Assembly (NCBI RefSeq): GCF_003987065.1
Contig: NZ_PIPY01000004.1
Coordinates: forward strand, 124,001-188,000
Direction: 5' to 3'
DNA from: Pseudidiomarina insulisalsae
Lineage (GTDB): Bacteria > Pseudomonadota > Gammaproteobacteria > Enterobacterales > Alteromonadaceae
Length of the DNA: 64,000 nt
Part shown: positions 1-64,000 of the stretch, piece by piece
How the letters are laid out: each line of letters begins with the position of its first letter
Numbering within the stretch: position 1 is the first letter of the stretch
Program-made: the position numbers and the translations under genes
The notes under the pieces: generated by a model
Told to the model about the DNA's origin: nothing
The model's database searches: none
The model's input: only the letters and a program-made list of their open reading frames with translations

Positions 1-2863
1 TCAATGCTTCGGCGCCGATAATTTTACCGGAACTTAAGGCGACAATGGGCTGATAAAATAATTGCAGCTGTTCATTATCGATCGCCTGCTGAAATTTACT
101 GCGCAGATGCACGCTGAAGCGATGGGTCTGCTCAATGCACTGCTGATAAAAATTCAGATAATTGCGGCCCTGGCGTTTGGCCATGGTCATTGCCAGATCG
201 GCATGCTGCATTAAGCTGACTGCGCTCTGTGAGTTATCGTCAAAGCAGGCAACACCAATACTGGCTGTCAGGTAGACTTTTTGCTTACGCACTTCATAAG
301 GCTCGGCGATGATCTCCAACAAACGCTCACCCAGCACTGCCACATGATTTGGGCTCTCTTCACGTACGGCTACAACAAATTCATCGCCACCAAAGCGAGC
401 GGCAAAACCGGGTGGGTTCAGTGCCGCCTGAATGCGCTTGGCGACCAGTTGCAGTACCAGATCGCCAGCTTCAAGTCCCATTGCCTCGTTGATCGACTTA
501 AACCCGTCAAGGTCAATAAACATGACCGCCCACTGCTGTTTGCCCTGCGTCGCGCCGGTCTCCTGTAACTCTGCACTTAAGCGATGTTCAAAAGAGCGCC
601 GGTTGAACAGCGAGGTTAACGCGTCATGCTCAGCCTGAAACGCCAGTTGCTGTTTGGCTACATAGCGCTCGGAAATATCCTCATGGATGCCGATAAAATG
701 TGTTACCTTGCCGCCAGCGTCTGTGACTGGCGTGAGTTCAAGTTGATCCCAAAAGGATGAGCCGTCTTTGCGGTAATGCAGCACTTCAACATGACACTCG
801 CGCTTACTCTCCAGTGCCTGGCGCACTTCGGTAATGATTTTCGGGTCTGTTTTAGGGCCAATCAGAAAGTCACAGGACTTGCCTGCAATTTCATCGATGT
901 AATAGCCCGTCATGCGCTGGAATGCCTGATTGGCGTAGATAATGGGTGCATTTTCTTTTCCAGCATCGGAAATAATAATGCCGTTGCTGGTGACATTCAT
1001 GCTGCGCTCTAAAATTTGCAACTGTGCGTCTTTAGCTTTATCTCGGGTCACGTCCTTGGCAATACCAAATACCCCGGTAATTTCATCGTCAATTTTAATT
1101 GGCAGGTTGGTTACCACAATACTCCGCTGCTCGCCCTGACTGGTGTAGACATTAAGCTCGTACTGACAGGTCTCACCGGCCAATGCTTGCTTGAAGTTGG
1201 TTTCAGCAACTTTACGGTCATTGGGACGCACAAAAACACTGAAGTGAGCACCGATAACCTGTTCAGGAGCGGCCTCGAGGTTCGAAAGTACCGCATGGTT
1301 GGCGCTGGTAATCAGCCCATCGGTATCCAGTGAGTAAACGGCATCGGGATGAAAGGTAAAAAGCGAGCGGAACTGTTGCTCGTTGAGTTGTAATTGTCGT
1401 TGCTGATCATGCAGGCGTTGCTGAATACCGCGCAGACGCAGACTGTGCTTGCGCAACATACGATTTTGCTGCGACAGCGCCAAAAAGGCAACACAGAACA
1501 AAAAGCCCGAGAACGCAAGAATCATGCGCAGATTCGAAGCGCTACTGAGGTTGGCAAACGAGTACAGACTGGCGGACAGCGTGACCGGCTCGCTATATGG
1601 AATGTTGAGTTCCGCACTGGCAATCGCAAGTTCGTTACGATGACGCGGTTTACTGTTCTCGAAACTCAGTTGCCGCTCTTCGCCTAATGAGGCATAAATT
1701 TTCAGAAAGTCTGGCAAAACCCGGGTATCCGGGTTCACCAATCTGACCAGATCAAACACCACCAGCAGGTAATAATCTTTCGTTCCTTCCTGAGCAACCG
1801 GCACCAGCATGAGGCCCACCGGCTTACGATCCGACTTAAATTCGTCCGGCGGGATCATCATGGCAATGTCGTTGATCGGCGAGGCGAGCCAACTTTGCAC
1901 TTCCGGGTGACTGATTTGTTCCAGATAAGCGCGCTCATTATTGCGGTGCAACTGCCATTGCGGCACGCCACGCTCATCGAGCAAGTGGATGCCAAGGTAA
2001 TGCGGAATGTCGCGCAAGAAAGTCGCGGCGTCAAACCGTGCGAATGCAGACGTAGGGGAAAGCTCCAACTCGGTCCAGCGCTCGCGTAAGCGATTCAGAA
2101 TCTGCATGTTGACGACAATGGTTTGCTTGCGCGACTCAGCAACTTTTTCGATGGTCGTCACCGCCTCGTTACGAATATCTCTGATTTGATTGAGGCTGAG
2201 GTAAACCCACAGGCTACAAATAAATGCAACAAAGGCGAAGGTAAGCCAGGCGGCGGGGTTTGCATTCAGGTCAAACAGCAGGATGCGATTCGAGCTGGCC
2301 AGCAAAAGTGACAAGCCGGTCAGAAAAATGCTTAAGGTGGCCAGCGTCGTCACTGGCGGATGCGGGCCCAGATAAGCAAAGCCATGGGGTAGAAAATGAA
2401 GCACAATGCTAACACAGGCAACGAATAATAAGAACACAGCGAATACCCGCATCCACCGGCGTTGAATTTTTTCGCGCGGGTTTAAAAGCAGTGTTACGCC
2501 CAGAATTAAAAAGGTGAGCGCCACCGGTGGGTAAAAATAGGCATCAATCTGATTAAGAAAGTCGAGATAAAAAACCGAAGCAATCGACAAATTCACCAGC
2601 AAGCTATGCAGTGCCGCTAAGAGCAGTACCAAGGCGCCGCCGAGCTGGACTTTACGGCGCTTGGTGGCCAGCCCATACAGCGCAAAGGCAACGCTGATGG
2701 CAACAATACCCGAGGTATTCGAGATCACGCGCTCAAACGCACTTTCAGGTTGCGTGTAAATATTTACCACTAAGCCGAACAACCCGAATAAAAAGGTTGC
2801 ACTTATGGTCACAAACAGCGTGACATTGACCAGTGATAGGGCAAGGCTACGGCGATAGAGCAT
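1..2863 (-). CDS. Membrane PAS-PAS-GGDEF-EAL cyclic-di-GMP protein (3' end outside window)
   Basis: The minus strand reads open from ATG at 2863 to base 1, giving about 954 residues, and the gene continues beyond the left edge. The first ~230 residues hold several hydrophobic segments (a membrane sensor region). A periplasmic-type stretch follows, then a further hydrophobic segment near residue 450. Two PAS domains lie at roughly 493-615 and 615-740. A GGDEF domain follows, with an intact GGDEF motif at residues 825-829, so diguanylate cyclase activity is likely. An EAL domain begins near residue 925 and its EAL tripeptide is encoded at bases 2-10. GGDEF domains make and EAL domains hydrolyse c-di-GMP; which activity dominates here cannot be told because the EAL domain is cut off. 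The second PAS looks LOV-like, with a Cys at 664. The gene stands alone, with no operon partner visible. Confidence 0.93.
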   Translation of the reverse strand, partial: MLYRRSLALSLVNVTLFVTISATFLFGLFGLVVNIYTQPESAFERVISNTSGIVAISVAFALYGLATKRRKVQLGGALVLLLAALHSLLVNLSIASVFYLDFLNQIDAYFYPPVALTFLILGVTLLLNPREKIQRRWMRVFAVFLLFVACVSIVLHFLPHGFAYLGPHPPVTTLATLSIFLTGLSLLLASSNRILLFDLNANPAAWLTFAFVAFICSLWVYLSLNQIRDIRNEAVTTIEKVAESRKQTIVVNMQILNRLRERWTELELSPTSAFARFDAATFLRDIPHYLGIHLLDERGVPQWQLHRNNERAYLEQISHPEVQSWLASPINDIAMMIPPDEFKSDRKPVGLMLVPVAQEGTKDYYLLVVFDLVRLVNPDTRVLPDFLKIYASLGEERQLSFENSKPRHRNELAIASAELNIPYSEPVTLSASLYSFANLSSASNLRMILAFSGFLFCVAFLALSQQNRMLRKHSLRLRGIQQRLHDQQRQLQLNEQQFRSLFTFHPDAVYSLDTDGLITSANHAVLSNLEAAPEQVIGAHFSVFVRPNDRKVAETNFKQALAGETCQYELNVYTSQGEQRSIVVTNLPIKIDDEITGVFGIAKDVTRDKAKDAQLQILERSMNVTSNGIIISDAGKENAPIIYANQAFQRMTGYYIDEIAGKSCDFLIGPKTDPKIITEVRQALESKRECHVEVLHYRKDGSSFWDQLELTPVTDAGGKVTHFIGIHEDISERYVAKQQLAFQAEHDALTSLFNRRSFEHRLSAELQETGATQGKQQWAVMFIDLDGFKSINEAMGLEAGDLVLQLVAKRIQAALNPPGFAARFGGDEFVVAVREESPNHVAVLGERLLEIIAEPYEVRKQKVYLTASIGVACFDDNSQSAVSLMQHADLAMTMAKRQGRNYLNFYQQCIEQTHRFSVHLRSKFQQAIDNEQLQLFYQPIVALSSGKIIGAEAL

Positions 2864-2915
2864 AGATTTTGTTATTGTTTTTAAGTTACCTGAACAATAT
2901 GTGCCAAACTTGGAC

Positions 2916-3413
2916 TTAGGTCAATGGCAACTTAGGCGTACGCCGTTGCATCACTAACCGGTGCTGGCCCGGGCCAAGATAATCCAGCTTTTTTTCGGCT
3001 ACGACAAACCCCTGACGCTGATACAATTGCACCGCGGGAAGATTGTCCGGTGCCACGGTCAACAAGGTGTGTTGATAACCCATGTTTTCTACTTGCGCGA
3101 GCCAGGCATTCAGGAGCTCACGGCCTATCCCCTGGCCACGACATTCGGGCGCAATCAGGAGCGACATCAGCCACAGCCGATCGGACTCCTGAGCCGGGGC
3201 CCCAAGGCAATAACCTAAGATGGGGCTGGCGTCCGCTAGGTCCTTGCAGGCCACCCGGACTAAGTGTGGCCACTGGTGTAACGCCTGATAAAAAAAGGGA
3301 GCAGGATAGCCATCGGTGGGATAAAAACTACGCTCTAAAAGAAGAAGCGCAGCAATATCACTCGACATTGCTGCGCGAAAGGTTACCGGGACTGCTGTTT
3401 TAGTCACGGGCAA
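2916..3413 (-). CDS. GNAT-family N-acetyltransferase
   Basis: A 165-residue protein with the GNAT acetyl-CoA signature CRGQGIG near residues 94-100 and the C-terminal LYQRQGF motif typical of Gcn5-related acetyltransferases. The substrate is unknown. The first 14 bases overlap the end of the upstream YceI gene, so the two are probably co-transcribed and translationally coupled. The start is uncertain. The long form begins with TTG at 3413 and a GTG lies two codons later; the first ATG (3368) would cut into the first strand of the fold. Confidence 0.85.
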   Translation of the reverse strand: MPVTKTAVPVTFRAAMSSDIAALLLLERSFYPTDGYPAPFFYQALHQWPHLVRVACKDLADASPILGYCLGAPAQESDRLWLMSLLIAPECRGQGIGRELLNAWLAQVENMGYQHTLLTVAPDNLPAVQLYQRQGFVVAEKKLDYLGPGQHRLVMQRRTPKLPLT

Positions 3414-3981
3414 ATAGCACGCTGAAGGTTACTGGCACCACGTGGTTAATGGCGTCTAAGCCAGCAATGTCGCGTAACTTGTGAATACCTTCAATGAGAG
3501 CAAAATCTTTGCCATTGATTAACACCGGCTGCGAGGTCGTTGCAACGATGTGGTCAGCGTCAAGTTTGGTGATCTGAACCGCGGCGTCTACTTCAACCGC
3601 TTCACCGGCAATAAAGATTTCCATCGGAATAATCACCGGCAGCGTACCCGTTGCTGTTTCAATGTCATAAACCTCAACGGGTATCGTTGCAGTAGCCGTT
3701 ACAAACGGATAGTCAGAGACGTTAAACAGATGCGTCAACATACGCTCATTGCGCACCGGAATGCCCGTATCAATACTGGAAACCGGAATTGAGATCTTCA
3801 ACTGATCATCATTCAGCTCACCGGTAATTTCGGTAAAGCGATGGATTTCGGCTACGTTGTCATTCTTTACCGAAACGAAGTGCAACGTCGAGCGTTCACT
3901 GTCTAAGGTCCACTCATCGGCGGTGGCCGGAACGCTAAGCAGTGCCATCATCGCTGTCGTGCATAGAATTGATTTCAACAT
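3400..3981 (-). CDS. YceI-family periplasmic protein
   Basis: A 193-residue protein with a cleavable signal peptide (hydrophobic to about residue 18, likely cut after ATA near residue 21). The rest matches the YceI lipocalin-like beta-barrel pattern: an N-terminal WTLDSERSTLHF strand, a middle segment of the kind RNERMLTHLFN-SDYPF, and a C-terminal LRDIAGLDAINH stretch. YceI proteins bind amphiphilic or isoprenoid molecules in the periplasm; the ligand here is not deducible. The gene lies upstream of, and overlaps, the GNAT gene. Confidence 0.88.
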   Translation of the reverse strand: MLKSILCTTAMMALLSVPATADEWTLDSERSTLHFVSVKNDNVAEIHRFTEITGELNDDQLKISIPVSSIDTGIPVRNERMLTHLFNVSDYPFVTATATIPVEVYDIETATGTLPVIIPMEIFIAGEAVEVDAAVQITKLDADHIVATTSQPVLINGKDFALIEGIHKLRDIAGLDAINHVVPVTFSVLFARD

Positions 3982-4133
3982 AAATCCCTCTTCAGTTGGC
4001 TAACAAAGTATCTATTAATACTAGCATATCCCTTTGATTGATCATTTTATAATTAATCCTTTTTGCGCCCGCTGACGTAAAACATGCTGACTTTAGGAAA
4101 ACTAAAGCGCAGAACGTAAACGAGGAGATCAAA

Positions 4134-4622
4134 ATGTTAAACCTGTTATCTACAATGAAATGGTTAGCGAGCGCACTGCTGATAGCTGCGGTATCGACCT
4201 CAGCAATTGCGCACGATCACGGTAAAAAACAAGATATTGTCGACATCGCCGCCAGTGATTCACAATTTTCTACCCTGGTCACAGCGGTGAAAGCAGCAGA
4301 TCTGGTCGATACACTGAAAAGTGACGGGCCATTTACCGTTTTTGCCCCTACCAACGAAGCCTTTGCCGCTTTGCCTGACGGTACTCTGGAGAGTTTGCTG
4401 AAGCCAGAGAATAAAGACCAGTTGGTGGCGGTCTTAACCTACCATGTATTAGCCGATAAAGTGCCAAGCTCAGCGATTGCCGGCAAAAAGTTGTCGACAG
4501 CCACAGTGCAGGGCGAGGACGTTGCAATTGATGCCACCGACGGTGTCCAGGTTGCCGGGGCGAACGTGGTAAAAGCCGATATTATGGCCAGCAACGGCGT
4601 GATCCACGTCATTGACCCGTGA
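4134..4622 (+). CDS. Secreted fasciclin (FAS1) domain protein, C-terminus apparently frameshifted
   Basis: A 162-residue protein with a signal peptide (cleavage near AIA, residue 26) and one FAS1 domain: [30 protein letters not shown] and the C-terminal NGVIHVID box. FAS1 domains mediate adhesion or ligand binding outside the membrane. The start at 4134 is backed by a GAGGAG ribosome site 7 bases upstream. The frame stops directly after VIDP. One extra C in the run at 4616-4618 would let it continue as VILPPSMR to a stop at 4645, the usual FAS1 ending. This suggests a one-base deletion or a sequencing error. Confidence 0.88.
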
Positions 4623-4670
4623 TTTTACCTCCGTCAATGCGCTAATTGATGTGAGCTGACAGTGACAGCA

Positions 4671-4699
4671 AAGCCCTGGCATCTGCCGGGGCTTTTTTT
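4671..4699 (+). terminator. Rho-independent terminator after fasciclin gene
   Basis: The stem AGCCCTGGC pairs with GCCGGGGCT (one G-U pair) across the loop ATCT and is followed by a run of seven T. It ends the fasciclin transcript before the prp operon promoter. Confidence 0.85.
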
Positions 4700-4705
4700 A
4701 TGTGG

Positions 4706-4715
4706 TTGTCGACAA
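4706..4715. promoter_or_regulatory. Upstream prp operator candidate TTGTCGACAA
   Basis: A perfect 10-bp palindrome, TTGTCGACAA, just upstream of the -35 hexamer of the GntR-prpBC promoter. Its TGTCGACA core recurs at 4781-4788, so the two copies bracket the promoter. The FCD-type GntR protein encoded next is the natural candidate to bind it (inference). Confidence 0.55.
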
Positions 4716-4732
4716 TCCGCTCGGGCTGAACA

Positions 4733-4761
4733 TTGAAAACTACGCAAAACAGGAGTAAAAT
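4733..4761 (+). promoter_or_regulatory. Sigma-70 promoter of the prp operon
   Basis: TTGAAA (4733-4738) and TAAAAT (4756-4761) are separated by exactly 17 bases, giving a predicted start near 4768. It precedes the GntR gene and all downstream prp genes. Confidence 0.6.
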
Positions 4762-4779
4762 GCGCATCTCTTTCAGAAA

Positions 4780-4789
4780 CTGTCGACAC
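4780..4789. promoter_or_regulatory. Downstream prp operator candidate CTGTCGACAC
   Basis: Second copy of the TGTCGACA core, just downstream of the predicted transcription start. It lies 74 bp from the first copy, about seven helical turns, which would suit cooperative binding or looping by a dimeric GntR repressor (inference). Confidence 0.5.
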
Positions 4790-4817
4790 TTATAGTGCTT
4801 AAGGAAGGACTCGCCCG

Positions 4818-5513
4818 GTGCAAGTGACTGAACATCCGACATTATTGCGACAAGCCATTACTGCCTCCGATCGCGTGTTGTACGAGATTCAACAAGCCAT
4901 TGTTGACGGTACCATTCCTGCTGGCAGCAAAATCAGCGAGCCAGAGCTCGCCCGCCGGTTTGACGTCAGTCGCGCGCCCTTGCGTGAAGCGCTGGCGCGA
5001 CTGGAGCGCTGTCATCTGATTGAACGCACACCAAATGCCGGAGCCCGTGTGGTCACCCTGACCCCGGCGGGTTTGATTTCACTCTATCAAATCCGTGAAG
5101 AGCTTGAAGGCCTGGCCTGCCGGCTGGCTGCCGAGCAGATGCCAGCGCAGGAAATCTCTGAGCTTGCCGCATTGCTTGATCAGCACTTAGCGTCGCAACG
5201 GGTGCGTGAAGGCGAAAGCTACTACCAGGAAGCGGGTGATCTCGACTTTCATTACCGTGTCATTTTAGGCAGTAAAAATCCCTATTTAATTAATATGCTT
5301 TGTGATGAGTTGTACTATCTTGTGCGCATGTACCGGGTGCAGATGGGTATGAATGGTCCGCGTGTTTCGCGGGCCTTTGACGAACACAAAGCAATTCTCA
5401 ATGCCATCGCTAATCGTGATGGCGAACTTGCGGATTTATTGATGCGCCGTCATATCAGCGCGTCACGCCGTAACATCGAACAACAATTGCAAGCAGAAAA
5501 GGACGTATCATGA
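4818..5513 (+). CDS. GntR-family (FCD subfamily) regulator of propionate metabolism
   Basis: A 231-residue regulator. The N-terminal winged helix-turn-helix (about 15-80) carries the GntR signature [24 protein letters not shown]. The rest is an all-helical FCD domain, which usually binds a carboxylate effector and a metal. Translation starts at GTG 4818, with AAGGAAGG 8 bases upstream. The stop overlaps the prpB start by four bases, so it is the first gene of the methylcitrate operon and very likely its own repressor. The effector is probably methylcitrate or propionyl-CoA related, by analogy only. Confidence 0.88.
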
Positions 5514-6388
5514 CTCATTTAACCAGTGCCGGCGCCAAACTCCGTCAGGCAATTAAAGACGAGCAGCCGTTGCAGATTGTCGGCACCATTAATGCTTACA
5601 CCGCCATGATGGCAGAAAAAGTAGGCCATAAAGCTTTATACCTTTCCGGCGCAGGGGTAGCGAACGCATCTTTCGGTTTACCGGACCTGGGCATGACCTC
5701 GCTGAACGACGTCTGCGAAGATATCCGCCGCATTACCGGCGCGACCGACGTGCCGTTGCTGGTTGACGCTGACACCGGTTGGGGCGGGGCATTTAACATT
5801 GCCCGCACAGTAAAAGAAATGACCCGTGCCGGCGCAGCAGGTTTTCATATTGAAGATCAGGTCGCGCAAAAGCGCTGTGGTCATCGCCCAAATAAAGAAA
5901 TTGTCAGTCAGGGCGAAATGGTCGATCGCGTGAAAGCTGCAGTGGATGCCCGTATTGATGATCAGTTTTTGATTATGGCGCGCACCGATGCCTTGCAACA
6001 AGAAGGCCTGGAAGCCGCCATTGAACGCGCGCAGGCATGTGTTGACGCCGGCGCTGACGCTATTTTCGCTGAAGCCGTACACACCCTTGAGCAATATCAG
6101 GCATTCACCAGCGCGCTGAACGTGCCGGTTCTTGCTAACATTACAGAATTCGGCGCCACGCCGCTGTTCAACAAACAGGAACTGGCCGACGTGGGCGTCG
6201 AGATGGTGCTGTATCCCTTAAGTGCTTTCCGCGCCATGAATAAGGCGGCGTTAAATGTTTATGAGAGCATTCTGGAAAACGGTGATCAAAAAGCGGTGAT
6301 TGATGAAATGCAGACCCGCGCGGAATTGTATGAGTTCCTGAATTATCACGCATTCGAGCAAAAACTCGACGCACTGTTCAAAAAATAA
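5510..6388 (+). CDS. prpB: 2-methylisocitrate lyase PrpB
   Basis: A 292-residue cytoplasmic enzyme of the isocitrate lyase/PEP mutase superfamily. It cleaves 2-methylisocitrate to pyruvate and succinate, the last step of the methylcitrate cycle. The family active-site motif KRCGH is at about residues 121-125, after the DADTGWGG metal-binding stretch (about 85-92). Length fits PrpB (about 290-300). The start overlaps the regulator's stop (ATGA), which argues for coupled translation. prpC follows after a 143-bp gap that holds a tandem repeat. Confidence 0.96.
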
Positions 6389-6430
6389 AAACCAAAAGCG
6401 TTATTGGTTATTTGATATTAGATAGTGGTA

Positions 6431-6500
6431 ACCAATATCCAGTAACCAATATCCAGTAACCAATATCCAGTAACCAATATCCAGTAACCAATATCCAGTA
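6431..6500. repeat. Five-copy 14-bp tandem repeat between prpB and prpC
   Basis: Five exact copies of ACCAATATCCAGTA run head to tail. Just upstream, ATTGGTTA (6403-6410) is the reverse complement of TAACCAAT at the repeat boundary (6429-6436), so the transcript could fold a hairpin at the array edge. The array lies inside the operon, upstream of the prpC ribosome site. Because 14 is not a multiple of three and the site is non-coding, copy number could vary without harming a protein. Confidence 0.95.
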
Positions 6501-6531
6501 ACGCATTAAGATTTTAACTAAGGAGTTTGAA

Positions 6532-7656
6532 ATGGCTGAGAAGAAATTAGGTGGCGCAGGCTTGCGCGGACAAGTTGCCGGTGAAACAAAACTTTGCACC
6601 GTAGGTAAAAGCGGTTCAGGCCTGACGTATTACGGATACGATATTAAAGAACTGGCAGAGAAAGTTAGCTTTGAAGAAGTGGCTTATTTGCTGGCCCATG
6701 GTGAGCTGCCAAAGGCTGACCAACTGGCAGAATATAAAGAGCGTCTGGCACAGTTACGTGGCCTGCCGCAGGAATTAAAAGACGTACTTGAGCGTATCCC
6801 TGCGGATGCGCATCCGATGGATGTGATGCGTACCGGTGCTTCTTTCCTGGGTAACATTGAGCCAGAAGAAGACTTCAGCGAAGCGGACGCTAAAATTGAG
6901 CGTTTGCTGGCGTCATTCCCAAGCATGTTGCTGTACTGGTATCACTTTAGTCACAACAACAAGCGCATTGAAACCGAAACTGACGCTGATTCGATTGGCG
7001 CGCATTTCCTCGAATTACTGCATGGTGAGAAGCCATCGCAACTGCATGCTGATGTCATGAATACTTCACTGATCCTGTACGCAGAGCATGAGTTCAATGC
7101 TTCAACCTTTACTGCACGCGTCTGTGCCTCGACGTTGTCTGATATTTTCTCATGTGTCACCGGTGCGATTGGCTCGCTGCGCGGTCCTTTGCATGGCGGC
7201 GCGAATGAAGCGGCGATGGAACTGATTGAAGATATGAAAGACCCGGATGACGCTGAGCAGACGCTGATGGGCATGCTGGAACGTAAAGAAAAGATCATGG
7301 GCTTCGGTCACGCGGTCTACAGCGAGTTTGACCCGCGTAATGACATCATCAAAGCCTGGTCGAAGAAGCTTGCCGAAGAGCATGGCGACACCCGTCTGTA
7401 CGACGTATCTGTACGTTGTGAAGAAGTCATGTGGCGTGAGAAAAAGCTATTCCCGAATGCGGACTTCTTCCATGCTTCTGCGTATCACTACATGGGTATT
7501 CCAACCAAGCTGTTTACGCCGATTTTCGTCATGTCACGGGTGACCGGCTGGACCGCGCACGTGAAAGAGCAGCGCGCCAACAACCGTATTATCCGTCCAA
7601 GTGCGGACTACATTGGTCCTGAGCCGCGTCCAGTTCCTGCAATGAACGAACGCTAA
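6532..7656 (+). CDS. prpC: 2-methylcitrate synthase PrpC
   Basis: A 374-residue citrate-synthase-fold enzyme that condenses propionyl-CoA with oxaloacetate. Catalytic motifs are intact: GPLHGGANE (first His), MGFGHAVY (second His) and NADFFHASAY (Asp). The length fits the short PrpC/type II form rather than GltA. The start ATG has AAGGAG 8 bases upstream. It sits between prpB and acnD, which fixes the assignment as methylcitrate rather than citrate synthase. Confidence 0.96.
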   Translation: MAEKKLGGAGLRGQVAGETKLCTVGKSGSGLTYYGYDIKELAEKVSFEEVAYLLAHGELPKADQLAEYKERLAQLRGLPQELKDVLERIPADAHPMDVMRTGASFLGNIEPEEDFSEADAKIERLLASFPSMLLYWYHFSHNNKRIETETDADSIGAHFLELLHGEKPSQLHADVMNTSLILYAEHEFNASTFTARVCASTLSDIFSCVTGAIGSLRGPLHGGANEAAMELIEDMKDPDDAEQTLMGMLERKEKIMGFGHAVYSEFDPRNDIIKAWSKKLAEEHGDTRLYDVSVRCEEVMWREKKLFPNADFFHASAYHYMGIPTKLFTPIFVMSRVTGWTAHVKEQRANNRIIRPSADYIGPEPRPVPAMNER

Positions 7657-7669
7657 GGCAAGGAGCACA

Positions 7670-10282
7670 ATGATGTTTAACGAAGCGTACCGGAAGCAGT
7701 TGTCCGGTACCTCGCTGATGTATTACGACACGCGCCAAGCGGTCAATGACATTGAGCCAGGTGCCTACGAGAAACTGCCGTATACCTCGCGTATCCTCGC
7801 TGAAAACCTGGTGCGTCGCTGTCAGCCTGAGCAGCTGACCGACGCTTTAAGCCAGTTGATTTACCGCAAACGTGACCTGGATTTTCCCTGGTTCCCGGCG
7901 CGCGTTGTGTGCCATGACATTCTGGGGCAGACGGCGCTGGTCGATCTGGCTGGTTTGCGTGACGCGATTGCTGCGAAAGGTGGTGAACCGGCCAAGGTGA
8001 ACCCGGTGGTGCCAACCCAGTTGATTGTTGATCACTCGCTGGCGGTAGAGCATGCCGGTTTTGAAAAGGACGCGTTTGAGAAAAACCGCGCTATTGAAGA
8101 CCGTCGTAATGACGATCGCTTCCACTTTATTAACTGGACCAAAACGGCCTTTAAGAACGTGGACGTGATTCCTCCGGGCAACGGCATTATGCACCAGATC
8201 AATCTGGAGAAAATGTCGCCGGTGGTACAAGTGCGTGACGGCGTTGCGTTTCCTGATACCTGCGTGGGCACTGACAGTCATACCCCGATGGTTGACGCAT
8301 TAGGCGTTATTTCGGTGGGCGTCGGTGGCCTTGAAGCGGAAAGTGTAATGCTGGGCCGTGCCTCGTATATGCGCCTGCCGGACATTGTCGGTGTCGAGCT
8401 AACCGGTAAGCTGAAGCCGGGCATTACCGGTACCGATCTGGTGCTGGCATTGACTGAGTTCTTGCGTAAAGAGCGTGTTGTGGGTGCCTATCTGGAGTTT
8501 TACGGTGAAGGCGCTGACGCACTGACCGTGGGCGATCGTGCCACTATTTCCAATATGACACCAGAGTATGGTGCGACCGCGGCGATGTTCTATATTGATG
8601 ATCAGACCATTGATTATCTGAAACTGACCGGTCGCGACGATGATCAGGTGAAACTGGTTGAACAGTTCGCTAAAGAAACCGGGCTTTGGTCAGACAGCCT
8701 GAAAACCGCTGACTATGAGCGCGTGTTGCAGTTCGATTTAAGCAAAGTTGAGCGCAATCTGGCTGGACCGTCAAACCCGCATGCCTTATTACCAGCTTCA
8801 GAGCTGGCCAAGCGCGGCATTGCCGGTAAGGTCGAAAGCGAAGACAATCTGATGCCTGACGGCGCTTGTATTATTGCCGCGATTACCAGCTGTACCAACA
8901 CCAGTAATCCGCGCAATATGATTGCCGCAGGTCTGATAGCGCGCAACGCCAACAAGCTGGGTCTGACCCGTAAGCCTTGGGTGAAATCGTCGCTGGCGCC
9001 AGGCTCAAAGACGGTCAAGATGTACCTTGAAGAAGCCGAACTATTGCCGGAGCTGGAAGAGCTGGGTTTTGGCGTGGTCGCTTTTGCCTGCACCACCTGT
9101 AACGGTATGAGTGGTGCGCTGGATCCGAAAATCCAGCAGGAAATCATTGACCGAGATCTGTACTCGACTGCGGTACTTTCTGGTAACCGTAACTTCGACG
9201 GTCGTATTCACCCCTATGCCAAGCAGGCGTTTTTGGCGTCACCTCCGCTCGTCGTCGCTTATGCCATTGCCGGTACCATCCGCTTTGACATTGAAAAAGA
9301 CCCGCTGGGGTATGATGCGAAAGGGAATGCCATTACCTTAAAAGACATCTGGCCAAGCGATGAAGAGATCGACGCTATCGTGAAAAGCTCGGTAAAACCT
9401 GAGCAATTCCGCAAAGTGTATGATCCAATGTTCAGCCTGTCGGTCGACTACGGCGAGCAGAATAATCCGTTGTACGACTGGCGCCCGATGAGTACCTATA
9501 TCCGCCGTCCTCCATACTGGGAAGGCTCGCTTGCCACTGAAAACCAGTTGCAGGGTATGCGTCCTCTGGCGGTACTGGGTGACAATATCACCACCGACCA
9601 CTTGTCGCCGTCGAACGCGATTCTGGCGGACAGCGCGGCGGGAGAATACCTGGCCAAAATGGGCTTGCCGGAAGAAGACTTTAACTCGTACGCGACGCAC
9701 CGTGGTGATCACCTGACCGCGCAGCGCGCCACTTTCGCCAACCCGAAACTATTTAATGAAATGGTGCGGGACGAAAACGGTGCTGTGATTCAGGGTTCTT
9801 TTGCCCGGGTTGAACCAGATGGCAAAGTGCTGCGCATGTGGGAAGCCATTGAAACCTATATGGAACGCAAGCAGCCGCTGATTATCATTGCCGGTGCTGA
9901 CTACGGTCAGGGCTCATCGCGTGACTGGGCGGCCAAAGGCGTTCGTCTGGCCGGGGTAGAGTGTATCGTCGCCGAAGGTTTTGAGCGTATTCACCGCACC
10001 AACCTGATTGGTATGGGCGTACTACCGCTTGAATTCGAAGCTGGCACCACCCGTGAATCCCTGGGTATTAACGGTACTGAAACCTTTGACGTGAAAGGTG
10101 AGATTGCGCCGGGCGCGACCATGACATTGGTCATTCACCGTGGCGGTGAGGAAGCGCAGGCTGAAACTCTTGAAGTACCGGTAAAATGCCGTCTGGATAC
10201 CGCTGAGGAAGTATCAATCTATTCCGCCGGCGGTGTGTTGCAGCGTTTTGCGCAGGACTTCTTAGAAGCAGAGGCAAGTTAA
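7670..10282 (+). CDS. acnD: Fe/S-dependent 2-methylcitrate dehydratase AcnD
   Basis: An 870-residue aconitase-family protein. The iron-sulfur ligand motifs are visible: AITSCTNTSNP in the middle and FACTTCNG some 65 residues later. The swivelling C-terminal domain carries the YGQGSSRDW motif. AcnD dehydrates 2-methylcitrate to 2-methyl-trans-aconitate and depends on PrpF, the next gene, to give the cis isomer. Together they replace the single enzyme PrpD, which is absent from this operon. Two adjacent ATGs (7670, 7673) could start it. Confidence 0.95.
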   Translation: MMFNEAYRKQLSGTSLMYYDTRQAVNDIEPGAYEKLPYTSRILAENLVRRCQPEQLTDALSQLIYRKRDLDFPWFPARVVCHDILGQTALVDLAGLRDAIAAKGGEPAKVNPVVPTQLIVDHSLAVEHAGFEKDAFEKNRAIEDRRNDDRFHFINWTKTAFKNVDVIPPGNGIMHQINLEKMSPVVQVRDGVAFPDTCVGTDSHTPMVDALGVISVGVGGLEAESVMLGRASYMRLPDIVGVELTGKLKPGITGTDLVLALTEFLRKERVVGAYLEFYGEGADALTVGDRATISNMTPEYGATAAMFYIDDQTIDYLKLTGRDDDQVKLVEQFAKETGLWSDSLKTADYERVLQFDLSKVERNLAGPSNPHALLPASELAKRGIAGKVESEDNLMPDGACIIAAITSCTNTSNPRNMIAAGLIARNANKLGLTRKPWVKSSLAPGSKTVKMYLEEAELLPELEELGFGVVAFACTTCNGMSGALDPKIQQEIIDRDLYSTAVLSGNRNFDGRIHPYAKQAFLASPPLVVAYAIAGTIRFDIEKDPLGYDAKGNAITLKDIWPSDEEIDAIVKSSVKPEQFRKVYDPMFSLSVDYGEQNNPLYDWRPMSTYIRRPPYWEGSLATENQLQGMRPLAVLGDNITTDHLSPSNAILADSAAGEYLAKMGLPEEDFNSYATHRGDHLTAQRATFANPKLFNEMVRDENGAVIQGSFARVEPDGKVLRMWEAIETYMERKQPLIIIAGADYGQGSSRDWAAKGVRLAGVECIVAEGFERIHRTNLIGMGVLPLEFEAGTTRESLGINGTETFDVKGEIAPGATMTLVIHRGGEEAQAETLEVPVKCRLDTAEEVSIYSAGGVLQRFAQDFLEAEAS

Positions 10283-10284
10283 TT

Positions 10285-11487
10285 ATGGTTGCCCATACAA
10301 AATTTGCTCCGCAAATCAAAATCCCCGCCACCTATATGCGTGGCGGGACCTCGAAAGGCGTCTTTTTCCGTTTAGAAGATTTGCCACCTGAAGCTCAGGA
10401 GCCAGGTGCAGCGCGCGATAACTTGTTGTTGCGTGTTATTGGCAGTCCGGACCCTTATGCCAAACATACCGATGGCATGGGTGGCGCGACCTCAAGTACC
10501 AGCAAAACAGTGATCCTGTCGCGCAGTGACAAGGCCGATCACGATGTCGACTACCTGTTTGGTCAGGTCGCTATCGATAAACCTTTTATCGACTGGAGCG
10601 GTAATTGCGGTAATTTGACCGCCGCAGTGGGCTCGTTTGCCATCAGTAACGGTCTGGTAGATGCCAGTCAGATCCCGGAAAACGGCATCTGTACCGTGCG
10701 CATCTGGCAAGCCAATATTGAAAAGACCATTGTCGCGCGGGTGCCCATTACCGACGGTGAAGTGCAGGAGACCGGTGACTTTGAACTGGACGGCGTAACC
10801 TTCCCGGCAGCCGAGGTGCAGGTTGAGTTTATGGACCCCGCGGCCGATGACGGTGAGGGTGCCGGTGCCATGTTCCCAACCGGAAACGTGGTGGATACCT
10901 TCAACGTGCCAGGGCTTGGCGACCTTGAAGCCACTTTCATTAATGCCGGCATTCCGACGATTTTTGTCAACGCTGAGGCCATTGGCTACAACGGCACTGA
11001 GCTACAAGGCGCTATTAATGAAGACCCGCAGGCATTGCAGATGTTTGAAAGTCTGCGTGCCCACGGCGCGGTGAAAATGGGGCTGATTGACGATGTCGCA
11101 GAGGCGGCAAACCGTCAGCATACGCCGAAGATTGCCTTTGTTGCGCCACCGCAGGACTACATGGCCTCAAGTGGTAAGCAAATTCACGCTACCGACATTG
11201 ATGTGCTGGTGCGTGCTATGTCCATGGGCAAGCTGCACCACGCCATGATGGGCACTGCGGCCGTTGCGATCGCTGCGGCTGCAGCGGTGCCGGGTACCTT
11301 AGTGAATCTGGCGGCGGGCGCGGGCGATCGCACTTCAGTGCGCTTCGGTCATCCATCAGGCACGCTACAGGTAGGTGCAGAAGCCAAACAAGTCAACGGC
11401 GAATGGACCGTCACCAAAGCCATCATGAGCCGCAGCGCGCGAGTCCTGATGGAGGGCTGGGTGCGGGTACCGGGAGATTGTTTCTGA
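10285..11487 (+). CDS. prpF: 2-methylaconitate cis-trans isomerase PrpF
   Basis: A 400-residue protein of the PrpF/DUF453 family, diaminopimelate-epimerase fold. It starts with the family pattern IPATYMRGGTSKGVFF and has the internal WSGNCGNLTAAVG stretch bearing a conserved Cys. It isomerises 2-methyl-trans-aconitate so that the cycle can proceed after AcnD. It begins two bases after the acnD stop, and its stop overlaps the next start by one base, showing tight operon packing. Confidence 0.95.
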   Translation: MVAHTKFAPQIKIPATYMRGGTSKGVFFRLEDLPPEAQEPGAARDNLLLRVIGSPDPYAKHTDGMGGATSSTSKTVILSRSDKADHDVDYLFGQVAIDKPFIDWSGNCGNLTAAVGSFAISNGLVDASQIPENGICTVRIWQANIEKTIVARVPITDGEVQETGDFELDGVTFPAAEVQVEFMDPAADDGEGAGAMFPTGNVVDTFNVPGLGDLEATFINAGIPTIFVNAEAIGYNGTELQGAINEDPQALQMFESLRAHGAVKMGLIDDVAEAANRQHTPKIAFVAPPQDYMASSGKQIHATDIDVLVRAMSMGKLHHAMMGTAAVAIAAAAAVPGTLVNLAAGAGDRTSVRFGHPSGTLQVGAEAKQVNGEWTVTKAIMSRSARVLMEGWVRVPGDCF

Positions 11488-11888
11488 TGGCGTTTAAAGC
11501 GCCCAAGAAATGCCCTTGCGGTAACGGCCTGTACCGTAAATGCTGTGGTCGCTTTCACCCGCAATTTGCGGGTGAGGCGGCTGCTGCTCCGGCCTCGGCC
11601 GAACAGCTGATGCGCTCGCGCTACAGCGCTTTTGCGTTGGGTTTAAGCGACTACCTGCTCGCGACCTGGCATGTCTCGACCCGTCCGGAGTCACTGGATT
11701 TAAGCGACAGTCCGAAGTGGCTGCAGCTGGATATTTACAGTGCCGAGCAACAAGGCAACGCCGCGCAGGTCCACTTTTGTGCCTATTTCCAGTTTGACAG
11801 CGAGGTCGGTGAACACGAGGAATTATCCGAGTTCGTTCGCGAAGACGGTCGCTGGTTTTATCTCAAATCCCTGCAAAGCGCAGCATAA
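11487..11888 (+). CDS. YchJ-like SEC-C motif protein
   Basis: A 133-residue protein starting at the ATG that overlaps the prpF stop (TGATG). An in-frame ATG 84 bases upstream is less likely because it lies deep inside prpF. The N-terminus has the zinc-binding SEC-C motif CPCGNGLYRKCCG, followed by the YchJ core MRSRYSAFALG and an NTF2-like fold ending in a DGRWFYL stretch. The molecular role of YchJ is not established. Its place at the end of the prp operon may simply be read-through. Confidence 0.88.
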   Translation: MAFKAPKKCPCGNGLYRKCCGRFHPQFAGEAAAAPASAEQLMRSRYSAFALGLSDYLLATWHVSTRPESLDLSDSPKWLQLDIYSAEQQGNAAQVHFCAYFQFDSEVGEHEELSEFVREDGRWFYLKSLQSAA

Positions 11889-11890
11889 GC

Positions 11891-13162
11891 CTACTGCTGC
11901 GCCTGTTTCACGCGTTTAAAGGTCTGTCGCTCGCCATAGGTGAGTGTCCGCCATAACCACTCACAGGGACCGAACCGGTACCGTTCCAGCCACCAACGGC
12001 TCAGTGGCAGTTGTAGTAACCATAAGCCGATTGCTAGAGCAGTTGCCACACTGCGGCTGATCTCGCCGTACATGGCAAACCCATAACCATAAAACAACGT
12101 CGTGAACACCACAGAATGCATCAGGTAATTGGTCAGTGCCATGCGCCCGGCTGGCGCCAGGTGTCTGAGCCAGTGCTGACGTTTCGCACGTTCGGCCGTA
12201 CGAAGGGTAAGCGCGATCAGGCTTATGTAGAAAAAACAGAGTCCGAAATTAGCCACCTGATCAATGGTAAAAGTGAGTGCCGAACCCGGACTGGGTAAGA
12301 GCATGTTAGGCCGGGTGCCGTAGAAGCCGATGTAAAGCGCGGCCGGCAAGCCCAGCAATAAGCCCCAGCGCAGTAGGTGCGTATAAGCGCGCGGGCGTTT
12401 TTCAAAGGAAGTGAAAATGCCGCTGCGCGCAAGGCTGGCACCAATCAGAAAAATACCCAGTAGGGTAGGCAAAAAGAAGATTACACCACCGGTACCATAA
12501 AGTTTACTAAGCTCGTACATGCGTAAACGGTAAATGTCAGCGTAACCGCCGCTGGCATAGACTTCATTGGCATGCACAATAAAGGCCTGCAGTTGCTCAC
12601 TGGTTCGTGCGACATCAGATAAAACTTCTTCCGCAACCGCGGGGTCCTGCAATGCGGCTTGCATGGCGAAGGCGCCTAGCCAGAACAGCGCCACGGGAAT
12701 CAGGAAGAAACTGATACCCCATTTCAGCAAACGGCGGGCCGGGCTATTGGCAAAAAGTGCCAGCACCAGTCCACAAATAGCATAGGTCAGCAAAATATCG
12801 CCGCCCCAGATAAGAAACAGGTGCACCATACCAAACAGTGCTAAAACAACGATGCGGCGCAAAAATAAGCGGCGAGGGTGTGGTTCGCGTTGTTTCGCGC
12901 GGTCATAAAAAATCACAAACCCCATGCCAAACAGCAGCGAGAACATGGTGTAAAAACTGCCTTGCACAAAAGTAAAAACGCTCCAGCCCACCACACGATC
13001 GACCCCTTGCAGGGACTGATCAAGACCAAACAACATGGCGGTCAGCGGCCGCTGAAAGTACTCGATATTCATTAACAGAATGCCCAGTAAGGCAAAGCCG
13101 CGAATGACATCAAGCATCTGGATGCGTTCGCGCGAGGTAATAGGGGTCGTTACACTGGTCAT
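11891..13162 (-). CDS. DUF418-family multi-pass membrane protein (YeiB-like)
   Basis: About 423 residues with roughly nine hydrophobic segments. It opens with RIQMLDVIRGFALLGILLMN, the family hallmark, and ends with a PLSRWWLERYRFGPCEWLWR stretch typical of the C-terminal DUF418 domain. These inner-membrane proteins resemble acyltransferase-3 proteins in topology, and their substrate is unknown. I chose ATG 13162 because it has AAGAG about 10 bases upstream. A longer start at 13204 lacks a visible ribosome site. The gene converges on the ychJ-like gene with two bases between the stops. Confidence 0.85.
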   Translation of the reverse strand: MTSVTTPITSRERIQMLDVIRGFALLGILLMNIEYFQRPLTAMLFGLDQSLQGVDRVVGWSVFTFVQGSFYTMFSLLFGMGFVIFYDRAKQREPHPRRLFLRRIVVLALFGMVHLFLIWGGDILLTYAICGLVLALFANSPARRLLKWGISFFLIPVALFWLGAFAMQAALQDPAVAEEVLSDVARTSEQLQAFIVHANEVYASGGYADIYRLRMYELSKLYGTGGVIFFLPTLLGIFLIGASLARSGIFTSFEKRPRAYTHLLRWGLLLGLPAALYIGFYGTRPNMLLPSPGSALTFTIDQVANFGLCFFYISLIALTLRTAERAKRQHWLRHLAPAGRMALTNYLMHSVVFTTLFYGYGFAMYGEISRSVATALAIGLWLLQLPLSRWWLERYRFGPCEWLWRTLTYGERQTFKRVKQAQQ

Positions 13163-13263
13163 GAATTGCAGCTCTTTGTTGTTATTGTAAAAGGTGTCTA
13201 ACAACTGAGCTTAGCGGGTTTCGGTTTTTTCACAACTGCGATGTGCGCCATGAGCTCATGACC

Positions 13264-15048
13264 TTAGAAACGTAACTGTCCGGAGCTAATTCGCTGATAT
13301 AACTGCGGGTCCAGTGGCTGATAGCCCTGGCTGCGATCGAGCAGCACGTACAACGGATCACTTATCTGTTCCGGCGAAAAACTTTCGAGCTTGAGCTGAC
13401 TTTTGCGAATTTTCAGCGTGCTGGTGACTTCATGCGCCCGCTGTAAGCGAATAAATAGCGGCTGCGCATAGTCCGGCAGTACCGCCCGGATATGCTGATA
13501 GAACGCCCGCGCATCGAAATGTTTGCCATGCGCAAGTACCAGCGACACCATGCCGGCCCGGCCTTCGGTATGCGGCACTTTGACCCCATAGGCGACCGCT
13601 GCCAGTACATCGCGAAAGCGTCCGGCCTGCGCTTCGACCTCGGTGGTCGCGACATTTTCGGACTTCCAGCGGAAGGTATCGCCGACACGGTCGACAAAGG
13701 CAATATGGCGATAGCCCTGATGGCGCACCAGATCACCGGTATTGAACCAGCAATCGCCGGGTTGAAAGACATTTTCAAAGAGTTTCTCGGCGTTGGCTTT
13801 CGGGTTATGGGTGTAGCCGTCAAACGGCGCCTTGGCCGAGACTTTAGTCAGTAACAGCCCGACGTCACCTTTGGTGACCCTGCTTAGTCGTCCGTTGGCA
13901 TCGCGCAGCGGGGTTTCATGTTCGTGGTCAAACTTCACAATGGCGTAGGTCATGGGTGAGAAACCTACCGTGCGCTTAAGATTAAACACATTGACAAAGC
14001 CGACGTTGCCCTCGCTGGCACCATAGAGTTCGCAAATACGTGAAATGCCAAAACGTTGTTGGAACTGGTCCCAGATCTCTGCCCGTAAGCCGTTACCAAT
14101 CACCGCGCGAACTGAATTATTGGCTTCTGCGGGCGACGCTGGCTGATTTAGCAGATAACGACAGAGTTCACCGACATAGACAAAGCCGGTTGCATTGAAC
14201 CGCTGGATATCCTGCCAGAACTGACTGGCGCTAAAGCGTTCTGCCAGGGCCAGCGTGGTGCCGGTCATAACGGTCGAGCTTAGCGCAATGGACAGGGCGG
14301 TGTTGTGATACAAGGGCAGGCAGTTATATAAAGTGTCGTTTTTTTTCAGACTCAGGGACATGCGGCCAAAGGCAATTCCGGCTTTGTACCAGCGCAGATG
14401 GGTCATGGCTGCGGCTTTGGGCAGGCCGGTGGTGCCTGAGGTCATCATATAAAAACAGGTGTCGCCTAATTTCACCTGCGCTGCCTGCGGTGGGTTCGCC
14501 GCCTTGCTTTGTTGTGCCTCCTGCATCAGCTCAGCTGTTGCGTGCAGGCATGGCGTGTGGCTTTCCAGCTGTTGTGCTGCCTCAGCAAATTCCGGCGCAT
14601 GGATCAGAAGTTGCGGCTGCATCACCTGCACGCTGTGTGACAGCGCCTCGCCTTGTTGTTTGGGGTTAAGCATACCGGCAATCGCACCGAGCTTATTAAT
14701 AGCGAACGCCCAGGCCAGTACTTCAGGACTGTTGCGATAGAGCAGGGCGACGCAATCACCGCGGCCGACGGCCCGCCGTTGCAATTGCTCTGCCAGACCA
14801 TTGGCCCACTGGTTAAGCTGGGCATAACTGTAGCTTTGTCCGGCAAATTTAAGCGCAATGCGCTCAGGATATCGTTGCGCCGCGCATTGCAAAAAATAGC
14901 CCGTTGAGCCACGCCGGCCTTTATGAGCCCAGGCCAACTGCAGTAACGTCAGTAAAAAACGCGGCAGCCGTGGCGTAAAACGCACTATAGCAGTAGCCAT
15001 GGCGGCAAATGAGAAGCTGTTATTAGAATTATTAGTGTTGCTTGTCAT
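13264..15048 (-). CDS. Long-chain acyl-CoA synthetase (FATP/FadD6-like)
   Basis: A 594-residue AMP-forming synthetase. The adenylate-binding motif MTSGTTGLPKA lies near residue 210 and the acyl-CoA synthetase motif ELYGASEGN near residue 340. The FNTGDLVR motif and a C-terminal TSTLKIRKSQL segment with the catalytic Lys follow. The pattern is that of very-long-chain synthetases/fatty acid transport proteins rather than classical FadD. It activates fatty acids to acyl-CoA at the membrane. The start at 15048 has only a weak ribosome site; an internal ATG at 15000 is possible. It is monocistronic, with nothing in the neighbourhood hinting at a specific substrate. Confidence 0.9.
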   Translation of the reverse strand: MTSNTNNSNNSFSFAAMATAIVRFTPRLPRFLLTLLQLAWAHKGRRGSTGYFLQCAAQRYPERIALKFAGQSYSYAQLNQWANGLAEQLQRRAVGRGDCVALLYRNSPEVLAWAFAINKLGAIAGMLNPKQQGEALSHSVQVMQPQLLIHAPEFAEAAQQLESHTPCLHATAELMQEAQQSKAANPPQAAQVKLGDTCFYMMTSGTTGLPKAAAMTHLRWYKAGIAFGRMSLSLKKNDTLYNCLPLYHNTALSIALSSTVMTGTTLALAERFSASQFWQDIQRFNATGFVYVGELCRYLLNQPASPAEANNSVRAVIGNGLRAEIWDQFQQRFGISRICELYGASEGNVGFVNVFNLKRTVGFSPMTYAIVKFDHEHETPLRDANGRLSRVTKGDVGLLLTKVSAKAPFDGYTHNPKANAEKLFENVFQPGDCWFNTGDLVRHQGYRHIAFVDRVGDTFRWKSENVATTEVEAQAGRFRDVLAAVAYGVKVPHTEGRAGMVSLVLAHGKHFDARAFYQHIRAVLPDYAQPLFIRLQRAHEVTSTLKIRKSQLKLESFSPEQISDPLYVLLDRSQGYQPLDPQLYQRISSGQLRF

Positions 15049-15178
15049 AATATTCGATTCGTATCACCGGAGGTTTAGAATAAGCGCGAGCGCATCCAAA
15101 CGTCAAAGAGATTCGTATTTTTGGTTATATTTCACTAAGCTAGAGTGTTAAGACACTGGATATAAAGAGGGAATCGCT

Positions 15179-15667
15179 ATGCCAATTATGAAACAACTGG
15201 GTGGCCTGCTGGCCTGGCTTGCTCTTTCAGCTCTGGTAGCTGCTATCGGCGGCTGGGGCTCTGGCAACGCGCCCATGTTTTACCGTGAGCTGACGATGCC
15301 GGACTGGGCGCCGCCCGCATGGCTGTTTGGCCCGGTCTGGACCGCGCTGTATACCATGATGGCAATTGCTGCCTGGCTTATCTGGCGTGAGTACGGATTT
15401 CAGGGACAAGCGAAGCGCGCGTTGCAGGTAAACTTCGTGCAGCTGGGGCTCAATGCCATCTGGAGCTGGCTGTTTTTTGCCTGGTATTTAGGCGCGATTA
15501 GCTTTGTCGAAATCATTTTATTGTGGGGCGCCATTGTCGCCACGATTGTGCTGTACTGGCGTCTGAACCGCGCGGCGGCGATACTGCTGTTGCCTTACCT
15601 GGCGTGGGTCACCTTCGCCGCATTCCTCAATTTCAGTATCTGGCAACTGAACCCGGGAGTGCTGTAA
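15179..15667 (+). CDS. tspO: TspO/MBR-family membrane protein
   Basis: A 162-residue protein with five hydrophobic segments and the TspO signature PDWAPPAWLFGPVWTALY, followed by NAIWSWLFF and a terminal FNFSIWQLN. TspO binds tetrapyrroles and related ligands in the membrane. A GAGGG ribosome site precedes ATG 15179. It converges with selO, with seven bases between the stops. Confidence 0.92.
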   Translation: MPIMKQLGGLLAWLALSALVAAIGGWGSGNAPMFYRELTMPDWAPPAWLFGPVWTALYTMMAIAAWLIWREYGFQGQAKRALQVNFVQLGLNAIWSWLFFAWYLGAISFVEIILLWGAIVATIVLYWRLNRAAAILLLPYLAWVTFAAFLNFSIWQLNPGVL

Positions 15668-15674
15668 CGCCCGT

Positions 15675-17117
15675 TCAGGTGCCGCAAAAAGTGCGGGTGA
15701 CAGCTTCATCCGCCTGTGCCGGCCGCATCAGGTCGGCATATTCCTCGCGTTCGTTAAAGGGCTCGCGCAGCGCCTGGTTCAGGCGATTAAAGCGCGTCAG
15801 AGAGCCCTCATTAACGGCCTCATCAATCAGTTGTTCAACCAGATGATTACGCGGAATAAAGGCTGGATTGATGGTCTGCAGCTGTTGCGGGTCAAAGTCA
15901 TCAGGCAGCGCGTCCTGCCAGCGCTGGTACCATGCTTGCCACTGCTGTGGCTGATTGAACAGAGTGGCGAAGCGCGTCGTGTCGGCATCCCCTAACGCAC
16001 GAAAGGCCAGGGTAAAATCGACGCTATGTTGTTCCAGTAAGCCAAGAAAGTCCTCGACCAGCGCTTGTGCGTCACTGTGGTCGGGTGTCAGGCCGATTTT
16101 TGCGGTCATCTGCTGCCAGTAATAGTTCTGATAAACCGATTCGAATTCCTGCACCGCGCTGGTTGCGGCGTTAATGGCCTGATCTTTATCGTCACTGATA
16201 AGCGGTAGCAGGGTTTCGGCAAAGCGCGCCAGGTTCCACATGGCGATAGGTGGCTGGTTCTGATACATATAGCGGCCGCGACGATCAATAAAACTGAATA
16301 CCGTTTGCGGGTCGTAGGCCTCCATAAAGGCGCAGGGACCATAGTCGATGGTCTCGCCGGACAAGGTCATATTGTCGGTATTCATCACGCCATGAATAAA
16401 GCCAAGACTCATCCATTTCGCAATCAGCTGCGCCTGCTTATCAATCACTGCTTGTAACAGCGCCAGATAGGATTGCTCAGCGTCCGCGCAGGCAGGGTAG
16501 TGACGCTGAATGACATAGTCAGCAAACTTTTGTAATAGGGCACGGTCTTTATAGGCTAGCACGAACTGCGCTGTGCCTACGCGCAAATGACTTTTCGCGA
16601 CGCGGGTGATAACGGCTCCCGGCAGTGCTTCTTCCCGGTGTACCAGCTCGCCGGTGGCGACCGCGGCTAACGCCCGCGTGGTCGGCACGCCAAGGCGGTA
16701 CATGGCCTCACTCAGCACATATTCGCGTAACACCGGGCCGATGGGCGCGCGGCCGTCACCGCCGCGCGAGTAGGGGGTACGCCCCGAACCTTTTAGCTGA
16801 ATATCGTAGCGCTCGCCGTCGGCAGCGATGACCTCGGTGAGCAGCACGGCGCGGCCATCGCCCAGTTGCGGCACGTAGTTGGCAAACTGATGACCGGCAT
16901 AGGCCAGCGCATGCGGTTGTGCCCAGTCGGGGACACGATTTCCCGCAAAAATCTCCGCGCCGGCATCGGTGCCACAAAGCGCTTCGGGAACACCGAGAAA
17001 CTCGGCCAGCTCGGTATTGACTGCCAACCACTGCGGCTGCATGACAGGGGTGGGCTGGCAGGCGGCGCTTAACCGCGGATCAAGTTGCACATAAGTCATT
17101 GCTGTCTGCATGGCCAC
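15675..17117 (-). CDS. selO: Protein adenylyltransferase SelO (YdiU)
   Basis: A 480-residue SelO-family pseudokinase. Recognised family motifs are AGHQFANYVPQLGDGRA, DIQLKGSGRTPYSR (nucleotide site), FIHGVMNTDNM and DYGPCAFME, plus the C-terminal TFCGT with the conserved Cys. SelO transfers AMP to hydroxyl side chains of metabolic proteins under oxidative stress. Translation starts at GTG 17117, directly after the TAA of the LysR gene. An AAGGA sits 7 bases upstream, so it is translationally coupled to that gene. Confidence 0.93.
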   Translation of the reverse strand: MAMQTAMTYVQLDPRLSAACQPTPVMQPQWLAVNTELAEFLGVPEALCGTDAGAEIFAGNRVPDWAQPHALAYAGHQFANYVPQLGDGRAVLLTEVIAADGERYDIQLKGSGRTPYSRGGDGRAPIGPVLREYVLSEAMYRLGVPTTRALAAVATGELVHREEALPGAVITRVAKSHLRVGTAQFVLAYKDRALLQKFADYVIQRHYPACADAEQSYLALLQAVIDKQAQLIAKWMSLGFIHGVMNTDNMTLSGETIDYGPCAFMEAYDPQTVFSFIDRRGRYMYQNQPPIAMWNLARFAETLLPLISDDKDQAINAATSAVQEFESVYQNYYWQQMTAKIGLTPDHSDAQALVEDFLGLLEQHSVDFTLAFRALGDADTTRFATLFNQPQQWQAWYQRWQDALPDDFDPQQLQTINPAFIPRNHLVEQLIDEAVNEGSLTRFNRLNQALREPFNEREEYADLMRPAQADEAVTRTFCGT

Positions 17118-18029
17118 TTAAGCGTCCTTGGTTGTTGGTTGGTGTTGGGGAAATTGTAGCAGCTCTGGCAGCAGGGGATGCTGGAATTTGCGGCTTAGGG
17201 TCACCGCGTAAAAGTTTTCAAAGGCGTTAGGTAACTCAAAGCGCTTACTTAAAATACCACTGCGCAGCTCGTCACGCACCACTACCGCTGGCATCGCGGC
17301 CAGTGCACCACTGTCACGGGCAAGCAGTCGTAACATCGCCATGTCGTCGACTTCGGCAATAATATCAGGCTCAAGCTGATGCTGCGTGCAAAACCCCTCG
17401 AAGGCTGTACGCAACGGCGAAGCACTACCCGGGACCACCCATTGTTGTGCGCGGTAAGCGGGGCTGATGTGGTCGGGAAGGTCGGTGCGTGAGGCCGGGG
17501 CGATAACGCTGAGCGGCTGGCGCGACAGCAGTTGAGACTGCCAGGCAACATCGTCGCTGACTGACACCTCACGATTGGTCAACACCACATCAATCTGATG
17601 CTGGGCAAGCAAATCCAATAGCTCCGGCTGCGGTCGTGCCAGCAGCCGAAAACTGGCACCGGCGTCGCGTGCGGCGTTGCTCAACAAAGGCTCGATAAAG
17701 CTCTCAATAAAGTTACGCGACATGCTCGAAAGCATGCCGATACGTAACGAAGGCAGGGTGGTGACGCCGCGCTTTAGCAATTGCTGCAGCTCTTCACCAC
17801 GCTGAAATATGTCTTCCGCGTAGTTAAGTACGGTGTGGCCAAGCTCGGTCAGCACCAAAGTTCGCCCTTCACGCGCAAAAAGTGGCTGTCCGATGCTATG
17901 CTCTAACTGATTGATTTGTGATGACAGTGCCGATTGCGATATCGCCAGCTTTTCGGCGGTCGCGGTAAGGTTGCCTTGCTTGGCAACGCGCCAGAAGTAG
18001 TAAAGATGGTGATAGTTCAGGCGTGTCAT
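17118..18029 (-). CDS. LysR-type regulator divergent from dabBA
   Basis: A 303-residue LysR protein: N-terminal winged helix (about 1-60, with the SQSALSSQINQLE recognition helix region) and a periplasmic-binding-like effector domain. The opening LNYHHLYYFWRVA resembles the NhaR branch. It is transcribed away from the dabB-dabA operon, and a 6-9-6 palindrome lies between them. It is therefore the likely regulator of inorganic-carbon uptake (inference from arrangement). selO is translated directly after it. Confidence 0.9.
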   Translation of the reverse strand: MTRLNYHHLYYFWRVAKQGNLTATAEKLAISQSALSSQINQLEHSIGQPLFAREGRTLVLTELGHTVLNYAEDIFQRGEELQQLLKRGVTTLPSLRIGMLSSMSRNFIESFIEPLLSNAARDAGASFRLLARPQPELLDLLAQHQIDVVLTNREVSVSDDVAWQSQLLSRQPLSVIAPASRTDLPDHISPAYRAQQWVVPGSASPLRTAFEGFCTQHQLEPDIIAEVDDMAMLRLLARDSGALAAMPAVVVRDELRSGILSKRFELPNAFENFYAVTLSRKFQHPLLPELLQFPQHQPTTKDA

Positions 18030-18059
18030 AGCTGCTCCGGCTGGTTCGCAATCAAGTAT

Positions 18060-18080
18060 ACGTTCACTATAATAGAACGT
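18060..18080. promoter_or_regulatory. LysR-type operator candidate, ACGTTC-N9-GAACGT
   Basis: A perfect 6-bp inverted repeat with a 9-bp spacer, containing the LysR T-N11-A pattern (TTC-N9-GAA). It lies between the divergent LysR gene and dabB, immediately upstream of the weak -35 of the dabB promoter, the classical place for a LysR activation site. Confidence 0.6.
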
Positions 18081-18108
18081 TAGTAGATAATATATGTATT
18101 TTTATAAT
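18080..18108 (+). promoter_or_regulatory. Putative dabB promoter
   Basis: A perfect TATAAT (18103-18108) lies 17 bases after a poor -35 (TTAGTA, 18080-18085). A strong -10 with a weak -35 next to a LysR-like palindrome suggests activator dependence. Confidence 0.5.
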
Positions 18109-18163
18109 GTTTCTAAGGATTGCAGAATAGCCGCCAAGTCAAAATAAGAGTGATGGAGGTTTT

Positions 18164-19582
18164 ATGCCCTGGCGTGGTACCCAACTGGTATTACTGGCAT
18201 TTTTGCTGGCTCTGTTAGCAGCATGCGTCGCGGTGGCAAGTGGTCTGAGTGCCCCGATTCAATTCTTCGGTTTTGCATTAACCCCTTTAAGCAGTGGCTT
18301 TGCGGCGATGATCTGTTTTATCGCCTGGGTCGTGACCCGCTACGCCGCCACCCAATTTCGTGACGAGCAGGATGCCGGCAGCTTTAAGCGCCGCCTTATT
18401 GCTACCATTGCCGCTATTTTGGTGACCTCACTGGCCGATCACTTCGTGCTGTTCTGGCTGGGCTGGGTTGCGGTAAGTTTAACCCTGCACCGGTTACTGG
18501 TGTTTTACCCTGAACGTCCCCGCGCCATGCTGGCCGCGCATAAAAAGTTTATCTTCGCGCGGATTGCTGAAACCTTACTGGCAGCGGCGTTACTCACTCT
18601 TTATTTCACTTACGACATTACCCGCATCAGCGAGCTTTCATTCATTGCTGATCACAGCGTGAGCAACTGGGTTGCCATACTGCTGGTCACAGTTGCGGCA
18701 ATGAAGTGTGCGCAGTTGCCGGTCCACGGCTGGCTGTTGCAGGTGGTAGAGGCGCCTACGCCCGTCTCGGCATTGTTGCACGCCGGTATTATCAATCTTG
18801 GCGGCTATCTGTTGCTGCAGTTTTCTGAGGTACTCACGCCGGCAGAGGGCGCGCGCTGGTTATTAGCCGTAATCGCGGGTCTGAGCATGTTGGTCGCGGC
18901 TTCGGTCACCATGACCCGGATCAGCGTCAAGGTACGTCTGGCCTGGTCGACCGTGGCGCAGATGGCACTAATGCTGGTTGAGATAAGCCTTGGTTTTTAT
19001 GCCTTAGCGGCACTGCACTTACTGGCCCACTCTTGTTACAAAGCCTACGCCTTTTTATCGGCTGGCAGCGCGGTCGAGCAGCATGAGCGGCAGGTTTTTG
19101 CGCAACTCGAATTGCCAAGCTTTCGTGCGTTACTTGGCGGTGCGGTGATTGCAACCGTGCTGGTAGTCGCGGCAGCGTACTTGCTGACCACGCAACTTTA
19201 TATTGCCCCCTGGCTGGCAGTGGGTATGGCGCTGGCCTTATGGCTGGCCAGTGAAGTGGACTATTTTGGCCGCCGTCATTTAATTCGTACGCTGGCCATC
19301 AGCGCCTTCTGGCTCGGCCTTTATCTTATCGGTGCCTTACTACTGAAAGCTTTACTGACAACGCCGGTTGCCGAAGTTTACCTGTTAGGCATTGATATCT
19401 GGGTCTGCTTTGTGCTGCTGGGCATCGCCAGTGTCTATTTATGGCTGCTGTACCGTCCGCGCCGTGCCCTGGGGCATCGGTTATTTATCGCTCTGAATGC
19501 CGGTTTGTATCTGGATGAATGGGCGACCCGTCTGTCGTTGCGGATCTGGCCGCTACGTTTACCAAAAGGAGAGCAATCATGA
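18164..19582 (+). CDS. dabB: DabB, proton-channel subunit of DAB carbon transporter
   Basis: A 472-residue, NuoL/Mrp-like polytopic membrane protein with about a dozen hydrophobic segments. It carries the antiporter core motif CAQLPVHGWLLQVVEAPTPVSALLHAG in abbreviated form (residues about 186-212), a region complex I subunit NuoL also has. No other complex I gene is nearby. The next gene encodes its partner DabA, so this is DabB, coupling cation flow to bicarbonate/CO2 accumulation. GGAGG precedes the ATG, and its stop overlaps the dabA start by four bases. Confidence 0.92.
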   Translation: MPWRGTQLVLLAFLLALLAACVAVASGLSAPIQFFGFALTPLSSGFAAMICFIAWVVTRYAATQFRDEQDAGSFKRRLIATIAAILVTSLADHFVLFWLGWVAVSLTLHRLLVFYPERPRAMLAAHKKFIFARIAETLLAAALLTLYFTYDITRISELSFIADHSVSNWVAILLVTVAAMKCAQLPVHGWLLQVVEAPTPVSALLHAGIINLGGYLLLQFSEVLTPAEGARWLLAVIAGLSMLVAASVTMTRISVKVRLAWSTVAQMALMLVEISLGFYALAALHLLAHSCYKAYAFLSAGSAVEQHERQVFAQLELPSFRALLGGAVIATVLVVAAAYLLTTQLYIAPWLAVGMALALWLASEVDYFGRRHLIRTLAISAFWLGLYLIGALLLKALLTTPVAEVYLLGIDIWVCFVLLGIASVYLWLLYRPRRALGHRLFIALNAGLYLDEWATRLSLRIWPLRLPKGEQS

Positions 19583-21960
19583 GCTGGTCTGCATTAGGCA
19601 AACACGTTTGTTCACAAGTGGCGCCGGTCTGGCCTCTGGCGCGCAGCATTGCGGTTAATCCATGGTGGCAGCGCCGCCAGGAAACCATTGATCAGGTTGC
19701 GATAAGCGAGCAGACCTTACTGGGCACGGCCATGCTAATGCCGGCCGATTACTACCGTGCGCGCTGGCAGCAACAGATTCAGCCAGAGCATTTAGCGCGC
19801 GCCCGGCAATTGCAGGGCTCGCAACTGAGCGAGGCGGAGCTGGTTGAGGCGTTAAACGCGGCGGCCAGTGGCGCGACCATGCCGTCAGTGGCACAAATTC
19901 TCGACAGCGGTAAGAAACGCAATACCACGCTGCCATGGCAAACCGAAATCGTGCATCAGTTGAGCCAATTTTGTGCACTTTGGGTGAACTATCCCGAGCA
20001 GTTTAATGGTTCTGACAGCCACGATGCGCTGTATCTGGCCTGGCTGGATATTGTTCGCCATGACCGCGGTATTGAGTTACTGGTCGGTGAGCGCCGCGTT
20101 GAAGAGCAGCTGCAGCAGTTGCCACGCGACAGTGAGGCTCTGTGGCAAGAGGTCGCAAAAGATCTACCGCTTAATGATCCGCACCAGGTGGAAGCCTGGT
20201 TGCAGGTGGTGCTGCATGATATTTATGGCTGGGCCAGCGTGTTCGCGCAGCGGCGCTGGGCACGGCAACTGGAGCACAGCTCGCAGGTGTACGATGAACT
20301 GGATCAGTTATTGGCGATTCGGGTTGCCTGGGAGTTGATTTGCTGGCGTCTGGCCAGTGACAATAAACGCCAGCGCTTTATCGATGCCTGGCAGCAGTTA
20401 GAGCCGCGTAAGCAACTGGTAACCGAGCAGCAGCAAGCCTTATGGGTCTGGCAGCGCGCTTTAGAGCTTAGCTATCAGGACGAACTTGCGACGCAACTGG
20501 TCAGCCAACCCATGTTGAAAGGCAAAAGCAAGGCGCCGGAGTTGCAGGCAGTATTTTGTATTGATGTGCGCTCGGAGCCGATGCGCCGCGCGCTCGAGGC
20601 GCAACACGAGAGTATTCAGACCTTCGGCTTTGCCGGTTTCTTTGGGCTGCCGGTGGACTACAAGATCAGCGAAAGCTTTATCAAGCCACAATTGCCGGGG
20701 CTGCTGGCGCCGCAGTACCGCGTAACCCAGGCGAAAGACGCCGAAGGGGTGGCGCAACGGACCCATAGCTGGCGTGCCGCCAGTTGGCACCGCTCGCTGG
20801 AAAGCCCGGCGGGTGCTTATGGCTGGGTTGAGATGAGTGGTCTGGCGAAGATCTGGAAGTTGTTAGAGCGCAGTCTGTGGCCGTCGCCGCAGGCGCGCAT
20901 TGGCAGTGAAGTGGTGCGTGACCAGACCTGGTTGATTGAGCGTGACGGTGAGGCCGCAACGACCAAAGAGCTGGCACAGCTGGCCGCCAATGCTTTACGT
21001 GGTATGGGTTTAACCGGCGAATTTGCCCGTCATGTGCTCATTGTTGGCCATAGTGCTTGTGTGACCAATAACCCGCATGCGGCAAGCCTTGATTGCGGTG
21101 CTTGTGGCGGTCAGTCAGGTGAGGTGAACGCCCGGGTTCTGGTGCAGTTATTCAATAATGAAGACGTACGCGAACGAATTGCCAGCGTTTACGGTATAAC
21201 GATTCCCGCTGAGACAGTATTTTACCCAGCGCTACACGACACGACCCAGCAGCAGGTGAGTGTTTTGGGCGAGCGGAGCCTTCCGGCGGAGTTGGCGAAC
21301 TATCTGGTGCAGGCCAACGCGCAAGCTCAGGACGAGCAACGCCAGCGCCTGCCCGATCAGCCAACCTCGTCTGACAAAGCGTTATTACGCCGCGCGGCAA
21401 GCTGGTCGGAAGTGCGTCCGGAGTGGGGACTGGCACGCAACGCCAGCATTATTTTCGCGCCGCGTGAGGCCACCGCAAATTACGATTTCGCCGCGCGAAC
21501 CTTTTTACACAGCTACGACGCAGAGCAGGACCCTGAAGGCGCGGTACTGACCCAGCTGATGACTGCGCCAATGGTGGTTGCGCACTGGATTAACATGCAG
21601 TATTACGCCTCAATGGTGGCGCCAGTCACCTTCGGTAGCGGCAATAAGTTACTGCATAACGTGGTGGCAGACGGCGTGGGTGTGTTTGAAGGGAACGGAG
21701 GTGATCTGCGCATTGGCCTGGCGAAGCAGTCGTTGCATGACGGTAAGGACTGGTATCACGAGCCGTTACGCCTGACGGTGGTGATTGCAGCGCCGACCGA
21801 CGCCATTGATAAAGTCATTGCTGAACAACCGGTGGTGCGGGAACTGGTGGAAAATGGCTGGTTGTATTTATGGCAGTGGGAGCCGGCGCAACAGCAGTTG
21901 CAGGAACGCACCGCCAAGGGCTGGAGTGAGTTGGGAGCGCGTTATGACCTTGCTGTTTAA
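19579..21960 (+). CDS. dabA: DabA, zinc-dependent carbon-uptake subunit (DUF2309)
   Basis: A 793-residue DUF2309/UPF0753 protein. DabA resembles a beta-carbonic anhydrase and pairs with DabB at the membrane to trap CO2 as bicarbonate. The four zinc-site residues are visible with the expected spacing: Cys327 and Asp329 in FCIDVRSE, His491 in VGHSA and Cys506 in LDCGACGG. I chose ATG 19579, which overlaps the dabB stop and follows AAAAGGAGAGC. A longer frame start lies inside dabB. The sua5-like gene overlaps its 3' end by 17 bases. Confidence 0.94.
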   Translation: MSWSALGKHVCSQVAPVWPLARSIAVNPWWQRRQETIDQVAISEQTLLGTAMLMPADYYRARWQQQIQPEHLARARQLQGSQLSEAELVEALNAAASGATMPSVAQILDSGKKRNTTLPWQTEIVHQLSQFCALWVNYPEQFNGSDSHDALYLAWLDIVRHDRGIELLVGERRVEEQLQQLPRDSEALWQEVAKDLPLNDPHQVEAWLQVVLHDIYGWASVFAQRRWARQLEHSSQVYDELDQLLAIRVAWELICWRLASDNKRQRFIDAWQQLEPRKQLVTEQQQALWVWQRALELSYQDELATQLVSQPMLKGKSKAPELQAVFCIDVRSEPMRRALEAQHESIQTFGFAGFFGLPVDYKISESFIKPQLPGLLAPQYRVTQAKDAEGVAQRTHSWRAASWHRSLESPAGAYGWVEMSGLAKIWKLLERSLWPSPQARIGSEVVRDQTWLIERDGEAATTKELAQLAANALRGMGLTGEFARHVLIVGHSACVTNNPHAASLDCGACGGQSGEVNARVLVQLFNNEDVRERIASVYGITIPAETVFYPALHDTTQQQVSVLGERSLPAELANYLVQANAQAQDEQRQRLPDQPTSSDKALLRRAASWSEVRPEWGLARNASIIFAPREATANYDFAARTFLHSYDAEQDPEGAVLTQLMTAPMVVAHWINMQYYASMVAPVTFGSGNKLLHNVVADGVGVFEGNGGDLRIGLAKQSLHDGKDWYHEPLRLTVVIAAPTDAIDKVIAEQPVVRELVENGWLYLWQWEPAQQQLQERTAKGWSELGARYDLAV

Positions 21961-22888
21961 TGCCGACAACGAAAAAGAGCTGCAGCATGTCGGTCGCTTG
22001 CTGCAGTTAGGCGGTGTGGTCGCTATTCCCACGGAAACTGTATATGGTCTGGCCGCCGACGCCAGTAACGTGAAAGCGATTCAGCGGGTTTACGAGGCGA
22101 AGAACCGGCCTGCCGATCATCCGTCCATTGTACATATTGGGCGGGTGGGGCAACTGACCGACTGGGCCGTGGAAATACCGGACGCTGCCTATCAGCTGGC
22201 CGAGGCCTTCTGGCCCGGTCCGCTGACTTTGTTGTTGCAGCGCCATCCGCATGTGTCGCCGCTGGTGACCGGCGGCGGCTATGGCATTGGCGTGCGGTTA
22301 CCGGCACAGCGACACACGCGCAAAATCCTGAGCGACTTTAACCTTGCAGTCATTGCGCCATCGGCGAATATGCATCAGCAGCTAAGCCCCGTGACAGCGG
22401 CACAGGTGATGCAGCAACTGGATGGACGGATTGATGCAGTGCTTGATGGCGGTCGCTGTGACGTCGGCATTGAATCGACCATCGTAGATGTGCGTGAAGG
22501 AACGCCGCGTATTTTACGGCCTGGCCTGATTAGCGCTGAACAAATCGCCAAAGTGCTGGGCGTTGAGGTGGAAACGCCGGTGCGCCACCGGGTGTCCGTT
22601 GCCGGGAATCAGGCGCGGCATTATCAGCCACGGACGCCACTGGAGTGGTATCAGGTGGGTGCTGTACTGACGGACAATGACGTGGTGCTGGTGCGTGAGC
22701 CACTAAGCGAGCTTGGCGGTCGCCAGATTGCGCTTGGCGGTGACCCTGAGGCCTATGCCCACGAGTTGTATCATACCTTGTACGAACTTGATCAGCAGGG
22801 CCTTGCGCGCATTTTAGTTGCGCCTTTACCACAAGACCCTGCCTGGCTACCGCTGACGAACCGCCTGGAGCGCGCCGTAACCGCTTAA
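21944..22888 (+). CDS. Sua5/YciO/YrdC-family threonylcarbamoyl-AMP synthase
   Basis: About 314 residues. The YrdC domain (about 10-200) includes IPTETVYGLAADA, FWPGPLTLLL, GIGVRLPA, APSAN and ESTIVD. A linker and a small Sua5-type C-terminal domain follow. The family makes threonylcarbamoyl-AMP for the t6A37 tRNA modification. The two-domain layout marks it as Sua5-like rather than single-domain TsaC. The start is the ATG inside the dabA 3' end; the frame is open further upstream, but only as antisense-free shadow of dabA. Confidence 0.9.
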   Translation: MTLLFNADNEKELQHVGRLLQLGGVVAIPTETVYGLAADASNVKAIQRVYEAKNRPADHPSIVHIGRVGQLTDWAVEIPDAAYQLAEAFWPGPLTLLLQRHPHVSPLVTGGGYGIGVRLPAQRHTRKILSDFNLAVIAPSANMHQQLSPVTAAQVMQQLDGRIDAVLDGGRCDVGIESTIVDVREGTPRILRPGLISAEQIAKVLGVEVETPVRHRVSVAGNQARHYQPRTPLEWYQVGAVLTDNDVVLVREPLSELGGRQIALGGDPEAYAHELYHTLYELDQQGLARILVAPLPQDPAWLPLTNRLERAVTA

Positions 22889-23946
22889 GCGACGGCGCTA
22901 CCAATCAGGCGAACCGTCGCGTCATCGGCGTCCAGTTCGACCACATGGCCTACCGGCAAAATGTGGTTGTCACGAATGTGACCGAATTGGGCGCCGGTGT
23001 AGGTTGGCACACCCAGCGGCTTGAAGTAATGCTCAAATACTTCATGCAGGGTAAAGCTGCCGAAGCCGCCACCCGGATCACACTCGGTGCAATGGCCAAA
23101 CACGATACCGGCAACATCATCTAAGTGACCGGCAAGCTGCAGCTGTGATAAGAAGCGGTCAATGCGGTAAATATTCTCGCCAACATCTTCGAGCATCAGA
23201 ATCTTGCCGCTTAAGTCCGGGAAGTAGGGCGTGCCGCATAAACTCGTGAGTACAGTTAAGTTCCCGCCGACCAGAACCCCTTGCGCTTTACCACTGTTAA
23301 CCGTGGTGGTGCGATTGCTCATCATGGTCAGGGTTTCTTCTTTTTCTTTGTAATTGCGCATGGTGGTGGACTTACCGTCCATGATGACATCGCGGAACTG
23401 CTGTGCCTGAAAGTCAGCCCAGTACGAGAATCCGTTCGGACCATGGAATGACACCATACCGGTTTTCACATACAACGCGTTCATAAGCGAGGTAATGTCG
23501 CTGTAGCCCAGTAATACTTTGTTGTTTGACCGGATCATGTCGTAATCGAGCAGCGGCAGAATGCGGTTGCAGCCCCAGCCACCGCGTACGGCGATAACCG
23601 CGTCGACGCTGTCGTCGGCAAAGGCGTTGTTAACGTCTTCGGCGCGTTGCTGGTCGGTACCGGATAAGTAACCGTAGCGGCCAAACACATGCTCGCCCAG
23701 CTGCACTTTAAAGCCCAGGGCCTCAAAGGACTCCTTGGCGATCAGCACATGATGACGGTCCTGCACCGCACTGGCGGGGGCAACCATGCGCACGGTGTCG
23801 CCCACTTTCAGACGTTTGGGTAAGCGTCCGGCGCCCAGGCCATTGCCCGCCTGAAACAGTGGCGCTGAGGCCAGCGCTGCCGGCGAAAGAACAGAGCCTG
23901 CGACTGCACCGGCAGCCAGGGTTTTCATAAAAGATCTGCGATCCAT
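22885..23946 (-). CDS. Tat-exported LD-carboxypeptidase (S66 family)
   Basis: A 353-residue S66 peptidase. The N-terminus MDRRSFMKTLAAGA has the twin-arginine motif RRSFMK followed by a hydrophobic stretch, suggesting Tat export. The catalytic serine is Ser149 in GYSD (GHSD in E. coli LdcA). The family Glu (MLEDVGE) and His (FGHIRDN) are also present. S66 enzymes remove the terminal D-alanine from murein tetrapeptides, usually in the cytoplasm, so an exported copy may serve murein salvage or peptide hydrolysis outside. Its 3' end overlaps the convergent sua5-like gene by four bases. Confidence 0.9.
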   Translation of the reverse strand: MDRRSFMKTLAAGAVAGSVLSPAALASAPLFQAGNGLGAGRLPKRLKVGDTVRMVAPASAVQDRHHVLIAKESFEALGFKVQLGEHVFGRYGYLSGTDQQRAEDVNNAFADDSVDAVIAVRGGWGCNRILPLLDYDMIRSNNKVLLGYSDITSLMNALYVKTGMVSFHGPNGFSYWADFQAQQFRDVIMDGKSTTMRNYKEKEETLTMMSNRTTTVNSGKAQGVLVGGNLTVLTSLCGTPYFPDLSGKILMLEDVGENIYRIDRFLSQLQLAGHLDDVAGIVFGHCTECDPGGGFGSFTLHEVFEHYFKPLGVPTYTGAQFGHIRDNHILPVGHVVELDADDATVRLIGSAVA

Positions 23947-24080
23947 GACAAGGTCACCTTTTCATTAGTCTTAGATTTGTGCCTATTGAACGAGTGTCAG
24001 TTGACGCTGAGGAAGGTCAACCGCTACGCTCAATCCTAGTAATAATTTATTATTAATTGAACCCCAGGTTGAAATAAAAA

Positions 24081-25466
24081 ATGAAAAAAAGCTTTCTGAC
24101 GACTCTTTTCGTTACCACCGTGACGTTGCTCTCGAGCCTACCTGCAAATGCGCACGAAAACCATCACGGGGCAGTTAAACTGCTACCAGGACTCGATAAA
24201 CAGCAGATTCGATTTGCCGATGTTGAGCCGTTGATTCAACGCGTACAGCGCAGCTCGGTGATTGAAACCAAACACGTCGGCACTTCCTATCAGGGACGTC
24301 CACTTTATCGGTTTAAGGTCGGGCAGGGCGATACTGTGGTCTTTATGTGGTCGCAAATGCATGGCGATGAGTCGACAGCGACGCCTGCGCTGTTCGATCT
24401 GATGCAAAAAATTGAAACCGACGCCCGCTGGCGCGAGCACTGGGAAGACGACATCACCTTGTACATGCTGCCTATGGTCAATCCGGATGGCGCTGAATTA
24501 GCACAGCGCTACAACGTGCAGGGCATTGATGTGAATCGCGACGCGCGGGCGTTGCAAACGCCTGAAGGCCGCATTCTGATGGCCCAAGGCCGCGAACTTA
24601 ACCCGGATTTTGGCTTTAATCTGCATGATCAGAGCCGTTACTATGAAGTCGGTAATACCGGTAAACCAGCAACTATTTCATTGCTGGCGCCGGCATTTAA
24701 CCACGCCAAAGATATAAATGATGAGCGCCGCCGCGCTATGCAGCTGATTGGCGATCTCAAAGCTGTGGGTGATAAGATGATTCCCGGACATATGGGCCGC
24801 TACAATGACACCTTCGCGCCGCGCGCTTTCGGCGATAACTTTGCTGCAATGGGCATCAGCACCATTTTAATTGAGTCAGGCGCGTTTCCGAATGACCCGA
24901 ACCGACAAAAAGCGCGGGCGGTCAATGTAGCGATGCTTATCCGTGCCATTGACAGTATTGCCAGTGGGGACTATCAGGCGCAAACCCTGGAGCCGTATCA
25001 CAGCATTCCGATGAATAACTCAAACAGCTTTAAAGATGTCATTCTTGAGCAAGTGCAAGTGCAAGATGGTGCGCATGAGTATCGCATCGATATCGGTATT
25101 AACCGCAGCGCTGACGCACGTCACAGCGGTTATATCCGCGAGCTTGGCGATCTGTCGGTGTTCCCGGCATTTGACCGCTACGCCGCGGATGCCTATGTGT
25201 ATCAGGCCGGCAAGGGCTTCGCAATTCCGGACGAGGGCCTGACGCTTTCGCATCATGAATACCTGAAGTTGTTAAAGCAGGGCTACACGCACTTTACCGG
25301 CAACGCCGAGGCGCTGGAACTGCGCACCCATTTGCCGGTGCTGGTGAATCCGAACAATCTTCCTGGAGCACGCCCGCAGCAACGCCAGCAAGCAACCTTC
25401 TTACTTCGTAAGCAAGATCAGGTAGCAATGGCTGTGTTGGCGGGAGTGGTCATAAACCTCCAGTAA
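24081..25466 (+). CDS. Secreted M14-family zinc carboxypeptidase
   Basis: A 461-residue protein with a signal peptide (cleavage near ANA, residue 24). The M14 zinc-binding HGDE is in WSQMHGDES. NPDGAE, GIDVNRDA and FNLHDQ (second zinc His) follow, and a Glu in LIESGAFPNDP is the likely general base. It resembles bacterial periplasmic or outer-surface carboxypeptidases of about 400-550 residues. It is divergent from the Tat-exported S66 gene, so both may act on peptides in the envelope (inference). Confidence 0.9.
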   Translation: MKKSFLTTLFVTTVTLLSSLPANAHENHHGAVKLLPGLDKQQIRFADVEPLIQRVQRSSVIETKHVGTSYQGRPLYRFKVGQGDTVVFMWSQMHGDESTATPALFDLMQKIETDARWREHWEDDITLYMLPMVNPDGAELAQRYNVQGIDVNRDARALQTPEGRILMAQGRELNPDFGFNLHDQSRYYEVGNTGKPATISLLAPAFNHAKDINDERRRAMQLIGDLKAVGDKMIPGHMGRYNDTFAPRAFGDNFAAMGISTILIESGAFPNDPNRQKARAVNVAMLIRAIDSIASGDYQAQTLEPYHSIPMNNSNSFKDVILEQVQVQDGAHEYRIDIGINRSADARHSGYIRELGDLSVFPAFDRYAADAYVYQAGKGFAIPDEGLTLSHHEYLKLLKQGYTHFTGNAEALELRTHLPVLVNPNNLPGARPQQRQQATFLLRKQDQVAMAVLAGVVINLQ

Positions 25467-25476
25467 TGACAAAAAG

Positions 25477-25872
25477 TCACTGATTATCGTTATCGCCTTT
25501 TTTCTTGGCTGATTTCTTTTCAGTGGCTTTTTCCGCTTCGGCGGCTTTCTCGGGCTCGCTGTAGCCGTCGCCATCGCTATCGCTATCGTTGGCCTTAACG
25601 CCTTTCTTGAGCGTAATATCCGCAAACTTAGTGCGGCCGGGACGCTTGCGAGTCAACGGGTCATCGCCGTCCTGTTCGGCTTCGGTGGCGTCCGCTATGC
25701 CGTCATCATCACTATCGGCGTCATGAAAGTCAGGTTGCCCCGACTTGGCTTTCGCACCTTGTTCAGCTTTGGCTTTTGCATCAGCGTCGTTTTTCGGATC
25801 TTGCGCTTGCGCAAGTGCAGTTAGGGAGCCTAGCAGCAGGCTCAGGACGCTTAGTTTCAATAGATGTTTCAT
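25477..25872 (-). CDS. Secreted Asp-rich thrombospondin type-3/EF-hand-like protein
   Basis: A 131-residue protein with a signal peptide (cleavage near AQA, residue 23). Two Asp-rich calcium loops follow (DADSDDDGIADATE and DSDSDGDGYSEPE), then a Lys/Glu/Ala-rich tail. The DxDxDG pattern is that of thrombospondin type-3 repeats. No enzymatic role is visible. GGAGGT precedes the start. It converges on the M14 peptidase gene. Confidence 0.8.
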   Translation of the reverse strand: MKHLLKLSVLSLLLGSLTALAQAQDPKNDADAKAKAEQGAKAKSGQPDFHDADSDDDGIADATEAEQDGDDPLTRKRPGRTKFADITLKKGVKANDSDSDGDGYSEPEKAAEAEKATEKKSAKKKGDNDNQ

Positions 25873-26015
25873 GGTGTACCTCCTTCGCAGATACTGCTTT
25901 TAATTTTAGTTGCCGGTTAAAAAACAACCACACGTTAAAACGCAAAAGCTCAGTAAACTGACTTTAACTCCTTAAGGTGTTAGCTATAGTTAAGGGAGAC
26001 ATAAGGAGGAGTAAT

Positions 26016-26360
26016 ATGAAACTTAGCAAATTATTCATTACCTTAGCTTCAGTAACTACGTTAACTTTCACCGGTGCAGCGGTGGCCGCACCGTTGCTCG
26101 CACAAGCGCAGCAAGACGTGGGACATGCGGCTGAAGATCCTAGTGATCATGTCAGTGATGCAGCGATTACGGCACAAGTGCAAAGCGCATTGCTGGCCAA
26201 AGCGAGTGGTATGCAGGTAAATGTGCAAACCAACGGCGGCGTGGTAACCTTAAGTGGTGAGGTGCCTAGTGCAGCAGATATCAAAGCCATTGAACGCATT
26301 GTACGTGACGTGAATGGTGTCAAAGAGGTTCGCAACGAACTTACTATTTCAGGAGCTTAA
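26016..26360 (+). CDS. Secreted BON-domain protein (OsmY-like)
   Basis: A 114-residue protein with a signal peptide and a single BON domain (about 45-114): SDAAITAQVQSALLA, VNVQTNGGVVTLSGEV and GVKEVRNEL. BON domains bind phospholipid membranes and are often envelope-stress proteins. ATG 26016 has AAGGAGGAG 6 bases upstream. An in-frame start 39 bases earlier would spoil the signal peptide. Confidence 0.9.
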   Translation: MKLSKLFITLASVTTLTFTGAAVAAPLLAQAQQDVGHAAEDPSDHVSDAAITAQVQSALLAKASGMQVNVQTNGGVVTLSGEVPSAADIKAIERIVRDVNGVKEVRNELTISGA

Positions 26361-26368
26361 GCTTACGA

Positions 26369-26908
26369 ATGAAAGCCCAGGAAGTTCTGGAATTCTGGTT
26401 CGGTGAGCTGGAACCTGCTGATTGGTTCCGTAAAAGCGACGAGCTTGACGCGCGTGTTACCGAGCGCTTCGGTACCGTGTTAAAGGCAGCTGCTGCCGGC
26501 GAATGCTGGCAGTGGCGCCGCTCGGGCTTTGGCCGGCTGGCGGAGATTATCGTGCTGGACCAGTTCTCGCGGAATGTTTATCGCGACACCGCCGCAGCCT
26601 TCGCGCAAGACGCCATGGCCCTGGTGCTCGCCCAGGAGGCCGTGGCACTGGGCGTTGACAGCGACTTCTCTGCCGCCGAAAAAGCCTTTTTGTATATGCC
26701 CTATATGCATAGTGAATCACTGGTCATCCATGACCAGGCAATGGTGCTTTTCAATCAGCCAGGTCTGGAAACCAACTTCGACTTCGAAGTAAAACACCGC
26801 GATATTCTTCAGCGCTTCGGCCGCTATCCGCACCGTAATGCCATTTTGGGGCGCGTTTCCAGCGCCGAGGAAAAAGAGTTCCTGGCCCAGCCAGGTTCGG
26901 CGTTTTGA
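26369..26908 (+). CDS. DUF924 family protein
   Basis: A 179-residue DUF924 protein: EVLEFWFGEL at the start, then VLDQFSRNVYRDTAAAFAQD and the terminal GRYPHRNAILGR. The family is TPR-like in fold and has no established function. It starts eight bases after the BON gene, so co-transcription is likely. The 282 bases after it (26909-27190) show no gene; they are AT-rich and hold only the leader of the next operon. Confidence 0.9.
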   Translation: MKAQEVLEFWFGELEPADWFRKSDELDARVTERFGTVLKAAAAGECWQWRRSGFGRLAEIIVLDQFSRNVYRDTAAAFAQDAMALVLAQEAVALGVDSDFSAAEKAFLYMPYMHSESLVIHDQAMVLFNQPGLETNFDFEVKHRDILQRFGRYPHRNAILGRVSSAEEKEFLAQPGSAF

Positions 26909-27190
26909 TTTTTCGCGTGCTGCTGACGCTTGGTGTGTGTTGTCATTTCTATTTGAGTTTTGGCCAAAATAATGCGGCTTTTTTGCTGCAATAATTAGCT
27001 ACTTTTTTAGATGCTCTAACATACCCTCCATCGACTGATCTTATTAACGTCTCTTCAACGGTATCCTCGTGGTCAGTTGCGGCTGTGCCGACATTAGCGC
27101 TTTTAACTCACGGATTGTTACGTTTTTACCCTGCAACTTTGCACTTCGCTTCGGCTAGACTGGATTAATGTGAAAAGGAGATCACCTGTT

Positions 27191-27520
27191 ATGGATGCGA
27201 ACGTGAGTGCCGAGCGCCTGGCAGTGATGCTGGGTCAATGGCTGAAGTCTGAGCGCGCTGAGCAAGGCATGGATCAGTCGGAGCTTGCCACGCTGGCCGG
27301 GGTGAGTCGCGCTACCGTGTCGAGAATGGAGCGGGGGCAGTCGGTGGCGTCACACTCGCTGTTTAGGTTAATGGCGCAGTTACAGGCACTCGACGATATC
27401 AGCTTGCTGGTGGAAGACAATTATATGAGTACCCAGCAACTTAAACGGAAAATTACAGGTCGGCGCAACAGACAGCGGCGGCATAAATGGGAGGCATTTT
27501 GTGACTACTGGAGCATTTGA
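27191..27520 (+). CDS. Xre-family helix-turn-helix regulator
   Basis: A 109-residue protein. A lambda-repressor-type helix-turn-helix spans about residues 14-70 (QWLKSERAEQGMDQSELATLAGVSRATVSRMERG, read in parts) and a basic tail follows (KRKITGRRNRQRRHK). ATG 27191 has AAAAGGAG 10 bases upstream. Its 3' end overlaps the GPP34-like gene by 20 bases, so the two form one unit and this protein probably regulates it. Confidence 0.8.
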   Translation: MDANVSAERLAVMLGQWLKSERAEQGMDQSELATLAGVSRATVSRMERGQSVASHSLFRLMAQLQALDDISLLVEDNYMSTQQLKRKITGRRNRQRRHKWEAFCDYWSI

Positions 27521-28250
27521 TGACCGCTTTGATCATGGCATTGAGAACCTAAAGCTATACGAAGGGCTCATGCTGCTCGCACTGAATGAAGAGAAGGGCA
27601 CCATGAGCGGTGCGTATGTTGAGTACAGCGTTGCTGCGGCCATATTGGCGGAACTGTTGCTGCTGAAGCGTATTCGGGTAAATGTCGACGATAAAGACAA
27701 GGTTGAGCTGGTAGACGCAACGTCGACCGGCGATAAGGTCATGGACGAAGCGCTGCAAAAGATTGCTGACGCAAAACGGCGCGCAAAGTTGAAAGACTGG
27801 GTGCAGCGCATTGGTCATATCTCGCGGTTAAAGCACAAGGTAGCTGAGCAACTTGCAGCCGATGGCATTATTGCGCTGGAAGAGAAAAAAGTGCTGTGGC
27901 TATTTACCCAGAAGGTTTATCCGGAAGTGAATCCGAAGCCGGAAAAGGAGCTGCGGTATCAGATGCGCCGGTTAGTGCTGGAAAAGCCGCTTGAGGTCGA
28001 CCCGCGCGTCGCGCTGATGGTCTCGCTGGCAAAAAGCGCCCACTTGCTGAGCCAGGTATTCAGCAAGGAAGAGCTAAAGCAGCATAAAGAACGTATTGAG
28101 CAGATTGCCAAAGGCGAAGAACTGGGCGCCATTGCCAGCGATGTGGTTGCCGCAGTTGAGGTGGCTGTAATGGTGGCTGTCATGTTACCGGCAATTACCG
28201 CAGCAACGACCTCGGCAGCGACTTCGGCCTCTACTACCTGTTCGACGTAA
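27501..28250 (+). CDS. GOLPH3/GPP34-like phosphoprotein
   Basis: A 249-residue protein matching the GPP34 pattern: LYEGLMLLALNEEKGT, a hydrophobic AAAILAELLLLKRI helix, TGDKVMDEALQKI, KDWVQRIG and LFTQKVYPEVNP. In eukaryotes GOLPH3 binds PI4P and retains Golgi glycosyltransferases; bacterial homologues are known but mostly uncharacterised. The last ~45 residues are hydrophobic then Ala/Thr/Ser-rich, possibly a membrane-associating tail. It starts at GTG 27501 with GGGAGG upstream. An Xre regulator precedes it and a phosphoesterase follows. Confidence 0.8.
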   Translation: MTTGAFDDRFDHGIENLKLYEGLMLLALNEEKGTMSGAYVEYSVAAAILAELLLLKRIRVNVDDKDKVELVDATSTGDKVMDEALQKIADAKRRAKLKDWVQRIGHISRLKHKVAEQLAADGIIALEEKKVLWLFTQKVYPEVNPKPEKELRYQMRRLVLEKPLEVDPRVALMVSLAKSAHLLSQVFSKEELKQHKERIEQIAKGEELGAIASDVVAAVEVAVMVAVMLPAITAATTSAATSASTTCST

Positions 28251-28263
28251 AGGGAGGGATACG

Positions 28264-29169
28264 ATGTACGACATTATTGGGGATGTGCATGGTCATGGAG
28301 ACCGGCTGGAGGCGCTACTAAGTAAGCTTGGCTATCGCGAACAGCAGGGCGTCTGGCGCCATCCAGAGCGTAAACTGATTTCGGTGGGCGATCTGGTGGA
28401 TCGAGGTCCGCAGCAGCGCAAAAGCGTGGATATTATTCGCGCCATGCAAGAAGCCGACGAAGCCAGGGTGATTATGGGGAATCACGAGTTCAATGCTGTG
28501 GCCTGGGTAACACAAGATGAGAATGGCGATTATCTAAGACCGCATACCGATAAGAACTACACGCAACACAAAGCATTTCTGCAAGCTGCCGAAGCTGACA
28601 GCGATTGGTATCGCAGCACCATTGAGTGGTTTAAAAGCCTGCCGTTTTATCTCGACTTACCCGACCTTCGCGTCACCCATGCCTGCTGGCACGAGCCATC
28701 AAAGCGCATTATCGACCTCCATACTGACGAAGAGGGCGCACTTCACGAAAGCGCCTGGCAGCACGCAACCCGCAAAGGCCACGAGCTCTTTGATGCGATC
28801 GAAATCATGGCGAAAGGCTGGGAAGTTGAATTGCCGGAAGGCTATAGCTTTCTGGACACATCTAAGTTCGAGCGCCGGCATATGCGCACCGAATGGTGGC
28901 GCGAAGACAGCCGTAACTATCGCGATATAGCGATTGGTGTCGAGCCGCTCTCCTCACTGCCAGACGCCGACATTGATGGTGCCGCGCTGCCCGGCTACGA
29001 CCACGCCAAGCCACTTTTTCTCGGCCATTACTGGATGCAGGGCGAACCTTGTTTACAGTCGAAGAAAATCGCCTGCGTCGACTGGTCGGTCGCGAAGAAC
29101 GGTATTCTGGTGGCTTATCGTTTTGACGGTGAGCAGGAGTTACGGGACGATAAGTTTATTTGGGTTTGA
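28264..29169 (+). CDS. Calcineurin-like metallophosphoesterase (ApaH/PrpE type)
   Basis: A 301-residue phosphoesterase with all metal-binding motifs: DIIGDVHGHGD (1-12), GDLVDRGPQ, MGNHEFN, THACWHEPS and LGHYW near the C-terminus. This set matches bis(5'-nucleosyl)-tetraphosphatase/PrpE-like or protein phosphatase-like enzymes; the substrate is unknown. It starts 13 bases after the GPP34-like gene, with AAGGGAGGG upstream, so it belongs to the same operon. The -35 of a strong promoter overlaps its stop codon. Confidence 0.88.
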   Translation: MYDIIGDVHGHGDRLEALLSKLGYREQQGVWRHPERKLISVGDLVDRGPQQRKSVDIIRAMQEADEARVIMGNHEFNAVAWVTQDENGDYLRPHTDKNYTQHKAFLQAAEADSDWYRSTIEWFKSLPFYLDLPDLRVTHACWHEPSKRIIDLHTDEEGALHESAWQHATRKGHELFDAIEIMAKGWEVELPEGYSFLDTSKFERRHMRTEWWREDSRNYRDIAIGVEPLSSLPDADIDGAALPGYDHAKPLFLGHYWMQGEPCLQSKKIACVDWSVAKNGILVAYRFDGEQELRDDKFIWV

Positions 29170-29195
29170 CAAATAGACGTATAGACGGCTATAAT
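29166..29195 (+). promoter_or_regulatory. Near-consensus sigma-70 promoter at island left edge
   Basis: TTGACA (29166-29171) and TATAAT (29190-29195) are both perfect hexamers with an 18-bp spacer; the expected start is near 29202. No protein gene begins within 350 bp, so it most likely drives a non-coding RNA. Confidence 0.7.
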
Positions 29196-29201
29196 CGTTT
29201 T

Positions 29202-29347
29202 GCATTTTGAGTAGAGCCAAGCTCTCGCCAACCTGCCGGCGTTCTCCGCGTTGGTAAGGTGGTTATCGTGTTTTTGCTGACACGAGATGTGCTCAGTAAT
29301 CGGATGGTCGGTTACTGAGAATCATCAAGCATTGCTCTCGATTTTTT
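29202..29347 (+). ncRNA. Candidate structured non-coding RNA upstream of the island
   Basis: About 145 bases follow a near-consensus promoter with no open frame. In order they show hairpins AGAGC/GCTCT (29213-29225), CCAAC/GTTGG (about 29228-29254), TCGTGT/ACACGA (29266-29285) and CTCAGTAA/TTACTGAG (29292-29319). A run of six T (29342-29347) could mark the 3' end, although the hairpin directly before it is weak. Another hairpin (CAGTGACTG/CAGTTACT region, about 29382-29405) follows. The remaining bases to 29566 hold the operator and promoter of the next gene. No known RNA family was recognised. A long untranslated leader is the alternative. Confidence 0.45.
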
Positions 29348-29485
29348 ATCAAAAGTGAAACCTAAGGTTTGAAGCTTGCCCACAGTGACTGTGCTCTCAG
29401 TTACTCGTAGAGGGCGTTGCTGGCTTGGTCTCCCTCAAAAGTGCTCAGATAAACAGAACGCATAAAATCTCTCATCCACAGGATC

Positions 29486-29508
29486 TGAAAGACACGATAT
29501 GTCACACA
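29486..29508. promoter_or_regulatory. Island operator copy 1, upstream of the 559-aa/MoxR/VWA operon
   Basis: A 9-5-9 interrupted palindrome: TGAAAGACA, five bases, TGTCACACA. A CATAAT hexamer (29515-29520) starts six bases after it. The ATG of the first gene is 58 bases downstream. The same 23-bp pattern occurs at 41150-41172 and 49135-49157, in front of the other operons of the island. Confidence 0.7.
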
Positions 29509-29566
29509 AGTGAGCATAATAAGTGATTGTTCCTGATGGTTAAGAGACTGGACATAGAGGACGATT

Positions 29567-31246
29567 ATGCAAGACAAGACGTATGGACTTCGAGTGGCGA
29601 GCAGTCATGATGAACACCTGACGATTAGCGACCCCCAGTTAGTTTGGTTAGAGGTGAGCGAATGTGAGCAATTGCAGTGCCTTGAACTCCAAAACCAGAA
29701 TGACGTTTCAGCCCCAAAGGCAGTGGCGACTCATGAGCGTCATCTGACAATCAACCGAGCGCCAAATCTACGTCGTATTAAAAATCCTCAGAATTTGCCA
29801 TTGGTCATCCACTTAGATGCACGCGGACGTTTAAAACCACTGCTAGTCGAGGGTCCCGTACATCACATCGACTTCTGTTGGGAAAAAGGTGAGTTTGGGA
29901 GTTCTCGCCGATATGAAACAGTCATGCTCCTGCCCGTTCAATCATTAAGCCAGTATCGACAGGAGGTTGAGCTTCTGTGCAAGGATGCACTACTGGTGCT
30001 TTATTCGCCTGAGTCGAGCAAGAGCCTTAAAGCCACAAGTCTTACAATTTTACAAATTGAGACCAATGCTGAAGTTGTCGTTACCGACCTGGCTGAAATA
30101 CAACAAATTCATATGAACAGTCGGGATAAACAGTTACCTGCACGGCTGCTGGCAACTCAATGCCCTAAACTTGAGCTGATAAATAAACTGGGTACCGAAC
30201 CTACGAAGGCATATGCAAAGATTAGCCGTTGTGGACGTAATCGGCTGAAATTCACAGGCGCTTGGTATCGGATAGCGTTGGCAGGATGCACCATTCGGCG
30301 ACTTTCTGTTGAAATGGCGCAAGCGCTTCATGTGGCGGGCGTTTGCCATATCGAGGAAGTACATGTTCCCAACACGATGCGAGTAGTTAACCAGGCAACC
30401 AATTGGTTTGCTGATGGCGTTATTCCTGATATCAACGAATCTACGTTGTCTGATCTCAAGCAGCGACTTAATGACCCATCGAGCGAACAACCGGATGTCG
30501 AGCTTGTTGAAACCTGCATGGCCGCAGTCCGCCGCTGCCGGCGTCCGAAATCGCGCTATTACGGAATTCAAATACTAAGTTTACTGGCTGAAAGTTACGA
30601 AAAGGGCATTCATCTTGATGAGTTATTTGAAATACGTCGTAACATGCTTCCGCCGCGCACTTCACATCCTTTTCCGGCTGATTTACATATTGAAGGCTGG
30701 CGCGCTGATGTTCGACTTTGGAACTACTTACGACGGGCTTCGCTCGCTGCCAATAAAAATGGACAGTTTGTCCGTATCAACAATTACTACCTTGAGCATT
30801 TTAGCGGCACCGACCAAAAAGGCGAGGCGATTTACGCGCTGATTCGTGAGTGTCTGGACCACCGTAGTGAAGAATTGCTCGAGTACGCACTAAAACAACT
30901 GAAACCGACATCGCCACAACACTCGATATTTATTGATATTTACTTTAACTGGGGCCAGCCGCTTATTATTAAAGGTATAAAACTCTTGTTGTTGGCCATA
31001 CCGCGCCTGGGCGCAAGTACTAAGACAATGGCGATTGAATATATTTTATTGAGTTCCGTTCCTGACCTTTTCCGAACTGCTGTAGACAAACTTATAGAAC
31101 AGGAGCCCTTTCTAACACGGAAGGTCGCGTTACGTCTTGCGAATCAGCACCCAAAAAGTAAAGCCGTATTTATTCACCTGGCTTTGTCGGGCCCGTCGGG
31201 TCATCGCGGTAAACAGCCATCAAGTAAGGAAGGTGCAACAGCATGA
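29567..31246 (+). CDS. Unknown protein with leucine-rich-like N-part and helical C-part
   Basis: A 559-residue protein of no family I can name. The first ~260 residues alternate short hydrophobic strands with polar turns (for example LVWLEVSECEQLQCLEL and LTINRAPNLRRI), giving a leucine-rich or beta-solenoid look. The last ~250 residues are helical, with HEAT-like periodicity. Such layouts often serve as recognition scaffolds. It has a GAGGAC ribosome site, and its stop overlaps the MoxR start by four bases, so it is the first member of a three-gene unit. The gene is accessory in character: a divergent, single-context protein at the head of an operator-controlled operon. Confidence 0.85.
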   Translation: MQDKTYGLRVASSHDEHLTISDPQLVWLEVSECEQLQCLELQNQNDVSAPKAVATHERHLTINRAPNLRRIKNPQNLPLVIHLDARGRLKPLLVEGPVHHIDFCWEKGEFGSSRRYETVMLLPVQSLSQYRQEVELLCKDALLVLYSPESSKSLKATSLTILQIETNAEVVVTDLAEIQQIHMNSRDKQLPARLLATQCPKLELINKLGTEPTKAYAKISRCGRNRLKFTGAWYRIALAGCTIRRLSVEMAQALHVAGVCHIEEVHVPNTMRVVNQATNWFADGVIPDINESTLSDLKQRLNDPSSEQPDVELVETCMAAVRRCRRPKSRYYGIQILSLLAESYEKGIHLDELFEIRRNMLPPRTSHPFPADLHIEGWRADVRLWNYLRRASLAANKNGQFVRINNYYLEHFSGTDQKGEAIYALIRECLDHRSEELLEYALKQLKPTSPQHSIFIDIYFNWGQPLIIKGIKLLLLAIPRLGASTKTMAIEYILLSSVPDLFRTAVDKLIEQEPFLTRKVALRLANQHPKSKAVFIHLALSGPSGHRGKQPSSKEGATA

Positions 31247-32379
31247 ACGATTTATATCCAAGCACTCCGCGCGACGTGCAAACGATTATTCGCGCGCAAT
31301 TAGAATTACTTTGGGAGCAACCTGAATTGGCACAAACAATTCCTCCGTTGATGCTGTGGGGTGCTCCAGGCGTAGGGAAGAGTACTGTAATTCGGGAGCT
31401 TTGCCAGAAACTGGGGATTGAATTTATTGACATTCGCCTGGCGCAACGCGAGCCGGTCGATCTCCGGGGCTTGCCGGTTCCTAAAGAAAATCATGTCGAG
31501 TGGCTGCTGGCAAGTGAATGGCCACGAGATCCAGATAGCCGCGGCATTATTCTGTTTGACGAGTTAAGTGCTGCCGATCGGACCTTACAGGCGGCGGCGT
31601 ACGAGATTATTCTGGATCGTCGTCTGGGTGATTTGTATACGCTACCGAAAGGCTGGTTAGTGATGGGAGCGGGTAACCGTATAGGTGATCGTGCAATAGC
31701 GCACAGTTTTTCAAGTGCACTGGCCAACCGTTTCTGCCACCTCACTCTTGAGCCTGACATTGAACAATGGTGTGTCTGGGCACGACAAAAAGGTATCGAC
31801 CCACTAATTATCGGCTTTTTAAAATTTGCGCCAGAGCATTTTTTCAACCTGACCGACACTACTGAGACGGACTACGGTTGGCCAAGTCCCCGCTCGTGGG
31901 AGCGAGCCGCACTGATGTATTCCCAGGCTCAACGCATGGATCTAAACAAGCAACAGCAACGCATCGTAATTAATGGCTTGATTGGTCCTGGCGCGGCAGC
32001 TGCATTCTTCGCCTACTGTGAGAGTACCGAAGATTTACCTGATGTGCCTGCCATGCTGCGCGGCGAAGTGCCCGTAGAAGTCCCCACAAGTAATGACACG
32101 CTTTATGCTTTTTGTACTTCAGTAAGTTTTCATCTTTGGCTTGCCAACAAGCGCAACTATCAAAAGCGGCTGGATATTCTGTTCAAGATTACCCGTCAAC
32201 TGAATTCAGATTTCGCCACCATGCTAATGCTGGATGTAATGCGTGATGACTCTTATAGCGGCGATGGGGAACGGTTGCATGAGCAACGTGCGGCCTTGAT
32301 TTTTGGCCATCCTGATTATGGTGCCTGGATCGAGCAACATGGCATGGAGTTTGGCTCGGTACTGGAAACTTTAGTATGA
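31243..32379 (+). CDS. MoxR-type AAA+ ATPase
   Basis: A 378-residue AAA+ protein. Walker A GAPGVGKST is at residues 40-48 and Walker B IILFDELS near 102-109, with sensor GAGNR at about 140-145. MoxR ATPases act as chaperone-like remodelers and are typically paired with a VWA-domain protein; here the next gene supplies it. Both boundaries are four-base ATGA overlaps, so the three proteins are probably made in fixed ratio and work together. Confidence 0.9.
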   Translation: MNDLYPSTPRDVQTIIRAQLELLWEQPELAQTIPPLMLWGAPGVGKSTVIRELCQKLGIEFIDIRLAQREPVDLRGLPVPKENHVEWLLASEWPRDPDSRGIILFDELSAADRTLQAAAYEIILDRRLGDLYTLPKGWLVMGAGNRIGDRAIAHSFSSALANRFCHLTLEPDIEQWCVWARQKGIDPLIIGFLKFAPEHFFNLTDTTETDYGWPSPRSWERAALMYSQAQRMDLNKQQQRIVINGLIGPGAAAAFFAYCESTEDLPDVPAMLRGEVPVEVPTSNDTLYAFCTSVSFHLWLANKRNYQKRLDILFKITRQLNSDFATMLMLDVMRDDSYSGDGERLHEQRAALIFGHPDYGAWIEQHGMEFGSVLETLV

Positions 32380-33518
32380 CTTCCCAAACACACAGAAATG
32401 TGACGATACATGAGCTTGAGTGTTTGTTACATCGGGATCGTAGTGCGCTGCTGTTACGCCAACCGTTTACGGCTGGGCTGGCCATGCGTCTGGCCATTGT
32501 AGTGGTGAACGGCAGTGAGGATAGTGCGCGGACGGATCCTCGTATAACCACAGCGGCTACGGATGGCCGCACCCTTTACTTTGATGCCGCATTCACAGCT
32601 GGACTTGATGCCCGCACCCGACAATTCGTGCTTTGCCACGAAGTTTGGCACTGTGTCATGGGCCACCTGCGACGACGGTTTGGACGTGACCATCAGCGCT
32701 GGAATCGTGCTATCGACTACGAAGTGAACGCTATCTGCGGCGACCTGCTTGGTTTTGTACCTGAAACGGCACTTCACAATGAAGAATGGAATCATTTAAG
32801 TGCTGAGGACATCTATGCGCTACTCAAAAAGAACAATGAACCAAAAGCGCTCAGCCTTTTAGGCACATTTGATCAGCACCTGCCTTTAGATCCGTTAGTT
32901 GCTCAACAATGGCGCGAAATGTTGGTGCAATCGATGAAAACAAGCGCCCATGCGGGAAGTTTGCCCGGTAGTTTGCGTCGACGGTTGAAAGCCGCAATAA
33001 CCCGAAGTATACCCTGGCAGCAATTATTGGCGCGCTTCGTACAGACTCAGGCAAGCGGCGAGCGTGAATGGTATCCACCCTCACGGCGTCATATACACCG
33101 AGGTTTATATTTGCCACGTCAGCGGATTAAGTTCATTGAGCTCACGATAGCAATCGATACCAGCGGTAGCTGTGCCCAGGATTTTGGTAAGTTCCTGGCG
33201 CAACTTAACTACCTGCTTAATAGCTACCAACGTTACGAGATTACAGTTTTGCAGTGCGATACTCGCATTGTGAATGTAGCAACTTACACGCCTGAGCGGC
33301 CTTTAAACGCGAACAACTTCGAATTTTCTGGCTTTGGCGGTACTCGTTTCCAACCTGTATTTGACTACGTGCAACACCATCCGACGGCCGCTCTTATTTA
33401 TTTCACGGACGGCTATGCGTGTGACCCGGTCAATAATGCTGATGTGCCAGTGTTATGGGTGCTCACGAGCGATGGGATGGAAGAAATGGACAGTGGTGAA
33501 TCTATAAGGATGAATTAG
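32376..33518 (+). CDS. DUF2201-type protein: metallopeptidase-like domain plus VWA domain
   Basis: A 380-residue protein. The N-terminal part holds a zinc-metallopeptidase motif, HEVWH at residues 88-92, followed by a third His and WNRAIDYEVNA, as in DUF2201 N-terminal domains. The C-terminal part is a von Willebrand A-like domain with the metal-ion site DTSGS at 261-265, the FGGTRFQP Thr region, and IYFTDG. It is the usual partner of MoxR ATPases. Peptidase activity is predicted from the motif only. The gene's end is followed by debris, and the present last residues (about 12) may not be original. Confidence 0.88.
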   Translation: MTSQTHRNVTIHELECLLHRDRSALLLRQPFTAGLAMRLAIVVVNGSEDSARTDPRITTAATDGRTLYFDAAFTAGLDARTRQFVLCHEVWHCVMGHLRRRFGRDHQRWNRAIDYEVNAICGDLLGFVPETALHNEEWNHLSAEDIYALLKKNNEPKALSLLGTFDQHLPLDPLVAQQWREMLVQSMKTSAHAGSLPGSLRRRLKAAITRSIPWQQLLARFVQTQASGEREWYPPSRRHIHRGLYLPRQRIKFIELTIAIDTSGSCAQDFGKFLAQLNYLLNSYQRYEITVLQCDTRIVNVATYTPERPLNANNFEFSGFGGTRFQPVFDYVQHHPTAALIYFTDGYACDPVNNADVPVLWVLTSDGMEEMDSGESIRMN

Positions 33519-33643
33519 AGCTAGTAGAGCAGCGGGGACCGGCGGAATTTACCGATCTCGGGGTTGATGTGCGTTTAAAGAGCGTGGAAGCTATTGATCT
33601 AGCTCCCACACCCTTGCAGTTCGTGGCATCCATTGAAAATTGA
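33500..33643 (+). pseudogene. Protein-like 3' fragment after the VWA gene
   Basis: An open stretch of 47 codons without a proper start, beginning just after a TGA at 33497 and overlapping the VWA gene's end in another frame. It reads like natural protein (VEQRGPAEFTDLGVDVRLK, then TPLQFVASIEN and stop). It could be the tail of a deleted gene, or the original tail of the VWA gene after a frameshift. The source family is not recognised. Confidence 0.3.
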
Positions 33644-33653
33644 ACAGCTCAAT

Positions 33654-33770
33654 TCATTTCTCGAGTGGTTCTAATAATGGGGGCCCGTCAATTTCGGCAA
33701 TGGTCATGTTTAACGGTGGCATCATTTTATTGAGTATGGTTTGCTTACGTTCTTCTGAATAGCGTGGCAC
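33654..33770 (-). pseudogene. N-terminal remnant of an IS transposase (IS3 OrfA-like)
   Basis: On the minus strand, from GTG 33770, 38 codons begin VPRYSEERKQTILNKMMPP, the characteristic opening of an IS3-type OrfA helix-turn-helix protein. They run on to NMTIAEI and then lose similarity before a stop. Only the first third of the expected OrfA is left. From 33771 to 33956 I see no gene, only AT-rich sequence and one copy of a GTAGTG-type repeat. The whole gap 33519-33956 looks like insertion-sequence debris. Confidence 0.6.
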
Positions 33771-33807
33771 AATTAAGCCTTAACGCCCCAACTGGTTAAT
33801 TTTTAAG

Positions 33808-34802
33808 TAGTGTCAACTATCCTGCCAGAGGGGGACAGGAAAACTAAAAAACCGGGCGTAGTGTTCATTTCCATGTAGCAAGCCCATTTCAACTAAATTT
33901 TTTTAGTAACTAGTTATATACCCAACGCTCTATGCTTAATTCTGTTTTCCTTCTTACTATTGTCGACTTAGGTGATCGGCGATTGGTTTAAACCATTCCA
34001 TAAACTCATCAAAGTTCTCGATTGGTATGTTACGAGGGTATTTCATTCCGCGAAACCGTGGTAACCCATTAACTAAACTATTGTTTGCATCTCTGATTTC
34101 TAAACTAGGTTTAAATGCCTTGATTTTATTGATATTAGCATTAGTTGACGGTGTATTGGCTAAGCAAATATTAAACAAGTTATTTTCGCGAGACTTGATA
34201 ATGAAATCAATTCCTGACACGTGACAAATAAAACCATATTCACCGTTGGCAAAGGTTGGAAAATAGCGAGAATCATACTCTCGACTATCACTTTCAAAAA
34301 CCAGGTAACCTAAGGTTCGCATTGACTCTCTTATGTAGTCAATAGTTGAGACCGTTCCAGCATGACGCAGATACTCTCGCTTCATTTCAGCGGCTCGACC
34401 ATCACCCGGTATGGGTGGGTCTAGGTCAAAATTCCCTTCATGACTGCCTTTAATACGGATATTTTCATGCCCGTGACCACGATTCAAGTTTGTAAGTTCT
34501 GAGTGGCCATAAACCCAGTTTATCAAAGTGGCTTCAACTGCTAATGCTTCAGCTTTTGTTTTATAACGGCCTATAACTATACATATCGGTTTATAACCGG
34601 ATTCAATTAACTCATTAATTTTATTATGCTTTGGGTGTTTAAGTTTTTGACGATTAGCAATTAACGTATCATACTCATTAAGATGGGCGTGAACACGTTG
34701 ATCTTGACCTTCTCCAACATAAAAAACAGACAAATCACGCGGATCAATTAGTTGATATACATAGTAACGAAGCATTGTAAATCTCCAAGTGTAGTGGTCA
34801 AC
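33808..34802. repeat. Direct repeat GTAGTG(G)TCAAC flanking the GIY-YIG gene
   Basis: GTAGTGTCAAC (starting at 33808) and GTAGTGGTCAAC (34791-34802) have the same orientation and bracket the GIY-YIG gene. The right copy continues into ACAAAACCCCGGACTCC, which resembles IS3-family terminal sequence. The pair may be IS ends or a duplication left by the insertion that brought the segment in. Confidence 0.35.
33957..34775 (-). CDS. GIY-YIG nuclease-domain protein
   Basis: A 272-residue protein. Its N-terminal ~110 residues form a GIY-YIG-type domain: YYVYQLIDP, then VFYVGEG, a run of basic residues, and an EATLINW helix with the metal-binding Glu. The following ~160 residues are unknown, with an aromatic-rich FICHVSGIDFIIK strand region that may recognise DNA. 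The segment is markedly AT-richer than its neighbours and lies beside transposase debris and a direct repeat, so it was probably inserted separately. It could be a homing-type or restriction-type nuclease. Confidence 0.7.
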   Translation of the reverse strand: MLRYYVYQLIDPRDLSVFYVGEGQDQRVHAHLNEYDTLIANRQKLKHPKHNKINELIESGYKPICIVIGRYKTKAEALAVEATLINWVYGHSELTNLNRGHGHENIRIKGSHEGNFDLDPPIPGDGRAAEMKREYLRHAGTVSTIDYIRESMRTLGYLVFESDSREYDSRYFPTFANGEYGFICHVSGIDFIIKSRENNLFNICLANTPSTNANINKIKAFKPSLEIRDANNSLVNGLPRFRGMKYPRNIPIENFDEFMEWFKPIADHLSRQ

Positions 34803-34829
34803 AAAACCCCGGACTCCTTTTTAGTTAAT

Positions 34830-37800
34830 TTATCCAACCCGCAACGTACTCCCGCCAACTCCACGCACCACATCAATGCGTTTCGAAATACGCAGTTTCA
34901 ATTCGCTGACGTGCGAAATGATACCTATGGTGCGGCCGCTCGCACGAAGGTTCGCCAGCACGTTGATGGCGAGGTCGAGAGCTTCGCTGTCCAGACTGCC
35001 AAACCCCTCGTCAATGAACAGGGTATCGATGCGGATGCCGCCGGAATAGCTCTGCACGACGTCTGACATGCCAAGGGCAAGGGCGAGTGCGGCCATAAAG
35101 CTCTCACCGCCGGACAAGGTATTTACTTCGCGCTCTTGGCCGGTAAAGGTGTCGTCGACCATCAGGTCGAGTCCGCCATGCTGGCGGCGATCTCCGGCAG
35201 TTTCACGGCGTACCAGGCGATAACGATTATTGGTCATTTGTTCCAACCGCACCGAGGCCTCGTGCAATACATCATCAAGCAGAACTGCCAACACGAAACG
35301 ATGCAGACTCATGCGTAATTCATTGTCTCCATTCAGTGTCTTTGCCAGCATTCCGATGACGCGGTATTCATGTTCTAGTTCCGCTGATTGTGTGACGAGC
35401 TTTTGGTATCCCTCGATCATGTTGCGTAGCTGTTCTTGCTTGCTGCGCATGCTTTGCAGAATATGGTCGACACTTGACTCATTCTGTTTCAATTCATCAA
35501 CTTTTGCGAGCAAGACGCTTAGGTCGGGTTTCGTCTGATCACCAATTGCTTGCTCATCCTGTTCAATGGCTGTGTTTACCTGAATGAGTTGTTCGCGGTG
35601 TTCGCTCACTTGTTGTTTGAGCTGAGCTTCAAGCTCGCTATCAAGTAGCGCTTCAGAAAATGCTTCACTGTCGATAAATTTTGACTCCACCAATTTCCCA
35701 CTCCAGGCTTTTTCGGCAGCCTGCAAACTCGCGCGAGCGGCTTCTTCTTCTTTTATACTTGTTTCATGAGCATTTTTTGCAGATGCCAACTGACTCTCAG
35801 CCTTTGCCTTCCGCTGAAGCGCTGACTCATGCTCGGTTTGTAATTGATCGATTTGCTGCCGCCTCGTGTTCCGTTGAGTTTCGATTTCGTCAACAGACAG
35901 CGTGCGTAAAGTTTTATCAGAATCGATTGTATCGAGACGCGACTCAAGTGCTTTAACAGCGGATTCAGCAGCATGTAATTCATCATTAAATTGTGTAGCT
36001 TGTTCGCGGTGTTTCTTTTCTTTCACCGTCAACTGTTCTAAACGTGTATTCATTTCAGCAAGGGCTTTTTTCTGTTGCTCTTGCTGCTTTTCCAGATCAG
36101 CGAGATTGGTCAAATCTTGTTGAATCGAATCAGCAGATTTTTTAGCTAGGTCACCAAGTTCCTGTAGGTGTGTCTTAAGCTGGTGCTGTGAACTCGCAAG
36201 TGTTGCTTCTGCCGCATTCACTTTTAAACGTAACTTTTCGAGTTTGCTGTTGCATTGTGTGACTTGAGCATCAGCTGTCTCTAGCTGTTCTTGGGTTACG
36301 AGTTGACCTTCTTGCGCCGAATGAGCAGGAGCAGGGTGTTCCTTACTGCCGCAAACAGGGCAGGGCTCACCGGGGTTAAGCTCATGTGCTAGTGAAATAG
36401 CTTGCTCTTGATGCCAACGAAGACGCAATTGTTGACTTGCAATACGTGCATCGGCCAAGGTTTGTTTTGCTTCCTCTAAAGGGGTTTTTGCTTCGCGGAC
36501 TGCACCTTCTTCAGTTTCGATACGTCGTTGCAGCGAGTCGCGCTGCTGTAAACGCTGGAGTTGCGATTGCAGTTGTTCGCGCTTGGCTTCCGTGTTTTGG
36601 TGTTGCTGCACTGCTTTATTTAATTCGGTAAGTTCAACTTTGGTACCGGTAATCGCGTCAGTGGTGTGTTCAAGCGCGGTAGCGATCGCCGCTTTTTTTT
36701 CCTGTGCACTATTACGAGCATGCGTTTTTAACTCGAGCTCTTGCAGTGTCGCGTTGACATTCTCCAGGTCTTCTAGCTGTTTTGCGAAGCGGTCTATGGC
36801 AAGTTTCAGTTTATCGATCTGGGCTGGAGTATCTTTGTGCTTCGCCAACTCAGCTATTGCCTGTTGCTGGACTAGCTGCGCTTGTTCATTCTGCTCCTTT
36901 GCTTGTTGCAAAGCTTTCTCACGGGCGCTTAGGGCTTCACGGGCACGACTAAATTCTAACCATTCAGGCTGAATTCGCTTCGCGGCATCATGTTCATTGA
37001 GTTGTTTCTCAGCGGCTGCGACTGCTTCAGCTTGTTCACTGAGTGCTGTTAGTTTTTGTTTGCTGGCAGCCAGGCTCTCGAAGCGCTTAGTAAGCTCTTC
37101 TGCTTGCGTGAGATCTTTTTGGGCTTGTTCGCGTGTTGCTTTTAACTGATTTAGTTCCTTTAGCGTTTCTGCAATCGGCTCTTCGTCTGCTTTGAGCTTC
37201 TCTTGTGCCAACTCAATCGACTGATAACCCGCATTTTCGAGCTGAGTCTTTAACTGATTTTTGAGTGCATGGTATTCATTGTTGATCCGTTGCGCGCGCT
37301 CACGCACTGCTTCTTCAATACGACGGAACTCTGCGGTGTTGAAGAGACTGGCAAGAATAGATTCACGATCTTCGGATTTTGCTGTCAGCAATTCGCGAAA
37401 ACGCCCCTGTGGCAGAACTACAACCTGGCGAAACTGTGCATCGTTAAGACCAATAAGCTCATTTACTCGCTTGGTGACGTCAGTAACTGAGCTCTCCAGA
37501 AGTTCGGTTTCCCACTCTTCTGGCGAGCCATTCTGAGCAATTATTTTGTAGAGCTGTGCTGAGGCTTGGCGTTTTGCAAACCCATCGCCTCGTTTTGCTA
37601 AGGTGGTTTGGGTTGGCTTGCGATCCACTCGATAGATGGCATTACCCAACGCAAAAATAAATTTCACTTCGGTTTCGGTGGCGTCGTTCGCATGATGACA
37701 GCGCATTGATTCGCCTTTGCGATCACCGGTTGAGCTGCCATACAGCGCAAAATTCATGGCATCAAGCAGAGTGGTTTTACCCGCGCCCGTGGGACCATTA

Positions 37801-37898
37801 ATTAAAAACAACGGATGCTCGCCTAAGTCATCAAAGTTCACCGTTTCCATGGTGGCGAAAGGGCCAAAAGCCGTCATGGCCAAATAAAGCGGTTTCAT
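34830..37898 (-). CDS. sbcC: Exonuclease subunit SbcC (SMC-like ATPase)
   Basis: About 1022 residues with the Rad50/SbcC layout. Walker A GPTGAGKTT is at residues 35-43. Two long coiled-coil arms meet at a zinc hook CPVC near residues 507-510. The ABC signature is TLSGGESFMAAL and Walker B is TLFIDEGFGSLD near the C-terminus. With SbcD it forms a nuclease that opens hairpins and blocked DNA ends. I chose ATG 37898, which has AAGGAAC 8 bases upstream and lies just after the sbcD stop. A longer start at 37940 lies inside sbcD. Confidence 0.95.
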   Translation of the reverse strand: MKPLYLAMTAFGPFATMETVNFDDLGEHPLFLINGPTGAGKTTLLDAMNFALYGSSTGDRKGESMRCHHANDATETEVKFIFALGNAIYRVDRKPTQTTLAKRGDGFAKRQASAQLYKIIAQNGSPEEWETELLESSVTDVTKRVNELIGLNDAQFRQVVVLPQGRFRELLTAKSEDRESILASLFNTAEFRRIEEAVRERAQRINNEYHALKNQLKTQLENAGYQSIELAQEKLKADEEPIAETLKELNQLKATREQAQKDLTQAEELTKRFESLAASKQKLTALSEQAEAVAAAEKQLNEHDAAKRIQPEWLEFSRAREALSAREKALQQAKEQNEQAQLVQQQAIAELAKHKDTPAQIDKLKLAIDRFAKQLEDLENVNATLQELELKTHARNSAQEKKAAIATALEHTTDAITGTKVELTELNKAVQQHQNTEAKREQLQSQLQRLQQRDSLQRRIETEEGAVREAKTPLEEAKQTLADARIASQQLRLRWHQEQAISLAHELNPGEPCPVCGSKEHPAPAHSAQEGQLVTQEQLETADAQVTQCNSKLEKLRLKVNAAEATLASSQHQLKTHLQELGDLAKKSADSIQQDLTNLADLEKQQEQQKKALAEMNTRLEQLTVKEKKHREQATQFNDELHAAESAVKALESRLDTIDSDKTLRTLSVDEIETQRNTRRQQIDQLQTEHESALQRKAKAESQLASAKNAHETSIKEEEAARASLQAAEKAWSGKLVESKFIDSEAFSEALLDSELEAQLKQQVSEHREQLIQVNTAIEQDEQAIGDQTKPDLSVLLAKVDELKQNESSVDHILQSMRSKQEQLRNMIEGYQKLVTQSAELEHEYRVIGMLAKTLNGDNELRMSLHRFVLAVLLDDVLHEASVRLEQMTNNRYRLVRRETAGDRRQHGGLDLMVDDTFTGQEREVNTLSGGESFMAALALALGMSDVVQSYSGGIRIDTLFIDEGFGSLDSEALDLAINVLANLRASGRTIGIISHVSELKLRISKRIDVVRGVGGSTLRVG

Positions 37899-37908
37899 CG
37901 GCAGTTCC

Positions 37909-39066
37909 TTATGCGTCGTCGGTGGCTTTGTTGAGTTCACTCAAAATGTCGGTAAGCAGCTTTGTTTGTTCTTCAGATAAGCTATCACTGGTCATCTCTT
38001 TGTAGAAGTCGTTGATGATTTCAATCGGTTGGCGCCCGAGTTGCTCTCGTGTTCGTTTATTCGTTGTGGCCTCACGTTCTAACGCTACTTTAGTGAGATC
38101 CAAAATGTTTGGGTAGACGGTTCGTAAACGCGCCAGAGGATCCAAAATAGCCTCTTTGTCGGTCAGTTTAATCTGCAGATAATCATCGGCTGCTGGATCA
38201 TCTTTGCCCTGACCCAGAAGCTGATCAAACTTGCCTTCGAGCACGCGCACATCGCGGATGGCGCGTAGGGGGAGTAGTTCGGTTGTCACTGATTTATCAT
38301 CAGCAATAGTTACTAGAGTGACAGACTTCTTTTGTTTTACTTCTGAAAAACTGTATTTCAATGGTGAGCCACTGTAACGCACATGAGCATAACCACGGAA
38401 TTGCGCTTGGTGTAGATGGCCCAATGCGGTGTATGCGAAATCTTTAAATAAATTGGCATCAACACACTCAGCGCCACCAATACTAAGCGGTCGTTCTGAC
38501 TCGCTGGTATCAGCTCCGGCAATAAAGCTGTGGCTGACGACTACGTGAGCCGCGCTACCGTCAAAATTTGCCGCAATATGCTCTTGCAGGACTCCTGTGA
38601 CGTGCTCTTGGGCGCTTTGGTGGTCAGTGGTTTTTACTTTAAAGAAATCGTTGACAGTTTCGGGGTCACAATATGGGATTCCCCAAATATTGACCTGTCC
38701 GGAGGAAGCCTCAAGTTGAACTGGTTGTAACAACTGCGCGAATGAAGTAAACAGGTGTAGGCCTGAATGTTTCAGCAGCTCTGAACCGAATCCCAATCGC
38801 TGAGCACCATCGTGGTTGCCGGAAATCATCACCACGGGAATTGATAATTCGCGAATAAGGCTAGTAAGAGTCCGATCCAATAGGCTTACTGCATCAGCCG
38901 AGGGCAGGGCGCGGTCGTAAATGTCGCCTGCGACAATGACTGCATCAACCTCATGAACCTTTGCGTAGTCGATAATCTGTTTAAGTATATGAGCCTGATC
39001 ATCTAACAATGACTGTTGATTGAAAATACGGCCCAAATGCCAATCCGAGGTATGTAACAGCTTCAT
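37909..39066 (-). CDS. sbcD: Exonuclease subunit SbcD (Mre11-like nuclease)
   Basis: A 385-residue calcineurin-fold nuclease. The five metal-binding motifs are visible: DWHLG (8-12), GDIYDR, ISGNHD, VSHSF and LGHLHQ. It supplies the 3'-5' exonuclease and endonuclease activity of SbcCD. Its start overlaps the upstream WYL gene by four bases and sbcC follows immediately. The nuclease is thus in one operon with a dedicated regulator, which is not the usual housekeeping arrangement. Confidence 0.95.
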   Translation of the reverse strand: MKLLHTSDWHLGRIFNQQSLLDDQAHILKQIIDYAKVHEVDAVIVAGDIYDRALPSADAVSLLDRTLTSLIRELSIPVVMISGNHDGAQRLGFGSELLKHSGLHLFTSFAQLLQPVQLEASSGQVNIWGIPYCDPETVNDFFKVKTTDHQSAQEHVTGVLQEHIAANFDGSAAHVVVSHSFIAGADTSESERPLSIGGAECVDANLFKDFAYTALGHLHQAQFRGYAHVRYSGSPLKYSFSEVKQKKSVTLVTIADDKSVTTELLPLRAIRDVRVLEGKFDQLLGQGKDDPAADDYLQIKLTDKEAILDPLARLRTVYPNILDLTKVALEREATTNKRTREQLGRQPIEIINDFYKEMTSDSLSEEQTKLLTDILSELNKATDDA

Positions 39067-40175
39067 GATGAATGTCTCTTTTCTTCTTCTTCAAACGACA
39101 CAAACGTCTTTTCTTCACGCGGTGGTACGGTTAAAAACTCAGCATCGTCAATAGCTGCTGCGCGTTTAATGTCACGATAAAACATGCGGCGGAACGGTTT
39201 GGGGCCAAGTACTTTTAAATAAGGCGAACGGGCGATGAGCCAGTTCACCAGGTTTTGGTTGTAGGGCACGTCGACTTGCAGTAAGAAAATAGTGGGGTGA
39301 CCTTCGATTGGGCGAATAACTTGGTTTTTACCAAGATGCGCATCTTGAATTTCGCGGCGAACCGAATCGAAAATTTGCATTTCGAGTGTGAAGTCATCGC
39401 CGATGGTCATGTTGAATTGCTTCTCCTTTGCCTCAGCTAAGTTGAAGTCCTTAACTTCCTGTGAGTCCGAGACTACCCCTTGAACGCCAAGTATTCTTGA
39501 AATGGGCAAAAAAGCAGTGAAATCTTTATCGTCTGGATTCCGCTTCAAATAGCGAAAGGCAAGGTAGGGCACACGTCCGCGATAGACGATACCGAGCGCA
39601 TTGCCACGACGCTTAATAGGCTCATCACCTTGGTGACGCACGTAAGTGATGTCGATAACACTGCGGTTAAACACATCGCGCAATAATTGTTCAAATAGCT
39701 TTGGCTCAATCTTAGGCGCTTGTAGTTGATGATCAGAGGGCGTGTATTCGACGGACCGGTTCCAGTTCGCAATCAAACCACGGTTTTCAGCATTGTGTTC
39801 CAGCATCTCGTGAGCATACTTAAACAATGGCTCAAGTTTCGTCATTAATTGGGGATGCCGAATTCCTTCCAGGTGGCGCTCGGCGAGCAGTGTGGCTAAT
39901 GCCGCTGGTTCGTTAAAGTCCGGTGGTTGGCGTGTTCTGTCTCGCTTCTCCGTACTCACGGTCCACATTTGCTTTGTGCGATGCGCAGGCTCGCCATGCT
40001 TACGAATTCCATTTTTTCCTAACGAGTCGTTTAAGTCCCGGATAATCGTGCGCTCGTTTTTCTCGATGCCATAATCGTGGTATAGCTTTTCGGTAATCTC
40101 TCGCGCAGACATTGGCCCGTGTTCCAGGATCCGTTTAATACACTCGATACGCCACAGAATAGATGACTTATTCAT
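39063..40175 (-). CDS. WYL-domain transcriptional regulator, likely island regulator
   Basis: About 370 residues. The N-terminal winged helix-turn-helix (about 5-75: MSAREITEKLYHDYGIEKNE, TIIRDLND) is followed by a WYL domain (about 150-235; the eponymous triad reads PYL) and a C-terminal extension (about 245-340). WYL proteins sense nucleic-acid or nucleotide ligands. Some (the BrxR/CapW group) repress phage-defence islands, and PafBC responds to DNA damage. I chose ATG 40175, 7 bases after GAGGAG; two upstream in-frame starts are weaker. It is co-transcribed with sbcCD from a promoter carrying the shared operator, so it probably regulates itself and the island. Confidence 0.85.
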   Translation of the reverse strand: MNKSSILWRIECIKRILEHGPMSAREITEKLYHDYGIEKNERTIIRDLNDSLGKNGIRKHGEPAHRTKQMWTVSTEKRDRTRQPPDFNEPAALATLLAERHLEGIRHPQLMTKLEPLFKYAHEMLEHNAENRGLIANWNRSVEYTPSDHQLQAPKIEPKLFEQLLRDVFNRSVIDITYVRHQGDEPIKRRGNALGIVYRGRVPYLAFRYLKRNPDDKDFTAFLPISRILGVQGVVSDSQEVKDFNLAEAKEKQFNMTIGDDFTLEMQIFDSVRREIQDAHLGKNQVIRPIEGHPTIFLLQVDVPYNQNLVNWLIARSPYLKVLGPKPFRRMFYRDIKRAAAIDDAEFLTVPPREEKTFVSFEEEEKRHSS

Positions 40176-41109
40176 GGGCATGCTCCTCTTCAAGTTCTTC
40201 TGTGCGTTGCACCGCACAATGCAAGCGTAGCCATTGTCGGTAGACACGAAAATGCTGCTCAGCCTTTTGCTGCTGTTTTTCGTAAGTGGCCAGCTCTTTC
40301 TCCCTGCGGATTAAAGATTTAAGAGTATTTTCTATGCCCACATCATGCAAATGATAACGATGGATGGTCGCATCAATTGAACTACGCAAGTTAGCTACTT
40401 CATTCTCAGTCTGCATGAACGCGCGGTGTAGCTCTAAGACTTTCGGATCTTTTTTACTTCGACTAAATCTTGACCGAGCTTCGGCCCGCAGGGTGATCAG
40501 CTTGGATTCATATTGACGCACAGCTTCGCGTTGTTGCATCGCTGTGCGGATATCTTTTTGCATTGTCCCGTTAAACCGTACTTGACGTGAGGCATGATTG
40601 GTTGCGGACTCCGCTTTTATTGCCGCCTGGTGCAACTGCTCTAATTTGCCGTAATGTCGAAAAAAGCCGATTTGGGTGGCTTTGGAATGAAGATTTAATT
40701 CAGTCATTTGTTTAGTCGCGGTATCGAGAGATTCGCGCAACTGTGTAAGGTCGACGTGGCTTAAGTCGGAGCAATGATAATTAAGTCGCCATTCGCAGTA
40801 TTTTTCTATTGCAGTGGTTGCGTCGGTGACGATAGCAAACCTTTGCCAGTTGGGGGCTGAACTTTTTTCACGGGGCTCACATAACCAAATATTCGAGCCT
40901 AGAGCTGTGCGCTCCGCAAGGTACATTTCAGTTTCGTCTTGAAACCAAAGTTGTACTTTTTCCAATGTCGTTGCACCTTTGACACGCATCACCCAGGTTA
41001 GCGCGTGCATCATCAAGTCAATATTGGGAGCTCGCTGGGCGTCAGTGTAATCATAATGTACGGGAGCCACCTGAGGACTGTGCTGAATGACGAGATATAT
41101 CGGCGACAT
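40168..41109 (-). CDS. Unknown coiled-coil protein, first gene of the WYL-sbcDC operon
   Basis: A 313-residue protein without a recognised family. The N-terminal ~125 residues look globular with several Trp residues. From about 130 to 300 it is strongly helical and charged, with coiled-coil character (LREAVRQYESK-type heptads), ending in an acidic EELEEEHAHE tail. AAGGAA precedes the ATG, and the stop overlaps the WYL start by eight bases. Its position suggests an accessory subunit of the SbcCD or WYL functions; that is inference. Confidence 0.8.
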   Translation of the reverse strand: MSPIYLVIQHSPQVAPVHYDYTDAQRAPNIDLMMHALTWVMRVKGATTLEKVQLWFQDETEMYLAERTALGSNIWLCEPREKSSAPNWQRFAIVTDATTAIEKYCEWRLNYHCSDLSHVDLTQLRESLDTATKQMTELNLHSKATQIGFFRHYGKLEQLHQAAIKAESATNHASRQVRFNGTMQKDIRTAMQQREAVRQYESKLITLRAEARSRFSRSKKDPKVLELHRAFMQTENEVANLRSSIDATIHRYHLHDVGIENTLKSLIRREKELATYEKQQQKAEQHFRVYRQWLRLHCAVQRTEELEEEHAHE

Positions 41110-41149
41110 GTGCTGTTCCTTTTTTAAACTGTCCCTATCCTAATTAGTT

Positions 41150-41172
41150 TGCATGACACATTATGTCGCACA
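41150..41172. promoter_or_regulatory. Island operator copy 2, in the divergent promoter region
   Basis: TGCATGACA, five bases, TGTCGCACA: a 9-5-9 interrupted palindrome with 7 of 9 arm positions matched. It sits between divergent operons. On the minus side TAGGAT (41137-41142) begins seven bases away. On the plus side TACGCT (41180-41185) also begins exactly seven bases away. One bound dimer could therefore cover both -35 regions. Confidence 0.75.
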
Positions 41173-41222
41173 ATGCGTGTACGCTTACCAAACACAAAAA
41201 AAACGAAAGTGGGGATCGAACT

Positions 41223-42140
41223 ATGTCATTGACTATACAAGAGAAGCGCCAGGGATGCTATTGGGGCCAATGTGTCGGTGATGCTTTGGGGAGCATTGTC
41301 GAATTCAAAACCAAAGAGACAATCGCTAAAGCATATCCAAATGGTATTACAGAGCTTATAGCAAGCCCTGTATTTCCCACCGCAGAGCGTGGTCAATTGA
41401 CAGATGATAGTGAGATGGCCATTGCTCTGATGACTTCAATGCATGACAGCGGGGGAAATTTTATCGGTTACGATCCTGATCGTGCCCTGAAGAATTACCG
41501 CGACTGGTACGATAGTGCCCCTATTGATTGCGGCTTCACCATATCACGTGGTATCACCGGCGATCCGAACCCTTCAAGCGAGGCCAACGGCGCGTTGATG
41601 CGTGTCAGCGCTTTGGCACTACGTTCCGACTCAGTCGACGAAACAAGCGCAGTGAACTGGGCGCGCCAAGATTCGGAGCTAACACATCCGAATCCAGTTT
41701 GTGTCCAGGCAAATCAACTGTTTGTAGCTCTAATTCGTCACATGTTGGTACATGATGAAACGTTTTCAGGAGAACAGTTGCATGAAGCTGCACAGCACTT
41801 GGTTTCAACATATCAGCTGAGTAGCCTCAGTGAGCTCGTCATGCAAGCGAAGCACCAGAATGTCTCCGATTTCTATATCAATATGGGCTGGGTGCGCCTA
41901 GCGCTGCAGAACGCCTTGTTTCATTTATTCAACGATACTCCCTGGCGAGAGGCGGTACACACGACCGTGATACAGGGGGGCGATACAGATACCAACGCAG
42001 CCATTGTCGGCGCGCTGCTAGGGGCGCGATCTGGAGCAAAGGAGATTCCAGAGCGGTGGCTACACGATGTAAAAAGCGCACGTCCTGCAAGACGTCCTGA
42101 TTGGCTTCACGCTTATACGGGAGCGCAGCTGATCAGCTAA
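41223..42140 (+). CDS. ADP-ribosylglycohydrolase (DraG/ARH family)
   Basis: About 305 residues. Both metal-binding motifs are intact: TDDSEM at residues 60-65 and QGGDTDTNAAIVGALLG with Asp254 and Asp256. Together they hold the binuclear Mg site that removes ADP-ribose from targets. I chose ATG 41223; a frame opening 60 bases upstream would start inside the operator. In the island it may reverse an ADP-ribosylation mark or process an ADP-ribose signal, but no ADP-ribosyltransferase was found in the window. Confidence 0.9.
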   Translation: MSLTIQEKRQGCYWGQCVGDALGSIVEFKTKETIAKAYPNGITELIASPVFPTAERGQLTDDSEMAIALMTSMHDSGGNFIGYDPDRALKNYRDWYDSAPIDCGFTISRGITGDPNPSSEANGALMRVSALALRSDSVDETSAVNWARQDSELTHPNPVCVQANQLFVALIRHMLVHDETFSGEQLHEAAQHLVSTYQLSSLSELVMQAKHQNVSDFYINMGWVRLALQNALFHLFNDTPWREAVHTTVIQGGDTDTNAAIVGALLGARSGAKEIPERWLHDVKSARPARRPDWLHAYTGAQLIS

Positions 42141-42170
42141 AGCTCTGACAAAATCACGAGGAGAGCAACC

Positions 42171-42509
42171 ATGGAACTCGGAGGATTAATTCAGCAGTTG
42201 GCGATCGCCGCAGTAATGCTTTGGCTGGGTTTTAAAGTCTTAAAGTGGGTTTTTATTTTTATAGCCGGGATCATTTACATAAATGGCTATATGTTTACGA
42301 ATCACCCTATATGGTCCCTGATTTGTTATGGCTTTTTTATAACCCCTGGACATCCACTGGCAAGTTACATATGCGGACAGCTAGCGCTCATCATTGCGTT
42401 CAGTTACAAACAGGATAAATCAGGAACGCTGAAAGCTATGGGCCTGGGTGCTTTGTTGGGCGGATGGCTAGCGAAGCGCAATAGCAATAAATTACGAATA
42501 AAGGATTAA
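42171..42509 (+). CDS. Small membrane protein of unknown function
   Basis: A 112-residue protein with hydrophobic segments at about 7-45 (two helices close together), 48-65 and 68-85, and a short basic C-terminus (KRNSNKLRIKD). GAGGAGAG precedes the ATG. It lies 30 bases after the glycohydrolase gene in the same direction. Small membrane proteins often act as effectors or anchors in defence operons, but nothing in the sequence shows that here. Confidence 0.65.
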   Translation: MELGGLIQQLAIAAVMLWLGFKVLKWVFIFIAGIIYINGYMFTNHPIWSLICYGFFITPGHPLASYICGQLALIIAFSYKQDKSGTLKAMGLGALLGGWLAKRNSNKLRIKD

Positions 42510-42512
42510 ATC

Positions 42513-42617
42513 ATGAGTAAAAGTTGGATAGTAAAGTTATCAGCAAATGCGACGAAATGTGATCTTGAGCTTGTCTCGAGGAGAGCTCGGGCTTACCACT
42601 GTTTGGTGACCTGCTAG
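42513..42617 (+). CDS. Possible 34-residue small protein
   Basis: A short frame (MSKSWIVKLSANATKCDLEL and on, ending CLVTC) with AAAGGA 7 bases before its ATG, three bases after the preceding stop. It could be a real small protein or the leftover 5' end of a shortened gene. Length alone gives no support. Confidence 0.25.
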   Translation: MSKSWIVKLSANATKCDLELVSRRARAYHCLVTC

Positions 42618-42663
42618 CCGTGAAGTTTATAAATGATGACTTAATTTAACGGGAGAATCTCAT

Positions 42664-43644
42664 ATGAATCAGTTATCGTCGCTTTTTCAAACTCATATTG
42701 CCGATGGCATTGCACAAACCTATCCTGATTTGAGCAACGCCGCTGAATTTATTACCAACTCACATCTCGACCCTAATAATTTTGCAATGCCAATGACCGA
42801 AAGTTCTGCGTCCGAGATTCGAAACTTGTTAGCGCGAGGCAGTTATTCAACGGTTAACGACAAACTCAAGTTTGAGCCTACGCAAACAATCCGGGGTGTG
42901 ATTCGCGTTATGGTGCGTACTCATTTGAATCGACAGGGTGTTGGATTTGTCAGTCGCAATTCGGCAAATAAAACCTTGGCCAAGCGGGTTTTACTTCCTT
43001 TCGAGGGTGAGTTTGATTACGAACGGATGATTGATCATAACTGCTACATTGAAAGCTGGCAACGTGCTGCGGATACTAATCCTGCTGACTATGATGAAAT
43101 CGATCGCCGCGCTATTGAAGGCCTGAAAAACCTCCGCGGTGGTCAACGCACCAATGCAGCCGTAGCTAAACATTTTTTGGGCAATGATAACTGGGCAAAA
43201 GTGCTTACCGGTATCTACAGCGGATTACTTTATTTACATGAGCACTATGAATTTAATCCGGACACTTTATGGGCCGATATGAATGAGTGTCTCGGCAACG
43301 CCCAAGCGGCTAAAAAACTCGTACGCAATGTTCAGTCCGGTATTCATCAATATGGAACAGCGCTTGCAGGTAGCTTTCTGGCTGACTTAGGGCATCCGGG
43401 CTTTGTGAAACCTGATACACACGTGATTAGCGGTGTTGCCGCTATGCTTGGTAAAGACAACGTTTCTCAAGAAGAGGCGGTACATTTCGTCTACGAGCTT
43501 GCCGAAAAATATTCGGTATCGCCGCGCGCAATCGATAAAATTTTCTATATTGGCTGTTCGGGTAAGCTTTACTTGTATGATTTAGAGATAAATAACTCGG
43601 GGCACTTTAAAGCCAAATTTCTTAGCCAGTTACGCCAAATATAA
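42664..43644 (+). CDS. HhH-GPD-like DNA glycosylase-related protein
   Basis: A 326-residue protein. The C-terminal half has FLADLGHPGFVKPDTHV with Asp251 in the position of the helix-hairpin-helix glycosylase catalytic Asp. A VDK/LFWLIGSG-like ending (IDKIFYIGCSGKLYLYD) is seen in a group of HhH-GPD-related proteins. The N-terminal half is not recognised. The family call is by pattern memory and moderate. A ribosome site GGGAGA precedes ATG. The nuclease-helicase gene follows after nine bases. It may recognise modified or damaged bases (inference). Confidence 0.6.
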   Translation: MNQLSSLFQTHIADGIAQTYPDLSNAAEFITNSHLDPNNFAMPMTESSASEIRNLLARGSYSTVNDKLKFEPTQTIRGVIRVMVRTHLNRQGVGFVSRNSANKTLAKRVLLPFEGEFDYERMIDHNCYIESWQRAADTNPADYDEIDRRAIEGLKNLRGGQRTNAAVAKHFLGNDNWAKVLTGIYSGLLYLHEHYEFNPDTLWADMNECLGNAQAAKKLVRNVQSGIHQYGTALAGSFLADLGHPGFVKPDTHVISGVAAMLGKDNVSQEEAVHFVYELAEKYSVSPRAIDKIFYIGCSGKLYLYDLEINNSGHFKAKFLSQLRQI

Positions 43645-43653
43645 GGAAACGCC

Positions 43654-46600
43654 ATGCGCCAACTCAACGGACAGACTTTTTACTCACCTTCAGATTTAAC
43701 TGAGTTCCACGACAGTCCGTTCGCAAGTTGGTGCAAGCTTTGTCATCGTGCGACAGGGGGAGAGTTTCCGACACCTGATCCTGAAGATGCGTTCTTAAAA
43801 ATGCTACAAGACGCCGGCGAAGCGCATGAGCTCGGGTTGGTCAAGCAGTTGCATGAAGAAGGGCGAAATGTTGTTGATGTGAAGAAGCTGTGCCCTGGGA
43901 GTGACTTTCTAAAGCAACATCAGGAAACCGTCCGGTTAATGAAAGAAGGAGCCGAGATCATTTTCCAGGCAGCGCTTATGGATGAGCCGTTTGCCGGTTA
44001 CGCTGATTTTGTGGTGCGCGTCAACACACCCAGTGATCTTGGCGAACATAGTTATGAAGTATGGGACACCAAGTTATCGAAAACCGCGAAAGTTACGCAT
44101 CTGCTGCAGTTGGTTGCCTATGCACAGATGCTTGAAAAAATTCAGGGGCATATGCCCAATACCGTTACCGTTGTACTGGGAAGTGGTGCGTTTGAAAGCT
44201 ATCCGACAGCCGAATACTTGCCCTATTTTTCTGTAACAAAAGAGAAGTTTATTGCGGCAGCCACTAACTTTGACCAGGACGCAATGCCTGATCCGTTTGA
44301 ATCCAGGGAGTACGGCTCCTGGAGTACATTTGCCGAAGCACTCTTAGCTGAGCGGCGGCATTTGTCGTTAGTGGCAAATATTCGCCGCAGTCAAATCGTT
44401 AAATTAAATAGTGCAGGTATTCTAACGATAGATGAGCTCGCTGAGCTAAGTGATCTGTCTCAGGTGAAAATTCCAAATGCAACGCTCGAAAAGCTGCGCG
44501 AGCAAGCACAAGTGCAAATTGCGACGGAACAAGCCGGCACGCCGCAATACCGTTTGCGCTCACCGAAGCCCAATGAACCAGAGCTCTTCTCTATGCTTGC
44601 ACCTTTTAGCTCCGGTGATATCTATTTTGACCTTGAGGGGGATCCATTAACTGAAGGTAGCCTTGAGTTTTTGTGGGGCATGACCGTATTTGATGATAAC
44701 GGCAAGCAAGATTTTATTGCCTATTGGGCGCATAACCAGGAGGAAGAAAAGCAAGCGCTTGCCAAGTTTTTTGAGCTCACCCTGGCTCGCTGGCAGCGTT
44801 ACCCGCAGATGCGAGTTTATCATTACGCACCGTATGAAATGACCGCACTAAAACGCCTTGTGGCGCGCTATGGCATCTATGAAAATGAACTCGATGAAAT
44901 GTTACGCGCCGAGCTGTTTGTCGATTTGTATAAAGTGGTTAAGAGTACGCTTATTATTGTCCAGCCGTCGTATTCAATTAAAAAGGTCGAGCTGTTTTAC
45001 CGCGATGCTCGCGATACCGAGATTGGTCTTGGCGGTGACGCAGTTGTAGCGTACCAGCAATGGACAGAGCTGGGCGATAAAACAATTCTTGATGCCATTG
45101 AGCTATACAATAAAGATGACTGCGACTCGACCTATGAGTTGGCGCAGTGGTTGCGGGGTTTACAAGCTATGCATCGTAGTGAAATAGCACAAGCAGCACA
45201 TGATGTGGCAGATAAAGAAGGAGCTGCTGAACGCGAAAAGAAGCCTGATGACAATCTCGCGACAAAACAAGCGCTGCAAAAATTAGCCGACGCGCAGAGT
45301 GACGAGCTAGAGCGGTATGCAATCGAGACATTGATGTATCTTATCGATTTCCACGCGCGCGAGGATAAACCAAAATGGTGGCAATTTTTTGAATGGCTTA
45401 ACGCGTTTGACGAAGAGTTGATTGAAGAACGCAACGTTATTATTGATTGCAATGTACTTGATCGATCAGACGTTTCATTACGGATTCGTTGTAACACTGA
45501 GCAAGAAATGTCGTTGAGTATGGGCGCTGGTTTTGCATTAAAAATGCCGGAATTCCCTGAGCTAAGTGGTGCGGTTAAGGGAAAGGTTTCAGAGCTATTC
45601 GATGACGAGACGTTTGAGCTAAAGATGACTGGGAATGGTGCCGAACAAGCTCCCGATCAGTTCACTTTGGTAAGTCAGGAGTTTGTGCCAACCGGGCCAC
45701 TGAAAAAAAGCTTAGTCGAACTTGCAGAGCAAGTGGTGAGACAAAAAGCATTACCTGATGACGTAGCGATTGAGATTATCAAGCGCGCTGCGCCTCGTTT
45801 TAGCAAAGCACTGGACACCCTGAGTGCGAATCGTTGCTCACAGAACGAACGAGTTGGACAAATAGCGCAGCTGGTGGAGCATCTCGACCGCAGCTATTTG
45901 ACGGTTCAAGGGCCACCGGGTACTGGCAAAACGTACACGGCGGCACGGGTGATTGGGCATTTAATGCACAACTATCCCCAGCTGGCCATTGGCATTACCA
46001 GTAATAGCCATAAAGCGCTGAATAACCTTTTAAAGAAGGTTGCGGAGTATTGCGCTGAGCAAGGCATCGCCTGCACATTTTATACGAGTAAGTTAGATGA
46101 GGAGCTAGAGGCTCTTGGTGTCGACTCCTACGAACAAAATACCAAAGCGGTGAGATTTGTTAGACCCAATGTAGTAATGGGCGGCACTGCATGGGTATTT
46201 TCCCGTAAAGATATGGCCAACACCCTCGACTATTTGTTCATTGATGAAGCGGGGCAAGTTGCTTTAGCCAATGTAATTGCGATGGCGCAAAGCACGCGTA
46301 ACATTGTGCTCCTTGGCGATCAAATGCAACTTGGCCAACCAACGCAGGCGACACATCCTTTGGACTCAGGTCTATCAGCGCTCGATTATCTGATGAAGCA
46401 TGAGCAAGTTGTACCTGAAGACAAAGGCGTACTGTTAAATCGCTCGTATCGTATGCATCACGATGTATTGGGTTTTATTAGTAGCATGGTGTATCAAGGC
46501 CGTCTGGAAGCCGATGATGCCAATAAAAACCAACGTATTGACGTTACTTCTAATGACACTATCAAAAAGAAATCTGGCATCGAATTCCATCCGGTTGAGC

Positions 46601-47046
46601 ACGATGGTAATACCGTGGCCAGCGACGAAGAAGCGGACTACATACAGCAGCTCTATCAGCAGCTGTTGCAGGCGCATTACACCGACAAAAATGACAAACA
46701 ACAACTTATAACGAGCGACGCTATTTTAATTGTGACACCTTATAATTTACAGGTGCAGCGGCTCAAACAACGCTTGCCGAAAGGCGCACGGGTAGGAACG
46801 GTTGACAAGTTTCAGGGGCAGGAAGCGCCGGTGGTTATTTTTAGTTTTTGCTCAAGCTCGCCGGATGAGAGTCCGCGCGGACTCGATTTCTTATTTGATA
46901 TTCGTCGCATCAATGTCGCGGTTTCTCGCGCGCAGGCGTTGGCGATAGTAGTGGGTTCACCCCGTTTGTTAGATGTCTGTGCGACATCCATCCCGCTGAT
47001 GAAAAAGGCTTCGTTGGTAGCCGAGTTAGGGCGGGTAGGGCGCTGA
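43654..47046 (+). CDS. RecB-like nuclease / DEDD exonuclease / UPF1-like SF1 helicase fusion (TM0106 type)
   Basis: An 1130-residue protein with three modules. Residues about 1-200 form a RecB-like nuclease: GYADFVV, WDTKLSK near 137 and the QLVAYAQ motif. Residues about 315-500 form a predicted RNase H-like exonuclease: FDLEGDP near 324 and DDCDSTYEL near 487. Residues about 730-1125 form a superfamily 1 helicase of the UPF1/Dna2 type: GPPGTGKTY near 753, FIDEAGQ near 862, GDQMQLGQP, VDKFQGQE and NVAVSRA. Such proteins process DNA or RNA ends, and related ones occur in defence islands. AAGGAAACG precedes the ATG. Confidence 0.9.
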   Translation: MRQLNGQTFYSPSDLTEFHDSPFASWCKLCHRATGGEFPTPDPEDAFLKMLQDAGEAHELGLVKQLHEEGRNVVDVKKLCPGSDFLKQHQETVRLMKEGAEIIFQAALMDEPFAGYADFVVRVNTPSDLGEHSYEVWDTKLSKTAKVTHLLQLVAYAQMLEKIQGHMPNTVTVVLGSGAFESYPTAEYLPYFSVTKEKFIAAATNFDQDAMPDPFESREYGSWSTFAEALLAERRHLSLVANIRRSQIVKLNSAGILTIDELAELSDLSQVKIPNATLEKLREQAQVQIATEQAGTPQYRLRSPKPNEPELFSMLAPFSSGDIYFDLEGDPLTEGSLEFLWGMTVFDDNGKQDFIAYWAHNQEEEKQALAKFFELTLARWQRYPQMRVYHYAPYEMTALKRLVARYGIYENELDEMLRAELFVDLYKVVKSTLIIVQPSYSIKKVELFYRDARDTEIGLGGDAVVAYQQWTELGDKTILDAIELYNKDDCDSTYELAQWLRGLQAMHRSEIAQAAHDVADKEGAAEREKKPDDNLATKQALQKLADAQSDELERYAIETLMYLIDFHAREDKPKWWQFFEWLNAFDEELIEERNVIIDCNVLDRSDVSLRIRCNTEQEMSLSMGAGFALKMPEFPELSGAVKGKVSELFDDETFELKMTGNGAEQAPDQFTLVSQEFVPTGPLKKSLVELAEQVVRQKALPDDVAIEIIKRAAPRFSKALDTLSANRCSQNERVGQIAQLVEHLDRSYLTVQGPPGTGKTYTAARVIGHLMHNYPQLAIGITSNSHKALNNLLKKVAEYCAEQGIACTFYTSKLDEELEALGVDSYEQNTKAVRFVRPNVVMGGTAWVFSRKDMANTLDYLFIDEAGQVALANVIAMAQSTRNIVLLGDQMQLGQPTQATHPLDSGLSALDYLMKHEQVVPEDKGVLLNRSYRMHHDVLGFISSMVYQGRLEADDANKNQRIDVTSNDTIKKKSGIEFHPVEHDGNTVASDEEADYIQQLYQQLLQAHYTDKNDKQQLITSDAILIVTPYNLQVQRLKQRLPKGARVGTVDKFQGQEAPVVIFSFCSSSPDESPRGLDFLFDIRRINVAVSRAQALAIVVGSPRLLDVCATSIPLMKKASLVAELGRVGR

Positions 47047-47067
47047 CCTATCAGTCGTGCGCCTTCG

Positions 47068-49092
47068 TTAAGCTACCGTGGCTAAAAAACCGATGGCGTT
47101 ATTATGGCGATGATCAAGGAGCGTTGGCAGTCGTGCCATATCGCCATGCAAGCGGCATTGGCGTAGTGCTTGTATCAGCTGCTGCGGCGTTGCACTGCAA
47201 TGGCTTGGTAATGCAATAGGGGTTAAGTTGTTGGCTTTAGCAAAGCGGTTGGCGAATGGCTGCAATTGGTGGTGATTCCAGGGCTTAAGCTCGAGCGTGA
47301 CGTCACAGGCATCGCTCAGCAAACGATAGTTCTGCAAACATTGGCTACTGCTGACGGTCATCACCAGCGGTGGAGCGAAGTTGCGCACGCGCTCTGCGAA
47401 CCACCGATAAAAGATTTCTGGATTAGTGAGCATGCGCTCTGTCGCTATGAGCACTTGGTCGATTTCATCAAAAACTATCATTTCGTTACGGCGCGCAGCA
47501 TGTTCGAACATGCTTTCGATCGCTGCGGTAAATTCCATGCCAGGGATACTCATTAAATCAGTCGCATGAAAGAAGCGTGTGCTTTGGTTCCGTTCGAAAC
47601 AGAGGTAACGAGCCAGTGCGGATTTACCGGTGCCGCTAACACCTTGCAAAAGAACACGGATGTTGCGAGCGTGCTGACACTCGTTAGCAATGTATTCAAG
47701 TTTCAACTGACCGCTCGCGTGACAAGAACTCAGGTCAAAGCTACCGAGCTCATTACTATACCAATTCGGTGTAGACGGAAAATATAAATCGAGCATCTTT
47801 TCAGTGGTGAGCCCGCTACTTTTGGTACGCTCCGCTAATTTTTTGATTCGCTCAACTTCGGCGGGTGTACTGATGCGTTGCGAAGCGATAGCATGAATTC
47901 GTTCGCTACTGACAGCGTGCTCAGCTAGGGCGCTGTTCATCATTTTCACGCGATTACGATAGTCAAGAGAGGGCATTTTCAACACGTAATCGAAACGGCG
48001 CAAAAAGGACATATCAAACTCGTGAACTGTATTACATACCCAAAACGTGGTTGTTTTACGCTGCTCTAATGTTTGATTGATCCAGCCTTTACGCTTGTTC
48101 TCGTTTTTGCGTTCGTTAAGAACGTCCTCGACCTCATCGAAGAGAATATGACTTGTAGGCAAGCAGGCAAGCATATTGGCTAAGCGCACGTATTCGCCGA
48201 GTCGGTAGCTTTGATTATTTTCTTTCTTGGAATCTGGGCAAATTACCGGCACATCGTAAAGTTTTCCACCTACCGATGCCGATAACGCTTTGGCTAACTC
48301 GGTTTTACCCGAGCCTGGTGCGCCGACAAATAGTACCGAAAGCGGGTTGCCATCATTCGTGGCACTCTCGATACATGCTTGCAATAACTGCAACTCATCA
48401 CCGAGGTGCTGATAGTCGGCAATACTCAGTTTTGCTGGCGTACTCTGCACCAGTACTCCCGCCAGCATATCATCGTCAATAGAGCGACACGTCATGATGC
48501 AATGTGAAATAGCCTCGTGCATTCGGAAGCGGTCGCAGGGGGAAGTCGCAATTGAGAATACTGACGGTCCGGTTAGGTGCATTTGCACTATTGTCGAATC
48601 ATCGCCACTAAGTTTATCGAACAGTGAGTGATCGATTCCGATAATCTGCGAGATAATGTCTGCCTGTGACTCGTCGCAAAAGGTACGATCAATGAACTCA
48701 AGCATCGCGCTTATCAAGCGTGAGTTTGAACAGAAAAATGCCATCACTATGAGGCGATATTCGTTTTCATCTAAGTCGAGTTGCTTCTGTAATGCCCGCG
48801 CACCCAATACTTCAGGGATTCGAGGCGCCCAATTGACCGTACTGTCGTTGCCAAACTCCACGAGCTTGTCAAGTAGGTCCTTCTGAAAACCGTAGAGGCG
48901 GACTAAATGCTGCACGCGCATACGCAAAGCCTCTTTAGTTTCGTCGTTACCACTGAGATGAAAGCATCGGGCCAACCAGAAAAAGCTCAGCGGCAACCAT
49001 TCATGCTCAAAACCGTGACGACGTGCTATTGAAGTATCAATAGGCAGTTCAGGCAGAGCTACAGACAGAGCGAAGCGAGGATAAGTAGACAT
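47068..49092 (-). CDS. Protein with two AAA+ ATPase domains
   Basis: About 674 residues. An unrecognised N-terminal ~220 residues precede two AAA+ domains. The first has Walker A GAPGSGKTE near residue 256 and Walker B HILFDEVED near 316. The second has GVSGTGKSA near 484 and IVFDEIDQ near 530. The layout recalls Cdc48/ClpA-like double-ring remodelers, but sequence similarity is only general. I chose ATG 49092, which follows AAAGGGAAC; a longer frame to 49215 would cover its own operator. It converges on the nuclease-helicase gene, with 21 bases between stops. Confidence 0.85.
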   Translation of the reverse strand: MSTYPRFALSVALPELPIDTSIARRHGFEHEWLPLSFFWLARCFHLSGNDETKEALRMRVQHLVRLYGFQKDLLDKLVEFGNDSTVNWAPRIPEVLGARALQKQLDLDENEYRLIVMAFFCSNSRLISAMLEFIDRTFCDESQADIISQIIGIDHSLFDKLSGDDSTIVQMHLTGPSVFSIATSPCDRFRMHEAISHCIMTCRSIDDDMLAGVLVQSTPAKLSIADYQHLGDELQLLQACIESATNDGNPLSVLFVGAPGSGKTELAKALSASVGGKLYDVPVICPDSKKENNQSYRLGEYVRLANMLACLPTSHILFDEVEDVLNERKNENKRKGWINQTLEQRKTTTFWVCNTVHEFDMSFLRRFDYVLKMPSLDYRNRVKMMNSALAEHAVSSERIHAIASQRISTPAEVERIKKLAERTKSSGLTTEKMLDLYFPSTPNWYSNELGSFDLSSCHASGQLKLEYIANECQHARNIRVLLQGVSGTGKSALARYLCFERNQSTRFFHATDLMSIPGMEFTAAIESMFEHAARRNEMIVFDEIDQVLIATERMLTNPEIFYRWFAERVRNFAPPLVMTVSSSQCLQNYRLLSDACDVTLELKPWNHHQLQPFANRFAKANNLTPIALPSHCSATPQQLIQALRQCRLHGDMARLPTLLDHRHNNAIGFLATVA

Positions 49093-49134
49093 AGCGTTCC
49101 CTTTCATATTGCGATTGGTGCATCCTATACAGCC

Positions 49135-49157
49135 TGTGTGACACAATACGTCAGGCA
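49135..49157. promoter_or_regulatory. Island operator copy 3, upstream of the double AAA+ gene
   Basis: TGTGTGACA, five bases, CGTCAGGCA: the same 9-5-9 pattern as copies 1 and 2. On the minus strand TAGGAT (49122-49127) begins exactly seven bases after it, as at copy 2. The ATG is 43 bases downstream. Confidence 0.7.
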
Positions 49158-49298
49158 AGCTCGTTTCAAGCTGGCTGGGTTTGAAAAAGCTAACGACTTC
49201 TGTAAACTTAAACATTGAATCGCATCACAAGAATAATTTTTAAATCAAGACCTTGTGAAGCTCAAACGGAATTTAATAACCACAAAATGGAGTGATTT

Positions 49299-49613
49299 AT
49301 GAAGTACTACATGCCTGCTTTTGCGCTTGCCAGTGCACTATTGATGACCGGTTGTGCAACAACCAGTCCTTGGGACGGTGTTCCATACCAAGAGCGCCAA
49401 GAATGGAGAACCATTGGTATGGAGCCATACGCAGCAAAGCAATTACGATCGAGCGGGTTCGCTCCTGAGGATGTTCGAGCTTGGGTTCAGTACGGGATCA
49501 ATTCACCTCAAGTAATTATTAGCTGGTACCGGGCGGGCTTTTCTGCCGAACAAACATCTAAATGGTTGGCGAAAGGTCTTACTCTTCGCGAAGCTATTGA
49601 GCTAACTTCTTAA
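49299..49613 (+). CDS. Small lipoprotein
   Basis: A 104-residue protein with a lipoprotein signal: a hydrophobic stretch then LLMTGCATT (lipidated Cys near residue 19). The mature part has two similar halves built on the pattern W-x-x-x-G-(I/L/M), for example ARAWVQYGI-type and SKWLAKGL, suggesting a short helical repeat. No family recognised. It lies at the right edge of the island and may belong to the core chromosome. Confidence 0.75.
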   Translation: MKYYMPAFALASALLMTGCATTSPWDGVPYQERQEWRTIGMEPYAAKQLRSSGFAPEDVRAWVQYGINSPQVIISWYRAGFSAEQTSKWLAKGLTLREAIELTS

Positions 49614-49800
49614 ACAAAAATCTAGATTCCGAAAAGATATTCGGATCGCACAAACCGTTAATGCTCCTGACTCAAGAGACGAGCTGGAAGCGTTCAAGCA
49701 TGTTTTCTCGAAAGTTAATGGCAGGGGTAAACTCTCACCGGCTGCAAAGGAAAGTTTCCCAACCCTATGCGTCACGCTCTGTCGCGTCTATAGTTTATGA
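49614..49800 (+). pseudogene. Possible degraded coding remnant at island right edge
   Basis: A 62-codon open stretch without a proper start follows the lipoprotein stop and ends at TGA 49798-49800. It reads plausibly as protein (APDSRDELEAFKHVFSK, GRGKLSPAAKESFP). No family is recognised. The rest of the gap to 49873 holds only the leader of the next gene. Confidence 0.25.
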
Positions 49801-49873
49801 ATGAGTAAGAGCTTTAACCAGCAACTTCGAAATTCATTGCACTTTTAGCGAAATAAAGCGACGTGAGGGACCT

Positions 49874-50143
49874 ATGAGCGATATTAAGTACACCGACGAG
49901 CAACTCGATAATATGTTTGAGCGTTTTAACCGCGCGATGTTTGACGTTGACCCGATGAATACCTGTTGTGGTGAAAACGAGTGCTATGAAGAGTACGCGC
50001 GCATCGCCGATGCAGCGGTGAACTATGTGCTTGAGGGCCACACCAGACGTGAGGCGATTGCACAGGCGTTAAAAGACAGCTTTGAGGAGCTGGTTGAGCC
50101 GCAGCAGGTCGATGCGGTCATGATGGCGTTAGAAGCAAGATAG
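49874..50143 (+). CDS. Hypothetical 89-residue protein
   Basis: An acidic, helical protein with a Cys cluster (NTCCGENECYEEYAR, residues 34-48), followed by a helical pattern HTRREAIAQALKDSFEELV. The Cys residues could bind metal, but no family is recognised. GTGAGGGACCT precedes the ATG, a fair ribosome site. It converges on the lipoprotein operon. Confidence 0.65.
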   Translation: MSDIKYTDEQLDNMFERFNRAMFDVDPMNTCCGENECYEEYARIADAAVNYVLEGHTRREAIAQALKDSFEELVEPQQVDAVMMALEAR

Positions 50144-50173
50144 CGTACCTCAAGCACGTTGGCTTGAGGTACG
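50144..50173. terminator. Perfect 12-bp hairpin between convergent genes
   Basis: CGTACCTCAAGC and GCTTGAGGTACG form a perfect stem with a six-base loop. It starts one base after the stop of the plus-strand gene and ends eight bases before the stop of the minus-strand gene. There is no T run on either side, so it is a transcript-end or processing hairpin rather than a textbook terminator. Confidence 0.55.
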
Positions 50174-50181
50174 TCTGAGAC

Positions 50182-50871
50182 TTACTCGGGTTGTACTTCT
50201 TTAGCGGCGTCTTGCGCCACTTTTTGGTAGTAAGCCTGATAGGTCGGGCTGTAAGGGCCTGGCGGTAAAGCAGTGCCGATGCCGTTAAAAACCTGGCCAT
50301 TGGCGGTGCGCGTCAGCGGCAGGTAATTAGGTGCCAAGCGTTCGACCGCTGCAGTAATTGCCATGGCGATTAGATCAGCAAGCGGGTGGCCGGTGCTGTT
50401 TTGCTGTTGCGGTGAGTAGGCCAGTTGTTTACGGGCTTGCCACAGCTGTTGGCCCTGAGCGTTGACAATACGATACTCAAAGTCAACCCGCGTGGTGGTA
50501 GCCAGTAAAATATACTCCGACGTCCACTCGTGAATGGTCACGTACAAAATACTGTCGGCACCGAAAAGTGCTGCCAGATTCTCGGCGGGCGCGGCATGAA
50601 CTTCTGCCGGCTCGTAATAGCCTTCGCTTTCAAGCAGGGTTTTTACGGTGTTCACCGGAAAGGTGTAATAGCCTTTTTCTGCCAGCGCGAAGGGCAGGGT
50701 GGCCAACACTGAAGTAGGTGCCTGTACGTCAATCACTTCATTTTTTACCGGCACGATCAGCATCGATTTTAACCGGGCCTGATGCAGCGGCTCCAGATAG
50801 CTGGTGTCCGGTTTGCTGGCACACGCACTGACGATAAGGCTGATGAAGAAAACAAAACATAGCTTTTTCAT
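50182..50871 (-). CDS. DUF799 (GNA1162-like) lipoprotein
   Basis: A 229-residue lipoprotein with lipobox VSACAS (Cys 17). The mature region matches the DUF799 pattern: SMLIVPVKNEVIDVQAPTSV read in parts, a G-Y-Y-x-FPV stretch, and DSILYVTIHEW. GNA1162-type proteins are outer-membrane-associated lipoproteins with a TolB-like fold. It is the last gene of a four-gene lipoprotein operon with CsgG-like and DUF4810 partners, a recurrent combination. The start shares one base with the preceding gene's end. Confidence 0.88.
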   Translation of the reverse strand: MKKLCFVFFISLIVSACASKPDTSYLEPLHQARLKSMLIVPVKNEVIDVQAPTSVLATLPFALAEKGYYTFPVNTVKTLLESEGYYEPAEVHAAPAENLAALFGADSILYVTIHEWTSEYILLATTTRVDFEYRIVNAQGQQLWQARKQLAYSPQQQNSTGHPLADLIAMAITAAVERLAPNYLPLTRTANGQVFNGIGTALPPGPYSPTYQAYYQKVAQDAAKEVQPE

Positions 50872-51242
50872 TATTCAGCACCTCCAACGACCTGTGTCTG
50901 GCGTGCTTTAATGTTGGTGATTAAAGTTCCCATCAGAATACGACTCTCGGGCCAGGTGGCATATTCCAGTTCATAAAAACGGAGTGCTGCGGTCACATCG
51001 CCGCGCTCCAACATGAAGGTGCCGGCCTCAGCAAACAAACCGGGTGCCAGAGGTTTTTTCTTACCTTGAGCTTCATTGACAAACTCAAAGTAATAGCCCA
51101 GCATCTCTTCTTTTACTTCAGGCTCATGAAAATACGTAAACAACGTTTCTTCGTAGTTGCCCCACTGGTAAAGGTGATTGTTAGTGGCGCAGCCTGACAG
51201 CACCAGCAAGCTGAGCGCGACGGTTAACTTTCTAAATTCCAT
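50871..51242 (-). CDS. DUF4810 lipoprotein
   Basis: A 123-residue lipoprotein with lipobox LVLSGCAT (Cys near 18). The mature part is helical and TPR-like: LYQWGNYEETLF, GLFAEAGTFMLERGD, ALRFYELEYATWPES. ATG 51242 has GGAG 8 bases upstream; a longer frame start is inside the preceding gene. It lies between the PEGA-like and DUF799 genes, consistent with a lipoprotein complex. Confidence 0.88.
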   Translation of the reverse strand: MEFRKLTVALSLLVLSGCATNNHLYQWGNYEETLFTYFHEPEVKEEMLGYYFEFVNEAQGKKKPLAPGLFAEAGTFMLERGDVTAALRFYELEYATWPESRILMGTLITNIKARQTQVVGGAE

Positions 51243-51243
51243 T

Positions 51244-51549
51244 TTAAATCTCCAGCGTACGGTGTGTGGCTTCGCTAAAATAGATGCGTTGCGAGTAGAT
51301 GACCTGGCCATTGCGGCGTACTTCAATTAAATGCTCGCCTGGCACCAGTTCAACAGCCCGCTCCGGGTAGCTGTATTGCTCAAGCGCACCGAAAGAAACT
51401 CCGTCGACCCAGAGTTCCAGTCCAGCGCTATTTGCAACTTTAAAGTTTGCGGTAGGTGCGTCATTGACCACTTCGGTCATGCGGGTTGGCTGTTTCGCGC
51501 AGGCAATCAGCGTCAGCGCCATTACTGCCGAAATAATTAGCTTGTTCAT
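51244..51549 (-). CDS. Small PEGA-like lipoprotein
   Basis: A 101-residue lipoprotein with lipobox LIACAK (Cys 17). The rest is a compact beta domain (LELWVDGVSFGAL, VELVPGEHLIEVRRNGQ), as in PEGA-type surface domains. Its start overlaps the csgG-like stop by four bases and its stop lies two bases before the DUF4810 start. Confidence 0.75.
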   Translation of the reverse strand: MNKLIISAVMALTLIACAKQPTRMTEVVNDAPTANFKVANSAGLELWVDGVSFGALEQYSYPERAVELVPGEHLIEVRRNGQVIYSQRIYFSEATHRTLEI

Positions 51550-52520
51550 TCAGTTACCTCAACAACTTCCAAAGCGGCCAATTCGTAGCCAGTTAATGAG
51601 CCAGAGGTGACGGTTGCGGCGGCACCTTGATCGGTCTCGGTGGTGCCAAACAAACTTTGCACGCGTATCTCTGCAACTTTTTCACCGGGTAGGGTAATGG
51701 TCGCGCCGGTGGTAGATGACTTCACACGCTGGCCCTTGGTCATCACGTTAAAACGCATGCCCGGTTTTACTCCCTGAGCTTCGCCGCCACTTATGTAGAC
51801 CAGGTTATTTTCAAAGGCCAGAACGTCAGCACTCCACGGACGCTCAAGCAATGCCTGCGTCATCTTTTCGACGGCAGCGTTCACGGCGGCACCAATGGCA
51901 CGATCATTCAAACTGCCGTCATAGCCTGCGACTGAACCAAAGCCCATGGTGCGAGACTGTTCTAACGACGAGCTGCCAGTGCCGGAAAACGAAGCGATAA
52001 CTTGCCCGGTGCGCGTATCGACCAGACGCAAATCAACGGTGGCTGTCGCTTCTTGTTTGGCGCTACTCGAGAGAAATCCTCGCTCACCCGTGGTCGCGCG
52101 TCCAAATTCAGTCAGTGAACCGATAACCAGGGTATCGACGCCGACCAAATCATTGGTTTGTTGAGTCAGCTGTTGCTCGGCAAGAATGGCGTTCATATCT
52201 GGCCGCTCAAAAATCATAAAGTGCTGGGTATTGGCCACCGCCTGGGTAAACATGTCAGAGATTTTCTGATCGTGAATGCCTTGTACGGCTTCGCGTAGCA
52301 GGCTACGACCGTAGTTGGTTTCGTTACTGAGACGGCCGACGGCGAGCTTGCGTTTTAACCCGAGTGTGACCGGCTGGCTTTCCAGCATGGTTTGCTGTGC
52401 CTGTAGCTGCTCGGCTTTGTTAACCGGAGCGGTTTGCGTTTGCGGTTGTGGCGACTGACTGGCACAACCAGCAAGAACAAGCGCCGCTGCTGTGGCGCTT
52501 AACTTCATTATTAGTTTCAT
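51546..52520 (-). CDS. CsgG/HfaB-family lipoprotein
   Basis: A 324-residue lipoprotein with lipobox VLAGCAS (Cys 19). The CsgG/TolB-like N-domain runs from about 55 to 215: KLAVGRLSNETNYG, IFERPDMNAILAEQ, TVDLRLVDTRTGQV. A C-terminal beta domain of about 90 residues follows. CsgG relatives form outer-membrane pores or scaffold lipoprotein complexes. AAGGAACTGC precedes ATG 52520. It heads the four-gene lipoprotein operon. Confidence 0.9.
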   Translation of the reverse strand: MKLIMKLSATAAALVLAGCASQSPQPQTQTAPVNKAEQLQAQQTMLESQPVTLGLKRKLAVGRLSNETNYGRSLLREAVQGIHDQKISDMFTQAVANTQHFMIFERPDMNAILAEQQLTQQTNDLVGVDTLVIGSLTEFGRATTGERGFLSSSAKQEATATVDLRLVDTRTGQVIASFSGTGSSSLEQSRTMGFGSVAGYDGSLNDRAIGAAVNAAVEKMTQALLERPWSADVLAFENNLVYISGGEAQGVKPGMRFNVMTKGQRVKSSTTGATITLPGEKVAEIRVQSLFGTTETDQGAAATVTSGSLTGYELAALEVVEVTE

Positions 52521-52597
52521 TGCAGTTCCTTGTAGTTTGAACTGCGTAAGTTTATCTAAATGTTGATAAAGAATTAATATTTATTTTTCTTTTATTT

Positions 52598-53359
52598 TCA
52601 ATGGCCTATTTTGCGTCGCATCAACCGCAGATAAGTGCGCGGAGCAACCCGGTAAAGCAAGCTGGCAAGGTAGGTGAAGCGGTCGGGAAACAGGCGCTGC
52701 TGGTCGCGCTTAATGGCACGCAGTATCCGCTGGGTCATCCATTGCGCGGTGTGCACGTTGCCAATGGTGCTGCGTGGGTGCTGGGCCAAGCCACCCTTAC
52801 CGTTCAGGGCGTTTTGTTCGATAGTGGTGGCAAGAAAGCTCGGATAAACCATGAGCAGGCTGACGTCCTCTAACATTTCCGCGCGCAGTGTTTCAAAGTA
52901 CTGATGCAGGGCGGCTTTGGCGGCACAGTAACCGGCGCGCTCGGCAACGGGCATCCAGCCCGCCATGGAGCCAATGGTGATGATTTTGCCGTTGCTGCGT
53001 TGGAGCAGGGGCAGCAAGGCTTGCGTCAGTTGCACTGGCGCAAGGTAGTCGACCTCCATAACTTTACGTAGCACATCGGGATGGGTCTCGGCGGCGGCAG
53101 AGCGGTGCGTAATGCCGGCATTATTAAATAGCAGGTGAAGCGCTGGCAGCTGATTCAGCTCTTCTATGCAGGCCATCAACGCTGCTGTATCGGTCACATC
53201 CAGGCAATAAATTTGCACATCAGCGAAGCCACTGCTGCACTCTTTCAGCGCCGCGCCGTCACGATCAAGAAGTATCAGCTGATGCGTTTCACTAAGCGCC
53301 CGGGCAAGCTCCAGACCCAGCCCTGACGCAGCGCCGGTAATAAGGGCGGTGGGCTTCAT
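52598..53359 (-). CDS. Short-chain dehydrogenase/reductase
   Basis: A 253-residue classical SDR: NAD(P)-binding TGAASGLGLELARAL at about 8-22, NNAG near 88, catalytic Ser in ITIGSMAG and YCAAK (Tyr/Lys). A C-terminal extension with basic residues is typical of membrane-associated SDRs. Last gene of a four-gene operon with epimerase, transporter and FMO. It overlaps the epimerase by four bases. The substrate is unknown. Confidence 0.9.
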   Translation of the reverse strand: MKPTALITGAASGLGLELARALSETHQLILLDRDGAALKECSSGFADVQIYCLDVTDTAALMACIEELNQLPALHLLFNNAGITHRSAAAETHPDVLRKVMEVDYLAPVQLTQALLPLLQRSNGKIITIGSMAGWMPVAERAGYCAAKAALHQYFETLRAEMLEDVSLLMVYPSFLATTIEQNALNGKGGLAQHPRSTIGNVHTAQWMTQRILRAIKRDQQRLFPDRFTYLASLLYRVAPRTYLRLMRRKIGH

Positions 53360-54321
53360 GTCGAGGCCTCTTTGGCTTGTTTTGCCGCGCGCACCACCTC
53401 GGGATGATGCTGCAGGTAAAACTCGAACACCTCGCGACTGGTTTTTGCGGGCAGGTAACCGAATTCAAGCTTAAGGGCGGTATTATCAAGTACCGGGCGA
53501 TAGCGCAAAAAGTCGAGCTGCTCGGCGCTGTACTGGGTGAGACCTAAGCGGTGGCCGACCCGTAGTGCCCAGCGTAGCAACCATGCCGATAGCACCAGCA
53601 ACGGCTTATTCAGGCGTTGCGCGATGTCAGCAATTGGCATGGCGCCGTCACCCGCCAGATTAAACATACCGATCTTACTGTGGGTAACGCCACGATAAAT
53701 AATATCAATTACATCCTGGTCCCAAATAAAGACAAAGGGCGAGGGCGCGCCTTTAATTGCCAGCAGGCGTTTGCGCTTAAAAAGGTCGGTGATTTGGTTG
53801 TCGGTATGGGCGCCTAAGATGGTACCGGGGCGCAGAACTAATTGCTGCAGTTGAGGATGATACGCGCGGTACTCTGCCAACAACTCCTCGACCTTGCGTT
53901 TATGGTAGCTATACGCAAACGCCTTGTTGCCTCGTAAGGTGTCGGTTTCGCGCAGCCACTCAGGGTTGTCGGCATGATACCCGTAGGCGGCGCCGCTACT
54001 GGTCACGGTCAGGTGTTGCACACCGGCGTGCAGACAGGCCTGCAATACGTTGCGGGTACCATTCACGTCAATGTCGAAATCGCGCTCACGGTCGCTGCTG
54101 GCTTGCAAGACACTGGCAAGGTGCACGACATGGCTCACCCGGTGTTGCTGCAATAACGCAGCGAGGGCAGGGTCGCGGATATCCATTTCATAAAACTTAT
54201 AGCCCTGCTGCTGCGTGGCAGCGCGGCGGATATCAATGCCAATCACGTCGTGCTCTACGGTTAGCTTACGAACCAGCGCCTGGCCCAGATAGCCTTCACT
54301 GCCAGTAATTAAAATGGTCAC
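53356..54321 (-). CDS. NAD-dependent epimerase/dehydratase (extended SDR)
   Basis: A 321-residue extended SDR: ITGSEGYLGQALV at the N-terminus, VHLASV, and a YSYHKRKVEE active-site stretch (Tyr-x3-Lys: YHKRK region). It resembles the NAD-dependent epimerase/3-beta-hydroxysteroid dehydrogenase group. Start and stop overlap neighbouring genes by four bases each, so the enzymes are probably made together for one pathway. Confidence 0.88.
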   Translation of the reverse strand: MTILITGSEGYLGQALVRKLTVEHDVIGIDIRRAATQQQGYKFYEMDIRDPALAALLQQHRVSHVVHLASVLQASSDRERDFDIDVNGTRNVLQACLHAGVQHLTVTSSGAAYGYHADNPEWLRETDTLRGNKAFAYSYHKRKVEELLAEYRAYHPQLQQLVLRPGTILGAHTDNQITDLFKRKRLLAIKGAPSPFVFIWDQDVIDIIYRGVTHSKIGMFNLAGDGAMPIADIAQRLNKPLLVLSAWLLRWALRVGHRLGLTQYSAEQLDFLRYRPVLDNTALKLEFGYLPAKTSREVFEFYLQHHPEVVRAAKQAKEAST

Positions 54322-55220
54322 GACAGGTCTCCTAAGGCTGAGGTGATTGCTGCGCGCCGGTCACGCCACTGCCAGTAGAGCGCCAGGCCAAGACCGGAGA
54401 TTAAGTGCCAGATCCCCCAGGCAGCGGCAATGACTGCCATGGCCATCTGCTCAGAGAAATAGGTAAAGATAATTCCCAGTCCCAGCCCTGAGTTTTGCAG
54501 TCCGACTTCCAGCGTAATGGCACGGCGCTCAGGTCGGGCGACGCCCAGCAATCGCGCCGCGCCCCAGCCCAAACCTAATGCCAGGGTGTTGTGCACAATA
54601 ACGGCCAGTAAAAAGACGCTAGCGCCGGCAATAAAAGCTTGCCAGTTCAGGGCCAGAGCAATCACGACAAAGCCTATCAGTGCCAGCAGCGAAACCAGCC
54701 GGAAAAAGTCTTCACTATGCCGGGCAAAGCGCGGAAACTTTTGTGCGCAGATAAGCCCCAGTATTAGCGGTAGCGCCAGTACCAGTAGCACAATGGTCAG
54801 CATATCAGTCGCCGAGACAGAAATTTGTTGCAAAAGCGCGTCGGTATGCGGATTTAAGCTGGCGTAAAACATAAAGTTAAACGGCGTGAGCAGGGTTGCC
54901 ATTAAGCTCGCAATGCCGGTCATACTCACCGACATCGCAGCGTTACCATTGCCCAGAAAGGTCATAATATTTGAGAAACTACCACCGGGGCAGCAACTGA
55001 CTAAAAGCAGACCCAGCGCGACTTCGGCGGGCATGGGGATGAGCGTAATCGCAATAAAGGTAAAAAATGGCAGCAGCACGAACTGCGCGGCCAGGCCAAT
55101 CAGCGGCGCTTTTGGCTGGGTCAGTACCCGTTTGAAGTCAGCTGCGGTGAGGCTCAGCGCGATGCCAAACATCATAAACGCCAGAATGCTGTTTAAGATA
55201 AGCAACGCGGTCGCCGACAT
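54318..55220 (-). CDS. Bile acid:sodium symporter family (BASS) transporter
   Basis: A 300-residue membrane protein with about nine or ten hydrophobic segments. Family motifs are CCPGGSFSNIMTFLGNGNAAMSVSMT (in parts) and EVGLQNSGLGLGI, the two crossover regions that bind sodium and substrate in BASS proteins. It would import an organic anion such as a steroid-like or keto-acid compound. It sits between FMO and dehydrogenases, suggesting uptake of their substrate. Confidence 0.9.
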   Translation of the reverse strand: MSATALLILNSILAFMMFGIALSLTAADFKRVLTQPKAPLIGLAAQFVLLPFFTFIAITLIPMPAEVALGLLLVSCCPGGSFSNIMTFLGNGNAAMSVSMTGIASLMATLLTPFNFMFYASLNPHTDALLQQISVSATDMLTIVLLVLALPLILGLICAQKFPRFARHSEDFFRLVSLLALIGFVVIALALNWQAFIAGASVFLLAVIVHNTLALGLGWGAARLLGVARPERRAITLEVGLQNSGLGLGIIFTYFSEQMAMAVIAAAWGIWHLISGLGLALYWQWRDRRAAITSALGDLS

Positions 55221-56533
55221 TAAGAGCCTCGCCCGAGTTGCTGCATTTCTTTTGCCAGAGCCTTGAGGTAGGTATCTTTGTGTACGTAATAAGCCATGCG
55301 TTCCAGTTCCAGATAATCCATGCCACCGTCAAGGCGCTGGCCCGCCTGTTGTGCTACTTTGGCCTGGAATCTTCGCGCCGCGTTTGGGTTGTCCTGTTGC
55401 TGGCGTATGACCTTAGCGACCAGTTGTGCCTGATCATCACGGCCCTGCCAGCCTAAACCGGCAGCCTCAACCATTCCCATGACAAACAGCGTGGGCTGTG
55501 AGGGGCTGAAAATATTCAGGTACAGCTGTGGCGCATGCCCATTCCAGTTCAAATGTGCTTTATCTATAAAAGGGTAGTGCAGTTTGTAGCCGGTTGCCTG
55601 CAAAATCATGTCGTAACTGGCGCTGGTACCGTCGACAAAGGTCGCACCGTGTTCGTTTAAGCTATCAATGGCCGGTCGCACCTTAATGTCGCCATGTCCG
55701 ATGTGATGCAGGAACAGGGAGTTAATGACCGGGTGCGACTCGTACATGCGATAGTCCGGGTCCGGCAGACCGTAACTGCTTGGCTTACCCGAGATAAGAC
55801 GCACCAGTAGCCCATCCACAAATTGCTTAATGCGTAAGGGCAGTTTAATTTTGCCGCCCAGGGTGTCGGTGGCACGCCCGCCAATGAACTTGGGCAGGAA
55901 GTAGTAGCCACGGCGCACGGCCATATCGACGCTTTTGGCGCGATGCACCGCGTCGACCGCAATGTCACAGCCGCTGTTCCCGCAGCCGACAATGAGAACG
56001 CGTTTGTCGGCAAAAATATCAGCGCTGCGATAGTCACAGCTGTGCAACATCTCGCCCTGAAACGTACCGCGAAACGTGGCGCGATTGGGATGATGCAGCG
56101 TACCGTTGGCGAGCAGTACAGCGCTGGCGTGTAACTCTTCTGTCGTACCTGACGCGGTGCGATAGCGTACCAGCCAGCCTGATTCAGAGGATGAGTCCGA
56201 AGCTGGTTCAATACGCTCTACATAACTGTTGAAACGATAATGGCGCTTTAGATCAAAATGCTTGGCGTAGTTCTGAAAGTAGCGCTTTAACTCGTCATGG
56301 CGCGGATAGGTGGCGACCTCATCCGCCATAGGAAAGTCGGCAAACTCAGTCATTCGCTTTGATGAAATCAGATGCGCTGATTCGTACATGGTGCTGGTGG
56401 GGCTGTCGATATCCCAAAGACCACCCACGTCACCGTGGGCTTCCAGACCAATTACGTTCAGGCCCTGCTCCAGCAGGCGACGCACCGTACACAGACCCAT
56501 CGGCCCGGCACCAATGACGACACATGGGTTCAT
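55220..56533 (-). CDS. Flavin-containing monooxygenase (FMO-like)
   Basis: About 437 residues. FAD-binding VIGAGPMG is at residues 6-13. The FMO fingerprint F-x-G-x3-H-x3-Y appears as FQGEMLHSCDY, and NADPH-binding VGCGNSG lies further on. FMOs oxygenate heteroatoms or ketones. ATG 56533 has GAGAG 8 bases upstream; a longer frame start at 56572 lacks support. First gene of the FMO-BASS-epimerase-SDR operon. It is divergent from an AraC regulator, which likely controls it. Confidence 0.9.
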   Translation of the reverse strand: MNPCVVIGAGPMGLCTVRRLLEQGLNVIGLEAHGDVGGLWDIDSPTSTMYESAHLISSKRMTEFADFPMADEVATYPRHDELKRYFQNYAKHFDLKRHYRFNSYVERIEPASDSSSESGWLVRYRTASGTTEELHASAVLLANGTLHHPNRATFRGTFQGEMLHSCDYRSADIFADKRVLIVGCGNSGCDIAVDAVHRAKSVDMAVRRGYYFLPKFIGGRATDTLGGKIKLPLRIKQFVDGLLVRLISGKPSSYGLPDPDYRMYESHPVINSLFLHHIGHGDIKVRPAIDSLNEHGATFVDGTSASYDMILQATGYKLHYPFIDKAHLNWNGHAPQLYLNIFSPSQPTLFVMGMVEAAGLGWQGRDDQAQLVAKVIRQQQDNPNAARRFQAKVAQQAGQRLDGGMDYLELERMAYYVHKDTYLKALAKEMQQLGRGS

Positions 56534-56634
56534 ATCAGTCTCTCGATGAATGCAATGTTCTGATAATAACAATTGATTTAGATCAAACCATGGCTAAGAT
56601 AGGACAATTAACTGGTTAATTCGGGTCACTCAAG

Positions 56635-57627
56635 ATGACAACCACTCTAAAACCCAGTGTCACGCAAAGTTTTACCCAGGCGATCATGCAACAGCTTGAG
56701 CATCTGGGGGTAAGCATCGACGCTGGGCTCAAACAGCAAGTTGCCGAGCACCGAGGGCACGCACGACTGCCGCTGGCGCTTCAGGACGCGTTATGGCAAA
56801 GCCTGGAAAAACAGAATTGCCCGGAATTAGGGCTGCGTATTGGTCTGGCATTACAGCCCCAACATTTTGATACGATTGGCTTTTTGTTACTCAGCTCGCC
56901 GTCGCTTGGGGTAGCGACCGAAAGCCTGGTGAATTACTCAGCGCTCATCGGCGAGGGAGGAACCTTCACCACCGAAGCCACGTCCGATGGCTATAAAATT
57001 ATCTACAACGACCAGTTCGATGTGGCGGTAGCGCTACGCATTGAAGCGATCTTTGCCAGTATCGCCACCGGCGCTAATTGGGTGGCAGGCAAGCCGCTGG
57101 CGCCGCTGCGCGTTACGTTTAAACACTCGCAGCAAGCACCCGATGCGCTCTATCAACAGGCGTTTCAACATGCTGCTCTTACGTTTGACCAAGACGAGAA
57201 TGCCATCACGTTCAGCGCGCAGGACTGGCATTTTCGTCAGCGCGAGGTAAACCCGCAGCTACAGAGCCAGATGCTACAACTGGCGCAGCAGCAACTCGCG
57301 CAATTACATCCGCAGTCATTTGCGGCAAGGGTAGAGGCATTGCTGCAACGTCAGCCGTGGTTAAGCCGCGCCCAGCTTGCCGCCAGTCTGGCCATCACCG
57401 AGCGAACATTATCGCGACGTCTCGCTGCTGAAGGCACGAGCTTTCATGTCATTTCTCAGCAAATGAAAAAGCAACACGCCTTCGAGCAATTGCAGAGTTC
57501 TGAGTCAGTCACGCAGGCAAGGCTGGCGGAGTTTCTTGGCTACAGTGACGAGCAGGCCTTTGCCAAGGCCTTTCGTCGCTGGACCGGACAGAGCTTTTCT
57601 GCGTATCGGCGGCGTTCTGTGTTTTAG
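56635..57627 (+). CDS. AraC-family regulator, divergent from the FMO operon
   Basis: A 330-residue AraC protein. The N-terminal ~200 residues match the arabinose-binding-like domain found in OruR/ArgR-type regulators. The C-terminal double helix-turn-helix (about 235-328) includes LSRAQLAASLAITERTLSRRL and LAEFLGYSDEQAFAKAFRRW. Divergent placement 102 bp from the FMO start suggests it controls that operon. It ends overlapping the next, convergent gene. Confidence 0.9.
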   Translation: MTTTLKPSVTQSFTQAIMQQLEHLGVSIDAGLKQQVAEHRGHARLPLALQDALWQSLEKQNCPELGLRIGLALQPQHFDTIGFLLLSSPSLGVATESLVNYSALIGEGGTFTTEATSDGYKIIYNDQFDVAVALRIEAIFASIATGANWVAGKPLAPLRVTFKHSQQAPDALYQQAFQHAALTFDQDENAITFSAQDWHFRQREVNPQLQSQMLQLAQQQLAQLHPQSFAARVEALLQRQPWLSRAQLAASLAITERTLSRRLAAEGTSFHVISQQMKKQHAFEQLQSSESVTQARLAEFLGYSDEQAFAKAFRRWTGQSFSAYRRRSVF

Positions 57628-57872
57628 GAGCGTAGATCGCCGTGCAGGAATTTACAGACAAAAACGACTTTGCCGTACTTTTCAAAAGACCATTTAATGC
57701 AACCCTGAATGGCTGCCATGACGTCGTCGTAGTCGCCAAATACCTGCGTACTGAGCGAGTTAGTAATAACGTGCACGTTGTCGTAACTATTAAGTTGGTC
57801 GATAAACTCTTTGATGGGATCAATGTAATTGTCGGCCAACGGATATTTGCTGATTTCTACGGTTAGTTTCAT
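57624..57872 (-). CDS. YkoF/thiamine-binding-like small protein
   Basis: An 82-residue protein of the YkoF-related/MTH1187-like ferredoxin fold: LTVEISKYPLADNY, LNSYDNVHVITNSLSTQVFGDYDDV and KVVFVCKFLHGD. Relatives bind thiamine or its precursors, or act in metal/vitamin contexts. The role here is not shown by the surroundings. Its stop overlaps that of the AraC gene by three bases, and a GGAG ribosome site precedes the start. Confidence 0.75.
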   Translation of the reverse strand: MKLTVEISKYPLADNYIDPIKEFIDQLNSYDNVHVITNSLSTQVFGDYDDVMAAIQGCIKWSFEKYGKVVFVCKFLHGDLRS

Positions 57873-57958
57873 GTTTGCGTACTCCTTTTAATGCTGAACA
57901 GGCGCCATGTTTGGCCATCGCGCCCCAAGCTTCAGATGCGACCGCAATCATAAAGTGC

Positions 57959-58288
57959 TCAGCAGTCGCGATCCATGTCTTTATTGATGATCTTTAACGA
58001 AGTGGATATTTGCTGCTCAATCTCATTATAGCGTTGTTGCTCTTCCGCGCTGAACATAGTGGCAAATTCGGGCTGATTTTCCGGCGCCAGATGCTCGTAT
58101 TTATCAAAGACCGCGATCACCTCTGAAACACAGATAGTTTCCTGACCCGCCATCTGCTTAAGATCCGTTTCAAACTGGGCAAAGTCGGTCAGGTAATTTT
58201 CGCCGTCTGATGCGCTTTGGCTGGCATCACTGCAGGCGAGTAAAGCGAGACACGTGAGCAGAGCAATACTGAGTTGTTTCATATCCAT
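57959..58288 (-). CDS. Small lipoprotein, DUF5339-like
   Basis: A 109-residue lipoprotein with lipobox LLACSD (Cys 19). The mature part is helical with two further Cys (ETICVSEV and the terminal DRDC) that could form a disulfide. It resembles small periplasmic DUF5339-type proteins; no function is known. It is divergent from zwf. Confidence 0.65.
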   Translation of the reverse strand: MDMKQLSIALLTCLALLACSDASQSASDGENYLTDFAQFETDLKQMAGQETICVSEVIAVFDKYEHLAPENQPEFATMFSAEEQQRYNEIEQQISTSLKIINKDMDRDC

Positions 58289-58371
58289 TCCTTTGTCTGG
58301 TTCGTTTAATAAAAGCTGTTACGATAGTTCAAAGCTGCAAAACTGAGTTTGCTGGTTTTGCTAAACCCTTG

Positions 58372-58387
58372 CTAGCATTTAAATTAG
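58372..58387. promoter_or_regulatory. Weak HexR-like site upstream of zwf
   Basis: CTAGCATTTAAATTAG is a partial palindrome around ATTTAAAT. It loosely resembles the AT-rich palindrome bound by HexR, a common repressor of zwf and edd-eda. It would lie within a TTGCTA-N17-TTAAAA promoter. Only part of the expected outer bases match, so this is tentative. Confidence 0.25.
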
Positions 58388-58435
58388 TTGTTTAAAAGGC
58401 TATTGTCCAAGAAACGGTTCTAAAAAGGTGAGCAA

Positions 58436-59923
58436 ATGGCATCCTCAGCAGCGTGTTGTGATTTGATACTGTTTGGCAGTTGCGGTGATCTGGCACGGCG
58501 CAAACTACTACCTGCTCTTTATCAGTTGGAAAAAGCGGGCTTGTTGCATAGTGACACGCGCATTATCGGCGTTGCCCGGGAGTCATTGTCGCTTGCTGAA
58601 TATCGGGCGAAGGTCGGCGAAGATTTGCGCCAGTTACTGACCCGCGAAACTTTGGATGAGAGCGTCTGGCAGCGCTTTGAAAAAAAGCTTTCCTACTGTG
58701 AAATCGAACTTTCCGATCTAGACCAATATGAAGCGTTAACAGAGTGGGTGGACACCAGCGGCGCCAGTGAGCATGAGCGTACGCCGATTTGCTATTTTGC
58801 CACGCCCCCACATTTGTTTGCGACTCTCTGTAAGGGGCTTCACAGTGTGGGGCTGACACGAGAGCCCACCCGGGTTGTGCTGGAAAAGCCCTTGGGGCAG
58901 GATTTAGCGTCGTCGCAAAAAATTAACCGCCAGGTAGCGGAGTACTTTCACGAGTCGCAGGTCTACCGTATCGATCATTATTTAGGCAAAGAGACTGTAC
59001 TAAACCTATTAGCACTGCGTTTTGCCAACTCTATTTTTTCTGACCAGTGGAGTCACAGCACCATTGATCATATTCAGATCACCGCTGCCGAGCAGGTGGG
59101 TGTAGAAGGGCGCTGGAGCTATTACGATGACGCCGGACAGCTACGGGACATGGTGCAAAACCATTTGTTGCAGGTACTTTCGCTGATAGCCATGGAGCCG
59201 CCGACGCGGTTAGACACTGAAAGTATCCGTGAAGAGAAACTTAAAGTATTACGCTCGTTACGGCCTATTGATCGCGACAATGTTCACGATGACACAGTAC
59301 GGGGCCAATACACCGCAGGGTTTGTTGGCGATCATAAGGTGCCGGGTTATCTCGAGGAAGAGGGTGCGGCCACGGACAGTACCACTGAAACCTTTGTTGC
59401 GCTGAAAACCCATATCGATAACTGGCGCTGGTCCGGTGTGCCGTTTTATTTACGCACCGGTAAGCGTATGCCGCACAAGCGTACTGAGGTTGTTATTACC
59501 TTCAAGCGCCAGCCCCATAATATTTTTTATGAAACCCAGAGCCAGTTGCCACCCAATCGCTTAATCATCCGTTTGCAGCCTGACGAGGGCGTCGAGATTC
59601 AGATGATGAATAAGGTACCTGGTCTGGGCAAGCAAATGCAGCTAAAGCCCACCACTTTAGATTTAAGTTTTTATGAAACCTTTGAAAATAAACGTATTGC
59701 GGATGCCTATGAGCGTCTACTATTAGAAGCAATGCAGGGGAATCAGTACCTGTTCGTCGCCCGTGAAGAAGTGGAACACGCCTGGCGCTGGATCGACGGT
59801 ATCCGTGCCGCCTGGCAACAACTACCAGAGGGGCCGAAAACCTACCAGGCGGGAACCTGGGGTCCTACGGCCGCGGTGACGCTGATGGCCCAGGATGGTC
59901 GCGAATGGGATGACGAAGACTGA
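58436..59923 (+). CDS. zwf: Glucose-6-phosphate 1-dehydrogenase Zwf
   Basis: A 495-residue G6PD. The nucleotide-binding GSCGDLARRKLLPALY is at about 13-28, EKPLGQDL follows, and the active site RIDHYLGKE is near 181-189. It oxidises glucose-6-phosphate to 6-phosphogluconolactone, feeding the Entner-Doudoroff pathway encoded downstream. AAAGGTGAG precedes the ATG. First gene of the zwf-pgl-edd-eda operon; a weak HexR-like palindrome lies in its promoter. Confidence 0.96.
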   Translation: MASSAACCDLILFGSCGDLARRKLLPALYQLEKAGLLHSDTRIIGVARESLSLAEYRAKVGEDLRQLLTRETLDESVWQRFEKKLSYCEIELSDLDQYEALTEWVDTSGASEHERTPICYFATPPHLFATLCKGLHSVGLTREPTRVVLEKPLGQDLASSQKINRQVAEYFHESQVYRIDHYLGKETVLNLLALRFANSIFSDQWSHSTIDHIQITAAEQVGVEGRWSYYDDAGQLRDMVQNHLLQVLSLIAMEPPTRLDTESIREEKLKVLRSLRPIDRDNVHDDTVRGQYTAGFVGDHKVPGYLEEEGAATDSTTETFVALKTHIDNWRWSGVPFYLRTGKRMPHKRTEVVITFKRQPHNIFYETQSQLPPNRLIIRLQPDEGVEIQMMNKVPGLGKQMQLKPTTLDLSFYETFENKRIADAYERLLLEAMQGNQYLFVAREEVEHAWRWIDGIRAAWQQLPEGPKTYQAGTWGPTAAVTLMAQDGREWDDED

Positions 59924-59974
59924 GATTGAGATAACACATACATAGCGAAGCAGCGTCGGGGGAAGAGATAACTG

Positions 59975-60673
59975 ATGTCATTATCGATTCACAAGTTCAA
60001 ACACGACAGTGATCTTGTCGATGAGTTTTCACGTCGCATTTGCCAATTGCTGGAACAAGCGGTGACAGAGCGGGAGCACGCTTATCTGGTGGTCTCAGGC
60101 GGCCGTACGCCGGTGGCCTTGTTCGAGCGTTTGAGTAAACAGGTACTGCCCTGGCCGCAGATCACCATTTTACTGGCCGATGAGCGGTGGTTATCTGCTA
60201 ATGACGCGAATAGTAACGAGCGCCTGGTGCGTCAGCACCTGTTACAGCATCAGGCTGCCGCAGCCAATTTTATCAGTCTGCTGACTGACGCCGATGATGC
60301 GCATGAAGCTCTCGATGAGCTCAATCAACGTGTTGCGGTAATTCCATGTTTTGATGTCGTTTTACTGGGTATGGGTGAAGATGGTCATACGGCGTCGCTA
60401 TTTCCCGATAGCCCCGAAGCAGAGCTTGAGCATGCGCTGAATACCAGCGATCCGGTGGCGGCGATAACGCCGCGAGCAGCGCCTTATCAGCGGGTCACCT
60501 TAACCCGTTCGCGCCTGATGCACAGCCGTATTATTTTCTTTCAGTTGTCAGGTACGGCCAAGCAGAAAGTCCTTGAACAAGCCGTTGTGCCAGCCGCCGG
60601 GCTGCCGGTCAGTCGCTTTTTACAACAACAGGAAGTGCCTGTTGAAGTCATGCTGGCCACGCCAGAGGAGTAA
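59975..60673 (+). CDS. pgl: 6-phosphogluconolactonase Pgl
   Basis: A 232-residue enzyme of the DevB/SOL type. Motifs are VSGGRTPVALFE (about 38-49), LADERWL and GMGEDGHTASLFP. It hydrolyses 6-phosphogluconolactone from Zwf. It starts 52 bases after zwf with GGGGGAAGAG upstream and ends three bases before the edd start. Confidence 0.95.
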   Translation: MSLSIHKFKHDSDLVDEFSRRICQLLEQAVTEREHAYLVVSGGRTPVALFERLSKQVLPWPQITILLADERWLSANDANSNERLVRQHLLQHQAAAANFISLLTDADDAHEALDELNQRVAVIPCFDVVLLGMGEDGHTASLFPDSPEAELEHALNTSDPVAAITPRAAPYQRVTLTRSRLMHSRIIFFQLSGTAKQKVLEQAVVPAAGLPVSRFLQQQEVPVEVMLATPEE

Positions 60674-60676
60674 GTT

Positions 60677-62494
60677 ATGCATCCTGTCATTGAACGAGTC
60701 ACTCAGCGCATTGAAGAACGCAGCGCAGCAGACCGGCTGCATTATCTTGAACAAATGGCAGCCGCGCGTCGCCGCGGACCGCATCGCGGTGCTTTGTCAT
60801 GCGGAAATCTGGCACATGGTTTTGCGGCGTGCGGCAAGGGCGAAAAAGGTGAATTGCGCAGTTTGATCAAAGCCAATATTGGTATTGTCACCGCCTACAA
60901 CGACATGCTCTCAGCGCATCAGCCGTACCATGATTACCCGCAAAAGCTTAAGCAGGCCATTCGTGAGGTGGGTAGTGTGGCGCAGGTCGCAGGCGGCGTA
61001 CCAGCCATGTGTGACGGAGTTACCCAAGGACAACCAGGGATGGAACTCAGTCTCATTAGTCGTGACGTGATTGCCATGGCCACCGCGGTAAGTTTATCGC
61101 ATAACATGTTTGACGGTGGCTTGATGCTGGGTATCTGCGACAAAATTGTACCCGGATTGTTATTGGCGGCGTTGCGCTTTGGCCATTTACCTTTTGTGTT
61201 TGTACCGGCAGGTCCCATGCCTTCGGGTATCAGTAATAAAGAAAAAGCGCGGGTACGTGAGCTTTACGCCGAAGGCAAAGTAAGTAAGGACGATCTGCTT
61301 GAAGCGGAGGCTGCTTCGTATCATAGCCCCGGCACCTGCACCTTTTACGGGACCGCGAATTCAAACCAGCTGGTGATTGAAATGATGGGTCTGCAGTTGC
61401 CAGGTTCTTCTTTTGTAAACCCGGGTAGCGGGTTGCGCGAAGAGTTGACACGTGTGGCGGCGCAGCAGGTCACGCGCATTACTGATTTAGGCACTGATTA
61501 CACGCCCATCAGTGACATCGTTACCGCCAAAAGCATCGTCAACGGTCTGGTGGGTTTGCTTGCCACCGCAGGCTCAACCAATCACACCATGCACCTTGTC
61601 GCTGTAGCGCGCGCCGCCGGTTATCGTGTGAACTGGGATGATTTTGCGGAGCTTTCCAGCGCGACGCCGTTGGTGACACGTCTTTATCCCAATGGTGAAG
61701 CCGATATCAACGCTTTTCAGCGTGCCGGAGGCATGGCCTTCCTGATCCGGACCTTGCTTGACGCTGGCTTGCTGCACGAAGATGTGAAAACAGTTGCTGG
61801 GCCGGGATTACATCGTTATACGCAAAAGCCGGAATTGGAGGAGGGTAAAGTTGTCTGGCGTGAGGGACCGACAGAATCGCTTGATACCAGTGTGTTACGA
61901 AGTGCACAAAAGCCATTTTCCGACCATGGCGGCTTAACTGTATTAAAAGGAAATCTCGGTCGCGCGGTAATGAAAACGTCCGCGATACCCGAAGACCGGG
62001 AAATCATTACGGCACCAGCTGTTGTTCTGACCAGCCAGCATGAATTGCACCAGCGCTTTGAAGCCGGAGAGCTTGATCGTGATTGTGTAGTGGTCGTACG
62101 TTTTCAGGGTCCGAAAGCGATAGGTATGCCTGAATTACATAAATTAACACCGCCGTTAAGCGTGCTGCAAAAACGCGGCTATAAGGTAGCACTGGTGACC
62201 GATGGCAGAATGTCGGGTGCCTCAGGCGACGTGCCTGCAGCGATTCACGTCACGCCTGAAGCAGTTGCCGGAGGCCTGATCGGCAAAATTCAGGATGGTG
62301 ATCTGGTGCGGCTCGATGCACTTGGCGGCACGCTCGACGTGCTGGTTGAGAGTGATGAATTGGCGCAGCGGCCACAAGCAACGTTCGATTTAAGTGACAG
62401 CCATCAGGGCATGGGGCGTGAGATGTTTGGCGCTTTTCGCGCGAATTTTAGTGGTGCTGAAGAGGGCGCCTGTGTTTTATTTACGGACCAATAG
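60677..62494 (+). CDS. edd: Phosphogluconate dehydratase Edd
   Basis: A 605-residue iron-sulfur dehydratase of the IlvD/Edd family: [35 protein letters not shown] (in parts) with a cluster Cys, FYGTANSNQ and [11 protein letters not shown]. It converts 6-phosphogluconate to KDPG. The length matches Edd rather than the shorter IlvD. It sits between pgl and eda, completing the Entner-Doudoroff route. Confidence 0.96.
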
Positions 62495-62526
62495 CCGAGC
62501 ATGCTAATACAAAAACGGAGCCCCCA

Positions 62527-63171
62527 ATGAGCTTTTCCCATTGGCAACTGGCGCCTGCCGACCTATTTAAGTTAACCCCAGTGATCCCGGTCATGGTGAT
62601 CGAACGGCTGGAAGACGCGTTGCCCATGGGTGAGGCATTACTGGCCGCGGGCATTCCCATGTTGGAAGTCACGCTGCGCACACCCGTTGCGCTGGCGGCG
62701 ATTGAACGGTTACGCGAGCGCTTGCCACAGGCGATCGTCGGTGCGGGCACGGTAACCAATGAAAAGGAATTGATAGCGGCGAAGGCCGCTGGTGCGCAAT
62801 TCGCGATTAGTCCGGGTATTACCACGCAGCTGCTGGAAGCCGGGCGACGCTCCGATGTACCTTTGATACCTGGGGTTGCGACGGTCTCTGAGCTAATGCT
62901 GGCAAAAGAGATGGGGTACACGCACCTGAAGTTCTTCCCCGCAGAAGCTGCCGGCGGCACAGCCATGTTAAAAAGTATGGCGGGACCCTTTGCCGAAATT
63001 CGTTTTTGTCCGACCGGTGGCATAGGCCCAGATAACTTCCGCGACTACCTGGCATTGCCGAATGTCATGTGCGTCGGTGGTTCCTGGATTTTGCCAAAAG
63101 CAGCGGTTGAAGCGGGTGACTGGGCGAAAGTGCAAGAAATTGCCGCAGCCGCGGTCAGCGCGGCAAAGTGA
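62527..63171 (+). CDS. eda: KDPG aldolase Eda
   Basis: A 214-residue class I aldolase. The Schiff-base Lys is in HLKFFPAE near residue 138 and the phosphate-binding region is CPTGGI. The general-base Glu lies in the LEVTLRTP stretch. It splits KDPG to pyruvate and glyceraldehyde-3-phosphate (and can act on 4-hydroxy-2-oxoglutarate). Last gene of the operon, followed at once by a strong terminator. Confidence 0.96.
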   Translation: MSFSHWQLAPADLFKLTPVIPVMVIERLEDALPMGEALLAAGIPMLEVTLRTPVALAAIERLRERLPQAIVGAGTVTNEKELIAAKAAGAQFAISPGITTQLLEAGRRSDVPLIPGVATVSELMLAKEMGYTHLKFFPAEAAGGTAMLKSMAGPFAEIRFCPTGGIGPDNFRDYLALPNVMCVGGSWILPKAAVEAGDWAKVQEIAAAAVSAAK

Positions 63172-63186
63172 CAGAATAGCCAATAA

Positions 63187-63220
63187 AAAAGGGAGTAAAG
63201 CCTGAGCCTTACTCCCTTTT
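63187..63220. terminator. Bidirectional terminator between eda and the cold-shock gene
   Basis: AAAAGGGAGTAA and TTACTCCCTTTT form a perfect 12-bp stem with a ten-base loop. A T-rich 3' side is present on both strands, so it can end both the eda and the convergent csp transcripts. Confidence 0.9.
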
Positions 63221-63237
63221 CTTAATCGTTTACGCGA

Positions 63238-63447
63238 TTAGAGCGCGACGATATTTTCTGCTTGTGGGCCTTTTTGACCTTGCGTAATCGTGAACGATAC
63301 GCGTTGGCCTTCAGCCAGAGTTTTGAAGCCATTACCGGCAATCGCGCTGAAGTGTGCGAATACGTCCGCGCCACCTTGCTGCTCGATAAAGCCAAAACCT
63401 TTTGCTTCGTTAAACCACTTCACAACGCCAGTTACTGTATTAGACAT
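63238..63447 (-). CDS. Cold-shock-domain protein (CspA family)
   Basis: A 69-residue single cold-shock domain with both RNA-binding motifs: KGFGFIEQ (RNP1) and DVFAHFSAI (RNP2). CspA-family proteins melt RNA secondary structure. CAGGAA lies 7 bases before the ATG. The ~195 bases upstream (63448-63642) hold no gene and are probably its promoter and long 5' untranslated leader, as usual for csp genes. Confidence 0.95.
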
Positions 63448-63642
63448 AATCTATATTCCTGAAAAAAATTTTGAAATTTCCGCCACAGCTTAGGCCATGC
63501 ACGGGGTCTTGCGGGGTAAAAATGGAAATTTAAAACTACAGGACGAAGATTAACTGCTAATAACGCGACGTAGAGGAGGTTTAACTATCAAATTCTTATC
63601 CAACGCCGCGTACAATACGCTGATTCCTACCGAAGTCAAACA

Positions 63643-64000
63643 TTATTTTCGTGCCGCAAAAACTTTGCCAATAATCTGATAGAGGCTTTGCTGCGTGAAG
63701 TCGTAGTCGCCTTCGGTGGCTACACGGTGCACAAACACAAAATCCGATGCCGGATAAACACCCAACATGTGAATACCTACGCCAGTGTGGAAAAAAGCTT
63801 TTGTCGGGCGCTCTGCGTTGGCATTAATGACATTCCAAAGCAATCCATAGCCGAAGTCCATGTAGCGGTTCGTGACCGAGTACGAGGTGGTACTTTGCGC
63901 GATCCACTCTTCAGATAGAATACGTTGCCCGTTCCATACGCCGTTATTCTCGTAAAGTTGGCCATAAAGCGCCATATCGTAGGCCGACATCCGAAAATGA
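63643..64000 (-). CDS. Serine hydrolase (class C beta-lactamase-like), 5' part outside window
   Basis: The visible ~119 residues are the C-terminal part of a beta-lactamase/penicillin-binding-like hydrolase: HFRMSAYDMALYGQLY, GQRILSEEWI, FGYGLLW and the FFHTGVG box, which takes the place of the KTG/HTG third motif. The frame is open to base 64000, and the first in-window Met (63990) is internal, so the gene continues past the right edge. Its catalytic SxxK is not in view. Confidence 0.85.
   Translation of the reverse strand, partial: HFRMSAYDMALYGQLYENNGVWNGQRILSEEWIAQSTTSYSVTNRYMDFGYGLLWNVINANAERPTKAFFHTGVGIHMLGVYPASDFVFVHRVATEGDYDFTQQSLYQIIGKVFAARK

Follow-up and report, generated by a model that had tools for sequence, protein, structure and literature searches.

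How the units of a gene island are brought under common control, by which protein and with which sign, is the question raised by the window analysed here, a stretch of 64,000 nt from Pseudidiomarina insulisalsae (GCF_003987065.1, NZ_PIPY01000004.1, positions 124,001-188,000, forward strand). To our knowledge, the induction of such islands is largely open. Our preferred reading, to which we give a probability of about 0.6, is that three copies of one promoter box (boxes 1-3) serve at least four promoters, which would form the autoregulated regulon of the island's WYL protein, a DriD-like activator triggered by single-stranded DNA (ssDNA). The features concerned are collected in the table.

Features of the island in window coordinates (scores are those of a matrix built from other species' boxes, with window rank in brackets)
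Feature	Position	Strand	Description	Score (rank)
Box 1	29486..29508		TGAAAGACACGATATGTCACACA	12.1 (4)
Box 2	41150..41172		TGCATGACACATTATGTCGCACA; common to two divergent promoters	17.5 (1)
Box 3	49135..49157		TGTGTGACACAATACGTCAGGCA	7.4 (9)
Candidate further box	49768..49786	+	TGCGTCACGCTCTGTCGCG; TATGAA 9 nt on	17.5 (2)
-10-like CATAAT	29515-29520	+	P1 of 29567-33518; 6 nt from box 1 23-mer edge, 8 from 19-bp core	
-10-like TAGGAT	41137-41142	-	P2- of 313-aa/WYL/SbcD/SbcC unit; 7 nt from box 2 edge, 9 from core	
-10-like TACGCT	41180-41185	+	P2+ of ADP-ribosylglycohydrolase unit; 7 nt from box 2 edge, 9 from core	
-10-like TAGGAT	49122-49127	-	P3-; 7 nt from box 3 edge, 9 from core	
Operon 1	29567..33518	+	559-aa protein, MoxR-like AAA ATPase, DUF2201 metallopeptidase/VWA protein	
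MoxR-like AAA ATPase	31243-32379	+	operon 1	
DUF2201 metallopeptidase/VWA protein	32376-33518	+	operon 1	
Operon 2- (predicted from spacing)	33957..41109	-	313-aa protein, WYL, SbcD-like, SbcC-like, GIY-YIG nuclease	
Putative 313-aa protein	40168-41109	-	operon 2-	
WYL-family regulator	39063..40175	-	370 aa, wHTH-WYL-WCX; putative box-binding protein; recognition helix RTIIRDL, Ile45	
SbcD-like	37909-39066	-	operon 2-	
SbcC-like	34830-37940	-	operon 2-	
GIY-YIG nuclease	33957-34775	-	operon 2-	
Operon 2+ (predicted from spacing)	41223..47046	+	ADP-ribosylglycohydrolase, 112 aa, 326 aa, nuclease/helicase	
ADP-ribosylglycohydrolase	41223-42140	+	operon 2+; probable start	
TM0106-family RecB-like nuclease/SF1 helicase	43654-47046	+	operon 2+	
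Double AAA+ ATPase	47068..49092	-	probable start; homologues adjoin WYL genes in relatives	

A rare box at four promoters

The three 23-bp sites described in the first-pass annotation are exact in sequence and coordinates, each with three mismatches to TGTGTGACA-N5-TGTCACACA. A de novo palindrome test on 2009 nt of non-coding DNA, in nine stretches within the island or at its borders, returned one single 9-5-9 consensus in three stretches, the same TGTGTGACA that had been annotated, and none of 1000 first-order Markov shuffles reached three stretches with a common 9-5-9 consensus. The 2.56-Mb genome holds no flood of matches to the 23-bp pattern: at three mismatches or fewer it occurs at four places, boxes 1-3 and one extra (C1:103578), and the backward control gives 0 at the same threshold. 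An uptake sequence or abundant repeat was rejected, with TGTGCGACA and TGTGTGACA found only three times each on both strands of 118 kb of own sequence. CRP half-sites lie 6 bp apart, and a CRP site was set aside because the distance here is 9.

We scored the boxes with a matrix built from other species' boxes only, with chance rates taken from 40 Markov sequences. The number of positions expected by chance per 64 kb is 0.1 at the score of box 2, 0.9 at that of box 1 and 8.8 at that of box 3; the last, with a perfect left arm and a degenerate right one, is weak by this measure and would not stand out alone. When the window is scanned with the matrix combined with a -10 element, the four promoters come out in rows 1, 3, 5 and 8. 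The candidate further box, missed in the first pass, may be a chance occurrence. The ADP-ribosylglycohydrolase probably starts at 41223, the mechanical start at 41163 overlapping box 2, and the double AAA+ gene probably at 49092 instead of 49215, box 3 lying inside the mechanical ORF 47068-49215.

The spacings of 6-7 bp previously given between the 23-mers and the -10-like hexamers are exact. Over 34 rows, the -10 score is maximal at a gap of 8-9 nt from the box, a peak as high in 0 of 2000 rotations, and this distance is constant across proteobacteria. The box overlaps a poor -35, which matches 0-1 of 6 positions at a spacer of 17. The sites had been taken for operators covering the -35 regions. 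The overlap stands, but the constant 8-9 nt to the -10, combined with the missing -35, suggests a DriD-like activator site more than a simple -35-blocking operator.

Conservation covers a 19-bp core (CGAC-N7-GTCG in relatives) rather than the 23 bp of the annotation; the island boxes are a GAC-N7-GTC variant, mostly with T before GAC (TGTGACA-type arms). At two mismatches or fewer, the core box TGCGACA-N5-TGTCGCA is found at the promoter of the double-AAA+ homologue in 15 of the 22 loci that have a WYL gene within 6 kb (three of the 15 being the plasmid loci where the motif was first noticed) versus 4 of 60 loci without (3 of 85 loci, truncated, were left out); the other seven WYL-bearing loci have no box at this threshold. 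At 0-1 mismatch, ten boxes occur in 45.5 kb around AAA+ starts, three of them again from those plasmid loci, versus five in 1.42 Mb elsewhere. The core is kept, in line with the site conservation expected in the first pass, at the AAA+ promoter of distant relatives with a WYL gene. In the six genus loci read, the box precedes regulators with the same profile by 21-59 nt; it is absent at 0-1 mismatch from 23 of 29 gammaproteobacterial loci of the WYL profile (flanks of about 1.5 kb). A perfect box alone proves little: of the 20 perfect copies of the family box that were read in loci of the genus, 13 lie inside ORFs, including C12:118007 and C12:159251 of the same genome. Nor can one use as evidence whether the island sites are kept in the genus, because in 26 of its genomes the 23-bp pattern picks up mostly TGCGACA-N5-TGTCGCA, several times within coding sequence.

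The annotation had joined the four promoters into a single regulon, which is well supported, but the operon set is not kept as a unit in the relatives found. Among the 85 AAA+ loci, SbcC and SbcD have no match at 1e-6, the nuclease-helicase and the glycohydrolase occur in two each, and the 559-aa/MoxR/VWA genes in one, where they keep their order beside WYL and AAA+ genes (the Sphaerotilus plasmid discussed below, L038). The nuclease-helicase, with homologues in 170 plasmid records, is too widespread to define a system. PADLOC gives partial gene-level matches to LmuB (SbcC), MkoA (helicase), IetA (AAA+) and WYL, with no complete known system among them. The 559-aa protein has no Pfam match, and searches with the 313-aa protein gave no hit in plasmids or in 368 other genomes of the class.

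The WYL regulator and its recognition helix

The candidate for the box-binding protein is the WYL regulator encoded by the island itself. It reaches 21.6 bits with Pfam WYL (cut-off 21.8; 25 bits in the genome search), and PADLOC also labels it WYL. No PafBC-type paralogue pair was found, the island having one WYL gene and the genome one Pfam WYL match. In a 20-row alignment of the family (A2), Arg227 is invariant in 20/20, and the WYL and WCX parts of the derived profile (positions 155-331) align to DriD. DriD and fused PafBC entries match the profile at E values of 6.6e-20 to 1.5e-19, followed by mycobacterial PafC (4.1e-12), its partner (1.8e-8) and BrxR/CapW (2.6e-6 to 9.2e-5). With a structural model of fair quality (pLDDT 79, pTM 0.52), Foldseek gives 4.1e-6 for the best BrxR/CapW entry versus 4.6e-12 for the DriD/PafBC side; its alignment to 8tp8 spans the full length of the model, but the TM-scores to DriD are low (0.38-0.46 over full length), and the identity to DriD in the Foldseek alignment is about 13%. 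Profile and model thus suggest a place with DriD/PafBC, above the repressors BrxR/CapW, which are the best match neither in sequence nor in fold. Among 394 sampled genomes of the order, the best match to the WYL protein (34%) is in the same genus (G383) and is an orphan, with no island or box in the flanking stretch examined. The protein has no relative in viral contigs and two distant matches in plasmids.

Residue 45 of the recognition helix covaries with base 3 of the half-site, in loci chosen post hoc: Ile45 of the island protein accompanies TGTGACA arms, whereas relatives have Gln or Glu45 with TGCGACA. One such relative, consisting of wHTH and WCX only, is encoded in the same genome on another contig (C1:80971-81510); it matches the same profile, has Gln at position 45 and carries a perfect TGCGACA-N5-TGTCGCA box at its own promoter. 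We tentatively propose that mobile islands recruited a DriD-type ssDNA alarm, and that the change from Gln/Glu45 to Ile moved the half-site from TGCGACA to TGTGACA, which would insulate the island from the host's family member.

Activation, repression and chance

We infer activation, an ssDNA signal and a role in defence, the box being probably an ssDNA-triggered activator box. A WYL dimer would sit over the non-functional -35, at the constant 8-9 nt from the -10, and recruit RNA polymerase as at DriD-dependent promoters. The WYL/WCX core would keep the regulator inactive until it binds its ligand, most likely ssDNA from phage attack or damage. Such ssDNA would act as an alarm that fires four promoters at once, with a burst of the regulator, SbcCD, the nuclease-helicase, the ADP-ribosylglycohydrolase for ADP-ribose chemistry, and the AAA+/VWA machines, namely the MoxR/VWA pair and the double AAA+ ATPase.

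The same regulon and the same protein would also fit a repressor of the BrxR/CapW type, in which the dimer would keep the promoters shut until it is released by a ligand. An island-encoded, autoregulated regulator agrees with this, and BrxR and CapW are reported to be repressors of defence operons (PMC9122601, PMC9122589, PMC9122588), with BrxR sites that are 11-5-11 and 10-5-10 palindromes, one of them overlapping the -35 (PMC9122601, PMC9122589). Given that a 5-bp spacer and -35 overlap are shared with BrxR, geometry alone leaves the sign unfixed. We nevertheless consider repression unlikely: the operators of the known repressors vary in position, whereas here the -10 distance is constant across proteobacteria and the -35 is poor, and BrxR/CapW stand well below DriD and fused PafBC in both profile and fold.

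Whether the sites belong to this protein, and whether all three are real, can be weighed on similar grounds. There is good support for attributing them to the island's WYL protein, whose binding to the boxes is predicted from sequence. That the main user of the boxes is instead the WYL-less chromosomal relative, which shares the genome and the profile match and has a perfect box of its own, we regard as quite improbable, as its Gln45 goes with TGCGACA while the island boxes mostly match Ile45, and in other species the box accompanies the WYL gene of the same locus. Box 3 might be a chance look-alike of real boxes 1 and 2, with the double AAA+ gene outside the regulon; its low score, its degenerate right arm and the roughly nine such positions expected per 64 kb speak for this. 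It is still improbable, because the left arm is perfect, the -10 lies at the standard 9 nt, the box of relatives sits at the AAA+ promoter too, and none of the 1000 shuffles equals the three-way match. By far the least credible account is that the palindromes are coincidental or mark the site of an unrelated regulator or a terminator. The sites are indeed short and degenerate, and perfect genus boxes fall inside ORFs in a chance-like way, but genomic rarity, WYL linkage, the -10 spacing peak and the shuffles all count against it.

If activation is correct, a second logic, direct activation on an ssDNA signal, would exist beside BrxR/CapW repression; its signature of box, 8-9 nt and -10 would allow such regulons to be searched for computationally across proteobacteria, and the pairing of residue 45 with base 3 would amount to a simple recognition code that can be tested.

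Relation to known systems

A PafBC-like -26 element was our first idea, narrowed to DriD on the strength of the DriD consensus. SiwR and PafBC are reported to be mycobacterial WYL activators at the -26 region with ssDNA as ligand (PMC10693628, PMC11804915). SiwR resembles the present case in its 19-bp palindrome upstream of the -10, whereas PafBC is heterodimeric and does not bind DNA unless polymerase is present; both belong to another phylum and have other targets. BrxR and CapW share with the island regulator a defence-type island and a site in the regulator's own promoter, and BrxR also the 5-bp spacer, box 2 being a palindrome with such a spacer that precedes the WYL gene's own unit. BrxR operators have arms of 10-11 bp (PMC9122601, PMC9122589). 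In contrast, these proteins are repressors, weaker in sequence and fold match, and their reported operators vary in position, between promoter and brxR in E. fergusonii, over the -35 in Acinetobacter and over the -10 for CapW (PMC9122601, PMC9122589, PMC9122588). In gene content, the closest likeness is the Sphaerotilus sulfidivorans plasmid, where WYL, double AAA+, 559-aa-like, MoxR and VWA genes stand together with a perfect box before AAA+; there, however, the genes share one orientation and are accompanied by Sir2 and a phosphatase, and the stretch has no SbcCD or ADP-ribosylglycohydrolase match.

DriD of Caulobacter crescentus recognizes ATACGAC(X)7GTCGTAT over the -35 at a constant -10 distance, the -35 matching 1-2 of 6 positions (PMC12340889). 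The likeness extends to the CGAC-N7-GTCG core of the relatives' boxes, the poor -35 under the site, a promoter at the regulator's locus that works in both directions, the order wHTH-WYL-WCX and the constant -10 distance, 8-9 nt here versus 9 nt in the three DriD promoters printed in PMC12340889, if these are aligned on the conserved G-14 (the bapE site being a poor, tied match). The differences are that DriD targets the chromosomal DNA-damage genes didA, bapE, recJ and dnaG, whereas the putative targets here are island nucleases and ATPases; that the half-site is TACGACA in DriD but mostly TGTGACA in the island; and that the island regulator has Ile where relatives have Gln or Glu.

A proposed operator shared by the island promoters

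The three copies of the 23-bp operator (9-5-9 interrupted palindromes) reported in the first-pass annotation match the window exactly in sequence and coordinates. Because that annotation had fitted its consensus to the sites, we chose a de novo test in which any 9-5-9 palindrome with at most three mismatches had to be common to three of nine non-coding stretches of the island and its surroundings. Exactly one consensus passed, TGTGTGACA, comprising these three sites. None of 1000 Markov shuffles did as well: 883 got to one stretch and 117 to two. The expectation that genomic matches would be few was borne out as well: the same pattern in the whole genome returned only the three sites and C1:103578 (on a contig of this genome), and the backward control gave 0. 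By an independent matrix, built from 20 boxes of relatives, site 1 scores 12.1 (0.9 positions at such a score expected per 64 kb) and site 3 scores 7.4 (8.8 expected), a result that speaks against site 3.

The match at C1:103578-103600 (L019:10580) is a perfect family box between a phosphatase-like gene and a leftward gene which, named from its sequence without a search, we take to be recC-like; TAGCCT lies 9 nt on, toward the latter. A candidate extra box, TGCGTCACGCTCTGTCGCG (49768-49786), stands upstream of a small ORF at ~49873, with TATGAA 9 nt on and an independent-matrix score as high as that of box 2.

Operator copies, adjoining gene units and a related regulator
Feature	Position	Strand	Context
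Site 1	29486-29508		Upstream of 559-aa/MoxR/DUF2201-VWA unit
Site 2	41150-41172		Between two divergent units
Site 2, leftward unit		-	313-aa/WYL/SbcD/SbcC/GIY-YIG
Site 2, rightward unit		+	ADP-ribosylglycohydrolase/112-aa/326-aa/TM0106 nuclease-helicase
Site 3	49135-49157		Upstream of double AAA+ gene
WYL-less regulator	C1:80971-81510 (L158:8956-9540)	-	Own genome

Two mechanically called ORFs overlap the sites; their true starts are likely 41223 and 49092. GC content in 2-kb blocks is 45-49% across 30-50 kb, compared with 51-58% at 20-30 kb and 52-55% at 50-56 kb, consistent with acquisition of the island; the 64-kb window contains no tRNA gene. The 313-aa gene (40168-41109) overlaps the start of the WYL gene, and its product had no Pfam match and, at the thresholds used, no homologue in plasmids or 368 other class genomes. 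A metallophosphatase gene (28264-29169) precedes box 1; since its 53% identical homologue in an Arsukibacterium locus (L075) sits just upstream of the AAA+ gene, it may be part of the island.

Conservation of the box in relatives

Plasmid searches led to loci where a double AAA+ homologue adjoins a WYL gene, and TGCGACA-N5-TGTCGCA occurs, exactly or nearly, immediately before the AAA+ gene in loci L038, L039 and L040. An alignment of six AAA+ proteins led to 199 confirmed loci in named genomes, of which the 80 best were fetched; 5 plasmid loci complete the set. The pattern TGYGACAN5TGTCRCA is matched at 0-1 mismatch by 10 boxes in the 45.5 kb around AAA+ starts, 3 of them from the plasmid loci where the motif was first noticed, versus 5 in 1.42 Mb elsewhere. 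At up to 2 mismatches, 15 of the 22 loci that have a WYL gene no more than 6 kb away carry a box at the AAA+ start (3 of the 15 being motif-discovery plasmid loci), versus 4 of the 60 that do not (L036, L041 and L095 among these 60 having a WYL gene farther away), with 3 of the 85 loci left out as truncated and a Fisher p of 4e-8 that is optimistic because related loci are treated as independent. Against the reading, such a box is absent from the AAA+ start in the other 7 of the 22. Counted over whole loci, those bearing a WYL gene (25 loci, 512 kb) contain 33 of the 49 boxes at this threshold; the remaining 16 fall in the 60 others (955 kb).

The island's gene set is not a conserved unit, which also counts against the reading: among the 85 AAA+ loci, 559-aa/MoxR/VWA genes occur in 1, the nuclease-helicase in 2 and the glycohydrolase in 2, and SbcC/SbcD had no match at 1e-6. 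On a Sphaerotilus plasmid (L038:18229-28712), a run of WYL, double AAA+, Sir2, dual-specificity phosphatase, 559-aa-like, MoxR and VWA genes follows a BREX type 2 cluster.

We averaged -10 scores over 34 box/direction rows, each from a WYL-bearing locus and followed by an ORF start; some boxes contribute both directions. The mean is highest 8-9 nt past the 19-bp core, a height attained by 0 of 2000 random rotations; at the island's four promoters the gaps are 8, 9, 9 and 9 nt. Hexamers at the -35 position match TTGACA in 0-1 of 6 bases at a spacer of 17, and in at most 3 at any spacer and gap tried.

A profile (A2) built from 20 WYL regulators of this kind detects family members in 22 of the 26 genomes of the genus, and mismatch-free boxes (TRYGACAN5TGTCRYA) are present in 17 of the 26. 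Twenty of these boxes, in 16 fetched genus loci, were read individually: 6 lie 21-59 nt upstream of an A2-profile regulator (genomes G000, G396, G397, G405, G406 and G411), 1 in the gap separating recC from a phosphatase-like gene, and 13 within ORFs. Those six link the box with the protein family independently of the island; given the 13, a perfect box by itself is weak evidence. A sample of 339 class genomes supplied 29 A2-profile loci. Boxes at 0-1 mismatch occur in 6 of them (7 in total versus 0.05 expected from shuffles), but the fetched flanks of the other 23 contain none, which counts against the reading.

Five of the six box-preceded regulators lack the WYL domain. Many genus genomes encode a regulator of ~180-200 aa that matches the wHTH and WCX of the profile without the intervening WYL domain; in G406 the regulator is a full-length protein of 329 aa, likewise preceded by a box of this kind. 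Having lost its sensor domain, a DriD-like factor would be ligand-independent.

Half-site variation and residue 45

The six island arms (AAAGACA, TGTGACA, CATGACA, TGCGACA, TGTGACA, CCTGACG) have T four times, A once and C once at base 3. At loci whose regulators all carry Gln or Glu as residue 45, in the recognition helix, C occupies base 3 in 59 of the 60 half-sites that make up 30 boxes (0-1 mismatch, base 3 unconstrained in the pattern). Across 86 regulator sequences, residue 45 is Gln in 66, Glu in 14 and another residue in 6; both counts contain duplicates because some loci overlap. The island WYL protein has Ile there. At L043:9270, by the double AAA+ gene, lies the perfect palindrome TGAGACA-N5-TGTCTCA, and the WYL regulator of that locus has His. 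For the remaining four exceptions, either no clean box could be assigned or the locus also encodes a Gln/Glu regulator. Covariation of residue 45 with base 3, noticed post hoc and based on two exceptional regulators (Ile and His), is as a direct contact would predict.

Probable activation, repression as its rival, and similarity to DriD

From the box, its spacing, its linkage and the protein family, all read from sequence, we infer that a WYL dimer would bind the box over a dead -35, as DriD does, and recruit RNA polymerase to a -10 at fixed distance, presumably in the service of defence. The trigger would most likely be ssDNA. The proposed targets include the 313-aa/WYL/SbcDC unit, so induction would be self-reinforcing; SbcCD and the RecB-like nuclease-helicase, regulon products that generate or process ssDNA, could also feed back. 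No description of the box in defence islands, or of the gene set, was found among the best matches listed in the open-licence literature. The idea of defence control by an ssDNA-sensing WYL protein is not wholly new, since a review, in the excerpt available, already raises it for a Vibrio cholerae operon (PMC12409362).

The main rival to activation is repression in the fashion of BrxR (excerpts of PMC9122601, PMC9122589) or CapW (excerpt of PMC9122588). E-values for the A2 profile are 6.6e-20 to 1.5e-19 against DriD and fused PafBC entries, 4.1e-12 against mycobacterial PafC, 1.8e-8 against the partner of PafC, and 2.6e-6 to 9.2e-5 against BrxR/CapW entries. Foldseek, given an AlphaFold model of the island protein (pLDDT 79, pTM 0.52), ranks DriD first (4.6e-12), PafBC next and BrxR and CapW after them (4.1e-6 and weaker). 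Full-length TM-scores are low (0.38-0.46 for DriD), as is sequence similarity to DriD; the single window sequence alone matched no WYL structure.

For activation, the closest parallel is DriD. The nearest of the DriD homologues found (89% identity across the stretch compared) belongs to locus L172, where the box TGCGACAGAAACGGTCGTA precedes the regulator gene and GACAAT lies 7 nt away on the divergent side. Excerpts of PMC12340889 place DriD over the -35 at a single constant distance from the -10, with -35 elements matching 1-2 of 6 bases, a bidirectional driD promoter and a G at -14 called conserved. In the three promoters printed there, among gaps of 7-10 only 9 gives G at -14 in all, in an alignment of our own. 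Against TACGACN7GTCGTA the three sites show 3, 1 and 5 mismatches, and the bapE site ties with another position. The excerpted DriD consensus is ATACGAC(X)7GTCGTAT, and its CGAC-N7-GTCG core is also found in the TGCGACA-N5-TGTCGCA of the relatives.
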